A stretch of DNA of 42,781 bases, taken from an uncultured bacterium (GTDB lineage Bacteria > Verrucomicrobiota > Kiritimatiellia > RFP12 > UBA1067). The notes beneath the pieces are model-generated. The model saw only the letters and a program-made list of their open reading frames with translations. It searched no databases and was not told where the DNA came from. The position numbers and the translations under genes were made by a program. Of the stretch, positions 1-42,781 are shown piece by piece. The stretch covers positions 1-42,781 of the forward strand of contig CACZDG010000031.1 of NCBI GenBank assembly GCA_902779865.1, read 5' to 3'. The stretch's first letter is position 1; each line of letters opens with the position of its first letter.

Positions 1-19
1 CTCTTGTTGCAGTTTTCAT
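1..19 (-). CDS. Start of an unidentified leftward gene (partial)
   Basis: Six codons (M K T A T R) of a minus-strand gene whose body lies outside the window. The ATG at 19..17 sits exactly 7 nt after a TATACT -10 box, so the transcript should begin at or next to the start codon. The product cannot be named from this fragment. It is called a gene because of the strong promoter and operator directly in front of it. Confidence 0.5.
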
Positions 20-20
20 G

Positions 21-55
21 TTCTTTAGTATACTAAAGAATACGCGCAAAGTCAA
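21..55 (-). promoter_or_regulatory. Leftward promoter overlapped by a perfect 20-bp palindrome
   Basis: On the minus strand, TTGACT (55..50), 17 bp of spacer, then TATACT (32..27). Positions 21-40 form a perfect palindrome, TTCTTTAGTATACTAAAGAA, centred on the -10 box. A dimeric repressor binding there would block RNA polymerase, so this is probably an autoregulatory operator for the gene starting at 19. The symmetrical AGTATACT core also puts a -10-like box on the plus strand. Confidence 0.7.
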
Positions 56-146
56 GGGGCCAGATGAATTTTTTACAGAAAAAACTCGTTGCACCCCCAG
101 CCGGTTTGACTTGCCGCAAATCCTGTACATGGAATCCGCGATTTGG

Positions 147-152
147 TATACT
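147..152 (+). promoter_or_regulatory. -10 box (TTTGGTATACT) for a leaderless rightward transcript
   Basis: TATACT at 147-152, preceded by TTTGG (extended -10), with the ATG at 160 beginning 7 nt later. The -35 candidate 17 bp upstream (TGTACA, 124-129) is poor, so the extended -10 probably carries the promoter. Confidence 0.45.
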
Positions 153-159
153 TTTCCCC

Positions 160-285
160 ATGAGAAAATCGTTCGTAACACATGCAGCCGAACTGATACC
201 CGTTGTGGGAGACGAAATGATCACAGTCAACGTCACACACCGCAACGAGCAGATGTTCATTGCAAACAAACATCGCATGGAGTAA
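160..285 (+). CDS. Small hypothetical protein (41 aa), possible leaderless gene
   Basis: A 41-residue frame starting MRKSFVTHAAELIP and ending ANKHRME. No domain is recognised. Support comes from position: its ATG is 7 nt after a TATACT box, the same arrangement as other genes in this window, and its stop lies 8 nt before the ATG of the DUF4238 gene at 294, so the two would be co-transcribed. It has no ribosome-binding site, as expected for a leaderless message. It could instead be a leader peptide or chance. Confidence 0.35.
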   Translation: MRKSFVTHAAELIPVVGDEMITVNVTHRNEQMFIANKHRME

Positions 286-293
286 TTTGGGAC

Positions 294-1361
294 ATGGATC
301 GACCTACAAGACATAATCACTATGTTCCCGTCGCGTACTTAAAAAAGTGGGGTGATACTATCGCAGTAGCCAAAAGGGACGGCTCGATCATACCATGCGC
401 CAACCCCAAGAACTGGGCAAACAAAAATGGATTGTACCAGTTTGTCGATTTGACGTCATCAGAGTTAAATCAGTTGATTGACGTGGTTAAATCGATGTTC
501 AAAACTGAATATCCTCTTGCAAGGTATCTGATGTCGCGAATCCACCTGAATGTTCTTGCGTTTCGCTGCAAGAAGAACGACATGAACGATGCGTATGAAG
601 ATGCGTTTGCCGCATTTGATGCGCTGTGGCCGCTTGACAACGAGGAACGGAAAATCGAGCAACGCCTATTTGATTATTTGGAAAAGGCTCATGGTTTTAC
701 CGAAAAGCAATGGGATGAAATCAAGGCGCAACAGATACAGGGATTTGAAAACTTCGAGTGTGTCATTGAAGAAAAAGCGGAGCCGTTCCTGAGACAAGCG
801 AGGAAAGGCTGTTTAGATTTTATGAAGAACAAGGAAGATGCCTTTGCATTTCTGAACTATGTTTTTAATCAGTCTTTTCGCGGCCCAGACTACCTCGCAC
901 AGTTGAGGGAGTCCCTGCCCAAGAAGAACCTTCCAGAGGGCGCAACAGCCAACCTCGGTTATTATTTGCGGTACTTTCTTCCATTTTACACTTCTTTCAA
1001 GGTAGTGTATGACGAAACCGGCGTTCGGAAAGCAATGATTGTACTCAATCACACGGGGCATACGTTCATTACAGGGGATGTCCCCGTCGTCCCGTTTGGG
1101 GATTACAAGGACCCGTGCTCGTTAATGATCGCATACTTTCCCCTCTCGCCTAGCGCGGGACTCCTGTATGGACACAGCTCTGCGATAAACCAGTTCAAGA
1201 AACGGTATTCAAACGAACTGAAAGATACACATGATGTATCATGGTTCAACCGACAAATTGTAGCGAACTGCATGAATTACGTTTTCGCTACGAGCGGAGA
1301 GTTCTTAAAAGAACACGGCTATATCCCCACCCCACGGGATAACGAAATCAAATCAGCATAA
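294..1361 (+). CDS. DUF4238 family protein
   Basis: A 355-residue protein with the DUF4238 signature near its N-terminus (RHNHYVPVAYLKKW, residues about 6-19) and the later F-ITGDVPV segment (about residue 255) usual in the family. The frame is open further upstream, but the family begins at the HHYVP-like motif, so ATG 294 is chosen. The function of DUF4238 is unknown; such genes are often found in accessory and defence neighbourhoods. No signal peptide or membrane segment is visible. The next gene starts 9 nt downstream, so these genes form an operon with the two that follow. Confidence 0.75.
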   Translation: MDRPTRHNHYVPVAYLKKWGDTIAVAKRDGSIIPCANPKNWANKNGLYQFVDLTSSELNQLIDVVKSMFKTEYPLARYLMSRIHLNVLAFRCKKNDMNDAYEDAFAAFDALWPLDNEERKIEQRLFDYLEKAHGFTEKQWDEIKAQQIQGFENFECVIEEKAEPFLRQARKGCLDFMKNKEDAFAFLNYVFNQSFRGPDYLAQLRESLPKKNLPEGATANLGYYLRYFLPFYTSFKVVYDETGVRKAMIVLNHTGHTFITGDVPVVPFGDYKDPCSLMIAYFPLSPSAGLLYGHSSAINQFKKRYSNELKDTHDVSWFNRQIVANCMNYVFATSGEFLKEHGYIPTPRDNEIKSA

Positions 1362-1370
1362 GAGGATTCC

Positions 1371-2444
1371 ATGAACTACATCCTTACCATCATAATCACT
1401 CTCTTTTCCGTCTATGCGCAGGCCAACGCAGTAACGGATAAGAACAAAGTCAGAAAATGGATCAAATCCAACCCGTTCAAGAAATGGGGCACATGGGTTA
1501 CCGTTCTTCTGTGTGCATTATCCTGTTATTGCCTGCGGCAGTCCGAACACGACGCTCAACAACAGCACGACAAAGATGTAGCGCGCTCTGAGGATTTACA
1601 ACGCTCGCTCGATAGCGTCTCAAATAATCTAATGCGCGCAAATGCCAAGATTGACGAGCAGAAATCGACCATCGCCGATCAGAACCGCACCATCGGGTCA
1701 ATCGCATACAACACCCAAACCACCCTGGAGGGTAAGCAGCGGTTCATTCGCTGCTTCCGCGACTTGACGCGCCTCACCAAGCTCAACAGAGAGGGGATGA
1801 TCTTTGAAGGCCTCATTTGCGGCGATGGCGTTGCAATGTACTGGTTCAAACAGGATACCGAGCAGATGGAGGGCTTTCACTTCTTCTCCAACTCTGAACT
1901 GAACCGCGTGTTGTCGGGAATCCCGTCTGACACGCTTCTCTTTTCCGAAGACGGCACGTTGAACATCGACCCCAAGAGTGAACTTGCCATTGCATTGAAC
2001 GAGTCGCTTTACGGTAAAACACCATCGCACAAAGACCATCCAATTGATCAAGACCGCGCCCGCGACTCCATTATTGACGAAGTGAAGGTTCTTCTCGAAT
2101 ATGTGTTTCGAGCAAGGAACATCAAGATAAACCCTGTCTATCGTCCAAGTAAGGCGACAACTCCGTTGCGCCCCCCGGCCATTGGGATCGACTTGTCTTT
2201 TGAGTATGTGGTAAAACCGGCTGCTGCAAACCCATACACCAGATTTGTCAAAGGAGTGGAGCTGTCGAACGATGAACTCAATTCCCTGCAAGGCATTGAC
2301 AAGGTGGCGTTCTCAAAGCGAGTGATCAACCATTGGCGCGCCCAGAAGATCGAGCCAAAGGTCAAGATACGCGATATTAGGAGTTTGAACCTAAAGTACC
2401 TTAAAACGGCACAACGTCAGAACTCCCCATTTGAAGAGCAGTAA
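1371..2444 (+). CDS. Membrane-anchored coiled-coil protein, function unknown
   Basis: 357 residues. The N-terminus is hydrophobic (residues 1-20, signal-peptide or anchor-like). A second membrane segment at about 39-56 (WGTWVTVLLCALSCYC) is followed by a polar heptad-rich stretch to about residue 110, consistent with a coiled coil. The C-terminal 240 residues look globular but match no family I recognise. AGAGGATT before the ATG is a usable ribosome-binding site. The gene sits between a DUF4238 gene and a secreted protein in one operon, which suggests the DUF4238 protein may work at the inner membrane. Confidence 0.6.
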   Translation: MNYILTIIITLFSVYAQANAVTDKNKVRKWIKSNPFKKWGTWVTVLLCALSCYCLRQSEHDAQQQHDKDVARSEDLQRSLDSVSNNLMRANAKIDEQKSTIADQNRTIGSIAYNTQTTLEGKQRFIRCFRDLTRLTKLNREGMIFEGLICGDGVAMYWFKQDTEQMEGFHFFSNSELNRVLSGIPSDTLLFSEDGTLNIDPKSELAIALNESLYGKTPSHKDHPIDQDRARDSIIDEVKVLLEYVFRARNIKINPVYRPSKATTPLRPPAIGIDLSFEYVVKPAAANPYTRFVKGVELSNDELNSLQGIDKVAFSKRVINHWRAQKIEPKVKIRDIRSLNLKYLKTAQRQNSPFEEQ

Positions 2445-2460
2445 GCGGAGGACAGATAAC

Positions 2461-3042
2461 ATGAGAAACTTGAACACGATGATGACGTTCGGCGTGTTAG
2501 CGGTGAGCCTCCTAAACGCTTCCGCCTATGATCTCGGCGCAAATATCGTTGAGTACGTTGAGTACAGAAGTACCTTTCTTAAGCAAGGCCGAAACGAGGT
2601 TGTCGTCAATTGCGATGTCGTGTCGCCAGAGTCGGCATTTTCTACTCTCGACGAGATCGTTCGTTTCTTCCCTGCCGATGGCGTTCTAGGCGACGAGCTC
2701 GAGTTCAACCTTGACGGGTTCAGGCAGCGGTACAAGTTCATAGAATACACAAGCACCAATAACGCATACCGCCTCGTTCGGCTCGGAAAGAACACAATCT
2801 TGCCGGAAACAATCTCCCTCGACACCATACCCTTGCCTGACAAGTTCTGGATATATCATTCAAGTACGAATGATGTGTCCGTAACCACCGCAGGGGAAAC
2901 GTCCCAGAAAGTCATAAGATCCGTCCTGTCTCGCCAAGGTCAAAATGAGACGCACCCCCCACTAGAGGTAAAACTTGTGCCAGAAAGCGGACCGAGAAGG
3001 TCATTCACCTTTGGAGGTGCTGGCATCGAAGTCAAGCCATGA
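2461..3042 (+). CDS. Secreted hypothetical protein, weakly like the SANVVGY family
   Basis: 193 residues from ATG 2461, chosen because GCGGAGGAC lies about 8 nt upstream and the first 22 residues form a good signal peptide (MRNLNTMMTFGVLAVSLLNASA). The mature start, YDLGANIVEYVEYRSTFLKQ, loosely resembles the SANVVGYQ opening of the secreted protein at 3495, so it may be a distant relative; this is a guess. The rest contains no recognised motif. It ends a three- or four-gene operon. Confidence 0.6.
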   Translation: MRNLNTMMTFGVLAVSLLNASAYDLGANIVEYVEYRSTFLKQGRNEVVVNCDVVSPESAFSTLDEIVRFFPADGVLGDELEFNLDGFRQRYKFIEYTSTNNAYRLVRLGKNTILPETISLDTIPLPDKFWIYHSSTNDVSVTTAGETSQKVIRSVLSRQGQNETHPPLEVKLVPESGPRRSFTFGGAGIEVKP

Positions 3043-3375
3043 GTGAAATCAGTCCAGAATTCTAAAGAGCAATTCCGTTCAGCACGCTTGACATTCTTTT
3101 CAAGGTGCTGAAACGAACTCAAATCATGCCCATGGCAACAGCCTCTTCCCATCCTTTCTTCGCGCCCTCTTGCCGCCGCTGGCGTACGGCTCGGCGCGGG
3201 TGAGGCGCGCCAGCGGGCCAGAGGCGCGACGGGGCGGGAAAAATCGGAACGCCCCGGTCTGAGGGGTGGGAAAACGCAGAAAACCCAATAAAGACAGGGG
3301 TTTGCGGCCTCCAGCACCCTTTGGAGGGGGTAAAAATGAGGGCAAACTTTTTTCAGAAATTTTTAGTCGAACCCG
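3043..3375. other. Gene-poor spacer with GC-rich inverted repeats
   Basis: No convincing gene. From about 3178 to 3216 there is an 8-bp inverted repeat (CGCTGGCG and CGCCAGCG) in very GC-rich sequence, and at about 3313-3327 a second small hairpin (CCTCCA and TGGAGG). Frames crossing this stretch are proline/arginine-rich and lack ribosome-binding sites, so they are not called. Confidence 0.4.
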
Positions 3376-3404
3376 TTGACAAGCGAAAAACTTTGGTCTA
3401 TACT
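3376..3404 (+). promoter_or_regulatory. Near-consensus sigma-70-type promoter of secretion module 1
   Basis: TTGACA at 3376-3381, 17-bp spacer, TATACT at 3399-3404. It is followed by a leader of about 80 nt and an AAAGGAAACGAAAA ribosome-binding region before ATG 3495. This is the best-matching promoter in the window and implies strong expression of the secreted protein. Confidence 0.85.
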
Positions 3405-3494
3405 TATCGGCGTCAAGGCAAATTGTAGAGTGGTTCTGCACAAGCTAAGACACCGCGCCCGGCGGTTCTGGGCAAAAAACAAAGGAAACGAAAA

Positions 3495-4346
3495 ATGAAA
3501 AAGTTAATGTTTGCAGCGGTTGCGGCCGCAGCTGGCGGCCTGATGGCCATTGAGTCAGCAAATGTTGTCGGGTATCAGGACAAGAGCGTTGAGCTCGATG
3601 GTATGTTTATGATGGGTTCGGGATTCCTGACTGTCGGGACTTCCACCGATTCGTACAGCATCCAGTCGCTGATCCCCCAGTATCCTGCTGATGCCGAAGA
3701 CCCTTTGGGTGATGGCGAAGCTCAGATTCAGGAGGTCGGAACCGGTGGTGAAATCGGTACTGTCTATATGTACCTCACCGCGTCTTGCACCTACCCCGGT
3801 TTTACCGATGCAGGCTGGTACACGCAGGAAGGAAGCTCGTTCGTAAAGTCAGACAAGACGTTTGTCCGTGGCGAGGGTTTCCTCTATGCCGCGCCTTATG
3901 CATACAAGATGGACGGGGATGACGAAGAGCAGCTTGCGACCACGTTGCAGTCTTCCGGCGAGGTCAACACGTCCGCCAAGACGTTGACACTTGACCTTGA
4001 CGGTCTCTGGACGCTCAGCTTTGACCGTCCGGTGGCGACTTCCATCCAGAAGCTGGTTCCTTCATTCCCCGAGGATGCCGAAGATCCCTTGGGTGATGGC
4101 GAAGCTCAGATTCAGGAGGTCGGAACCGGTGGTGAAATCGGTACTGTCTATATGTACCTCACAGCGTCTTGCTCCTACCCTGGGTTTGACGGTGCGGGTT
4201 GGTACACGCAGGAGGGCAGCACGTTCGTCAAGGCGACGAGGACGTTCTCTGCTGGTGAGGGTTTCCTGTATGCAGCCCCCTACGCATACAAGATGGACGG
4301 TGACGACGAGGAGCAGCTCTCCACCTACCTCACGTTCCAGGAGTGA
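3495..4346 (+). CDS. Secreted two-repeat protein (SANVVGYQ family)
   Basis: 283 residues: a signal peptide (MKKLMFAAVAAAAGGLMA), then ESANVVGYQ, an opening common in secreted proteins of Kiritimatiellae-like bacteria. The mature part is two tandem copies of one domain. At DNA level, bases 3691-3778 and 4075-4162 are almost identical and exactly 384 bp (128 codons) apart. Each repeat carries a PADAEDPLGDGEAQIQEVG-like segment, a GWYTQEG segment and PYAYKMDGDDEEQL. The function is unknown; it is probably an abundant surface or matrix protein. It is first in the module with the PEP-CTERM gene at 4399. Confidence 0.75.
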   Translation: MKKLMFAAVAAAAGGLMAIESANVVGYQDKSVELDGMFMMGSGFLTVGTSTDSYSIQSLIPQYPADAEDPLGDGEAQIQEVGTGGEIGTVYMYLTASCTYPGFTDAGWYTQEGSSFVKSDKTFVRGEGFLYAAPYAYKMDGDDEEQLATTLQSSGEVNTSAKTLTLDLDGLWTLSFDRPVATSIQKLVPSFPEDAEDPLGDGEAQIQEVGTGGEIGTVYMYLTASCSYPGFDGAGWYTQEGSTFVKATRTFSAGEGFLYAAPYAYKMDGDDEEQLSTYLTFQE

Positions 4347-4398
4347 CGATTTCCGCGATGCATTGAGTTTCGCGGGATAAAAAAACAAGGAGAAGAAA

Positions 4399-4983
4399 AT
4401 GAAAAAGTTAGTATTAGTTGTGTCTGCAATTGCGACGGCAGTCGCATCTCAGGCGGCGACAGTCAACTGGTCTGTTAGCAGCCTTCAGGATGCGTCTGGC
4501 AATGCGCTGAATGGTGGTTACGCATACGTGTTCACCACCAAGGGCGCCAATGCAACGACGGTTGCAGCACTCACCGCTGCGCTTGAAGCCGCGACGGACG
4601 CCAAGTCCTTCCAGTCGGCGTTGAGCGGATTCACGTACATGACGGCATTGTCAGGTGCGGTTTCGGGCGGAAGCCAGGGAGTGAGCGATGTCCTCATTTC
4701 CGCATCTGGCCTCACGCCGAATACGTCCAACACCAAGCTGTTCGCGCTCATTACCGACACGGCTACGATTACCGATGACACCAACTGGTATGTTACAGGT
4801 CTGTCTGGTGGTGCAAAGACAGGTGCAAGCGATACGGCACTTGGTGCTGCAAACTTCACCGTGCCTGATTCCGGCTCTCATACCGCCAGCAACTGGAAGG
4901 CTGTTGCCGCGCCGGAGCCTACGAGCGGCTTGCTCATGCTCCTCGGCATGGCTGGTCTCGCCCTGCGCCGCAAGCGTGCATAA
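4399..4983 (+). CDS. PEP-CTERM surface protein
   Basis: 194 residues with an N-terminal signal peptide (MKKLVLVVSAIATAVASQA), an Ala/Thr/Ser-rich mature region starting ATVNWSVSSLQDASG, and a C-terminal PEP-CTERM signal: PEP motif (about residue 172), hydrophobic helix GLLMLLGMAGLAL, and basic tail RRKRA. In PEP-CTERM systems an exosortase processes this signal; no exosortase gene is in the window. AAGGAGAAGAAA precedes the ATG. A terminator-like hairpin follows at 5023-5053. The paralogue at 9599 occupies the same place in the inverted module. Confidence 0.85.
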   Translation: MKKLVLVVSAIATAVASQAATVNWSVSSLQDASGNALNGGYAYVFTTKGANATTVAALTAALEAATDAKSFQSALSGFTYMTALSGAVSGGSQGVSDVLISASGLTPNTSNTKLFALITDTATITDDTNWYVTGLSGGAKTGASDTALGAANFTVPDSGSHTASNWKAVAAPEPTSGLLMLLGMAGLALRRKRA

Positions 4984-5022
4984 AGGTTAACGCGGTTTTA
5001 TCGAACCGTAAAACCGGAAACA

Positions 5023-5053
5023 GAGGCCCGTCCGCAATGCGCGGGCGGGTCTC
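5023..5053 (+). terminator. Hairpin after the PEP-CTERM gene
   Basis: A 13-bp stem, GAGGCCCGTCCGC with GCGGGCGGGTCTC (two G-T wobbles), and a 5-nt loop. There is no long T run, so termination may be partial. The stem sequence recurs at 9531-9556 and 17445-17474, each time next to a PEP-CTERM gene or remnant. Confidence 0.55.
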
Positions 5054-5071
5054 AAATCATTTACAGGACAG

Positions 5072-6103
5072 ATGAACTGGAACGTCACATACCGAACCAA
5101 GGACGGCAAGCAGATTGTTGATTCGTTTGAGGCCGAGAACCGTGAAGAGCTGTTCAAGTCGCTCGCGGGGAAAGGTATCACCCCAATCCGTGTTGAGATG
5201 TCGAAGGGAAGGCGCGGCGCGGCAACTGCGTCTGCCGACCGCAAGCGTACTAGCTCTGGGACGCATACGTCGTATAAGCTTGTCGTGTATGCCCTGTGTC
5301 TCATCTTGGCGGGGGCGCTATTCTTGATTTTATATCCAAAGGCGAAGATGCCGCAAGGGGGTGTTCGGGAACAGCCCAAGAGCGTGAAGAGTGGAAAGCC
5401 AGAGAACCCCAAGGCTAATCGCAAGTCCGCAAAACCCGTGGTGGCCGACAAGCCCATCGAACCGAACTACAAGGATATGTCGAACAAGGATTTGCGTCAT
5501 CTGTCCGCCGACAAGACCAACAACCTGACAGAGGCGCAGATTGAATACTGGAAGATGTTTCACCCGTGGCCGCCGCCGGACGAGAACCAGCCCAAGCGCG
5601 AGAAGCCCAGATATGCGATTTTCGACACGCGAGCGGACAACGAGATTGCGTTCGTGCTGTCAACTGTGCCGGGGCAGATGGTCATTGGGCAAAGGGGGGT
5701 CGGAGCCGGATTCGAGGAACGCTTCCTGAAGTCTATCACAAGACCCATCGTCATAAACGAGAAGGATTCCGACTACGACAAGGCGCTCAAGCGCTCCGTT
5801 ATCGAGGCGAAGATACAGCTCAAGCAAGCGTACGACAATGGCGAGAACATCGCGAAGATTCTTGACGACGCCCGTGCGGAGTTGCAACGGCTAGGGAGGT
5901 TCCGCCACGATCTTGAGAAAGAGGCTATGAAGCAGTTGCGCGGAAAAAACAAGACAGCGCAGGACATCGAGGACATGATAACTGCCGTCAACGCCATGCT
6001 TGACGAAAAGGGGCTAGCGCCCATAGAATTGAACTCGATGTCGAGGCTTGCTCTGAAACTGCAGGCCGCAAAACAAGACGCAAATGAAAACAAGGAGAAC
6101 TGA
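5072..6103 (+). CDS. Membrane protein with GspF-N-like domain (module 1)
   Basis: 343 residues. Residues 1-45 (NVTYRTKDGKQIVDSFEAEN then ELFKSLAGKGITPIRVE) have the length and pattern of the N-terminal domain of GspF/PilC inner-membrane platform proteins. A basic linker, one membrane helix (about 66-88, YKLVVYALCLILAGALFLIL), a Pro/Lys-rich stretch and a helical C-terminal domain follow. The GspF transmembrane repeats are absent. Paralogues at 8492 and 19049 share this plan, including the C-terminal KALKRSV...AQ...LQ region. Its stop is 1 nt before the next gene's start codon. It may act at the secretion platform; that is inference. Confidence 0.65.
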   Translation: MNWNVTYRTKDGKQIVDSFEAENREELFKSLAGKGITPIRVEMSKGRRGAATASADRKRTSSGTHTSYKLVVYALCLILAGALFLILYPKAKMPQGGVREQPKSVKSGKPENPKANRKSAKPVVADKPIEPNYKDMSNKDLRHLSADKTNNLTEAQIEYWKMFHPWPPPDENQPKREKPRYAIFDTRADNEIAFVLSTVPGQMVIGQRGVGAGFEERFLKSITRPIVINEKDSDYDKALKRSVIEAKIQLKQAYDNGENIAKILDDARAELQRLGRFRHDLEKEAMKQLRGKNKTAQDIEDMITAVNAMLDEKGLAPIELNSMSRLALKLQAAKQDANENKEN

Positions 6104-6104
6104 C

Positions 6105-6851
6105 ATGAAGAAAATGATGGTGACATTGGCCATTGCCGCTATGTCGCAAGCTGGCTTGAATGCCGTGGTAGCACCGACGAATGTGGCGAAGATCGTTGAA
6201 CGCGATTCAGGAGGTGTAATCGTGGCAACGCACAGGAACACGAAAAAGGTGTTTTTCGTCAATGCGCAGTCAAGGGCGTCCCTTGAAGTCATAGAACAGG
6301 CGCGCAAAACCTACGAAGAGCTCATCCGCACTCCCATCGACATTACCAACGGGATATTCGACTTCAAATCGCCGAAGATCGAGGGGGAGCTATCGCTCTA
6401 CATTATCGACGATGACAAGCTGCCGATGTCCCTTGTCGCGCCGGAAGGACGCTGGGCGTTCGTGAATGTCGCACCGCTGGCGGCGGGGCGAGGCGAGAAG
6501 CCGCAGTTCTTCAATGCGCGAGTGAGAAAGGAGATTGCAAGAGTGGCAGGCATTTTGTTCGGGGGCATTGGATCTGGCTACAGGGGCAACCTCATGTCAT
6601 TTGCAACAAGTGCCGCCGACCTTGACAAGCGGGATTCCGAGAGGATACCGGCTGACGTGGTGATGCGCAGCAGTTCATTCCTTCTAGGCATCGGGGTAAG
6701 GCCATTCAGACGAACATCGTACCGCAGGGCGTGTCAGGAGGGCTGGGCACCGGCGCCCACCAACGACATCCAAAAGGCCATCTGGAACGAAGTGCGGCAG
6801 CTCCCCACAAAGCCGCTGAAGATCGAGTTCGATCCCGCCAAGGGGAAGTGA
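6105..6851 (+). CDS. Secreted GWAPxPTNDIQ protein (module 1)
   Basis: 248 residues from ATG 6105, chosen because CAAGGAGAAC lies 8 nt upstream and the start gives a signal peptide (MKKMMVTLAIAAMSQAGLNA). Its last 40 residues, CQEGWAPAPTNDIQKAIWNE then RQLPTKPLKIEFDPAKGK, are nearly identical to those of the protein encoded at 7749-8495, and the two frames have the same length. The middle is only weakly similar. I recognise no enzyme family. It follows the GspF-N-like gene at once and is probably co-translated with it. Confidence 0.65.
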   Translation: MKKMMVTLAIAAMSQAGLNAVVAPTNVAKIVERDSGGVIVATHRNTKKVFFVNAQSRASLEVIEQARKTYEELIRTPIDITNGIFDFKSPKIEGELSLYIIDDDKLPMSLVAPEGRWAFVNVAPLAAGRGEKPQFFNARVRKEIARVAGILFGGIGSGYRGNLMSFATSAADLDKRDSERIPADVVMRSSSFLLGIGVRPFRRTSYRRACQEGWAPAPTNDIQKAIWNEVRQLPTKPLKIEFDPAKGK

Positions 6852-6908
6852 GGACAGCAAGCCTACAACAGCAAGCAGAGGCCGCTGGGCCTAGTTGACT
6901 TCGATTTC

Positions 6909-7568
6909 CTATTTCCATGCGTCTGGACGTCGGATGAAACGGTCGCCGTGCTTGCCGTAGGGAATCACGTCGGGTAATTGGCAGCGGGCGGGCAGGTCGC
7001 GGGGGATGTTCTTGTAGTAGGATGCGGCCATTTTCAGATGCCCACTAATGCTTTTCTGTGGGTTGAAAACCGAAACGGTCTTTCCGAATCTACGACGAGC
7101 CGCCTCTATCGTACCTACTTGATCGGCATCGCCCGTAACGAGGCCGAGGCAATCTATATCCTCTTGCATTGCATCAAGCATTATCTCGACGGCAAGGTTC
7201 ACGTCAGACCGCTTTTCTTCAAGTCTCACCACGCGAACAAAACCTTTTTGGGGAACTGTGCATTTCTTGCACTCGTCCTCGTATGCGGGCATGAGAACCT
7301 TGTTCTTCTTGAAGAATCCGCTTATCACCTTAACGTCCTTCAATGTGCGAAGTGCCTGAAGGTAGATGTTCTGCCGTTCAATGGCTGCGTTGTCGTGCGG
7401 GTACGTGAGCGTGCAAGCGGTAAAGTACTTCACAGCCACAACCTCGTGATCGCCCGGCAAAAGCATTCTGGCAAATACGGCAAGATCAAGCCATTTGTAC
7501 GCCGTCCCCTTGAGGAGGCCGTAGTAGAGGTTGTAGCCGTCGATGTAGATTATACTTCTCTTTTTCAT
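6909..7568 (-). CDS. NYN-domain putative RNase (LabA/DUF88-like)
   Basis: 219 residues. The NYN fold of PIN-like nucleases shows in its acidic motifs: YIDGYNLYY (Asp at residue 10), EKRSDVNLAVEIMLDA, and GLVTGDADQ. It ends IPYGKHGDRFIRRPDAWK. The family cleaves or binds RNA; the substrate here is unknown. The gene lies between the two inverted secretion modules, on the strand of module 2, but has its own promoter and a structured leader at 7569-7643. A second copy of the gene, broken by an insertion, is at 15704-16433. Confidence 0.8.
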   Translation of the reverse strand: MKKRSIIYIDGYNLYYGLLKGTAYKWLDLAVFARMLLPGDHEVVAVKYFTACTLTYPHDNAAIERQNIYLQALRTLKDVKVISGFFKKNKVLMPAYEDECKKCTVPQKGFVRVVRLEEKRSDVNLAVEIMLDAMQEDIDCLGLVTGDADQVGTIEAARRRFGKTVSVFNPQKSISGHLKMAASYYKNIPRDLPARCQLPDVIPYGKHGDRFIRRPDAWK

Positions 7569-7643
7569 TGTTCGTAAAAATGCTAGAGTCCCAACCCGAA
7601 GGCTGGGACTCCGCTCCGCTTAGGCCGAACCTGGCGGGTTGAT
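7569..7643 (-). ncRNA. Structured leader RNA upstream of the NYN gene (locus 1)
   Basis: A predicted transcript of about 75 nt between the promoter and the NYN start. Hairpin 1 (7637..7616) is CCGC-C-AGG-loop TTCGG-CCT-AA-GCGG. Hairpin 2 (7611..7586) is GAGTCCCAGCC-TTCG-GGTTGGGACTC, followed after TAGCA by TTTTT, so it looks like an intrinsic terminator or attenuator ahead of the coding region. Locus 2 (16434-16511) folds the same way with compensating changes (AGA/TCT replaces AGG/CCT; hairpin 2 has a different sequence but the same shape). That supports a conserved RNA. Confidence 0.6.
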
Positions 7644-7649
7644 GACGGT

Positions 7650-7678
7650 AGTTTAGCAAATCGACCGGTGCGGCGCAA
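7650..7678 (-). promoter_or_regulatory. Promoter of NYN locus 1
   Basis: Minus-strand TTGCGC (7678..7673), 17-bp spacer ending TTTGC, TAAACT (7655..7650). The same boxes and spacing precede the broken NYN gene and both DUF3800 genes. Confidence 0.7.
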
Positions 7679-7748
7679 GGGCGATTCCTGAAAATTCGCG
7701 ATTTTTCGCTTTTGCGGTTCCCGCCGCGCTGGAAGCCCCGCCACCCAG

Positions 7749-8495
7749 TCACTTCCCCTTGGCTGGGTCGAACTCAATCTTGATGGGATTCGTAGGTATC
7801 TGTCTTGTCTCGTTCCATATCACCCGCTGGATGTCGTTCGTCGGAGGCGGAGCCCAGCCCATGCGGCACGCGGCGGCGTAGGTGGTGGGGCGGAGTATGG
7901 GGAGGTCAAGCATCCTCGCAGTATGCATGATCGAACTGATGTGCAGCGGGCTGAACATCTTGATCCTGATGTTGTCTATCTGCCCGACGCTGTATGCGGG
8001 CGAAAGGACGCTCGGCATCTTCGCAGAGTAGTACGCACCCAGTATCAGGCCGTATGCTCGGTACAGCTCTTTGCTGAGCCGGTCGGCCTCGATCTCTGCC
8101 GTGGTCGATCTAAGCGGCGTGACGTTGATCGTGGCAATCGCGTCATCGACATGGACAGAGAGTATCGGCCCGTCCTTCTCGCCGGAGTAGATGTAGATGA
8201 CGGCAGGGATTTCATTGTTCTTGTAGGATTTCGCCGCCTTGTATGGCGTTGCGTCTGACGGCTGAGCCGCGAGGTTCTTCACGGGTATGTGGAAGAGGTT
8301 CTCGGAACCCTTTATCAACTGCATGACGGCGTTTGTACTTGCCCCGCAAGAATTCACGATGGCAAGTCTCTTGCCGTTGTCTTTCGGAATGACTATGCCT
8401 CCTGTCCGTCTGAGAACGCTGTCGTTTGTCTCTGCGAGACAGTTCAGGGCGCAAAGTCCGACTATGAAGATCAACGTTGCTTTCATTGGTTTCAT
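7749..8495 (-). CDS. Secreted GWAPxPTNDIQ protein (module 2)
   Basis: 248 residues with a signal peptide (TLIFIVGLCALNCLA) and the C-terminal block CRMGWAPPPTNDIQRVIWNE then IPTNPIKIEFDPAKGK, which matches the module-1 protein at 6105. The first ATG (8495) overlaps the upstream stop as ATGA. A second in-frame ATG at 8486 is better spaced from AAAGGA and may be the real start (245 residues). The function is unknown. It is the last gene of the leftward module and is followed by the promoter region of the NYN gene. Confidence 0.65.
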   Translation of the reverse strand: MKPMKATLIFIVGLCALNCLAETNDSVLRRTGGIVIPKDNGKRLAIVNSCGASTNAVMQLIKGSENLFHIPVKNLAAQPSDATPYKAAKSYKNNEIPAVIYIYSGEKDGPILSVHVDDAIATINVTPLRSTTAEIEADRLSKELYRAYGLILGAYYSAKMPSVLSPAYSVGQIDNIRIKMFSPLHISSIMHTARMLDLPILRPTTYAAACRMGWAPPPTNDIQRVIWNETRQIPTNPIKIEFDPAKGK

Positions 8496-9472
8496 TTCCT
8501 TTCTGTGTTTTCCGTTTCCTTTTTCAAGAGGAAGTTCGCCGGTATTCTCAACGGCGGCTCTCCAAGCTCCTTAAGCTTCTTGTTCTGCTGCTCCATCCAG
8601 ATTCCAATCACTTCCTCGGACTCTCCAGCCTTTATGAGCTGGCTCAATCCTTGCCTCGCATTACGCACCTCAGCACGCACGTTACGTCCGATTTGGTCGA
8701 TCTCGTCGAATATCTCATCGTAGGTGTGTCCCTTTTTCTCAAGCGCCCTGACCTGCTCCTTTAAGTCCTGAAGCTCCATCTTTCGCGCCAATACCAACTC
8801 CGAATCGCCTGGCTCGGCTTTCAGATCCGTGTGGAACATCTCCTTTATCTGTTCCTCTGTGAAACGGCGGAACGCGAAACGCAAGGGAACTGCAATCCCC
8901 CGTGGATTGAGCGCCGACGATATAATCTGCTCCATCTGGTTGCGGAAGATCGCCTTGTGCCTGATGTTCGTCACCGTACCGTCCGCCAGCGTCACGACAC
9001 GCGAAAACCGCTGCGTCGTGACCGTACCAAGATACTTCTCCTTCTTTGGCGGCTCAACTGGAGTCTCTTCCGGCAGTGCCGCCGGGGCATTCGTGGGTGC
9101 AACGGGTCGTACCTCTGTCCGCACCGCTTTGGGCGGCTTCTCTGTTTTAGCTTTCTTCACCACTTGCTGTTGTGAGCTTGTAGGCTTCTCCACGCCACGC
9201 CCGCTCCACCACCACACGCCGCCGCCTACCACAACGGCAATCAGTACAGCGGCGGCCACCCATCTTGCTGTTGTACGCTTGCTGTCTCCCGCCCCACCAG
9301 TACGTGACCCCTTCGGGGAAGCGGCACTCTTGCCGCTTCGCCCCTCCTTAATCCCCGTGGGCGCAATCCCGCGTTTGCGGCACTCCGCCACGCACTCGGC
9401 GCGGTTCGCCGCCTCAACGCGCTCCTCGCGCAACGCGCCGTCCTTGGCGCGGTATGTCACCATGAATACCAT
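8492..9472 (-). CDS. Membrane protein with GspF-N-like domain (module 2)
   Basis: 326 residues from ATG 9472; another in-frame ATG lies at 9463. Residues 4-43 (VTYRAKDGALREERVEAANR then RKRGIAPTGIKEG) form a GspF N-terminal-like domain. A Ser/Lys-rich linker, one membrane helix (71-89, WVAAAVLIAVVVGGGVWWW), a Pro-rich segment and a helical C-terminal domain follow. It parallels the protein at 5072 but is clearly diverged from it, so the module duplication is old. The stop overlaps the next gene's ATG by 4 nt (ATGA). The proposed role at a secretion platform is inference. Confidence 0.65.
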   Translation of the reverse strand: MVFMVTYRAKDGALREERVEAANRAECVAECRKRGIAPTGIKEGRSGKSAASPKGSRTGGAGDSKRTTARWVAAAVLIAVVVGGGVWWWSGRGVEKPTSSQQQVVKKAKTEKPPKAVRTEVRPVAPTNAPAALPEETPVEPPKKEKYLGTVTTQRFSRVVTLADGTVTNIRHKAIFRNQMEQIISSALNPRGIAVPLRFAFRRFTEEQIKEMFHTDLKAEPGDSELVLARKMELQDLKEQVRALEKKGHTYDEIFDEIDQIGRNVRAEVRNARQGLSQLIKAGESEEVIGIWMEQQNKKLKELGEPPLRIPANFLLKKETENTERK

Positions 9473-9530
9473 TTCGCTATTCCCCAAATCTTGTTGTTGT
9501 ACGCTTGCTGTCTTTTACATCAAAATTGAA

Positions 9531-9556
9531 AGCCCGCCCGCTCACGCGGACGGGCT
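9531..9556 (-). terminator. Terminator-like hairpin after PEP-CTERM gene of module 2
   Basis: Minus-strand GCCCGTCCGC-GTGA-GCGGGCGGGC, with a GNRA-type loop, followed by TTTCAATTTTG. The plus strand is followed by CTCTTTTCTT, so it could stop transcription both ways. It shares its stem with 5023-5053 and 17445-17474. Confidence 0.65.
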
Positions 9557-9598
9557 CTCTTTTCTTGATGGTCGAACTACATTCGGCCAATCAAATGC

Positions 9599-10183
9599 TT
9601 ACGCACGCTTCCTGCGGAGCGCAAGACCGGCCATGCCGATGAGCATGAGCAAGCCACTCGTCGGCTCCGGAACCGGATCTGTACCCGACTTAGCAGAATA
9701 GGTCGTGAAGTTTGCCGCACCCCACGTCGCATTGGCGGGTGTCGCAGCGGCACGAATGTTTATCGTCTTTGCAGCATCCGCCACAGCAAGATTCTTTCCG
9801 TCTTCAGAAAGAACCACTGCGAAAACGGAATAGTTGCCCGTGCTGCCCGTTGTTCCGTATGACGTCACGGAGTTTCCGACGCTCGTCCCCTTACCCCCGG
9901 AAAGGGCAATGGTGTTGGGCGCAGTGCCGGACGCGGTGTTAAGGACAGCCAAGTCAGCTCCGAGCTGCGTTTTCACAGCATCGAACGTGAATGACTCCTG
10001 CTTTCCCGCCCAAGTCGAGATGTCAGCGATTGTGCTGCCGGCGAAGAGGTAGATTGTACCCGCATTGAACTTTTCAGTATCAAGTGCAGAGCCAACACCC
10101 CACGCAACAGTAGAAGCATTTACCATAGTCGCCATGGCAACCGTGGCAAACGCGAGTGATAATTTACTCATTTTCATTTTCAT
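9599..10183 (-). CDS. PEP-CTERM surface protein (module 2)
   Basis: 194 residues, the same length as the module-1 PEP-CTERM protein. It has a signal peptide (LSLAFATVAMATMVNA), a mature start STVAWGVGSALDTEKFNAG, and the C-terminal sequence VPEPTSGLLMLIGMAGLALRRKRA (written here only as landmarks: PEP, hydrophobic helix, RRKRA). AAAGGA lies close to three successive in-frame ATGs (10183, 10177, 10171); the second is the best spaced. Its membrane-anchor signal would be handled by an exosortase encoded elsewhere. Confidence 0.82.
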   Translation of the reverse strand: MKMKMSKLSLAFATVAMATMVNASTVAWGVGSALDTEKFNAGTIYLFAGSTIADISTWAGKQESFTFDAVKTQLGADLAVLNTASGTAPNTIALSGGKGTSVGNSVTSYGTTGSTGNYSVFAVVLSEDGKNLAVADAAKTINIRAAATPANATWGAANFTTYSAKSGTDPVPEPTSGLLMLIGMAGLALRRKRA

Positions 10184-10229
10184 TTTCCTTTGTTTTCTGC
10201 GACGCGCACCATGCGCCTCGCAAAATTGT

Positions 10230-10952
10230 TTACTCGCTCAGACTGACTGTCCAAGTGCGGGTTCCGCCAACGGCAGGCATGAAAATCGCTCCGCAGCCTG
10301 CCTTCAAAATCACGTCGTTTTCAGATGTCAACATGGTGGTGTCGTAAGTTTCCATATCCATTACCGACCACCCAGGTGAACCAGCACCGGTATCAGCAAC
10401 ATACTGATACCAGTCGTAGTTGTACGCAGCATCATTCCAGACGAGCAGAACATCACCATCAACAACGAAACCGGCAAACATCTTCGCGGTGGTAGCAACC
10501 GGGAACGGGTTTGCAATCGGGAACATCGTCTCGTCGGGCTCGCCGTTAAGGTCGATCTCGAACACACGCGAGGCGCCTTTCGTGTCTGCGACTTCACCGG
10601 AAATGGTAATGTCTGGAGCCGCACCCATATAGACTAGCGAATCGCCGGGATTGACGGTGAACGAATCCACAATACGCGTATCATACGTTTCCATGTCCAT
10701 TATAGACCAACCAGGTGAGCCAGAACCCGTGTCTGCCACGTACTGATACCAGTCGTAGTTGTAGGCAGCGGGGTTGAAGATGAGGATCACATCACCATCG
10801 GAAATGTCCGTATTGAACAACTTGTTGGACACGGTGTAGGCACCATTCGCCGCACCGATATTCGAGAACGAGACGCCAACGTCAATCGTTCCCGAGACCG
10901 TTGTCGCGGGCAACTCGTTCTGGAGATACCCGACAACGGGAGAAGTCTCATT
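10230..10952 (-). pseudogene. 5'-truncated two-repeat secreted protein (module 2)
   Basis: The frame reads from NETSPVVGYLQNELPATTVSG through two tandem repeats and ends TRTWTVSLSE. The VVGY start and two-repeat plan match the gene at 3495, but no ATG, ribosome-binding site or signal peptide precedes it: a TGA lies in frame just before NETSPVVGY. The only start-like codon is TTG at 10913, inside the domain. The repeats, each with NYDWYQYVADTG.GSPGW..MDMETYDT, are about 339 bp apart. It is probably a remnant that lost its 5' end in the rearrangement that formed the inverted module; an unrecognised start remains possible. Confidence 0.55.
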
Positions 10953-11138
10953 TCACCGCGTAGAAACGGGCTGGTCCTCTTCGGGATGGAGCAGACATCG
11001 TGCAGTAAAATGCAGAAAAACCTGAGCGGTAATGGCGTGAATGAACGTCGAATTTTGGACAGTTGGAATAGGGATGATGAGCGAAAACGAGGCGTTGGTT
11101 AGGCGAATCACAGCCATGTCATCCTTTTGGACACAGAG

Positions 11139-12218
11139 TCATTCTTCTTTCAACAATCCCTCTTTTTCCCAGATGTGATGATGATATTCACACATCCCCC
11201 ATTCCAGAAAGGTCGGCAATTCCCCGGCTGGTATTGTTTCATGGCAAACCGAGCAATAACAATGATTTGAAACCACCTCTTCAACCGCCCCGAATGTGTA
11301 TTCAGATTTGCATTTGGCGCAATAGAAAACAGCACCATCTGCTTTCGCGTCCAACGATGACACTTTAACGTCGCAGATGTCGTATCCGCACTTAGGACAT
11401 TGAAAAAGGTCCCGGAACGCCTCATGGTATTCTGGAAACATCCATTGAAGGGAGTCGAAATGCTTTTCCTGTTGCTCAAGGAGTGCGTGAGGGCACGATT
11501 TTATGCCTTTTATCTTGTGGCATATCTCATCTGAAAAATAATCCGCCAGAGACATGCGCAGAGGATGGCAAAAGAAATGGTAGATCAATTCGACGGCACT
11601 CTTTATCATGTTTGCCTTGTCTATGCTGTCGTGATTGTCAAAGTCATAGGTGTGTTCTATATGGTCGCGGAAATTATGAAGAGACAATATTTTTGTCTTA
11701 TCGACATCGGCACACTCCTTGAGTTTTAGAAACATCTCTCCAAAACCGACAGTATTGGATTCGACGATGTCGGTCCATTTAGAATAATCTTTACCGTGCT
11801 GTTTCATGAGTTTCTTCAAATCTTTTTCGCAACGTAGCAATTTATAACCTTCATTACAGCTTTTGACCGCAAGGTATGATTTGAGAAGAAGAAGTGCACC
11901 AGCATAGAGATTTCGTGAAGATGATATATAGCGGGCAGAGTCGGAGGTCTCTGCACTTATGAAATCTTCTATTCCCATCCTTATAGATTGAACGGCATTA
12001 CTGAACAACCCTTTTGCTATGGGGTTAGATAGCATCGCACTCGAAATGGAAAATCCCTCATCGAGACATCTCTCAAAATCTACGTCTATGACAGAGTCGT
12101 TATCACACTGATGCTTACTACAGGCACGTGATAATTCTAACACATCAACGACATCGTCATCGGAAAAGTCATGGGTTGAGAATTGCTTGTCTTTGACATT
12201 CGCTTCATCACAATTCAT
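11139..12218 (-). CDS. HEPN-like protein with C-terminal zinc ribbons
   Basis: 359 residues. The first 60 are acidic. The middle is helical and contains HNFRDHIEHTYD, in which R-x4-H matches the HEPN RNase motif; the surrounding residues fit HEPN-type helices only loosely. The C-terminus carries Cys pairs typical of zinc ribbons: CPKCGYDIC, FYCAKCKSEY and CYCSVCHE, then a His-rich end. Proteins that join HEPN to a zinc ribbon could act on RNA, but no specific family is recognised. It is the last gene of the leftward operon that begins with the XRE-ImmA regulator, 82 nt after the coiled-coil gene. Confidence 0.5.
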   Translation of the reverse strand: MNCDEANVKDKQFSTHDFSDDDVVDVLELSRACSKHQCDNDSVIDVDFERCLDEGFSISSAMLSNPIAKGLFSNAVQSIRMGIEDFISAETSDSARYISSSRNLYAGALLLLKSYLAVKSCNEGYKLLRCEKDLKKLMKQHGKDYSKWTDIVESNTVGFGEMFLKLKECADVDKTKILSLHNFRDHIEHTYDFDNHDSIDKANMIKSAVELIYHFFCHPLRMSLADYFSDEICHKIKGIKSCPHALLEQQEKHFDSLQWMFPEYHEAFRDLFQCPKCGYDICDVKVSSLDAKADGAVFYCAKCKSEYTFGAVEEVVSNHCYCSVCHETIPAGELPTFLEWGMCEYHHHIWEKEGLLKEE

Positions 12219-12300
12219 AATCTGTCACCCATTCTTCAATGACAAAACCAAGTACGTTCATCTCGGTAAATTCTTACAACGGGTAAGCGATGCGCTACAA

Positions 12301-12792
12301 TCAATCCTTCTTCACCTCTACGGTGTTGTTTGTGTAGGGTGCTACCGCGAGCAGACTCATGTTACCATTGTCCATTTTCGCTTCCCAGATCACGCCTTGA
12401 GCCTTGTCGATGAAACGGTGTTTCTCGCGAGCGAACTCTTCCTTTGTTGGATATTGCTGCATGGCTCTTGCCAGATAATCCATCACGTCCTGTTTCACCA
12501 TTTCCACAGTTTGATCATCAACTTTACCAGTAAGTCTTTTTGTCAGAGCGATCATCAATTCATCCTTTTTTGTTGCAGTCTCGGCCTGTTTGATCTGCGC
12601 ATCAAATTGTTTGATTTGTGCGTCTGCCTGTTTAACTTGCGCATCAAATTGTTTCAATTGAGCCTCGACGCGTGGATCTACGGGCTTGAACTTATCCACA
12701 ATCAAGGTAAGAGAAATTGTTATGATGGTAGTGATCAACGCATTTATTGCTGTCACGACCCACTTGTTGTCTAACAACGAATTGTTTTTCAC
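12301..12792 (-). CDS. Membrane-anchored coiled-coil protein with GTG start
   Basis: 163 residues. The GTG at 12792 is chosen because AAAGGAGGC lies 8 nt upstream; a longer frame is open but overlaps the protease gene. A membrane helix (about 11-33, VVTAINALITTIITISLTLIV) is followed by a regular repeat, LKQFDAQVKQADAQIKQFDAQ, that predicts a coiled coil. The C-terminus reads YPTKEEFAREKHRFIDKAQG. It starts 14 nt after the protease stop, so the two are translated together and the protein may anchor or regulate the protease. Confidence 0.6.
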   Translation of the reverse strand: MKNNSLLDNKWVVTAINALITTIITISLTLIVDKFKPVDPRVEAQLKQFDAQVKQADAQIKQFDAQIKQAETATKKDELMIALTKRLTGKVDDQTVEMVKQDVMDYLARAMQQYPTKEEFAREKHRFIDKAQGVIWEAKMDNGNMSLLAVAPYTNNTVEVKKD

Positions 12793-12806
12793 GGGGGATG
12801 CCTCCT

Positions 12807-13697
12807 TTATTTCATGTATGTCGAAACCATTGCGGTGAAGAGTTCCTTGATCTTTGTGGTCTTTACCACCCATGCCGTGTTGTTGGATGGGCCGGTAATG
12901 GGCATTGCGTAACTGTCGCCTTTCGCAGGATTGACACCGTCAAAAGAGATGCCGACAAGAGCCAGACGAGACCCCATTACAACACCCACGCCATGTGTTT
13001 CACGCTGTTTGTACAGTTTGTCGTCAAAGTGGAAAATCGGCGAGCCGCTGGACCCCCCATTGTTCGGGATGTCCAGGAGAAGTACCTTTTCACCTCTGTA
13101 GTCAAGCGAAGGGTTGGTTGCATAGACTCCTCGCCTGAATATGGGCTGTAGATTCACCTCGTCGATAAGCCCAGGAGGATACCCGACCATCACGACGGGA
13201 TCGAGCGGACGTTCCTTTACATATAACGCCTCGTCGGCCAAAACGGTTGAATCGAGCGAATACAGCAATGTTTCTTTTCTAGATGAATGTTCACTCACGA
13301 CTTGACTGATTATGATTGCACAAAGATCGACCGATTTATCGGGATGACAAAAGACACGTAGGCTGTCTTTTGTGTAGCAGACCCGCTCTTTGACAAGCGG
13401 TGCTTCTGTTTCGCCTTTGCGGAACTGTAAGGTCATTTCCACCGACTCGGCGTTCTCAACGAGATGCCTTGCCGTTAGCACCGTCTGAATCTGTCGGCAA
13501 TAGTCTTTAGGGTCGAACACATGAAACAACACGCCTGTCCCGCTCCAGTTGCCTACCGCCTTTTTTATGTCTAGTTTGACGACGCAATTGGCCATCTTCT
13601 CTTGTAGGTCATTTACGTGCATATTGAACTTCCATCCCTGCGCATCAGAACGGGCGCACAGGAATGTCAAAAGCAATACCAGAACGCATTTTCTCAT
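12807..13697 (-). CDS. Exported trypsin-like serine protease
   Basis: 296 residues from ATG 13697, with AAAGGA 7 nt upstream. A signal peptide (RKCVLVLLLTFLCARSDA) precedes a chymotrypsin-fold peptidase (family S1/S64-like). The probable triad is His78 (TARHLVE), Asp124 (SVDLCAI) and Ser217 (NNGGSSGSPIF). There is no PDZ domain. The signal peptide puts it in the periplasm or outside, unlike the cytoplasmic proteases of known effector-type defence proteins. It lies 27 bp after the PIN gene and 14 nt before a membrane coiled-coil gene. Confidence 0.75.
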   Translation of the reverse strand: MRKCVLVLLLTFLCARSDAQGWKFNMHVNDLQEKMANCVVKLDIKKAVGNWSGTGVLFHVFDPKDYCRQIQTVLTARHLVENAESVEMTLQFRKGETEAPLVKERVCYTKDSLRVFCHPDKSVDLCAIIISQVVSEHSSRKETLLYSLDSTVLADEALYVKERPLDPVVMVGYPPGLIDEVNLQPIFRRGVYATNPSLDYRGEKVLLLDIPNNGGSSGSPIFHFDDKLYKQRETHGVGVVMGSRLALVGISFDGVNPAKGDSYAMPITGPSNNTAWVVKTTKIKELFTAMVSTYMK

Positions 13698-13724
13698 AGG
13701 TTTTCCTTTCATGATTCGTTGACG

Positions 13725-14246
13725 TTACATCCCCAGAAGGCTACGCAACCTCTCGGTGATGCCTGCAAGATACGGGTTGGTCTCCTCGACGCGCTCGGCA
13801 ACGGAGACGAGATCGGCGGCGGAGATGAAGTCGCGCTCGACAAGCCAACGCAGTACCTCGAACTCCCATAAGGCGCGGACGCCGTTCGCGTCGCAGTTCT
13901 CGCGGAGGCGCTTGTCATTTGACCACACGGTGTAGCCGTTGTCTTTGGCCATGAGAAGGAGCGAGCGGTCGGGATACGACAGCCGCTTGTCATGGTATCG
14001 GGCGACGCGTTCCATGAGTGCGATCTCCACGGGGAGGATCGTGATTCCAAGGTCGGCGATCTGGCTCTCGGTGATGACGGCGCTCACCTCGTCGTAAACG
14101 ATACGCGGCAGATACACGTCGGCGAGGTCGTGTCGGATGAGGTCGCCGACAAGCCCCAGCGCGTTCGCGCTGAGCAGGTCGATGAGGACGTTTGCGTCCG
14201 CCAGGAGGATTTCAAGCCTCCCGCTGTCGGGCGGGGCGGCGCTCAT
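13725..14246 (-). CDS. PIN-domain putative RNase toxin
   Basis: 173 residues. The PIN motifs are visible: ADANVLIDLL (Asp17, Asp23), YDEVSAV (Glu53), and the later Asp residues in YPDRSLLLMAKDN and WSNDKRLREN. PIN proteins are metal-dependent RNases and often type II toxins. The ATG overlaps the stop of the XRE-ImmA gene as ATGA, which indicates translational coupling and a toxin-antitoxin-like pair. Confidence 0.8.
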   Translation of the reverse strand: MSAAPPDSGRLEILLADANVLIDLLSANALGLVGDLIRHDLADVYLPRIVYDEVSAVITESQIADLGITILPVEIALMERVARYHDKRLSYPDRSLLLMAKDNGYTVWSNDKRLRENCDANGVRALWEFEVLRWLVERDFISAADLVSVAERVEETNPYLAGITERLRSLLGM

Positions 14247-15373
14247 TCGGCGGCCTCCCGCGCCCATTCGTTGACGAGCGTCCGCGTTTCGAGGAGCGAT
14301 TTGCCGATGAGTTCGGCGAGACGCGGCATCGTGATGTCGCCCGCGACGAACGCCTTGCGGGCGAGGCGGACGAAGCGGGCGGACTCGATGCGGATGTCCG
14401 CCGGACACGCCTCCTCGTGTGCAGGGAGCGTGCGGCCGAAACGGCGGATGTAGTTCTCCTTGAACCAGTTGCGATACGGCGGCACGGTCTTTTTGCCGGA
14501 GGTCGCTCGGTAGCGTTCCTCTAGGCAGTAGATTACGGTTAGGTAGCTCACGGTGAAGATGCGCTTCACTGCGAGAATGCGGTCGAACCATAGACGCCCT
14601 TCGGTGTTGTCCCATGCGGAGTTGAACTCCGCCGTGGGAATCAGCATCCCGGCGGCAAAGGCGTTTGCCTCCTTCTCGCGTCGCTTCCTCGCCTCTGGGG
14701 AATCGTCTGCGTCACCCTCCTGGTGGTGCATCAGCAGATGGCCGGTCTCGTGGCAAAGCGTGAAGAGCTGGCGTTCGCCGGGGACGGCCTCGCCGTTGTT
14801 GACCGCGATCCCGCACGAGCCGTTGGGGAGCTTCAGTGAGAAGCCGAATTCGCTGGAAAGAGGAAACGCGACGGACAGGAACTTGACGCCGTTCGCCTCC
14901 AGCGCCTCGCCGAAGCGGCGGACGTTGTCATACCCTTGCCGAAACAGACAGTTGCGGACTTCCGTTCCGAATGTACGGGCCTCTTCAACCGAGGCGACGT
15001 GCTTTTGCATGGAGAGGAGTTCGGAACTTTCGATCTTCTCGCCAGTGAAAGATTCAAGTTCCGCATAGTCTTCGAACTTCCTTTCCGCATCGAGGATCAT
15101 CTGGTCGAGGCTGGCGCGTTCCTGTTGTGAATAGACCTTCTTATGGCGGAAGAGCGGTGCGGACTGGCGGTCGGGACTCTCCAGCAAGGCGGCGGGGGTA
15201 ATGCCGAATATGCGGGACAGGCGGTAGAACACGTCGTCGGTTATCGTCGCCTTTCCGTTCTCATACTTGCTGAAGGTAATGCGGCTCACGCCGATACGAT
15301 CAGCCATCTGGCCTTGGTCAAGGCCGAGAATCTGCCTTCTGCGGCGGATATTTCTGGCAAGTATGTCTTTCAT
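14243..15373 (-). CDS. XRE regulator with ImmA/IrrE-type Zn-peptidase domain
   Basis: 376 residues. Residues about 8-60 form an XRE helix-turn-helix (GQMADRIGVSRITFSKYENG). The second half is a COG2856/ImmA-IrrE peptidase with H208-E209-x-x-H212 (LCHETGHLLMH) and the downstream helix EKEANAFAAGMLIP, whose Glu235 is the likely third zinc ligand. Such fusions usually sense stress and control linked toxin or phage genes; here the linked gene is a PIN RNase. AAAAAGGAC precedes the ATG. Paired TTTACAAA-type sequences around its promoter may be its own operator. Confidence 0.82.
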   Translation of the reverse strand: MKDILARNIRRRRQILGLDQGQMADRIGVSRITFSKYENGKATITDDVFYRLSRIFGITPAALLESPDRQSAPLFRHKKVYSQQERASLDQMILDAERKFEDYAELESFTGEKIESSELLSMQKHVASVEEARTFGTEVRNCLFRQGYDNVRRFGEALEANGVKFLSVAFPLSSEFGFSLKLPNGSCGIAVNNGEAVPGERQLFTLCHETGHLLMHHQEGDADDSPEARKRREKEANAFAAGMLIPTAEFNSAWDNTEGRLWFDRILAVKRIFTVSYLTVIYCLEERYRATSGKKTVPPYRNWFKENYIRRFGRTLPAHEEACPADIRIESARFVRLARKAFVAGDITMPRLAELIGKSLLETRTLVNEWAREAAE

Positions 15374-15404
15374 TTTGTAAAGTCCTTTTTCCTAGTGCGT
15401 TCAT

Positions 15405-15433
15405 ATTATACATAAAATCGTTGACATTCGCAA
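15405..15433 (-). promoter_or_regulatory. Promoter of the XRE-ImmA operon with possible operators
   Basis: Minus-strand TTGCGA (15433..15428), 17-bp spacer, TATAAT (15410..15405). The motif ACTTTACAAA occurs next to the start codon (about 15369-15378), and its inverse occurs upstream at about 15468-15479 (TTTGTAAAGTG on the minus strand), consistent with autoregulation by the XRE protein. The upstream 15440-15500 stretch is very AT-rich. Confidence 0.65.
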
Positions 15434-15570
15434 GTATCGTTTCAAAATATTTTTACTATTACAAAAATCACTTTACAAATAATTATAAAATAATAACAAC
15501 ACAGGCGGACACACCCCGCGTGGTGCGCAAGAGGGGGAGTAGTTGCACCGTTGAGGTATGCTTTTTTGCG

Positions 15571-15708
15571 CTAGAGTTCGTTCAGGATGCGCGTGCGCTG
15601 GGCTGCGTGTTCCTCTTCGGTGATCAGTCCTTGTTTGAGGAGGTTGGCAAGGCGTCGGAGGCGGGCGGGGATGGGGGATTGCGGCGCGCTCGGTGATCGC
15701 GCCCTACC
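15571..15708 (-). repeat. Integrase 3'-end copy A (SHOCT-like tail)
   Basis: On the minus strand this repeats the last 45 or so codons of the integrase at 17499, from GRARSPSAP through RLRRLANLLKQGLITEEEHA to the TAG stop, with few base changes. It has no start codon of its own and is a fragment. Its left end is fused to the stop codon of the broken NYN gene. Confidence 0.8.
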
Positions 15709-15808
15709 GCCACGCGGGCGGGCGGTGGATAAAGCGGTCGTTACGTTTCCCGTACGGGATAGTGTCAGGGAGTTGGCATTGCGCAGGAAGATCGCGGGGG
15801 ATGTGTTT

Positions 15809-16345
15809 AATGTGAAAATGTGGAAGTGTGGAAATATGCAAGTATGGAAATATGAAAATATGAAAATGGAATGGGGCAGAAAGTGGAAATGTCATTGCCG
15901 CGCTTGGTTTTTGCGTGCGGTGATGATGCTTGCAGAAAAAATGCGCGTCAGAGAAACGGCTTCCTCTATAAGAGCCGCCAACTTACGCTTCTCGACATAG
16001 CCGCTTTCGACGATGACCTTGAGCCACACGCGCGTTTCGGATAGTTCCTTCTTCGGATAGTTCCTTCATTGCGATCTTCAACTTGTGGATGAAGTCCTTG
16101 CGCGATTCCGCTTCCTCAGCTTCGGCGTAGTTCGCCGCAACGCTCGTGGCGGAACGGAACACCTGATCGGCAAGACTGGTGCTTCCGATTTTCCTGTCAG
16201 GCAGCGCAACGCACACCTTTATGCATCGTGACGTAAACTTCACGACTCTGTCTTCAAGTTCAACGTTCATCCTTAGACCTCATTTCCACACTCCATTTCC
16301 ACACTTGCATATTTCCATATTTTCACACTTCCACAGTTTCACATT
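15809..16345. mobile_element. IVP-carrying element with long terminal inverted repeats
   Basis: A 537-bp block whose two ends are inverted copies of one A/G-rich sequence: AATGTGAAAATGTGGAAGTG at 15809-15828, and its counterpart with one change reading inward from 16345. The inverted similarity continues for about 60-80 bp through degenerate ATGGAAA-like heptamers. Between the ends lies one IVP-type gene. It interrupts a NYN gene and has no transposase, so it would be non-autonomous. Target-site duplication is not evident because NYN sequence is missing. Confidence 0.6.
15892..16270 (-). pseudogene. Four-helix-bundle (IVP/S23-like) protein, frameshifted
   Basis: The reading frame begins MNVELEDRVVKFTSRCIKVC and contains FRSATSVAANYAEAEEAESR then KDFIHKLKIAMKELSE, the signature of TIGR02436-type four-helix-bundle proteins (intervening-sequence proteins, related to Avd). 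After KELSE a perfect 16-bp tandem duplication (16036-16067) shifts the frame. Removing one copy restores ETRVWLKVIVESGYVEKRKL and a normal end at 15892, about 120 residues in all. No 23S rRNA gene or reverse transcriptase is nearby, so its partner is unknown. Confidence 0.78.
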
Positions 16346-16433
16346 CAAATCGGCCAAGCCACTTATACGGAGTTCCCTTGAGAAGTCTGTAATACAGATT
16401 GTAACCATCAATATAGGCAATAACGCGTTTCAT

Positions 16434-16511
16434 GTCTCTCCTTGAAAATGCGATGACCTCAACCTTGCGATTGAGGTCATGCTCCGCTTAGACCGAGTCT
16501 GGCGGGTTGAT
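16434..16511 (-). ncRNA. Structured leader RNA upstream of the broken NYN gene (locus 2)
   Basis: Hairpin 1 (16505..16484): CCGC-C-AGA-loop CTCGG-TCT-AA-GCGG. Hairpin 2 (16480..16453): ATGACCTCAATC-GCAA-GGTTGAGGTCAT, a 12-bp stem with a GNRA loop, followed by CGCATTTTC. The single-stranded joint CTAAGCGGAGC and the 5' ATCAACCCGCCAG are shared with locus 1, whereas the stems differ by paired changes. Confidence 0.6.
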
Positions 16512-16517
16512 GGCAGT

Positions 16518-16546
16518 AGTGTATCAAACTTCGGCGTGTGGCGCAA
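16518..16546 (-). promoter_or_regulatory. Promoter of NYN locus 2
   Basis: Minus-strand TTGCGC (16546..16541), 17-bp spacer ending TTTGA, TACACT (16523..16518). Confidence 0.7.
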
Positions 16547-16615
16547 GGCCTTACGGGAAACAGTTTCTTGGTTCCGATGCTGCCCTTGTGCGTCGTGGAG
16601 TTATGCGTTTTTTCG

Positions 16616-16738
16616 CTAGAGTTCGTTCAGGATGCGCGTGCGCTGGGCGGCGTGTTCCTCTTCGGTGATCAGTCCTTGTTTGAGGAGGTTGGCAAGGCGT
16701 CGGAAGCGGGCGGGGATGTACTTTTTCGAGGTAGTCAT
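16616..16738 (-). CDS. SHOCT-like 40-residue ORF (integrase tail copy B)
   Basis: A complete frame, MTTSKKYIPARFRRLANLLK then QGLITEEEHAAQRTRILNEL, ending in TAG. From IPAR onward it equals the C-terminus of the integrase, but here the tail has its own ATG and seven new residues. The ribosome-binding site is poor (AAGG touches the ATG). The promoter of the toxin-antitoxin pair begins 3 bp away on the other strand. It could be a real SHOCT-type microprotein or simply a duplicated integrase end. Confidence 0.45.
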   Translation of the reverse strand: MTTSKKYIPARFRRLANLLKQGLITEEEHAAQRTRILNEL

Positions 16739-16740
16739 CC

Positions 16741-16770
16741 TTGACTTGGCTGATAGAGTTATGATATAAT
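16741..16770 (+). promoter_or_regulatory. Promoter of the toxin-antitoxin pair
   Basis: TTGACT at 16741-16746, 18-bp spacer, TATAAT at 16765-16770. AGGAG (16790-16794) is the ribosome-binding site, 5 nt before ATG 16800. Confidence 0.75.
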
Positions 16771-16799
16771 TTTGCCCATCAGCCCTCATAGGAGATTAT

Positions 16800-17063
16800 A
16801 TGTTTGTAACACAAATAAGACCAGTCACAGACTTGCGGAATCACTATCCCGAAGTGGAAAGCGATTTGCAACACGGGCCTGTCGTCCTGACCAAGAACGG
16901 CTATGGTGCGTCCGTACTTGTCAGCATCAGTCTTTACGACAAGCTCATGGCAAAGCAAGCCATGTATGAAGCCATTGCGAGATCCGAGACGGAAATAGAT
17001 GCCGGAGAAGGGCTTGACGCTAAATCTGCACTTGCGAAAATGAGGGCGACACTTCATGTATAG
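16800..17063 (+). CDS. Phd/YefM-family antitoxin
   Basis: 87 residues. The N-terminal half (VTQIRPVTDLRNHYPEVESD, then GPVVLTKNGYGASVLVSIS) is the DNA-binding Phd/YefM fold; the acidic C-terminal tail would wrap the toxin. Antitoxins of this type repress their own promoter, here the TTGACT/TATAAT pair just upstream. The stop overlaps the toxin's start by 8 nt, the usual coupling in type II pairs. Confidence 0.85.
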   Translation: MFVTQIRPVTDLRNHYPEVESDLQHGPVVLTKNGYGASVLVSISLYDKLMAKQAMYEAIARSETEIDAGEGLDAKSALAKMRATLHV

Positions 17064-17376
17064 GGTTGTCATTTCGCCATCAGCAAATGCCGACTTGTTC
17101 AATGCACTCAGTTACATCACATACGAATTGGCGAATCCTCAGGCTGCGGCAAAACTAGCGGACGGAATTGAAAAGTGCTATGCGGACCTTGAGGAATTTC
17201 CCGCCGCACATGAACTTTGCCGTGACTCCGTCCTCGCTCGCATGGGGTATCGCAGATATCCAGTCGGTAACTACCTTGTAATATTTCGCATCGTTGAAGA
17301 GTCGCAGGAAGTGAGGGTCCTGCACATTTTCCATGCACTGCAGAACTACCTTGAGACTTTAAAAGGCGGAGCTTGA
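17056..17376 (+). CDS. RelE/ParE-family toxin
   Basis: 106 residues with the RelE/ParE pattern: VVISPSANADLFNALSYIT, a long helix to EEFP, then the strands YRRYPVGNYLVIFRIVEE and VRVLHIFHALQNY. Such toxins cut mRNA on the ribosome (RelE) or poison gyrase (ParE). RMGYRRYPVGNYLVIFRI with HIFHALQNY is common in ParE-like members, so the target cannot be decided from sequence alone. Its end overlaps a PEP-CTERM remnant on the other strand. Confidence 0.83.
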   Translation: MYRVVISPSANADLFNALSYITYELANPQAAAKLADGIEKCYADLEEFPAAHELCRDSVLARMGYRRYPVGNYLVIFRIVEESQEVRVLHIFHALQNYLETLKGGA

Positions 17377-17437
17377 TCGCGATGTCGACGAGGAGCAGGA
17401 GGCCAGAGGTCGGCTCCGGCTGCTCAATTAAAGTGGC
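17371..17437 (-). pseudogene. PEP-CTERM C-terminal remnant
   Basis: Minus-strand translation ATLIEQPEPTSGLLLLVDIA then IKLR keeps the PEPTSGLLLL anchor motif of the two intact PEP-CTERM proteins but lacks the body of the gene and the proper basic tail. It is a relic of a third PEP-CTERM gene, now wedged between the toxin and the integrase. Confidence 0.6.
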
Positions 17438-17444
17438 ACCGTCA

Positions 17445-17474
17445 AAGGCCCGTCCGCGCAAGCGGACGGGCCTT
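17445..17474. terminator. Perfect 13-bp hairpin between toxin and integrase
   Basis: AAGGCCCGTCCGC-GCAA-GCGGACGGGCCTT, a perfect stem with a GNRA loop, between the convergent ends of the toxin gene and the integrase. The A and T ends allow partial termination both ways. The stem matches those at 5023-5053 and 9531-9556. Confidence 0.6.
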
Positions 17475-17498
17475 CGTCTCGGTATAGCGCAAGTATCG

Positions 17499-18935
17499 CT
17501 AGAGTTCGTTCAGGATGCGCGTGCGCTGGGCGGCGTGTTCCTCTTCGGTGATCAGCCCTTGTTTGAGGAGGTTGGCCAACCGTCGGAGGCGGGCGGGGAT
17601 GGGGGATTTCGGCGCGCTCGGTGATCGCGCCCTACCAGTGGTGGCGTCGGGGGGCGGCGCGCTCGGCGAGCGCGCCCTACCGGTGGACGCGTCGGGGGAC
17701 GGCGACCATTCCCCGTTCCCCGTTCCCCGTTCCCCGTTCCCCATTCCCCGTTCCCCGATCACCGGAATGGCGGCGACGGCCTTGCGGAGATTTTCCTCGT
17801 TCTCGTGGTAGTAGTGGCGGGTCATGGCGGTCGAGCAATGTCCGACGATTGACTGCACGACCGGAAGCGGTACGCCCGCATTGGCCGAGAGCGAGACGAA
17901 CGTGTGCCGCAGGCTGTGGAACGACGCGACGACGCTCTTGCGGGTGCGTCCTTCCATGCGGACGCTCATCGTGATGTTCGCCGCCTTGAAGATGCGCGAG
18001 AGTTCGGCGTCCAGCCGCCAGTTTTCGTTGAGGTAGAGGTTGGCGATGGTGGGGTTGACGTAGGGGGAGGACGGCGACGGCGCGCTCGGCGAGCGCGCCC
18101 TACCATCGGCCGCGACAAGCGCGGCCGCTCCCGTTGTGGCCGCGTCGGTGGATGGCGGCGCGCTCGGTGATCGCGCCCTACCGGTCAATTCCTTTAGCAG
18201 TTCTGGATGAATGGGAATCGTCACGGGGCGGCCGTGCATGTGTTTCTTCGTCTTTTCCGGGATGACCTGGATGACCTGACGTTCGAGGTTGACGTTGTCC
18301 CATGTGAGGCGGCAGCAGTCGCCGAGGCGGAGTCCCGTGTAGGTGCCGGTCATGAAGAGGAGTTTCCACTCCGCGCCCGCCTTCGACGCGGCGGCGTGGA
18401 GACGCCCCAGCTCGTCGATGGTGAGTTCGCGACGGCTCACCGAGTCGTCGGCGAGAAGGCACACGCCCGCCCAGGGGTCGTGCGCGACGCCAGCCTTGTC
18501 GGCGAGGAGACGGAACACCTCGCGGAGCGCGCAGACGTGGTTGTTGTATGTCGTGGCGGAATGGTGGCAGCGGAACTGCGTAAGGTATTCCGCCACCGCC
18601 TCGTCGGTCACTTCGGCGAGGTGTCCGATCTCGACGTGGTACTTCTCCATCCACCGCGAGAACGACATCCACACGGCGCGTTTCGAGTCGAGCGTGGCCT
18701 TGGCGATGTCGCGCCGGTTGGGCGACATCTCGTAGCGTTGCCAGGCGTCCGCCAGCGGGAGGCGCGTCGCGCCGAGTCCCAGCGGCGCGAGGAAGCGCTC
18801 CAGCGCCCGCTCCGCCTTTTCGCGGTCCGTCGTTCCCGTGGAACGGCTGTAGCGCCGTCCGTTGATGCCTACGCGGAGCGTGTAGCGTCCGCTTTTCTCT
18901 TTTTGCAGGTTTCCCCTGCCTTTTTCTCGTGCCAT
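17499..18935 (-). CDS. Tyrosine recombinase (phage-type integrase) with SHOCT-like tail
   Basis: 478 residues from ATG 18935, chosen because AAAGGAAACC lies upstream. An SAM-like core-binding domain spans about 60-150. The catalytic domain has Arg203 (TGLRLGD), a Lys in PEKTKKH (228-231), His340-x-x-Arg343 (FHSLRHTF), His366 (GHCSTAMT) and Tyr375/376 (RHYYH), so it should be active. Residues 251-292, in a loop, and 393-446, after the catalytic tyrosine, are low-complexity inserts that translate repeats: GRARSPSAP four times and GERGMGNGERGTGNGE. The last 30 residues (RLRRLANLLKQGLITEEEHA then AQRTRILNEL) resemble a SHOCT domain. Confidence 0.85.
   Translation of the reverse strand: MAREKGRGNLQKEKSGRYTLRVGINGRRYSRSTGTTDREKAERALERFLAPLGLGATRLPLADAWQRYEMSPNRRDIAKATLDSKRAVWMSFSRWMEKYHVEIGHLAEVTDEAVAEYLTQFRCHHSATTYNNHVCALREVFRLLADKAGVAHDPWAGVCLLADDSVSRRELTIDELGRLHAAASKAGAEWKLLFMTGTYTGLRLGDCCRLTWDNVNLERQVIQVIPEKTKKHMHGRPVTIPIHPELLKELTGRARSPSAPPSTDAATTGAAALVAADGRARSPSAPSPSSPYVNPTIANLYLNENWRLDAELSRIFKAANITMSVRMEGRTRKSVVASFHSLRHTFVSLSANAGVPLPVVQSIVGHCSTAMTRHYYHENEENLRKAVAAIPVIGERGMGNGERGTGNGEWSPSPDASTGRARSPSAPPPDATTGRARSPSAPKSPIPARLRRLANLLKQGLITEEEHAAQRTRILNEL
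17608..17681. repeat. REP-like palindromes, copies 2 and 3
   Basis: Two copies of GGCGCGCTCGGYGAKCGCGCC followed by CTACC, at about 17608-17637 and 17654-17681. The second form, GGCGCGCTC-GGC-GAGCGCGCC, is a perfect hairpin. Both are in frame within the integrase (residues 434-442 and 419-427). Other copies lie at 15680-15706, 18073-18103 and 18152-18182. Confidence 0.75.
17706..17747. repeat. Heptanucleotide tract inside the integrase gene
   Basis: Six units of CCRTTCC (42 bp). Because 42 is a multiple of 3, the tract is in frame and encodes GERGMGNGERGTGNGE on the minus strand. Gain or loss of one unit would remove the SHOCT-like tail. Confidence 0.8.
18073..18182. repeat. REP-like palindromes, copies 4 and 5
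   Basis: Copies of the GGCGCGCTCGG...CGCGCCCTACC repeat at about 18073-18103 and 18152-18182, encoding GRARSPSAP at residues 278-286 and 252-260 of the integrase, inside a surface loop of the catalytic domain. Confidence 0.75.
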
Positions 18936-18965
18936 TTCTGGTTTCCTTTCCATGTTGTTTCTGGA

Positions 18966-19042
18966 AAGGGGGAACGGGGAATGGGGAACGGGGAGCGGGG
19001 AATGGTTTTTAGCCACAAAGATCACTAAGGGCACAAGGGGAA
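18966..19042. repeat. Heptanucleotide tract plus TTTTAGCCACAAAG repeat
   Basis: GGGGAAC/GGGGAAT heptamers (about 18966-19003) run into TTTTTAGCCACAAAGATCAC and a short continuation. The second part also occurs at 19897-19935, 26388-26428 and 27641-27683. It lies between the integrase and the GspF-N-like gene upstream. Confidence 0.7.
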
Positions 19043-19048
19043 TGTGGG

Positions 19049-19828
19049 TCAGTCGCCGGATTCGGGCATGGGGACGAGGCGGATGCCCATGTTGCGGAGT
19101 TCGGCGTTGCCGGACTTCCACTTGGCCTCGACTTCCGCGTCGGGGAGTCCGCTCTTCGCGGCGGACGCGATCTCCTCCTTGACGCGGCGGTAGTAGGAAA
19201 GCTCCTGTTCCTGTCGCTCGACGAGGCGTTCGCCGTACTTCGCAATCGTGCCGCCCTTGGCCAGGTAGGCGCGAAGCTCGTCCTTCATGCCCTCGACCAT
19301 CGACTTGATCTGCTTCGCCTCCATCGAATCGTCGGGCTGGATCGCGACCGTCCGCTTGAGCGCCTTCTCCAGCTCGGCGACGTTGGTGGTGCGCACGCCC
19401 GCCGGGACGCCGGGGATGGCGAAGGACGCGAGGAACCGCTCTCCCTCCTCCGGGAACACGTCGCTCCAGCCGTTCTTCATGCCGGCCTCGATCACGGCGG
19501 TGTCGCCGATGATCTGCCGCCGCGTCTTTGCGAGGAACACCGACTCCTCGACGACGGGGACTTCAGCTTCCTTTTCGCGAAGCTGCGCGGATTCACGGAG
19601 GTACGCGACGGTCGCCACGACCAGAGCAAGGGCCAGCACCACGAAAGCAGCCAGCCGCCAGCCGAGGAGGCCGGACAGGCGGTTGAAGAAGCCGGGGGCG
19701 GGCTCCACGCCGAAAGCCTTGATGCCCTTGGCGCGAAGTTCGTCATACACGGCCTCGCGGGAGCGGGCGGCATGTACGCCGGAATGCCGCACGCCGTCGC
19801 TCGTCTTGTACTGGTAGGTGAACTTCAA
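19049..19828 (-). CDS. Membrane protein with GspF-N-like domain (third copy)
   Basis: 259 residues. Residues 1-42 (TYQYKTSDGVRHSGVHAARS then ELRAKGIKAFGVEP) form the GspF N-terminal-like domain. A membrane helix lies at about 57-76 (WRLAAFVVLALALVVATVAY). The C-terminal helical domain includes GERFLASFAIPG, KALKRTVAIQPDDS and NAELRNMGIRLVPMPE, which parallel the proteins at 5072 and 8492. It stands alone next to the integrase, without the other three module genes. Its role is unknown. Confidence 0.65.
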   Translation of the reverse strand: MKFTYQYKTSDGVRHSGVHAARSREAVYDELRAKGIKAFGVEPAPGFFNRLSGLLGWRLAAFVVLALALVVATVAYLRESAQLREKEAEVPVVEESVFLAKTRRQIIGDTAVIEAGMKNGWSDVFPEEGERFLASFAIPGVPAGVRTTNVAELEKALKRTVAIQPDDSMEAKQIKSMVEGMKDELRAYLAKGGTIAKYGERLVERQEQELSYYRRVKEEIASAAKSGLPDAEVEAKWKSGNAELRNMGIRLVPMPESGD

Positions 19829-19896
19829 ACCTAAACGATTCCTTTTGTAAAACCGCCGAATATTCTACCAAAAATCCGATGCCATGTGAAGAGCGC

Positions 19897-19935
19897 GGAT
19901 TTTAGCCACAAAGAACGCAAAGATCGCAAAGGAGG
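19897..19935. repeat. TTTTAGCCACAAAGAACGC dispersed repeat
   Basis: GGATTTTAGCCACAAAGAAC followed by GCAAAGATCGCAAAGGAG. Same family as 19008-19042, 26388-26428 and 27641-27683. It is non-coding, between the GspF-N-like gene and the 46-residue gene. Confidence 0.65.
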
Positions 19936-20081
19936 GATGGGGAGTGGTGGATGGCGCTGCCCACAAGGCCCAAAATCCGCCCCTGTGCGGGCTTCCGCGC
20001 CACGGGGCGGTCGTTGTTGCCCGTCACGCACGCGGAACGCGCCAGCGGGGCGGAAATCGGGCTTTACGCGCACGAGCGGAA

Positions 20082-20222
20082 CTACATCTTCTCCATCAGC
20101 TTACGGAGCTGCTCCTTCAGCCGCTCCAGCTCTTCCCAGTCCTGCTGTTCTTCGGCGTAGGCGATCAAGCCCTCCAGCCGTCGTATCTGCTCGATGTAGT
20201 TGTCTCTCTGCGGCATCGCCAT
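20082..20222 (-). CDS. Small coiled-coil protein (46 aa)
   Basis: A 46-residue frame starting MAMPQRDNYIEQIRRLEGLI and ending KLMEKM, almost entirely Glu/Arg/Leu heptads, so a short coiled coil. GAGGTG lies 6 nt before the ATG, and the start is 3 nt after the stop of the AlbA_2 remnant, so it was probably the last gene of that operon. No family is recognised. Confidence 0.5.
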   Translation of the reverse strand: MAMPQRDNYIEQIRRLEGLIAYAEEQQDWEELERLKEQLRKLMEKM

Positions 20223-20225
20223 GAT

Positions 20226-20749
20226 TCACCTCGCTGATGTCAGAGCTGCACGGCCTTTTTCAGTGAGCCGGTACTTCTGGAGTTTGGAATGTTTGACATC
20301 TGGCCTTGTCTGTTCTATGAATCCAGCTCTCAACGTAGGGCGTATATAACCTTCGCGGAGATAGTTACGGTCGCGGATGTGAAGCGCCTTCAACAGTTCA
20401 GAAGTTCCGAGCGGCGTGTCTTTTAGCGCCTGGATAAGCCGTTTCTTTTTCTCATCAACTGGTGGGGTAACTGGTGGGGTATCATGGTGGGTCGCAGCAT
20501 CTTTAGCTCCTCTTTTCGGCACTCCGTAAGGCGAGCCGTCAACAGCGGCGACAAGCTGTTCGTCAGTGAATCCGTAGAGCAGGTTCGGAAGCGTCACGCG
20601 GAAGTTGACGCGGTCGGTCGGACGCTTGTGCCATGCCCTGCGACGGTAGTGGAAACGCCCTTGGCGTTTGCATAGCCGCACACCCATTCGAGGTACTTGT
20701 CGTGCCACGACTCCTTGTACTCGACGTTCTGAGATTCTTCCCGTTTCAT
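20226..20749 (-). pseudogene. AlbA_2 (Schlafen-type) regulator collapsed by internal deletion
   Basis: From ATG 20749 the frame reads MKREESQNVEYKESWHDKYL then EWVCGYANAKG, the start of AlbA_2 domain proteins (usually 400 or more residues). It then jumps by a frameshift into VNFRVTLPNLLYGFTDEQLV and a C-terminal winged helix (GTSELLKALHIRDRNYLREG, later RLTEKGRAAL). The AlbA_2 core and the ATPase-like middle are missing. Total length (524 bp) is not a multiple of 3. A truncated winged-helix protein from an internal start cannot be excluded. Confidence 0.65.
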
Positions 20750-20824
20750 GTCTCATCCCTCCGCCCAATTACGCTGCGCAGTCCAGCACTCCACTTTCAT
20801 TCTCCGCATTGCGGGCGCACCCGT

Positions 20825-21100
20825 TCACATCTCGAACTTCTCGATCTTCAACTCACCGCAGTCGTTGATGACGGCGGCGTTCTTGACGAACGGCTCGGAG
20901 GCGCAGTGCGCCGTGATCGCCGCCTCGTCGCGCCATGTCTCACAGATGAGGAGCACTCCGGGACGCGTCGCCGAAGCGAACACGTCGTAGGAAATGCACC
21001 CGTCTTGCTTGAGCGACGCCTCGGTCAGATCAATTGCGGCTGCGAGGGCATCCGGACAGCGGCCTTCCTTGGCCTGAAAAAAACAGTTTAACCTGAGCAT
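20825..21100 (-). CDS. ABM-domain putative quinol monooxygenase
   Basis: 91 residues, the usual size for antibiotic-biosynthesis-monooxygenase-fold proteins such as YgiN. Features: LNCFFQAKEGRCPDALAAAI, GCISYDVFAS, LLICETWRDEAAITAHCASE and a final strand KIEKFEM. These small dimers oxidise quinol-like or aromatic compounds without a cofactor. AAAGGACAAAACA precedes the ATG. It follows the nitroreductase gene by 51 nt, so a shared role in quinone or nitroaromatic redox chemistry is plausible. Confidence 0.75.
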   Translation of the reverse strand: MLRLNCFFQAKEGRCPDALAAAIDLTEASLKQDGCISYDVFASATRPGVLLICETWRDEAAITAHCASEPFVKNAAVINDCGELKIEKFEM

Positions 21101-21151
21101 TGTTTTGTCCTTTCTTTTTCCTTGTTCAAATTGGTGGAGCAGACTCCGTTG

Positions 21152-21784
21152 TCAGAACCTCTCCTTGTGGATCTTCGACGGCCTCCACTTGTCCTTCGGC
21201 CGCGCCGTCGGGTCTGCGGGATAGCCGACTGGGACGACGCAGAGCGAGACGTACCGCTCCGGGATGGACAGTATCTTGCGCACGGCGGCGATGCGGTCCT
21301 CGTGCGGGTAGGCCGCCGTCCAGACCGCGCCCAGACCCTGCGCCGTCGCGGCGAGAAGGATGTTCTCCGTCGCGGCGGAGCAGTCGAGCATCCACCACTT
21401 GTTCGGCTGTCCGCTGGCCTCTTGCAAGGTGTCGCCGCACACGACTATTGCAAGCGGCGCTTGCGCGATCATGCCGCCGTAGCGGTTCGCCGCCGCGAGC
21501 TGCGCCAGCGCCGCCTTGTCCTTGACGACGATGAACTCCCACGGCTGGAGGTTAATGGCGGTCGGCGCGCACATCGCGGCGCGGAGCAGTTTCTCCACGG
21601 CCTCGTCCGGAACCTCCCTGTTCTCGTACCGCCTGACGGACGTGCGCTCGGCGATCACCGACAGCGCGTCTTTTGACTGCTCGCCGCCGGACTGGCGTCC
21701 ACCGTCCTGCGAACATCCAACGAGCAGCGCCGCTGCGGCAACCGCCGCGACGTTCACCGATTTCATGGCTGCGCTCTTGGTCAT
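21152..21784 (-). CDS. Nitroreductase-family protein with lipoprotein signal
   Basis: 210 residues from ATG 21784 (AAAGGAAAC upstream). The N-terminus VNVAAVAAAALLVGC is a lipoprotein signal peptide with a lipobox ending at Cys24. The enzyme part has the FMN-binding nitroreductase motifs: ERTSVRRYENREVPDEAVEK, CAPTAINLQPWEFIVV, AATENILLAATAQGLGAVWT and VVPVGYPADP. These enzymes reduce nitro groups or quinones with NAD(P)H. A lipid-anchored version facing the periplasm is unusual because NAD(P)H is not available there. Confidence 0.8.
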   Translation of the reverse strand: MTKSAAMKSVNVAAVAAAALLVGCSQDGGRQSGGEQSKDALSVIAERTSVRRYENREVPDEAVEKLLRAAMCAPTAINLQPWEFIVVKDKAALAQLAAANRYGGMIAQAPLAIVVCGDTLQEASGQPNKWWMLDCSAATENILLAATAQGLGAVWTAAYPHEDRIAAVRKILSIPERYVSLCVVPVGYPADPTARPKDKWRPSKIHKERF

Positions 21785-21840
21785 TCGTCGTTTCCTTTCA
21801 CATTCCTCACTTATTACCGAACTTGCCTGGCCAGACTCGA

Positions 21841-22662
21841 TTATGCCCTTGATATTCTTGTTATCAAGTCGTTGACCCAAGCCACGGCATCATCGCATTT
21901 TTGCAGTACGGGCAGGTTTTGCGCGGCGTCCGCGTATAGCGAATCCCACGACTCGCCCTTGACCACTGTCGGTGGCCATGTCTGGCGGCGGCGATTGGCA
22001 AATAACCGTTCTGCGATACGCCTGACCTCCTTTGCATCCACATCCCCATGTGAGTATATGAGCTGTAGGTCAACAAGGTCGTGGGCGCGGCTTCCGCCGA
22101 CGTCGCTGACACCGTGCAGTTTCTGAGCCACCTGATGCGTGAGGGGCATGAGCGGAACTGGCCTCGGTTCTTCAAGACACAGCGTTTTGAACACTTCAAG
22201 TATGTCAGCGGAGAGGAATGGTTCAGCCATCTGGGCGTCGCCGATCTCGTCGTAACCAACCTCCAGCCTGACAGTACACCACGGTTGGTGCAAGTACTGC
22301 AACTTCACGTCGAAGGGCTGCATCACGTATTCAGCCGGTATGTTCCTCGGCTTCGCCGGTTCACGCCGCAGCACCTCTCCAGTGAATCCAGACCATCCAA
22401 CCTTGAGACCAGTTGTCAATGCCGCGATGAAATCTTCGATGCCGTTTTTGTACGCCGCGTCAAAATCTACCGTCATGCGCGTTACGTCAAGCCCGAAGCG
22501 CAGACGGAGCGCACTGCCACCCTTGACAACGCCTTCGGGCAAGAATTGCCCAACGATGGTATTGGCGATCATGGATCGTATCTCGACAAACCGCGTCTGC
22601 GTTCCGTACAGACGCTGGATAGCGCGGTCGAGATTAGCCCTACTGTTTGGACGCTTTTCCAT
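21841..22662 (-). CDS. abiEii: AbiEii-family nucleotidyltransferase toxin
   Basis: 273 residues of the DUF1814/AbiEii family. The nucleotidyltransferase signature GGSALRLRFG (residues 48-57), then RMTVDFDAAY with the Asp pair at 66 and 68, is intact. LTHQVAQKLHGV and HDLVDLQLI follow, as expected. AbiEii toxins transfer nucleotides to RNA targets and are type IV toxins in phage-abortive systems. The ATG overlaps the antitoxin gene by 23 nt. Confidence 0.87.
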   Translation of the reverse strand: MEKRPNSRANLDRAIQRLYGTQTRFVEIRSMIANTIVGQFLPEGVVKGGSALRLRFGLDVTRMTVDFDAAYKNGIEDFIAALTTGLKVGWSGFTGEVLRREPAKPRNIPAEYVMQPFDVKLQYLHQPWCTVRLEVGYDEIGDAQMAEPFLSADILEVFKTLCLEEPRPVPLMPLTHQVAQKLHGVSDVGGSRAHDLVDLQLIYSHGDVDAKEVRRIAERLFANRRRQTWPPTVVKGESWDSLYADAAQNLPVLQKCDDAVAWVNDLITRISRA

Positions 22663-23191
22663 CTAGTTCCCTTTCAAGTTTTCTGGCGGTGGTCTTGTCG
22701 ATGAGTTCCTTGCGAAGCGCGGTGGCGATGGCATCACGCAGACGGTCGTCCATTATAGCCCCTCGGGAAGTGCGTATGGCGAGTGGAACGGACTGCGATG
22801 GAAGTCCCTCGTACCATGCGGGGTCGGCGCACGGCGTTCCGCCAACGACAACGATTCCGTCGCCGAGGTTCCTTCTAGCCCTTCGCGGCGTAGCGATGTA
22901 TATTCGCGCGGGATTCGTCGGACAGAGATGGTGCATGGCCAAGACAGACTGCGCGTAGAGGTATGCGCCGTCTCCGGCGAGAGCAAGTGAGTCGGCGTAT
23001 GCGTCAAGACCATCAGGCGCAGGTGAATATTGCGCGAGCTTGTACACGCCGTATCCAAGGCGGCGCAATCTTCCGCGCATCGCGAGCTTGGCCAGTTCTA
23101 TGACGGGAACGCCAATCTCTTTTGCCTTAGAGGAGGTGACGATGCCATAGTTCCCTATCGCCTCGTCAAATATCTGGTTGTAGTAGGTCAC
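22640..23191 (-). CDS. abiEi: AbiEi-family antitoxin, leaderless GTG start
   Basis: 183 residues from GTG 23191. The start is chosen because TATACT ends 6 nt before it, so the message should begin at the GTG. The N-terminal winged helix (YGIVTSSKAKEIGVPVIELA, then GRLRRLGYGVYKLA) binds DNA. The C-terminal part (DGAYLYAQSVLAMHHLCPTN onward) neutralises the toxin in related systems. It forms an operon with abiEii. The C-terminus (KTTARKLERELDGKASKQ) is basic. Confidence 0.85.
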   Translation of the reverse strand: MTYYNQIFDEAIGNYGIVTSSKAKEIGVPVIELAKLAMRGRLRRLGYGVYKLAQYSPAPDGLDAYADSLALAGDGAYLYAQSVLAMHHLCPTNPARIYIATPRRARRNLGDGIVVVGGTPCADPAWYEGLPSQSVPLAIRTSRGAIMDDRLRDAIATALRKELIDKTTARKLERELDGKASKQ

Positions 23192-23197
23192 GCCAAA

Positions 23198-23227
23198 AGT
23201 ATACCAAAAATGGTAAACTGTTGGCAA
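23198..23227 (-). promoter_or_regulatory. Promoter of abiE, leaderless
   Basis: Minus-strand TTGCCA (23227..23222), 18-bp spacer ending TTTTTGG, TATACT (23203..23198), then 6 nt to GTG. Confidence 0.7.
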
Positions 23228-23255
23228 GTGGGAGTAAGCTATTCACTAAAAAACC

Positions 23256-23801
23256 TCACCGCCGGAGGTAGTGTTCCTTGTGGCGGCGGTTGTTCTCGAC
23301 CAGCTCGTCGAACGTGACGGGCTCGTAGTCGTTCACCTCGACAGACGCGTTGAGGATGCGCTAGTGCGTCGCGAGGTAGGGAAAGTAGTCGGCGTCCGTG
23401 TTGCCGTGGATGTGGCCGTGGACCATGTACCCCCTCATGCAGTGGTTGTACGTCATCATCGGGTAGTGGCAGAGGGTCAGGGAATGTGCGCCGTCGCTCG
23501 TCTCCAGCATCGTGTGTACGCCCTTGAAGTAGCGGGCGATATCGACCGTGTCCGTCCACGAGCGGTCGTGGTTGCCAAGGATGAGCGTCTTGCGTCCGTT
23601 GAGCCTCTTCAGCAGCCCTTCCGGGTCCTCGGCGCGGAAGAAGAGGTCGCCCACCACGAACACGTTGTCGGCCTGCCCGACCTTGCGGTTCCACCGCCTG
23701 ACGAGCGTCTCGTCCATCTCCTCCAGCGAAGCGAAAGGCCGCCCGCACAGGCGTATGATGTTCCTGTGCCCCAGGTGCAGATCTGACGTGAAGAAGGTCA
23801 T
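23256..23801 (-). pseudogene. Metallophosphoesterase interrupted by an in-frame TAG
   Basis: A calcineurin-like phosphoesterase: FFTSDLHLGHRNII, VGDLFF, LGNHDR, LCHYPM and GHIHG give the full metal-binding set. The ATG at 23801 shares a base with the upstream stop (TGATG). After YFPYLATH, TAG at 23363..23361 stops the frame, but the same frame continues RILNASVEVNDYEPVTFDEL up to TGA at 23256, the usual family end. So either a nonsense mutation removed about 38 residues, or the stop is read through. All metal ligands lie before the TAG, so the short form might still fold. Confidence 0.8.
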
Positions 23802-24346
23802 CACAACACCTCGCTTTCAATGGTCCGAAGTATCGATTCCTTTTTCGGGAACGCCTCAAGGTAGTCCGTCAACTTCGCCGGGTAGAGTGCGTCCTTGATC
23901 CTGCGGAAGGACTCTATGACCTCCTTATACAGATCGTAGGGCAGCTTCGTCTTGTTTCGCGCCGTCTCTATCAGCAGCCTCTCCTTGTCGAAAATGCGCG
24001 AGACCTCTTCATCAAGGAACTTCCCCGAAACGACGCCGATTCCGATTGTCCCGTTGGGTATGAAGTGCTGCACGACGCGGTCGTCGCATATCTTCGTCGC
24101 GTCCCTGTCCGTCGCCAGATGGAACGCGTCGGGGATTGAATCGGAAAGGTCGTAGTAGTAATACGCGCTCTGGAGCGTGACGACGGCGCGGGGGTATCTT
24201 GCCAGCATCACTTCGATGTCCGACCACTCCGCCTTGTCGCTGTAGAGGCCTGGGGCGACCTTGTGCAGTTCACCCATGCAGATCAGCTTGTCTGTCCGAT
24301 ACCGCCCGCCGTATTTCTCACAGCAATCTGAGAAGTCCATCACCAT
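23801..24346 (-). CDS. AbiEi-like protein, second locus, without AbiEii
   Basis: 181 residues from ATG 24346 (GGAGG 8 nt upstream). The sequence has the AbiEi antitoxin style (ICMGELHKVAPGLYSDKAEW then IEVMLARYPRAVVTLQSAYY, and GTIGIGVVSGKF), with the usual C-terminal domain, but no nucleotidyltransferase follows. Instead its stop overlaps the start of a phosphoesterase gene. The pairing could be a different toxin type or a chance neighbour after loss of the toxin. Confidence 0.65.
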   Translation of the reverse strand: MVMDFSDCCEKYGGRYRTDKLICMGELHKVAPGLYSDKAEWSDIEVMLARYPRAVVTLQSAYYYYDLSDSIPDAFHLATDRDATKICDDRVVQHFIPNGTIGIGVVSGKFLDEEVSRIFDKERLLIETARNKTKLPYDLYKEVIESFRRIKDALYPAKLTDYLEAFPKKESILRTIESEVL

Positions 24347-24420
24347 ATCAGCACCCTCCGCATTTTTTAGATTTTGCGGAGAACGGTGTATATTGTACCA
24401 TGCCGTCTTCAGCGTGTCAA
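24347..24420 (-). promoter_or_regulatory. Promoter and RBS-hiding hairpin of the AbiEi-like gene
   Basis: Minus-strand TTGACA (24420..24415), 17-bp spacer ending ATGG, TACAAT (24397..24392). The leader of about 38 nt contains CTCCGC and, 14 nt later, GCGGAG. Pairing these would bury the GGAGG ribosome-binding site, so translation may be controlled. Confidence 0.65.
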
Positions 24421-25961
24421 CGGCCTCCCCTCGAACATCGACGCATGATCGGGGTCGAGGTGGAACATCAACGCCCGGATGGCGGCATCGACCGCGCCCC
24501 TGCGGGCGAGGCGCGATCGGCCCATCGACTCCGCGCCGGCCATGAGGAAGTCGATCCCGCCGCACTCGATGAGACGCGCCGTCACGTCGTCGGCCGACAC
24601 GCCGCTTTCGGCGGCCAGCCGCTTCACGACCTCCCCGACAAGCCATGAGGGCGTGTGGCGGTTCTTCGCCGCCTGCCGCTTCTCCCACTCCGCCCACTGC
24701 GCGGGCGTCCACTTCGCCTGCGCCGCCGCAAGCGCCTCGGCCCGCTTCCGCCGACGGTACTCGCGGTTGTACGCCATCTGCTTGTCGTGCCGTCGCTTCT
24801 GACGCTCCAGCTGCTCGGCGGACGGCTCGGCCTTGCCCTCGGACACGAGCCGCCGGTGTTCGCGTCTCTTTGCCCTGGCCGCCTTGTCGAGGTCCCTGCG
24901 CATCCGCCCGACGAGCCAGTCGTCAAACTCCTTGCGGCTTTCGCGGAGGTAGAGGCTCCATCGTTTGCGCTCCTCCGGCGTCCACTTGCGCTTCTTCGTG
25001 GGAAGCCCCATGCTCCGCCGCGCCCTTTCCAAGCCGTTCTTGTAGGCGGTCACCTTGTACGCGAACTTTTCATACGCCTGTTTGAGCAGCGTCTCCCGCT
25101 CGGCGGCTTCCGCCTTGCGCGCCTCCTGCTTGGCCTGTTTCGCGGCCTGACGCTCCGCCGCCTTCGCCTTGCGCAACGCCTCGCGCTCCGCTCCCTTGGC
25201 CTTGCGCGCGGCCTGTTCCGCCTCCTCGCGCATCCGCCACTCCCAGTCATCGTCCCCGCCGCCGGTTCCGATTGTTCTGCTTGGTGGCTCGACGGGCGGG
25301 ATGATGAACGACGGCGAACGCGGCACCGCCGCCCGTTCCCCGTTCCCCATTCCCCGTTCCCCGTTCCCCATTCCCCATTCCCCGTTCCCCGCGCTCCGCC
25401 TTGGCGGCGAGATACGCCGCCCGGTTCGCCTCGCGTTCGGCGGCGAAAGTCTCGCGGGCGTTGCGCATTTCCGCAACGCGGGCGGCTTGCGCCTCTTCGC
25501 GTTCGCGGATGCGTTTTTCGCGGACGGTCCGTGCGGCCTCGCGCTTCCGACGCTCCGCCTCCTCGCGCTTCTTCTTGCGCCTCGCCCTCTGCTCGGAGCA
25601 TTTCTCCCGCGCCACGGTGAGCCAGTACAGGTTCTGCGCCCTGCGCTCCTCCGCCGTGCGCGGCTTTCTTTGCATCGATGTCGCAGCCGAAACGTTCAAG
25701 CGCGTCCCGGCGTCGTCTCTCCCGCTCCAGACGCTTCGCCTCCTCCCGCAGCACCCGCTATCGCTCCCTGGCCTTGGCGAGCGCGGCGAGACACCTCTCG
25801 CGCCGGGCAGCGGCGGCTTCGCGTTTCCGCTTCGCGGCCTCCTTTGTGCGCTGGTAGCTCTGGCGGCGGAGTTCGCGCACCCTCTCGGCGTGTGCCTTGC
25901 GCCACTCCCTGCTGCATTCGTTTTCGTACCGCTTCCGCGCCTCCGCCTCCTCCAGCGACAT
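24409..25961 (-). pseudogene. Long Arg/Lys/Glu-rich coiled-coil protein, broken
   Basis: Three frames on the minus strand join into one basic protein. The first runs from ATG 25961 (MSLEEAEARKRYENECSREW) to an in-frame TAG at about 25758, and past it RVLREEAKRLERERRRRD continues. The second frame (MQRKPRTAEERRAQNLYWLT to AAYLAAKAER) ends in a GGGAAYG heptamer tract. The third runs to TGA at 24409 (MFEGRPLTR). Its C-terminal 270 residues are intact and include KWTPEERKRWSLYLRESRKE and TPSWLVGEVVKRLAAES. The family is unknown; DNA or RNA binding is only a guess from charge. The last part could be expressed alone. Confidence 0.5.
25333..25396. repeat. Heptanucleotide tract in the broken basic protein gene
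   Basis: About nine units of CCGTTCC/CCATTCC. The reading frame before and after the tract differs, so unit number decides whether the two parts are joined. Similar tracts lie at 17706-17747, 18966-19003 and 27688-27749. Confidence 0.75.
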
Positions 25962-26515
25962 CTCCCGAGCGTGAGCGGGTGGGGCGCGGGTGGGCGCGGG
26001 TGGGATGCGGGTGGGACGCCGCCAAGCGCTTTGGGATTTGGAAACAATCATGACAACTTTCAATAACAACTTTATCCTTCGGGCACACCTTGAACAGGCC
26101 AATGGCAAAACTAGTGGTTGGTGGTGAGTGGTCAGTGGTTAGTGGTTTGTGATTCGTGATTGGCGATTGGCGATTGGTGGCAAATGGGCACGGGCGAGTT
26201 AGCCCGCGCGCATAAGCAAGTTGTTTTCAAATGGTTGTTTCCATTCAAAAAGCGGCGGTGGGTGCGGATGGGACGCCGCCAAGCGCTTTGGGATTTGGAA
26301 ACAACCATGACAACTTTCAACAACAACTTTATCCTTCGGGCACACCTTGAACAGGCCAAGGAAAAACTAGTGGCTCGTGGCGAGTGGTGGATTTTAGCCG
26401 CAATGAACGCAAAGGGCGCAAAGGTGGATGGGGGGATCTTGCTGACTGGGAGAGCCGCCAACTTGGCGGCGGTGGGTGGGGAGGCTCACTGGGGAATGGG
26501 AACGGCGCGGAAAGG
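25962..26515. repeat. Repeat-filled spacer: partial and full copy of a 260-bp repeat
   Basis: No gene seen. About 25985-26110 is a partial copy (GACGCCGCCAAGCGCTTTGG, then ACAACTTTC and TTTATCCTTCGGGC). About 26111-26172 holds degenerate GTGGTTAG and GGCGATT heptamers. A full copy spans about 26173-26432 and contains the 74-bp palindrome and the TTTTAGCCGCAATGAACGC repeat. The full copy is nearly identical to about 27428-27690. Confidence 0.75.
26233..26306. repeat. 74-bp palindromic repeat, copy 1
   Basis: Outer arms GGTTGTTTCCA and TGGAAACAACC are perfect 11-bp inverted repeats; an inner imperfect stem pairs AAAGCGGCGG with CGCCGCCAAGCGCTTT. The long hairpin looks MITE-like. Copy 2 is at 27488-27561, and a right-hand half lies at about 26012-26050. 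Confidence 0.7.
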
Positions 26516-27211
26516 TCATGTGTACTCCTTGTGCGACAATGGCTTAAGGTAGTTCTTCTTGAAGTTCTTGATTCCGCCGAAGAACCTATCTTCAGATTCA
26601 GAGATTGAACCATTCTCAAGCAGTTTCGCCTTGACTAGTTCAAGTGTGCAGATCACGTCAGCCACTTGAAAGAGCCTGTATCTTGCAGGGTACACGTCCG
26701 TTGCGAACGCCACCTTTGATGAGTAGATGGCAAAAGCCTCGTTTAAGAGCGCAGTTATTTGAGCCTGTCCGTTATCGTAATAGACCTTGATCTGGTCACA
26801 AGCATTAAAATCGTCGCGGTGGGATATCAGGAAATCCACGATTTCCTGAAGAAGCGTATCGTGTATTGCGCTGACCCCGGAATTGTAGGGCTTGAACAGC
26901 TTAAAGCACTTGTACTTGAATTGGGCTTTCTGTATGAACACCATCATGCGGCGGAATATTCGGATTCGCATTTCCCTTGGCATGGTCCTGTATTCATCTT
27001 CGCGTCGAATCATCGGGCCGGCATGTATCGTATGGTCTGGATCAATTCCAGTCCGTCCAAAAGCCTCACGCAGCCGGTCAAGCTCGCTCGATATGTCGTC
27101 TGATTGGTCGTGGAAAACCATGCACAAGATATAGTATGGGGAATGCAAGTCTGCTCCGGCTGGTGAGAAACTGCCGGACTCGTCAACGAATATGCTTATC
27201 TCTTTCGTCAT
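26516..27211 (-). CDS. DUF3800 protein A (putative RNase H-fold nuclease)
   Basis: 231 residues. DUF3800 signatures: ISIFVDESGSFSPAG at the N-terminus (catalytic-type Asp and Glu), YYILCMVFH, IHAGPMIRRE, IKVYYDNGQAQIT, and RLFQVADVICTLELVK near the C-terminus, where the Asp is usual. The family has an RNase H-like fold and is thought to be a nuclease; its function is not established. The gene has its own promoter (27315-27343) and a structured leader, and lies between two 260-bp repeats. It is diverged from DUF3800 B (27755), so the duplication is not recent. Confidence 0.8.
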   Translation of the reverse strand: MTKEISIFVDESGSFSPAGADLHSPYYILCMVFHDQSDDISSELDRLREAFGRTGIDPDHTIHAGPMIRREDEYRTMPREMRIRIFRRMMVFIQKAQFKYKCFKLFKPYNSGVSAIHDTLLQEIVDFLISHRDDFNACDQIKVYYDNGQAQITALLNEAFAIYSSKVAFATDVYPARYRLFQVADVICTLELVKAKLLENGSISESEDRFFGGIKNFKKNYLKPLSHKEYT

Positions 27212-27308
27212 GGTTCTTGTCGCCTAAAAACAATGGCGAGGATTGCTCCTCGCCAAAGGCAGGAAAGTTTCCCGCATCCCGGTGACTCCGACATCGCTGT
27301 CTTTGTCG
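27212..27308 (-). ncRNA. Structured leader RNA of DUF3800 A
   Basis: Between promoter and ATG. The 5' part contains GACA-GCGA-TGTC, then ACCGGGATGCGGGAAAC. The last hairpin (27254..27235) is GGCGAGGA-GCAA-TCCTCGCC, a perfect 8-bp stem with a GNRA loop, followed by ATTGTTTTTAG, so it resembles an intrinsic terminator in front of the gene. CGGGATGCGGG is shared with the leader of DUF3800 B. Confidence 0.6.
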
Positions 27309-27314
27309 AGGGGT

Positions 27315-27343
27315 AGTGTACCAAATATCGACGCGTGGCGCAA
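27315..27343 (-). promoter_or_regulatory. Promoter of DUF3800 A
   Basis: Minus-strand TTGCGC (27343..27338), 17-bp spacer ending TTTGG, TACACT (27320..27315). Upstream it shares CGCTCGCACCCTTGCGCC with the DUF3800 B promoter. Confidence 0.72.
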
Positions 27344-27754
27344 GGGTGCGAGCGGAAAAGTTGACAACTTTCAACAACAACTTTATCCTTCGGGCGAACC
27401 TTGAACAGTCCGATGGCAAAACTTGTGGTTGGTGGCAAATGGGCGCGGGCGAGTTAGCCCGCGCGCATAAGTGAGTTGTTTTCAAATGGTTGTTTCCATT
27501 CAAAAAACGGCGGTGGGCGCGGATGGGACGCCGCCAAGCGCTTTGGGATTTGGAAACAACCAAAACAACTTTCAACAACAACTTTATCCTTCGGGCGAGC
27601 CTTGAACAGGCCAAGGAAAAACTAGTAGCTCGTGGCGAGTGGTGGATTTTAGCCGCAAAGAACGCAAAGGGCGCAAAGGTGGGTGGGGAATGGGGAATGG
27701 GGAACGGGGAACGGGGAATGGGGAACGGGGAACGGGGAACGGGGAACGGGGGAT
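27344..27754. repeat. Repeat-filled spacer between the two DUF3800 genes
   Basis: No gene seen. About 27362-27430 is a partial repeat copy and about 27428-27690 the full 260-bp repeat (palindrome copy 2 at 27488-27561; TTTTAGCCGCAAAGAACGC at 27641-27683). About 27688-27749 is a GGGGAAT/GGGGAAC heptamer tract that ends just before the stop codon of DUF3800 B. The order repeats that of 25962-26515. Confidence 0.75.
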
Positions 27755-28438
27755 TCAGATTTCCTTTGCCTTGATCTTTCTTAAGACGTTACGCTTGAAG
27801 TCACGCGGTCCGCCAAAGAAACGCATTTCGGACGGGGTCATTGAAATGTCGTTGGCAAGGCGCAATTCGATGAGGTGTAATGTGCAGACGAGATCGGCAA
27901 GCTGAAACAACCGGTAGTTCGATGGTTTCACTCCCAACTTGAACTCGACCGTTTCGCCAATCGCGTCTGCAAGAGTACCTTGCAGCAGACGCGTCACCGG
28001 AGATTGTCCGCAATCGTAATAGACTTTTATGTGTTCGATGGAAGAGAAATCTTCTCGGCGCGAATCAATGAATGCGATCAGCGAAGCTCGCAGATGCTCG
28101 ACTATCTGAGATGCAGAGTCAATGAACTTCTTATCGACGCTTAGACAATGGTACTTGAAATCCACATGCGATGCAAAAGCCATCATGCGCGAGAATATCC
28201 GGCCTCGGAACTTACGGCTCAAAATCTCATATCCCTTTTCCTTGCGGATAAGAGGCCCTGCGTGGAAACAATGGCCTTCGAGCCCTAGTTCTGATTCTGA
28301 ACGTTCAAGATCGGCGACAAGGGAGGATATGTCAAGCGACTGATCATGGAAGACCATGCCAAGGATATAGAAACGAGAGGCATTGTCGAGATACTGAAAG
28401 CGTCCTGACTCATCAACGAATATGCTCAGCGTGTCCAT
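27755..28438 (-). CDS. DUF3800 protein B (putative RNase H-fold nuclease)
   Basis: 227 residues from ATG 28438, which puts the family motif at the very start (LSIFVDESGRFQYLD); the longer frame lacks a ribosome-binding site and runs into the leader hairpin. Other motifs are FYILGMVFHDQSLDIS, CFHAGPLIRKE, IKVYYDCGQSPVT and YRLFQLADLVCTLHLIE. It has the same plan as DUF3800 A with about half the residues changed. ATAAGGAAACG is the ribosome-binding region. No antitoxin-like protein gene is adjacent. Confidence 0.8.
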   Translation of the reverse strand: MDTLSIFVDESGRFQYLDNASRFYILGMVFHDQSLDISSLVADLERSESELGLEGHCFHAGPLIRKEKGYEILSRKFRGRIFSRMMAFASHVDFKYHCLSVDKKFIDSASQIVEHLRASLIAFIDSRREDFSSIEHIKVYYDCGQSPVTRLLQGTLADAIGETVEFKLGVKPSNYRLFQLADLVCTLHLIELRLANDISMTPSEMRFFGGPRDFKRNVLRKIKAKEI

Positions 28439-28543
28439 GTCGTATCGTTTCCTTATAAAGAGAAGGTGGTGGGAATTGCTTCCTACCACCTACGCGAGGA
28501 CTTTCCCCCGCATCCCGATGATCCTTCCGTGCGGAAAGATCGA
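28439..28543 (-). ncRNA. Structured leader RNA of DUF3800 B
   Basis: The 5' hairpin CTTTCCG-CA-CGGAAGG is followed by ATCGGGATGCGGGGGAAAG, which matches the DUF3800 A leader. The terminal hairpin (28490..28465) is GGTGGTAGGAA-GCAA-TTCCCACCACC with one mismatch, followed by TTCTCTTTATAAGG. It has the same order of elements as the other three leaders. Confidence 0.58.
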
Positions 28544-28549
28544 TTAGTA

Positions 28550-28578
28550 GTTTATCAAATATCTGGCGGCGGCGCAAG
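28550..28578 (-). promoter_or_regulatory. Promoter of DUF3800 B
   Basis: Minus-strand TTGCGC (28578..28573), 17-bp spacer ending TTTGA, TAAACT (28555..28550). Confidence 0.72.
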
Positions 28579-28601
28579 GGTGCGAGCGGAAAAGTTTGGG
28601 G

Positions 28602-28660
28602 GCCGCAGGTAGTTTTCCTTGTGGCGGCGGTTGTTCTCGAACGGCCGCCCGCACAGTTGA
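28602..28660 (-). pseudogene. Remnant of a second metallophosphoesterase gene
   Basis: CCGCAGGTAGTTTTCCTTGT and the following 20 bases nearly repeat the 3' end of the phosphoesterase at 23264-23300. They are joined directly to CGGCCGCCCGCACAG, which matches an internal part of that gene near 23737. A large internal deletion would explain it. The adjoining 28661-28790 keeps an open minus-strand frame (FGFYGNTCSEPNANGDWGYC) that I cannot assign. Confidence 0.5.
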
Positions 28661-28794
28661 CGCCGCTCATGCCGACAGCGAACCCCCTGTCGCCAATAGC
28701 GTCCTCCGTCGAGCCTATGCAGTATCCCCAGTCGCCATTCGCATTAGGCTCCGAACACGTGTTGCCGTAGAAGCCGAAACGGAGATTGACGCAT

Positions 28795-28882
28795 TGGTGC
28801 CGGAGGCGGGACTCGAACCCGCACGCCAAATACTTGGCAAGGGATTTTAAGTCCCTGGTGTCTGCCATTCCACCACTCCGGC
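28795..28882 (-). tRNA. tRNA-Leu (anticodon UAA)
   Basis: Minus strand from 28882. Acceptor stem GCCGGAG pairs with CTCCGGC; the anticodon arm CAGGGA-CTTAAAA-TCCCTTG gives UAA; there is a long variable arm, a T arm with GGTTCGAGTCC, discriminator A and an encoded CCA (28797..28795). The size and long variable arm fit tRNA-Leu. TACACT at 28899..28894, about 12 nt upstream, is its likely -10 box. Confidence 0.93.
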
Positions 28883-28893
28883 GGTGCGTCAAT

Positions 28894-28899
28894 AGTGTA
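28894..28899 (-). promoter_or_regulatory. -10 box of tRNA-Leu
   Basis: TTTTTTGATACACT on the minus strand, giving a start about 5 nt before the mature tRNA. The -35 region would fall in the end of the dehydratase gene and is weak. Confidence 0.5.
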
Positions 28900-28907
28900 T
28901 CAAAAAA

Positions 28908-30074
28908 TCATGCGTGATAATAGTCACAAGCGTCAGGTGGGCGAACATTTGTGAGAGTGCCCACGTAATGGCGCAGGAAATGCGGCTCAAACGGATGCGC
29001 GGCGGCGGCTTTCTCGTCGATGTCGATGCCGAGGCCGGGGCGATCCGACGGATACATCATGCCATCGACGAACTTCACGTCCTCGTCCACCACATCGCCG
29101 CGCCACGGCACGTCGTTGAACAGCGTCTCGTGGATGCAGTAGCCGGGCGTGGATACGCCAAGCGCAAGCGTGACGGCGTTCGCGACGGGGCCGGACGGAT
29201 TGTGTGCGCAGAACGGGATGTGGTGCGCTTCGCAGAGCGCGGCAATCTTTTTCATCTCGGTGATGCCGCCAGCGTGTGAGGAATCGGGCTGGAGGTAGTC
29301 CGCCGCACGCAGTTCTATCGCGCTGCGGATCGCGTGGATTCCGTAAAGACGCTCACCGCAGGCGATGGGCGTGGAGACTCGTCCGCGGAGGTCGGCAAGC
29401 GACTCCATCGTGTCAGGGATGATCGGTTCCTCAACCCAATACGGATCGAACGGCGCGAGCGCGTTGCAGAGACGCAGCGCGGTGGGAAGGTCAAAGCGTC
29501 CATGGCACTCTATCAGGATTTCGGCCTTGCCATCCGTCGCTTCCTTCACCTTCTCGATGCAGCGGATCGCCTTCTTGAAGTCGGCGGGCGGGAGCTGTCG
29601 GTAGTTCTTTCCGAACGGATCCCACTTAAGTCCCTTGAAGCCCTTCTCAACGGCGGCGACGGCCTTCGCGGCAAACTCCTCCGGTTCCTTCGCGCCGGTG
29701 AACCAGCAGTTCGCGTAGCACGGCACGGCGTCGCGGCACTTCCCGCCGATGAGCTGCCACACGGGGACGCCAAGTGCCTTGCCCTTGATGTCCCAGAGCG
29801 CCATGTCAACTGCGGAGAGAGCGCTCATGAACACCGGCCCGCCGCGCCAGTAGGCGTCGCGGTAGTTGTCATGCCAGAGCGCCTCGATGTTCATCGGATC
29901 TTTGCCAATAAGGCCGTGTTCAAGGTCATGGATGGCGGCGCAGAGCGTCGCCTCCTTGTATTCAAGCGTTCCTTCGCCGATGCCGTACAGACCTTCGTCC
30001 GTCAGCACTTTCACGAACACCCAGTTCGTGCGGAAGCAGTCAACGACAATCGTCTTTATTTCGGTGATTTTCAT
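28908..30074 (-). CDS. Enolase-superfamily sugar-acid dehydratase (galactonate dehydratase-like)
   Basis: 388 residues from ATG 30074. The N-terminal capping domain (MKITEIKTIVVDCFRTNWVF) and the barrel follow the mandelate racemase/galactonate dehydratase group. The probable metal ligands are Glu189 (LIECHGRF), Glu215 (WVEEPI) and Glu241 (CGERLYG), with His191 and His291 (CAHNPSGPV) as acid/base residues. DgoD-type enzymes usually have Asp at the first position, so the Glu is notable. The substrate cannot be fixed. The ATG overlaps the esterase stop (ATGA), so esterase and dehydratase probably serve one carbohydrate pathway. Confidence 0.8.
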   Translation of the reverse strand: MKITEIKTIVVDCFRTNWVFVKVLTDEGLYGIGEGTLEYKEATLCAAIHDLEHGLIGKDPMNIEALWHDNYRDAYWRGGPVFMSALSAVDMALWDIKGKALGVPVWQLIGGKCRDAVPCYANCWFTGAKEPEEFAAKAVAAVEKGFKGLKWDPFGKNYRQLPPADFKKAIRCIEKVKEATDGKAEILIECHGRFDLPTALRLCNALAPFDPYWVEEPIIPDTMESLADLRGRVSTPIACGERLYGIHAIRSAIELRAADYLQPDSSHAGGITEMKKIAALCEAHHIPFCAHNPSGPVANAVTLALGVSTPGYCIHETLFNDVPWRGDVVDEDVKFVDGMMYPSDRPGLGIDIDEKAAAAHPFEPHFLRHYVGTLTNVRPPDACDYYHA

Positions 30075-32065
30075 TTTACCAGATCCGTCCAGTCGTAGTC
30101 GAGAAGAGCGCCGTTCACCACGTTGGCATACGGCACCACAGAACTTTTCCTCACGCTCTCCGCCCAGCTTTCGGGGGCGATGAGACATTGAACGCCGCTG
30201 AACAAGTCGCGACGCGCGGCGTATGCGTGGGCCGCGGGGATGCACGGACGCCCATGCGGCACCATCTCCACCCGCTTGCCCGTGCGGCGTTTGAGCGAAT
30301 CGGCAAGGGCAATCAATTCCTCGGCGCGTACGCCCACCATCGACTTGCCTAGAAGGTAAAGCATCACGGACGGACCTTCGTCCGCGTTCTTATTCCCGTA
30401 GAACGCATGCCTCTTTCCACCAGTCTCGCCCGTGCATGCGAGGTCCGCCACCATCACGGCCACGCCCTTCTCAAGGTTCTCGGGAACGCGCATGCGGTGG
30501 ATGGTGCGGGCGGAGCGGTCGTCAACTACGATCAACGCACCCTTCACCTCTCCAGGCGGAAGGAACGTGAGCGCGGGCACTTTCTGTCCGTCGCCAAAGG
30601 AATACACCTCGCGCAGAACCGTGACACCGCTGTCCAGTTTCTGCGGCGCGACGACAGCGTCCACCTTCACGCCGATCTGGTCAAGCGAACGAATCCCCGC
30701 GCGGCGGCACGCGATCTTCGCGAGCTCCGCCGCATCGCGCGCCGGACGTGCCCGCTCAACCGCCGCAAGGTCGTCCTTCAGGTATTCGTATATGCTCTTG
30801 AAACCGGGCAAGCCCGAAACCATACCATTCGGCGTCACGTTCTTCGCAGCGCCGTCGAGCCCGTGTTCGGCCTTTTTGTCGTCGAATCCGACGTCAAGCT
30901 TGCGACAGGCCTCCACGTCGATCTCGGGCGTGGATTCGTCGAGCGCGAGCCAGCGGCGCATCCACTGGATCGACGACGTGCGCGTCGATTCCTTCCAGCC
31001 GTGGGGACCGGGGACGTCCGTCATGCCGTAGCGCGATGCGTCGAGACCGCAGTTCGCGACCGTGCCGCTGACCACGGAGTACGTCTCGCGCGACCCCGCG
31101 ATCGGGAAAAAATCCTTGAAGCAGCAGTGCATCCTTACGGCGTTTCCGCCGAGCAGCACGTAGCCGACGTGGTTCAAGCCGAACGTGAGCTGCCCGAAGA
31201 TGTTCTGCTCCGCGTCCTGCGGACCGCATTGGAGACACACCTCGCGCAGCGACGAGAGGTAGCACGATGGACAAGCAGCGACAATGCGCGGTTCGATCGA
31301 TTCGAGAAGCGAAGTCATCGTTCCGCCGCCGGAATTGCCCATGCAGCCGACACCGTCCTTCCTCACGTCGTCACGGGAGTAGAGGTAGTCGATGCACCTC
31401 ATGCCGTCCCAGATGCGCTGACGCGCCGTGCTTTGCCCGAGCAACGCGGCAAGCGTGCCGTAGCGGTTGTGGGGATCGCAGCAGCGTCCCTTGGGGACCT
31501 GTTCGCGCTCGCCCTGCGAAATCGGATCGTACACGAGGACGGCGAAACCGGCGAGCGCGCCCTGAACGCCTCCGCGCTGGTAGGTCGCAGAACCCTTGCC
31601 GTCGGCGGAATGCCCGCACGTAAGTATGATGCCTTTGTACGGCGGCTTGAACTTCGCCTCGTCGGGCAAAAACAGAAGCCCCGTCACATACACACCGGGA
31701 CGGCTCTCGAAGAGAATCTTCTCGATGCGGTAACCGTTACGGGCGATCTTCTCAACGACCTTCGCGTTGAGAGGCGTGCGAGGGATGTCGAATCCGCCGA
31801 CGGCCTCGACGTACTTCTTGTACATGCGCGTGCGGTACTCGTCGTACTCTGCGCGGCTCTTGAGCGCGCGCCAGGCGTCATCCGCCGCCTTGTCAGCCGC
31901 GCTCACTTCGGCGAGGATGACGTCGTGGGCGAGGAACTTGGCGTCCTTTGGCAGAAGCGATTCCGCAAGCACCTGCGTGATTGGGTCAGGCGCGGGCTTC
32001 CCGAACGATATCGCCGCAAGCGCCGCACCAGCGGCCACGGCAACGACATAATGACATTTTCTCAT
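30071..32065 (-). CDS. Exported alpha/beta-hydrolase, acetylxylan-esterase-like
   Basis: 664 residues from ATG 32065, with a signal peptide (YVVAVAAGAALAAISFGKPA). The hydrolase domain has the nucleophile elbow GCMGNSGGG (Ser245), an upstream ILTCGHSADGKG loop, and a probable catalytic His in VPGPHGW (about residue 358). The second half looks like a second, degenerate hydrolase domain (ALIVVDDRSARTIHRMRVPE, VEMVPHGRPC). Related proteins remove acyl groups from plant polysaccharides. The start is leaderless-type: TACAAT ends 7 nt before the ATG. The catalytic assignment is inferred from motif order. Confidence 0.75.
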   Translation of the reverse strand: MRKCHYVVAVAAGAALAAISFGKPAPDPITQVLAESLLPKDAKFLAHDVILAEVSAADKAADDAWRALKSRAEYDEYRTRMYKKYVEAVGGFDIPRTPLNAKVVEKIARNGYRIEKILFESRPGVYVTGLLFLPDEAKFKPPYKGIILTCGHSADGKGSATYQRGGVQGALAGFAVLVYDPISQGEREQVPKGRCCDPHNRYGTLAALLGQSTARQRIWDGMRCIDYLYSRDDVRKDGVGCMGNSGGGTMTSLLESIEPRIVAACPSCYLSSLREVCLQCGPQDAEQNIFGQLTFGLNHVGYVLLGGNAVRMHCCFKDFFPIAGSRETYSVVSGTVANCGLDASRYGMTDVPGPHGWKESTRTSSIQWMRRWLALDESTPEIDVEACRKLDVGFDDKKAEHGLDGAAKNVTPNGMVSGLPGFKSIYEYLKDDLAAVERARPARDAAELAKIACRRAGIRSLDQIGVKVDAVVAPQKLDSGVTVLREVYSFGDGQKVPALTFLPPGEVKGALIVVDDRSARTIHRMRVPENLEKGVAVMVADLACTGETGGKRHAFYGNKNADEGPSVMLYLLGKSMVGVRAEELIALADSLKRRTGKRVEMVPHGRPCIPAAHAYAARRDLFSGVQCLIAPESWAESVRKSSVVPYANVVNGALLDYDWTDLVK

Positions 32066-32072
32066 GGCGCAT

Positions 32073-32101
32073 ATTGTACCAAACGCCCCGCCACCCATCA
32101 A
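32073..32101 (-). promoter_or_regulatory. Leaderless promoter of the esterase-dehydratase operon
   Basis: Minus-strand TTGATG (32101..32096), 17-bp spacer ending TTTGG, TACAAT (32078..32073), then 7 nt to the ATG. Confidence 0.7.
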
Positions 32102-32193
32102 GGGCAATCAAACTTCGGTCAGTGCCACGGGCACATCCAGGTTGGGTGAGCGCGAAGCGCTAACTGCGAAGCATCCGCAAGGCCCCGCGCCCG

Positions 32194-33882
32194 TTAGAAG
32201 AGGCCCTTGACGTGTCCAGTCTCCACGTCCACGTCGATGCGGCGGTAGGCCGGCGAGGCAGAGGTTCCCGGCATGAGCTTGATTTCGCCCGCGACGGGAA
32301 CGAGTAATCCAGCACCGCGGTAGATGAGGACGTCCTTCACCGGCAGACGCCATCCCTTCGGACGGCCCAGCAACTTCGGATCATGCGAGAGGGAGTATTG
32401 GGTCTTCGCGATGCACACGGGGAGACGCGCCGTCTCGGGATCCGCCTGGTAGGCGGCGAGCTTCTTCGCGGCTTCAGGCGTGTAGTCCACGCCGTCGCCG
32501 CCGTACACTTCCTTCACCTGCTTCTCAATGCGGTCGGTGAGCGGTTCGTCGAGGTCGCAGAGGAAGGCAAAGTCGTTCGGCTCATCGCACGCGGCGATCA
32601 CGGCGTTCGCGAGGTCGAGTGCGCCCTCGCCACCCTTCAGCCAGTGGTCGCTCACGGCGAAGCGCGCGCCGGCACCTTCAGCCACGCGGCGTACGAGGTC
32701 GCGCTCGGCGGGCGTATCGGTGTAGAACGCGTTGAGGCACACGACCGGCTGCACGCCGCTGCGGCGGATGATGTCGATGTGGGCAAGCAGGTTGTCGCAA
32801 CCTTTCTCAAGCAACTCCAGGTTCTCGTGCGTGTAAACTGGATCGAGCGGGAGCCCAGCCTTCACGGCAGGTGCGCCGCCGTGCGCCTTGAGGGCGCGGA
32901 CGGTCGCGACGAGCACAACGGCGTCGGGCTTCAGGCCCGAGCAGCGGCACTTGATGTTCCAGAACTTCTCGTAGCCCATGTCACTTGCGAATCCGCTCTC
33001 CGTGACGACGTAGTCGCCGAGTGCGCAGGCAAGGCGGTCGGCCACCACGCTGTTCTGTCCGATCGCGATGTTTGCGAACGGGCCTGCGTGTACGAACACA
33101 GGCTGTCCTTCCACGGACTGCATGAGCGTGGGCTTGATCGCGTTCACGAGAAGCGCACACATCGCGCCGTCCACCTCGAGGTCGGCGGTCGTGACGGGCT
33201 TGCCGTCTTTTGCGTAGGCCACCACGATTTTCGAGAGGCGCTTGCGGAGGTCGGCGAGGTCGGCGGACATGGCGAGGATCGCCATCACCTCGCTCGCGAC
33301 GGTGATGTAGAAGCCGCTCTTCATCTGGAAGCCATCGAGCGCGCCGCCACCAAGGCCGATCTCCACGTTGCGCAGACCCTGCGCGCAGAAGTCGATCGCC
33401 CAGCGCAACTGGACGCGCTCGGGATCGATGTCGAGGCGTTTCAGTCCACGCGCGGCGAGCCAGGCGTCGTCGTGGTTGCGCTCGTGCTGCATGCGGCTGT
33501 TGAGCGCCACCATCGCGAGGTTGTTCGCGTTCGTGATCGCGTCGATGTTGAATGTGGGGCCGCCAGAGGGCTGGCGCACGCAACCAATCACCTTCTTGCC
33601 GAGACGTCCGAGTCCTTCCACGAGGCCAAGCGTGGTTGTGGTCTTGCCCTCGCCAAGCGCGGTCGGCGTGATCGCCGTCACGTCAATGTACTTTGCGCGC
33701 TTCTTCTCGCCGAGGCGCTTCAGCACCTTCGTCACGTCCACCTTGGCAAGCACGTCGCCGTAGGGCGTCCATTCTCCGGCCTCCAAGCCGAGTTCGGCCG
33801 CGAGCTCCGCCGCCGGGCGCAGCGTTGCTTCCGCTGCCTCGGCGATTTCCCAGTCTTTCATCTTAGTAGGGTCGAGTTTCAT
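32194..33882 (-). CDS. fhs: Formate-tetrahydrofolate ligase with an internal gap
   Basis: 562 residues. This enzyme makes 10-formyl-THF from formate, THF and ATP. The start MKLDPTKMKDWEIAEAAEAT, the P-loop TPTALGEGKTTTT (73-84), RQPSGGPTFNI, HAGPFANIAIGQ, the KGGEGA loop and the C-terminus DVDVETGHVKGLF match the family throughout. After Ile113, though, the sequence goes straight to DAITNANNLAMVAL. Homologues have about 26 residues between these points, a Gly-rich segment and an LTGD-like end. The frame is kept, so this is an in-frame deletion in a conserved part, and activity is doubtful unless the assembly is wrong. Confidence 0.9.
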   Translation of the reverse strand: MKLDPTKMKDWEIAEAAEATLRPAAELAAELGLEAGEWTPYGDVLAKVDVTKVLKRLGEKKRAKYIDVTAITPTALGEGKTTTTLGLVEGLGRLGKKVIGCVRQPSGGPTFNIDAITNANNLAMVALNSRMQHERNHDDAWLAARGLKRLDIDPERVQLRWAIDFCAQGLRNVEIGLGGGALDGFQMKSGFYITVASEVMAILAMSADLADLRKRLSKIVVAYAKDGKPVTTADLEVDGAMCALLVNAIKPTLMQSVEGQPVFVHAGPFANIAIGQNSVVADRLACALGDYVVTESGFASDMGYEKFWNIKCRCSGLKPDAVVLVATVRALKAHGGAPAVKAGLPLDPVYTHENLELLEKGCDNLLAHIDIIRRSGVQPVVCLNAFYTDTPAERDLVRRVAEGAGARFAVSDHWLKGGEGALDLANAVIAACDEPNDFAFLCDLDEPLTDRIEKQVKEVYGGDGVDYTPEAAKKLAAYQADPETARLPVCIAKTQYSLSHDPKLLGRPKGWRLPVKDVLIYRGAGLLVPVAGEIKLMPGTSASPAYRRIDVDVETGHVKGLF

Positions 33883-33922
33883 TTTGATTTTCCTTCAAGC
33901 GTCTGAAAAGTTCAACACGTCT

Positions 33923-33951
33923 AGTATGCCAAATCCGCGCATTTAGCACAA
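33923..33951 (-). promoter_or_regulatory. Promoter of fhs
   Basis: Minus-strand TTGTGC (33951..33946), 17-bp spacer ending TTTGG, CATACT (33928..33923), with a leader of about 33 nt containing GAAGGAAAA before the ATG. It is divergent from the Tat phosphoesterase promoter. Confidence 0.68.
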
Positions 33952-34002
33952 GAGGGAAATTGCAATCGCACTGTCACAGTTTATGTAATATCCAACGGAC
34001 GA

Positions 34003-34031
34003 TTGCGCCGTTCGCAGGATTCTGCTATACT
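34003..34031 (+). promoter_or_regulatory. Leaderless promoter of the Tat phosphoesterase
   Basis: TTGCGC (34003-34008), 17-bp spacer ending TCTGC, TATACT (34026-34031), then 7 nt to ATG 34039. No ribosome-binding site is present between them. Confidence 0.75.
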
Positions 34032-34038
34032 TCCGGCC

Positions 34039-35580
34039 ATGAAAACAGTCGCAAACATCTCTCGCAGAAACTTCCTCATCGGCGGCGCGGCCGCATTGGG
34101 CGCGTTCGGCGGCGGCAGGTTCGTCCTCGCCGCGCCGGGATTCAAGGCCGGCGAAAAGCCGCGCCTGCGCTTCGGCGTTGTATCCGACATCCACATTCTC
34201 CGCGTGGGCGCGAATGAAAAGATGGAAGGGTCAGGCAACAACCTCACGTTCAAGCACACGCTCGAATGGTTCCGCTCGCAGGGCGTGGATGCCGTCGCAA
34301 TCGCGGGCGACATGGCCGACAGGGGAATGGTCGAAAACCTCATGGGCGTCGCCGAGGCGTGGTATTCAGTGTTCCCCGAGGACAAATACCCCGACGGACG
34401 TCCCGTTGCAAAGTTCTTCGTCACCGGCAACCACGACTGGGAGGGATTCAACTACGGCAATACGGCGGCAAGGCTCTATCCCGACGCCACAGAGCGCGCG
34501 AAGCACATCCTCCAGAAGGACATGGCCGGATGGTGGCAAAAGATTTTCAACGAACCCTACTCCCCGTTCTGCACGAAACAGGTCAACGGCTACACCTTCC
34601 TAGGTGCGCACTGGGACACCTCCACGCCGTCTGGCGGCAAGGTCGATCCCTTCGGACGCATCGAGGAATACATGGCGGCGAACGGAAAGACGCTCGATCC
34701 AAAACTGCCCTTCTTCTACGTGCAGCACCCGCACCCCAAGGACACCTGCTACGGCCCGTGGGCGTGGGGACACGACAAGGGCATCGTCACGAAGACGCTT
34801 TCGGCCTATTCCAACGCCATCGCATTCTCAGGGCATTCACACTACTCGCTCACCGACGAACGTTCGCTCTGGCAAGGAGCATTCACGTCTGTAGGCACCA
34901 GTTCGCTGCGCTACACCGGCATGCCGTACAATGAGTTCCCCAACAAAGGTTACGAAAACACCGGCTGCGGAAGCCGCGCTGCATGGAAGGTTGACGCGGC
35001 AAAGTCCATGAAACGGTTCGCACCCGGCGACTGCCGCCAGGGAATGCTCTGGAGCGTGTACGACGACTGCATCGTCGTGAAGCGGCGCGAGTTCCTTTCA
35101 AACCTCGACATTGGCGAGGACTGGGTGATGCCGCTCCCGGCGGCAGAATCGAAACCGTTCGCCTTCGCCGAGCACGCGAAGAAAATGCGCGCGCCAGAGT
35201 TCCCTAAGGAAACAACGCCCACGGTTATCGCAATGAAGTCGATCAACCGCGGCGGGAAGTCGCCGGATGGGATGGAGAGCATGAAGTCCGTGAAGCACCC
35301 ATCGTTCAAGATTGTCACGCCGCCAGTCGCGCCCGATACGAAAGGTAGGCTGTTCAGGCTTGATTTCACGGCTGAGACAACCGACGGCAAGAAATGCACC
35401 AAGCGCGTTATCGCAGTGGGCTTCAACCACTCTGAGAAGCACAAGAAAGCGACATCGCAGCAGTGGTGCTACTTCTTCGAAAACGAACTCGGCACCGGCG
35501 ACGTGCGCTTCACCGTTACGCCAATCAACTGCTTCGGCGCGTGCGGCAAGCCGATATCGGTTGTGCAAAAGCGCAGTTAA
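34039..35580 (+). CDS. Tat-exported metallophosphoesterase
   Basis: 513 residues from ATG 34039. ISRRNFLIGGAAALGAFGG is a twin-arginine signal (Arg9-Arg10), so the enzyme is exported folded. Calcineurin-type motifs follow: VVSDIHIL (Asp50, His52), GDMADRG (about 92), GNHDW (about 133), a later HPHPKD, and GHSHYS (about 264). The C-terminal 200 residues form an extra domain (KGRLFRLDFTAETTDGKKCT) of the kind seen in calcineurin-like phosphoesterase C-terminal regions. The substrate is unknown, possibly phosphodiester or nucleotide debris. It is convergent with the Gsp operon end, which overlaps it by 4 nt. Confidence 0.82.
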   Translation: MKTVANISRRNFLIGGAAALGAFGGGRFVLAAPGFKAGEKPRLRFGVVSDIHILRVGANEKMEGSGNNLTFKHTLEWFRSQGVDAVAIAGDMADRGMVENLMGVAEAWYSVFPEDKYPDGRPVAKFFVTGNHDWEGFNYGNTAARLYPDATERAKHILQKDMAGWWQKIFNEPYSPFCTKQVNGYTFLGAHWDTSTPSGGKVDPFGRIEEYMAANGKTLDPKLPFFYVQHPHPKDTCYGPWAWGHDKGIVTKTLSAYSNAIAFSGHSHYSLTDERSLWQGAFTSVGTSSLRYTGMPYNEFPNKGYENTGCGSRAAWKVDAAKSMKRFAPGDCRQGMLWSVYDDCIVVKRREFLSNLDIGEDWVMPLPAAESKPFAFAEHAKKMRAPEFPKETTPTVIAMKSINRGGKSPDGMESMKSVKHPSFKIVTPPVAPDTKGRLFRLDFTAETTDGKKCTKRVIAVGFNHSEKHKKATSQQWCYFFENELGTGDVRFTVTPINCFGACGKPISVVQKRS

Positions 35581-36644
35581 CGGCTTCCGGCATTACCGGA
35601 GGAATATCCGGGAACCAATGACTGCAACACGCGGCGGTAGTACTCTGCGTCACGTGTACGGCCCTCTAGCTCCGCTGCGCGGAGCAGGGGTTCTAATGCC
35701 TTTACGGATTCGGCCTCGCGACGCTTACGCATTTCCTGCATCTGGGTGTCACGAGCGTCAAGCAGTTCCTTTAAGCGCTCGTCATGGGAATCCGGTTTAG
35801 CCTCCGGACTTTTCACCTTCATTGCGTCCTTCTTCGCCTCGGCGAGAGCAACTTCTTCCTCGGACGCTGGTTCGGCCGCGTCGCTGGCATTGTCTTCGGT
35901 CGTTTGAGCACCAACGGCGGCGAGGTTTTCGGCCGTGAGCTGCCCAGACTCCCACGCCTCCATGGCCTTTAGAAGTTTTTCGGCGTGCAGCACCTCCTTG
36001 CGCTCCGCCTCGCTCGTGCCACCACGCTTGTACATGAGCAGTCGCTCGTCGCGTCGAGCGACGGCATTCTTTTCGGCGGCTCTCAGCTCGTTCTCGCTTT
36101 TTACCTTCGCAGCCTCGGCGGTCTTCTGCTCGGCGATTGCACGGGCGGTATCCGCCTGTGCTTTCTCACGTTCTTCCGTCGCGAGCTTCAGCGCAACCTC
36201 GTCCTTCGCGCGTTGCGCGGCGATTTCCTTTTCCTTCGCCTCGGACGCAGCCTTTTCCGTCTCCAGACGCTTCTGCTCGGCGACGGCAGCCTCTGCGGAT
36301 TTCTCGGCGCGTTCGGTTTCTGCCGCCGCAACCTTTGCGCGTTCCGCGAGGTTTTCCTTTTCGTCCCTAGCGGCGTCCGCTGCAGCCTTGGCTTTCTCCT
36401 TTTCGGCCTCGGCACGTTTGAGATCGGCCTCGGCCTTACGTGCTTCGGAGCGCTTGGAATCCGCAAGCGCCTTCGCCTCCACGCCGGCCCGTTGCACCTT
36501 TTTAAGCTCCGCCTCCACCTTCATTCGCTGTTCTGTAAGTTCTTCCCTCAGACTCTTCTGCGCAAGCGTGTGCAGAAAGTAACCGCCGGCGGCCAACACC
36601 GCAAGCACCACCAGAAATACCATGTTCTGAGTTTTAGCTCTCAT
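35577..36644 (-). CDS. Membrane-anchored long coiled-coil protein at the end of the Gsp operon
   Basis: 355 residues: one N-terminal membrane helix (about 8-27, MVFLVVLAVLAAGGYFLHTL), then about 170 residues of nearly pure Ala/Glu/Lys heptads (to about residue 200), then an acidic linker and a helical C-terminus. There is no homology to GspL or GspM that I can see, though its place after GspK and its topology (short cytoplasmic end, long periplasmic stalk) recall the assembly proteins of a type II system. It follows gspK by 45 nt. The function is inferred only from position. Confidence 0.6.
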   Translation of the reverse strand: MRAKTQNMVFLVVLAVLAAGGYFLHTLAQKSLREELTEQRMKVEAELKKVQRAGVEAKALADSKRSEARKAEADLKRAEAEKEKAKAAADAARDEKENLAERAKVAAAETERAEKSAEAAVAEQKRLETEKAASEAKEKEIAAQRAKDEVALKLATEEREKAQADTARAIAEQKTAEAAKVKSENELRAAEKNAVARRDERLLMYKRGGTSEAERKEVLHAEKLLKAMEAWESGQLTAENLAAVGAQTTEDNASDAAEPASEEEVALAEAKKDAMKVKSPEAKPDSHDERLKELLDARDTQMQEMRKRREAESVKALEPLLRAAELEGRTRDAEYYRRVLQSLVPGYSSGNAGSR

Positions 36645-36689
36645 CTCTTTTTCCTTTCATTGCTCTCTACGGATTTTCCGGGTTTAGAT

Positions 36690-37928
36690 TTACGGGTCCT
36701 CCTGCCAGCGGAGATAGCGCACCTTGCCATCGGTCACAAGCGCAGTCGCTACGATCTTGTGGACAATTCCGAAGGACTTCCCGATAATCGTGACCTCGAA
36801 AAACTTTTCTGTCTGGAACGTGATGTAGGTTGACGCCTCGTTCTGAATGTCCAGTCCCACCGACTGGAGGCGCTCCTGCAAGTTCGCGAAATCCTTGTAT
36901 ACGCCAGAGTCGTGCTCGTCATCCTCCACGGTGATGAGCGGGTTTTTGCCATCGGGCGGAGCGGCGTCGCGGAGCTCGATGATACTTTGGGCGATGGCCA
37001 TCGCCTCTTCCACGTCGTCCGGACGCTCATCGTCTGGATTGCCTTGGAAGATGCCAGGGATCACGGCAAGCACAATGGGGTCCTTGACAGCGTTCACGTT
37101 TATCTTGCCGCTCCCGTAGAGCGAGAAGAATGCGCTGAGCCCATTCGTGATGACGATTTGGTCTTCCTCGTCTTCATCCGGATTCAGCACACCGCCATTC
37201 ACGATTGCATTGGAGTTGATTGGCTTTTCCTCGTATTCGTTGAACCCCTTGATTGCCTTCAGTTCCTCGATATCGACTATTTCTCCATCACGTGCCTTGG
37301 GCTTGTAGTTTTTGTTCCTCTCCACGTCGCGGCCATCGATGAAATCCTGATACGCCCCTGCGTAGAAATCGCTCTCCGCGCCATCATCGCCGGTCTTGTT
37401 ACCGTCCGTGTCTCGCCAGTCACACCAGCCGTTGACAATGCCGTCCCAGTAGTCCTTGGGGATGCCGCTCACGGCGAGGATGTTCATCCACAGGTCACCG
37501 AAGTTCGGGTCGCCTCCGGCATAGAGGTTGTTGAGGTTGAACTTCGACTCAATCGGACGGATGGTCACGGTGACGGTGCCGCCGTCGGGATTAAGCGCAT
37601 CGACGGGAACGGCCCCAGTAGAGACCTCCTTGCCGCCCTGCGACTTCAACGCCAACTTCTGCTCGTACCAGCGATCGTTCTCCAGCATTTCCTCAAGATC
37701 GCTATCAGAAGTAACCTCGCTTGCATTCTGGAAGTCGGTGATGATCACTTCGGCGATGGCAAGGCCAGCGTCGGTCAAGTGGTCAACCACCACGCGCTCG
37801 CGCAAGTAGATGTTGATGCGCGTCTGCAAATGCGCGTCAACAACGTAGCTCGCAATCAGGATCGAAAGCACCGCGAGAAGCCATATCGTGCCGACGAGCG
37901 CACTACCTTTTTTGAGGGGATTTCTCAT
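36690..37928 (-). CDS. gspK: GspK-like minor pseudopilin
   Basis: 412 residues. It begins RNPLKKGSALVGTIWLLAVL SILIASYVVDAHLQ (split here), a prepilin-type helix with SALVGTIW in place of GFTLIE, as in GspK. The large periplasmic domain contains KFNLNNLYAGG, GIVNGWCDWRDTDG (the usual GspK W-D-x-D calcium region) and INVNAVKDPIVLAVIPGI. GspK caps the pseudopilus tip together with GspI and GspJ. The ATG overlaps the gspJ stop as ATGA. Confidence 0.85.
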   Translation of the reverse strand: MRNPLKKGSALVGTIWLLAVLSILIASYVVDAHLQTRINIYLRERVVVDHLTDAGLAIAEVIITDFQNASEVTSDSDLEEMLENDRWYEQKLALKSQGGKEVSTGAVPVDALNPDGGTVTVTIRPIESKFNLNNLYAGGDPNFGDLWMNILAVSGIPKDYWDGIVNGWCDWRDTDGNKTGDDGAESDFYAGAYQDFIDGRDVERNKNYKPKARDGEIVDIEELKAIKGFNEYEEKPINSNAIVNGGVLNPDEDEEDQIVITNGLSAFFSLYGSGKINVNAVKDPIVLAVIPGIFQGNPDDERPDDVEEAMAIAQSIIELRDAAPPDGKNPLITVEDDEHDSGVYKDFANLQERLQSVGLDIQNEASTYITFQTEKFFEVTIIGKSFGIVHKIVATALVTDGKVRYLRWQEDP

Positions 37929-38809
37929 CGTATCTGACCTCCTCCACCCGGCGGCCCACCTCCGCCGCCGCGCGGCATCATCCCGCCGCCGCCAGGCTGG
38001 CCACCTCCGTTGCCACCGCTTGTCGGCGTTGATCCGCCCTTGCTTCCACCCTTCCTATCCCTGTTGTTTTTCTTGTCGGTACTGCTTGCGGTGGAATCGG
38101 TCTTAAGCGGGTTCTGAGAGATGTCCCAAAGCGGCAGTTCAAGGACGCGCACCACCGGGTAGGGGTCGCCGCCCTCTTCAATGGGTTTCATCCAGAACGT
38201 CAGCTGTACACGGCGCGGGATGCAGTTCGAAGTATCCCATGTGTCCTGCCAATTGGCCATCCCGCTCTTGAACGGTTCGTCTTTGTCTAACACGCGGCAG
38301 TTGAATCCCTGTACCTGGGAGCCGAGGAGGAACCAGTCCCAATTGGATTCGTCCTCTTCGTCGAAATCGTCTGGGCGGAACTTGTCCTCGCTGATCACCT
38401 GCGCGATCAGGCCGGCAGGGTGTTCGTCGTCCGCATCCTTTTCGGAGCGCACGAACAGCGTGACCTTGTGCGGCGAACGGGCGAAACGGGAATTGCGGCC
38501 CACGATCGCGGGGCCTAGCTTCGTCCAGGTGATGACGTCGGACGTATCCGGCTCGTTGCGCTCGTTTTCGTCAAAGAGCATGAAACCGTCGGCGTTCGAG
38601 GCCTGCCCGCTCGTGGGGAAGTAGGCACTGCGCAGGGCGTAGGCAACTTGCGCGGTTACGTAGTCAAGGCGTTGCATGTTGTCCGCAGTCTCCGTCGCAA
38701 TGGTCCAGTTGCGGACAGTCGTGTGGAACACCATTGTGCTCACGATTGTCATGATCGAGAGGATCATGATCGCGAGCAGCATCTCTATCATGGTGAAACC
38801 ACGCCTCAC
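37925..38809 (-). CDS. gspJ: GspJ-like minor pseudopilin, GTG start
   Basis: 294 residues from GTG 38809. GGAGG lies 8 nt upstream, and the GTG overlaps the gspI stop as GTGA; this start gives the short leader VRRG before FTMIEMLLAIMILSIMTIVS, a normal prepilin cleavage site. An ATG five codons earlier (38824) is less likely. The C-terminus is unusual: a long Gly/Pro-rich tail (GGSTPTSGGNGGGQPGGGGM) of about 50 residues after the folded domain. Confidence 0.82.
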   Translation of the reverse strand: MRRGFTMIEMLLAIMILSIMTIVSTMVFHTTVRNWTIATETADNMQRLDYVTAQVAYALRSAYFPTSGQASNADGFMLFDENERNEPDTSDVITWTKLGPAIVGRNSRFARSPHKVTLFVRSEKDADDEHPAGLIAQVISEDKFRPDDFDEEDESNWDWFLLGSQVQGFNCRVLDKDEPFKSGMANWQDTWDTSNCIPRRVQLTFWMKPIEEGGDPYPVVRVLELPLWDISQNPLKTDSTASSTDKKNNRDRKGGSKGGSTPTSGGNGGGQPGGGGMMPRGGGGGPPGGGGQIR

Positions 38810-39294
38810 GGCTTCTTCCTCCATAAGGTGAGCACTTCTAGTTTAGGGCGGTCCTCCTCGCGCTGGCGCGTACTGCCCCAGCGAACGACGGTGCGCAACG
38901 TATAAAGGTAACCACTGCGTTCCAGTTCTTCGTCGTCCACCTCGTCCACGGTACGCATGAAGGTGTATTTGGAAAGTTCCTCACGGCGTTCATTCGAGAA
39001 GCTAGACGACGGTATCTCAAGGTCGTCAAGCAATTCGTCAACGGCGGTTTCCTTGATGTTGAGCTGCTCGTCGTCAATCGGGTCGCCAGTTACGAGGTCG
39101 GGCGTGGGGATTGGATACACGGTCTCGCCCAAGGACAGCACGTACTGCGCCGTTTCGTAGTCGCGAGACGCCGTCATAATGCGCTGGCAGTTCGCGAAGC
39201 TGGTGAGCAGCACCACGAGGCCAATCGAGAGGATGATCGTTGAGATCATCACCTCCAGCAGCGTGAAACCGCGTCTGTCCACACCTGCGCTCAC
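38806..39294 (-). CDS. gspI: GspI-like minor pseudopilin, GTG start
   Basis: 162 residues from GTG 39294, which overlaps the gspH stop as GTGA with GAGGAGACG upstream. The leader VSAGVDRRG precedes the cleavage motif FTLLEVMISTIILSIGLVVL (Glu5 present). The rest is typical of a small minor pseudopilin and ends TLRTVVRWG...VLTLWRKKP. A longer frame exists upstream but only as an overlap with gspH. Confidence 0.82.
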   Translation of the reverse strand: MSAGVDRRGFTLLEVMISTIILSIGLVVLLTSFANCQRIMTASRDYETAQYVLSLGETVYPIPTPDLVTGDPIDDEQLNIKETAVDELLDDLEIPSSSFSNERREELSKYTFMRTVDEVDDEELERSGYLYTLRTVVRWGSTRQREEDRPKLEVLTLWRKKP

Positions 39295-40151
39295 CGTCTG
39301 CGTCTCCTCTTCCCGTCGTCCTCGTCGTCGCCGATCGTGACCTTGCCTGAACGGGCCACGTGAACGACCATCAACTCCTCGCCCTCCTCGTTGCCTTCTT
39401 CGCCCGTAGCCGCGAAAAGATGCACGATATAAGGAGTGCAGTTGCCGTTGGTCTCGTAGATTACGCATCCCTCGTTCTCTGGATTGACTTCGGGCTTCTT
39501 ATCGTCCTCGCCTTTGCCTTTGTTCTTGCCAAGGTCGATTTCACCGGAAGTACTGGACCATGCGGCACCGGCGGGGCCTCGCCTCTTGAGAAGCGCCTCA
39601 GCCTCGCTTTTGAGCTGAACTGAAGTGAACTTATCTAGCGGATGGCCTTCCTCGTCCACAGCCTCCACGCGGAATATCACGCCCTCGAACGTTCGCTCGG
39701 CGTCCTCCTTCGCGATGTTCTCTAGGTCCATTACCCGGTCGGTGTGTATTATGCCGGATTCCTTCTGCTTACCGTCACCGCTTGTATCATCCGACGCTTC
39801 CGCGTCGGACACAGAACCATCATCCTCATCTACGGGAACATCGGTGGTCTCTCCGTTCACTTCCCGGTAGATGGGCATGGCGCGGGCACCGACTTCCGAC
39901 GTATCGACTCCCTCGCCACTCAATTTCACGCTAATGGTGCCGCCCTTGTAGGTGATCACTGCAGGGCGCTGGCGGAGTACGGCGAGGGCGTTCGCGTAGT
40001 GCGAGAGCTGGGCGACGCCGCGCGCGGCGGTTTTAACGCGCGCGGCGTCTCGTCCCGAGGCCACGTTCACCACGGCGCTCACAAGCATGACGCCGATGAT
40101 GGCCACGACGATCAGGATCTCGATCAGCGTGAAGCCGGAACGCCGGTGCAT
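39291..40151 (-). CDS. gspH: GspH-like minor pseudopilin with acidic insert
   Basis: 286 residues. MHRRSGFTLIEILIVVAIIG is a prepilin N-terminus, and YANALAVLRQRPAVITYKGG resembles GspH/FimT. It is longer than typical GspH because of an Asp/Ser/Glu-rich insert near residues 100-130 (VDEDDGSVSDAEASDDTSGD) and a basic-acidic tail ending GKRRRRR. It starts 6 nt after gspG. The insert could be a surface loop; its role is unknown. Confidence 0.78.
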   Translation of the reverse strand: MHRRSGFTLIEILIVVAIIGVMLVSAVVNVASGRDAARVKTAARGVAQLSHYANALAVLRQRPAVITYKGGTISVKLSGEGVDTSEVGARAMPIYREVNGETTDVPVDEDDGSVSDAEASDDTSGDGKQKESGIIHTDRVMDLENIAKEDAERTFEGVIFRVEAVDEEGHPLDKFTSVQLKSEAEALLKRRGPAGAAWSSTSGEIDLGKNKGKGEDDKKPEVNPENEGCVIYETNGNCTPYIVHLFAATGEEGNEEGEELMVVHVARSGKVTIGDDEDDGKRRRRR

Positions 40152-40157
40152 CGGGGA

Positions 40158-40574
40158 TTACTTCTTCTTCTCGATGTTGGTGATATCGTCATCCGTGCCG
40201 AACTCGCCGTCGGGACCGGCGGAGGTGAGGAGCGGACGCTTCTTGCCGCGCTTCTCGAACTTGATGTCGTTGCCCCACGGGTCGGTGATTCCGCCCTGGA
40301 GCATCGCGTCCTCGTCGGCCGTCTCCTGCGTGAGCACGTCAAGGTTGTCGGGGTACTTTCCGCCGTGCTTCGCGTTGTACGTCACGAGCGTGTCCTCAAT
40401 ATTCTTGATGAGGGAGCGCGTGGTCGCGATGCGGGCGTCCGCGAGGTAGTTGATGTAGGCGGGCACGGCGACTGCGCCGAGCATGCCGATGATGGCCACC
40501 ACGACGAGGATTTCGATCAGGGTGAAGCCCTGGCGGAGCGCCTCGCGCGCGGTAAGTTTTTCCTGGTTGTTCAT
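40158..40574 (-). CDS. gspG: GspG-like major pseudopilin
   Basis: 138 residues from ATG 40574 (AAAGGAAACAAACC upstream). After the leader MNNQEKLTAREALRQG comes FTLIEILVVVAIIGMLGAVA with the conserved Glu5. The C-terminal calcium-binding end is present: GGITDPWGNDI, then SAGPDGEFGTDDDITN. GspG is the main building block of the pseudopilus of type II secretion systems. Confidence 0.92.
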   Translation of the reverse strand: MNNQEKLTAREALRQGFTLIEILVVVAIIGMLGAVAVPAYINYLADARIATTRSLIKNIEDTLVTYNAKHGGKYPDNLDVLTQETADEDAMLQGGITDPWGNDIKFEKRGKKRPLLTSAGPDGEFGTDDDITNIEKKK

Positions 40575-40611
40575 GGTTTGTTTCCTTTCTGATTTTTTTA
40601 TGGATTGGATT

Positions 40612-41754
40612 TCAGCCAAGTGCCTTCGACATGTTGAACACAGCCATGAGGATGGCGATGGCCACGAAGCCGACGGCCGCAGCGATGAGAACAATGAGAA
40701 TCGGCTCAAGGGCGTTCGTGAACGCCGTGATGTTGCGGTCCATGTCCTTCTGGTACCGCATGCCGATGTGTTCGAGCGATGCGGTCATGTTGCCGGCCTG
40801 TTCGCCGACGGCGAGCATGTCCGTCATCATGCGCGGGAATGCGCCGGATGCCGCGAGCGGGCCGGAGATGGAAGTGCCGTCCGTCACGCGCTTACGCGCG
40901 TTGGCGAGCGCCTGTCCGATTACGGCGTTGCCACACGTCTCCTCGGAAATCTTCAGCGCCTGCAGCACGTTGACGCCGTTTGAGAGCAGCGTCTTCAGCG
41001 TGAAGGCGAGCGAGGCGTAAACGCCATTCGCCACGATACCCTTGATGAGCGGCATCTTAAGCTTCCACCCGTCCACGCGCAGCCGCCCCGCAGGCGTCTT
41101 CTTCCACCTCTTGAACCAGAGCACGAGGAGTCCTATTATCAACGCCATCAGCCAGCCCCACTGCTTCACGCCGTGGCTCATGCCGATGAGGATGCGCGTG
41201 GGCAGCGGGAGCGCCGCGCCCATGGAGTCGAACACCTTCTGGAACTGGGGGATAATCCACACGAGCGCGGCGATTACGGCGAGCACGCCGAAGCACAGCA
41301 CCACGATCGGGTACGAGAGAGCGCTCTTGATCTTGCCGCGCATGTTGTCGTTGCGCTCGTAGTGGTCAACGAGGCGGCGAAGCACCTCGATCATCGCGCC
41401 GGACGACTCGCCGGCGCGCACCATGTTCGAATAGAGCGGCGGGAACGTCTCGGGGTAGCGCTTGATTGCGTCCGAAAACGCCTCGCCGTTCACGATGGCC
41501 TGGCAGAGCCCCTGCGAGATGGCGCGTTGTGCGCTGTCCTCTTCGCCCTGGTTGGCGAGGCAGCTGAGCGCCTGGCCGAGCGTCATGCCGGCCTCGAGGA
41601 GGTCGGCGAGCTCACCCGTGAACAGCAGCACTTCCACGGGCTTCAGGACCATGGCCTTGCTGCCGAACTTCATGTCGAGAAGTCCGCCGGCGGGCTTTTT
41701 CTTCTTTCCGCCGACGGGCTTGCTTGACGCGCCCTTGTTGCCGTACGCCGCCAT
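40612..41754 (-). CDS. gspF: GspF-like inner-membrane platform protein lacking its N-terminal domain
   Basis: 380 residues with the two T2SSF helical domains: LLFTGELADLLEAGMTLGQA to about 170, the first membrane helices at about 170-235 (YPIVVLCFGVLAVIAALVWI, WGWLMALIIGLLVLW), the second cytoplasmic domain (FTLKTLLSNGVNVLQALKIS) and a final helix (ILIVLIAAAVGFVAIAILMA). The usual N-terminal beta domain (YRALD...AR..L...GL.P) is missing: only a basic stretch (NKGASSKPVGGKKKKPAGG) precedes the first helical domain. That missing domain resembles the one carried by the proteins at 5072, 8492 and 19049. AAAGGAGAGAG precedes the ATG. Confidence 0.88.
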   Translation of the reverse strand: MAAYGNKGASSKPVGGKKKKPAGGLLDMKFGSKAMVLKPVEVLLFTGELADLLEAGMTLGQALSCLANQGEEDSAQRAISQGLCQAIVNGEAFSDAIKRYPETFPPLYSNMVRAGESSGAMIEVLRRLVDHYERNDNMRGKIKSALSYPIVVLCFGVLAVIAALVWIIPQFQKVFDSMGAALPLPTRILIGMSHGVKQWGWLMALIIGLLVLWFKRWKKTPAGRLRVDGWKLKMPLIKGIVANGVYASLAFTLKTLLSNGVNVLQALKISEETCGNAVIGQALANARKRVTDGTSISGPLAASGAFPRMMTDMLAVGEQAGNMTASLEHIGMRYQKDMDRNITAFTNALEPILIVLIAAAVGFVAIAILMAVFNMSKALG

Positions 41755-41767
41755 CCGCCTCTCTCCT

Positions 41768-42781
41768 TTACTTGATCACGCGAACGCGGACCACGGCCTC
41801 ACTCTTTTTGAGCTGATCGACTACTTCCGCCGGAATCGGCGCATCGACGTCGATGAGCGTGTAGGCGAAATCGCCGCGGCTCTTATTCGCGATTGCGTCG
41901 ATGTTCACGCCGGCGTTGCCGAGGATGCTCGTGAACTGTCCAATCATGTTCGCAACGTTCTTGTGGCAGATCGCCACGCGTCCGGCCTTGTTCGTCGGGC
42001 CGAGCGAGCACGCGGGATAGTTGACGGAGTTCACGATGTTCCCGTTCTCGAGGAAGTCGCGCATCTCCTTCACCGCCATCACGGCGCAGTTGTCCTCCGC
42101 CTCCTCGGTGGATGCGCCGAGGTGCGGGATCACGATACAGCCCTTCTTGCCCGCCGTCGTGGAGTTCGGGAAGTCGCTCACGTACCGACGCACCTTGCCG
42201 CTCTCGAGCGCGGCGAGCATGTCCGCCTCGTTCACGAGCGCATCGCGCGCCGCGTTGACGATGATCACGCCCGTCTTCATCATGGCGATGGACTCGGCGT
42301 TGATCATGCCCTTCGTGGAGTCGAGCGCCGGCACGTGGATCGTGATGAAATCGCTCTCGCGGTAGATGTCCTCCACGTTCTTACAGTGCTGCACGGCGCG
42401 GTTGAGGTTCCACGCGGCATCGACTGAAAGATACGGGTCGTAGCCCATCACGTCCATTCCAAGGGCCACGGCGGCGTTCGCCACCTTCTGGCCGATCGCG
42501 CCGAGGCCAATCACGCCGAGCTTCTTGCCCTGAATCTCCGTGCCCGCGAATGCTTTCTTGGCCTTCTCGGCGGACTTGTTGATCGCCGCGTCGGCGGCGT
42601 TCGCCTTCACCCACTCGACGCCGCCGATGATGTCGCGGCTCGCGAGGAGCATGGCCGCGATCACGAGCTCCTTCACGCCGTTCGCGTTCGCGCCCGGGGT
42701 GTTGAACACCACGATGCCCTTCTTCGCGTACTCCGCGTGGGGGATGTTGTTCACGCCGGCGCCCGCGCGGGCCACGGCGAG
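41768..42781 (-). CDS. serA: D-3-phosphoglycerate dehydrogenase (partial)
   Basis: 337 codons are visible; the N-terminus lies beyond the right edge. This enzyme oxidises 3-phosphoglycerate, the first step of serine synthesis. The Rossmann motif GVIGLGAIGQKVANAAVALG, NAARDALVNE (catalytic Arg), the Glu in the YVSDFPN region and PHLGASTEEAE (catalytic His) are present. A C-terminal ACT domain (ILGNAGVNIDAIANKSRGDF to the end) would give serine feedback control. It ends 13 nt before gspF, so the secretion operon may be transcribed from the serA promoter outside the window. Confidence 0.9.
   Translation of the reverse strand, partial: LAVARAGAGVNNIPHAEYAKKGIVVFNTPGANANGVKELVIAAMLLASRDIIGGVEWVKANAADAAINKSAEKAKKAFAGTEIQGKKLGVIGLGAIGQKVANAAVALGMDVMGYDPYLSVDAAWNLNRAVQHCKNVEDIYRESDFITIHVPALDSTKGMINAESIAMMKTGVIIVNAARDALVNEADMLAALESGKVRRYVSDFPNSTTAGKKGCIVIPHLGASTEEAEDNCAVMAVKEMRDFLENGNIVNSVNYPACSLGPTNKAGRVAICHKNVANMIGQFTSILGNAGVNIDAIANKSRGDFAYTLIDVDAPIPAEVVDQLKKSEAVVRVRVIK

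Follow-up and report, generated by a model that had tools for sequence, protein, structure and literature searches.

NYN nucleases of the kind found here, and probably DUF3800 nucleases too, are likely to be toxins held by a co-transcribed RNA, much as in ToxIN or AbiF-RCd22, although the nuclease is of an unrelated kind. This reading comes from sequence analysis of a 42,781-nt stretch of DNA (the window) and of related loci. By Pfam family, the window holds two small NYN genes, one of them broken, and two small DUF3800 genes; ahead of each come a folded RNA of its own and a hairpin resembling a stop signal (Table 1).

The source genome is a relative of gut Kiritimatiellae. All four units lie on the minus strand and show TTGCGC, exactly 17 bp, then TAAACT, TACACT, TACACT and TAAACT in the order of the units, as the initial annotation had described. 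The pattern TTGCGC-N17-TANACT, with at most one mismatch, occurred at five sites in the window against 0.54 expected, and 0 of 100 shuffles reached five; the fifth site (TATACT, 34003) is on the plus strand. The leaders measure about 80–110 nt from the −10 element to the ATG and fold well relative to shuffled sequence (z = −3.9, −3.6, −3.3 and −4.4). Each ends, as had also been noticed, in a tetraloop hairpin (UUCG in NYN 1, GCAA in the other three) and a U-rich stretch just before the start codon. With a final A added, the promoter pattern has 11 occurrences across the whole 4.3-Mb genome, five before NYN or DUF3800 units and six elsewhere, the surroundings of these six being assigned by reading ORFs. 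The proposed shared promoter is thus present in all four units but not specific to them, and as a link between the units it was rejected, being an ordinary promoter also found at other genes. A single structured RNA common to the four genes was abandoned as well: the leader RNAs of NYN and of DUF3800 genes form two separate families, with two versus three hairpins, different conserved sequence and different alignments, and the window's DUF3800 units gave no strong match to the NYN covariance model R1.

Table 1. Features of the four nuclease units, in window coordinates
Feature	Position	Strand	Details
NYN unit 1 promoter	7650..7678	-	TTGCGC 7673-7678, 17 bp, TAAACT 7650-7655
NYN-RNA 1 hairpin P1	7616..7637	-	CCGC...GCGG with inner hairpin; folding, covariation
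NYN-RNA 1 hairpin P2, terminator-like	7582..7614	-	GC...GC with bulge, UUCG loop
U-rich stretch 3' of NYN-RNA 1 P2	7576..7581	-	
NYN-RNA 1, R1 match	7574..7643	-	63.3 bits; belongs to the model's training sequences
NYN 1 nuclease gene, intact, 219 aa	6909..7568	-	PADLOC HEC-09; invariant D10, D122, D147, D149
NYN unit 2 promoter	16518..16546	-	TTGCGC, 17 bp, TACACT
NYN-RNA 2 hairpin P1	16484..16505	-	folding
NYN-RNA 2 hairpin P2	16450..16482	-	GCAA loop; then ATTTTC 16444-16449
NYN-RNA 2, R1 match	16442..16511	-	66.3 bits; pairing still good despite broken gene
NYN 2 remnant, residues 3-28	16353..16430	-	tblastn
NYN 2 remnant, residues 184-219	15707..15814	-	tblastn
DUF3800 unit A promoter	27315..27343	-	TTGCGC-N17-TAMACT pattern
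DUF3800-A RNA hairpin I	27284..27307	-	
DUF3800-A RNA hairpin II	27259..27275	-	folding
DUF3800-A RNA hairpin III	27235..27254	-	GCAA loop; then U-rich stretch 27225-27234
DUF3800 gene A, 231 aa	26516..27211	-	Pfam E 1.9e-10
DUF3800 unit B promoter	28549..28577	-	TTGCGC-N17-TAMACT pattern
DUF3800-B RNA hairpin I	28520..28541	-	folding
DUF3800-B RNA hairpin II	28492..28513	-	folding
DUF3800-B RNA hairpin III, terminator-like	28464..28491	-	GCAA loop
DUF3800 gene B, 227 aa	27755..28438	-	Pfam E 8.4e-11

The two NYN leaders in the window differ in hairpin 1 by a paired change (AGG/CCT versus AGA/TCT), and their second hairpins differ in sequence and pair equally well, confirming the earlier comparison. 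Gathering related NYN leaders and building a covariance model, the check proposed at that time, extended this to the class. Across 31 aligned Kiritimatiellae leaders (30 distinct), one structure of 16 pairs was found, with 93.1% of cells paired compared with 81.9% in shuffled and 35–47% in slid controls. Eleven of the 16 pairs were changed on both sides, and the covariation score was 0.350 against 0.152 in shuffles (0 of 500 as high); columns of P1 were near-invariant. Homologue matches that lacked the N-terminus or merely duplicated a leader in the set had been removed beforehand. L038, which has no leader, was excluded from alignment A1, and the divergent L033 (17.3 bits with R1) from R1; L034 entered the set through R1 only. 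No NYN RNA scored above the gathering score of any Rfam family, the weak, sub-threshold matches falling at a terminator hairpin, as in L145 (E 0.12, on the opposite strand).

In 98 related genomes, R1 identified 50 strong copies, 31 of them its training set; scores between 47 and 29 bits were empty, which is weak evidence given the strict filters of that search. Inspection of 52 NYN-RNA places showed that 41 run into an NYN N-terminus and that 11 are orphans, still folded, four of which retain NYN pieces. With the gene lost or broken, these orphans still have promoter-like sequence. They carry 1.3 broken pairs of 16 versus 0.9 in 44 other aligned rows, as recovered by a model that sees well-folded copies only. 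At the broken locus in the window, the start codon lies at 16431–16433 and tblastn recovers only the two fragments in Table 1. One orphan is common to two species (G012 and G010), with flanks 98–99% identical, too close to prove constraint. Another (L139) sits just before a DUF3800 unit outside the window. Carriage of NYN was patchy: 21 of 98 genomes (own included) and, in another order, 8 of 300 (centre genome included). G012 had 13 matches, fragments included.

A terminator-like hairpin ending 4–60 nt before the start was found at 34 of 36 Kiritimatiellae-type NYN genes, 28 of 31 other NYN genes and 20 of 25 DUF3800 genes, compared with 42 of 170 controls. With a stricter U-tract the counts were 19/36, 27/31, 19/25 and 21/170, respectively, reflecting U-tracts that are short and weak at many Kiritimatiellae NYN loci. 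Controls were ORFs called naively at the same loci, each with at least 100 nt free upstream; starts were curated. A first automated count (31/54 NYN versus 42/211 controls; −10 kcal/mol, 5 T) was replaced by this one because its start-codon calls were poor and DUF3800 genes had been left among the controls.

NYN genes preceded by a structured RNA also turn up in other phyla and on plasmids. Among distant HEC-09 homologues, many of them plasmid-borne, the same 28 of 31 have an RNA with the terminator-like hairpin before the ATG. Among 72,556 plasmid records, those with an NYN homologue numbered 418, and coverage of the query reached 80% or more in 359; one 5.7-kb Klebsiella plasmid carries both NYN and DUF3800. 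For 21 proteobacterial and plasmid RNAs, with the terminator excluded, 88.4% of cells were paired versus 76.6% in shuffles (0/500), with a score of 0.430 versus 0.225 (0/500) and, for pairs changed, 2/500. Alignment A5 excludes L124, L132, L133, L134, L145, L151, L157, L158, L165, L166, L168–L176 and L179, which have another type of RNA or none that could be recognised, nearly duplicate another entry, or were not included. A single enterobacterial plasmid lineage has 18-nt hairpins in tandem before the terminator and NYN gene, in four (L151), four (L175) and five (L176) copies, and the last unit carries compensatory changes.

For the DUF3800 RNAs, the mixed alignment A4 gave a poor RNAalifold result, with two-sided changes in 5 of 12 pairs. 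A4 was split in two, and pairs were counted for one of the groups, A6 (seven sequences); covariation in A6 was modest, 'further pair types' lying below all 500 shuffles. Rfam lists structured RNAs near DUF3800 genes (DUF3800-VII, RF02967; DUF3800-XI, RF02975; also -I and -IX), an arrangement like that seen here. The window's two DUF3800 leaders differ in matching none of these families even at E 5, while some relatives match: L082 passed the gathering score for VII (57.4 bits), and L080 and L088 fell slightly under it for XI (33.6; cut-off 37.8). Putative ncRNAs associated with DUF3800 are also described in the accessible portion of PMC10910872. The claim that RNA-partnered NYN or DUF3800 proteins were undescribed consequently fails for DUF3800; it holds for NYN, for which the searched literature, as far as its text was available, yielded no print record of pairing with a structured RNA.

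The NYN proteins have the features of a nuclease. Asp10, 122, 147 and 149 were invariant in 16 of 16 proteins, the NYN profile (PF01936/HEC-09) was recognised, and all 10 proteins scanned matched PADLOC HEC-09. No relative of solved structure was found by sequence in the PDB at E 0.01. A structure model (pLDDT 86.8) returned NYN folds first in a fold search, the closest solved folds being the MARF1 NYN domain, a mammalian RNase domain, and Vibrio VPA0982, a protein of unknown function (PDB 5yaa, 6fdl, 2qip). The listed records name these proteins 'NYN domain-containing protein' or give misleading enzyme names. PADLOC uses HEC for untested candidates. HEC-09 is a protein model alone, with no RNA partner described in the sources as available, and according to the available part of PMC12447246, the one paper found that mentions it, it correlated with phage susceptibility, not resistance.

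Comparison with type III toxin-antitoxin systems gave a mixed result. By sequence, the order of single promoter, RNA and putative toxin ORF is present in the window and its relatives, and a predicted Rho-independent terminator separates RNA from ORF at the NYN loci counted above (34/36 and 28/31). With ToxIN, CptIN and TenpIN the NYN units also share plasmid carriage, and one enterobacterial lineage matches their tandem repeat array. Tandem repeats are the hallmark of a type III antitoxin RNA. They are absent from the four window leaders and from all 35 Kiritimatiellae leaders (the window's four counted), and outside this group 3 of the 31 NYN upstream regions contain them, all of one closely related lineage. 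Moreover, the protein is not ToxN, CptN or TenpN: Pfam assigns NYN or DUF3800, and NYN (PIN-like) folds rank first. The type III-like reading suggested at the outset is well supported for NYN by covariation, terminator-like hairpins, orphans and plasmid arrays; the window's own leaders are each a single RNA unit without repeats. AbiF-RCd22 (Rfam abiF motif, RF03085) also resembles the NYN units. As described in the accessible part of PMC12373285, an RNA of ~100–130 nt with promoter, hairpins and terminator is co-transcribed with the toxic AbiF gene and neutralises AbiF whether it acts in cis or in trans. The protein is of another kind, since AbiF belongs to the Abi_2/AbiD/F group and is linked to ancestors of Cas13, and no abiF-family RNA match was found at the NYN loci scanned.

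In the mechanism we favour, the one promoter of each unit would produce a short structured RNA that in most cases stops at the final hairpin, which would serve as intrinsic terminator, with part of transcription reading through into the nuclease gene. NYN would be a toxin, an endoribonuclease of PIN-like type, and its RNA, accumulating as a transcript in excess over the protein by virtue of the leaky terminator, would act as antitoxin by binding the enzyme and blocking its activity. DUF3800 with its own RNA, similarly laid out, probably works in like fashion. Such modules would stabilise plasmids or genomic islands and/or serve in phage defence.

An RNA-terminator leader is also how an attenuator looks, and the lack of tandem arrays in Kiritimatiellae, together with their origin from a single lineage elsewhere, counts against the toxin reading. 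Some RNases regulate their own mRNA by acting on its leader. It is conceivable, though rather unlikely, that the leader is solely cis-acting, without a separate life, and that a non-toxic nuclease binds or cuts it and thereby sets termination or the decay of the mRNA. This fits the layout, start codons follow closely behind the hairpin, and the AbiF RNA, according to the same part of PMC12373285, also lowers expression in cis. An attenuator, however, would not need the tandem hairpins that the plasmid lineage has in differing numbers, and does not sit well with patchy, multi-copy, plasmid-borne carriage or with folded RNAs that outlast a lost or broken gene at 11 of 52 places.

Less probable again is that the RNA serves the nuclease as cofactor, guide or processing substrate, as in CRISPR-type RNPs, and not as inhibitor. 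The available text of PMC11346440 deals with an RNA-processing NYN RNase associated with CRISPR, so that NYN plus RNA need not mean a toxin; that of PMC10910872 places a TPR-DUF3800 protein beside Cas12a2, and the window NYN matches a PADLOC model. Yet no guide-like variable segment is apparent in the aligned RNAs, which are short and largely paired, the arrays repeat a nearly identical hairpin, and orphans are frequent. That the leaders are functionless, mere convergence of good promoters and terminators, seems very improbable. The promoter pattern at other genes and the hairpins before a quarter of control genes (42/170) would agree with this, but covariation in both RNA sets and the near-invariant P1 columns make it unlikely, as do the many RNA places joined to an NYN N-terminus or to NYN pieces and the comparable pairing in other phyla.

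For RNA-neutralised toxins generally, HEC-09-type NYN would, with reasonable though slightly lower likelihood, form a further, fold-unrelated family, with several RNA classes including true tandem arrays, on hundreds of plasmids and in Kiritimatiellota, Proteobacteria, a Bacteroidia-labelled MAG and Leptospira. DUF3800-linked RNAs were already catalogued; the NYN-RNA pairing appears new within the literature searched, to the extent of its accessible text. With a small tandem-array version present on E. coli plasmids from nature, tests of the idea are within reach in laboratory E. coli, and a conserved RNA partner gives HEC-09 NYN proteins a testable mechanism. If true, a PIN-like fold would join the RNA-neutralised toxins, and the DUF3800 and AbiF RNAs would be tied with it into one general modular plan, structured RNA, terminator and nuclease, used by unrelated nuclease folds.

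All four nuclease units of the window lie on the minus strand, and ahead of each stand TTGCGC-N17-TAMACT and a leader that folds stably, as the initial annotation had described. The promoter was thus common to the four genes as proposed, but it was not specific to them. Followed by A, the pattern occurred 11 times in the 4.3-Mb genome: at the four window units, at one further DUF3800 unit (contig C13), and at six sites elsewhere (ORFs read by eye). This promoter is of an ordinary type and, because it is also found elsewhere in the genome, was dropped as evidence.

Coordinates of the nuclease units and neighbouring features in the window
Feature	Position	Strand	Remark
NYN unit 1 gene	6909-7568	-	Pfam NYN, E 1.6e-10
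Overlapping ORFs	13725-15373	-	PIN-domain match (13725-14615); HTH and IrrE/M78 match (14243-15373)
140-nt stretch, first copy	15569-15708
Broken NYN unit 2, two remnants	16353-16430 and 15707-15814	-
23S rRNA intervening-sequence-type protein gene	15983-16270		between the two remnants
140-nt stretch, second copy	16614-16753		80% identical
YefM/ParE type II pair	16800-17376	+
140-nt stretch, third copy	17497-17636		overlies 3′ end of integrase gene
Interspersed repeat, 27-31 nt	17606-17636		end of 140-nt stretch
Tyrosine-integrase gene	17499-19121	-
DUF3800 A gene	26516-27211	-	Pfam DUF3800, E 1.9e-10
GGGGAATGGGGAACGGG-type short tandem units, run	27680-27750		interval between DUF3800 A and B
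DUF3800 B gene	27755-28438	-	Pfam DUF3800, E 8.4e-11

The direct copies of the 140-nt stretch flank broken NYN unit 2 and the YefM/ParE pair, as if toxin modules had been added singly, in succession, at the integrase end. The first ~105 nt recurred (88%) on contig C1 of another genome, G010, together with NYN and DUF3800 genes. Matches to the 140-nt query numbered 54 in the window's own genome and 58 in G010, mostly to its repeat end; the interspersed repeat there was recurrent across both genomes.

The NYN enzyme looks intact, as judged from sequence and modelling, since all ten NYN proteins scanned matched the PADLOC model HEC-09, Asp10, Asp122, Asp147 and Asp149 were invariant in 16/16 aligned proteins, and an AlphaFold2 model (pLDDT 86.8, 10 sequences) had VPA0982 (2qip) and the MARF1 NYN domain as its closest folds. 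In print, the name HEC-09 was found in one paper, as a correlate of phage susceptibility.

A search with the window NYN protein gave matches in 21 of 98 genomes, its own included (nine matches there and 13 in G012, fragments counted). Once identical leaders and matches without an N-terminus were removed, 33 leaders were readable, of which 31 followed one common plan; L033 had a divergent form and L038 had none. The aligned plan comprised promoter, optional 5′ hairpin (AACCCC...GGGUU), hairpins P1 and P2, a U-rich stretch and ATG. P1 was formed by CCGC, an inner hairpin, often CUUCGGC-like, and GCGG; P2 by GC, at least eight pairs, usually a tetraloop, a bulge, and GC. After trimming, the 31 leaders, 30 of them distinct, were compared with 500 shuffles over 16 named pairs. 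Paired cells amounted to 93.1%, against 81.9% when shuffled and 35–47% when slid, although the structure was partly derived from the same sequences, giving it an advantage over slid versions, and related rows were not independent. Both sides had changed in 11 pairs, the covariation score was 0.350 versus 0.152 shuffled, and no shuffle attained any of the measures.

The initial annotation had also placed a weak terminator ahead of the nuclease start. Hairpins that folded at −10 kcal/mol or lower, had four or more T in the eight bases after them and ended 4–60 nt before the start preceded 34/36 Kiritimatiellae-type NYN genes, 28/31 other NYN genes and 20/25 DUF3800 genes, as against 42/170 control ORFs, with related loci not independent and the controls being naive ORF calls. 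Requiring five T gave 19/36, 27/31, 19/25 and 21/170, respectively.

Searching the 98 genomes with the covariance model trained on the 31 leaders, under strict filters that lost some weak matches, gave 50 matches of at least 47 bits, 31 being training sequences; the next scored only 28.9 bits. With two loci from named records (L120 and L123), 52 places were inspected. An NYN N-terminus, intact or broken, lay within 140 nt downstream in 41 and was absent in 11. Among these orphans, NYN pieces were detectable by tblastn at four (L034, L050:10910, L058, L060) and not at the other seven, although L137, L138 and L054:4511, read by eye, retained a few start-like codons; one orphan, L139, lay immediately 5′ of a DUF3800 unit. 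Orphans had 1.3 broken pairs of 16, compared with 0.9 in 44 other aligned rows, in an alignment fitted to the model and with some rows redundant. Their pairing supports selection acting on the RNA by itself, short of proof, because the search is biased towards copies that fold well and the flanks of the orphan found in two species are 98–99% identical.

A named-genome scan beyond KIRITIMATIELLAE gave 16 loci, among them MAGs titled Kiritimatiellae (yak colon and sheep rectum). Proteobacterial homologues were 28–41% identical in the best segment, and their RNA was mostly of another type, closed by CCC/GGG pairs and containing an inner hairpin, with GAAAA and then a strong terminator after it; weak covariance-model matches lay just 5′ of NYN in four (L133, E 1e-4; L126, 0.001; L124, 0.02; L129, 0.08). 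With an Idiomarina protein as query, matches occurred in 418/72,556 plasmid records (359 at 80% coverage or more) and 3/50,697 phage records, and hairpins stood near the NYN start in all plasmid and phage upstream regions examined (15/15, plus 8/8 more). Some plasmid relatives (e.g. L153, L155, L156), with longer ORFs, were annotated as 6-hydroxy-3-succinoylpyridine 3-monooxygenase (HspA/nicB) or Xre/MbcA/ParS antitoxin-domain proteins. In 21 aligned proteobacterial and plasmid RNAs, terminator excluded, 88.4% of cells were paired versus 76.6% in 500 shuffles (score 0.430 versus 0.225; 0/500), and 6/8 pairs were altered on both sides (2/500). The gene is accessory, as it is carried by 8/300 genomes of the order around the Rhodoferax-titled G098, itself counted. 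A 5.7-kb Klebsiella ColRNAI plasmid with five annotated genes (NZ_CP031882.1) carries both an NYN and a DUF3800 gene, with a terminator-like hairpin ahead of each.

In the E. coli plasmid L151 (4.6 kb), an 18-nt hairpin was present in four copies, in 29–33-nt units (TRF: period 33, 2.6 copies, 96% matches), followed by a terminator and the NYN gene. This order of tandem repeats, terminator and nuclease is shared with type III loci, which were defined by a layout of promoter, tandem repeats, terminator and nuclease (PMC5086642). Close relatives had four copies (L175, Klebsiella quasipneumoniae) and five (L176, E. coli), the last unit being set apart by compensatory changes. These were the only arrays in 31 non-Kiritimatiellae upstream regions scanned, and none was seen in 35 from Kiritimatiellae, among them the window's four; the repeats that TRF called in the Kiritimatiellae set lay 5′ of the leader. 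A stretch of 849 bases spanning array and NYN matched 10/5426 complete E. coli genomes, always on plasmids.

DUF3800, for which an RNase H fold is predicted in PMC10910872, was found at 27 places in 60 genomes, eight of them on contigs that also bear an NYN match (G010:C106, G012:C89, G012:C121, G001:C406, G010:C1, G000:C38 and two places on G000:C31). Leaders of the window type formed two groups with three hairpins. In the seven-leader group (18 pairs), 95.2% of cells were paired versus 92.3% shuffled (1/500) and three pairs were altered on both sides (4/500), while further pair types fell below every shuffle; covariation thus gives modest support. One DUF3800 leader (L084:2068-2189) had an exact 26-nt tandem copy of hairpin I. 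The suggestion that such nucleases had no described RNA partner did not hold for DUF3800, as Rfam already has linked families: VII matched one relative and XI almost matched two, and none matched the window's own DUF3800 leaders. For NYN it stood, no such pairing being reported in the PMC titles and abstract openings searched, a weak result since preprints and the majority of subscription journals lie outside that library.

Among mechanisms already worked out, that of AbiF-RCd22 in C. difficile comes closest, and its promoter-RNA-terminator-gene plan is shared with the NYN units. There the terminator halts most transcription and RCd22 RNA neutralises AbiF both in cis and in trans (PMC12373285). 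By analogy, the NYN RNA would be an antitoxin that also reduces its toxin's expression. An antitoxin role against a co-transcribed toxin is the best explanation and a fairly probable one, confidence having been lowered slightly because the tandem arrays come from one lineage. The main rival, a purely cis-acting attenuator in which the RNA has no antitoxin role, is made less likely by the orphan RNAs and the variable tandem arrays. The RNA might also serve the nuclease as a processing substrate or guide; an NYN RNase associated with CRISPR has been described as processing RNA (PMC11346440).

The type III-like layout originally proposed was upheld by sequence in its order of RNA, terminator and nuclease. 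With its RNA acting as antitoxin, the NYN system would be type III-like in its working, yet it belongs to none of ToxIN, CptIN and TenpIN, because its putative toxin is of a different family and the RNA in the window lacks repeats.
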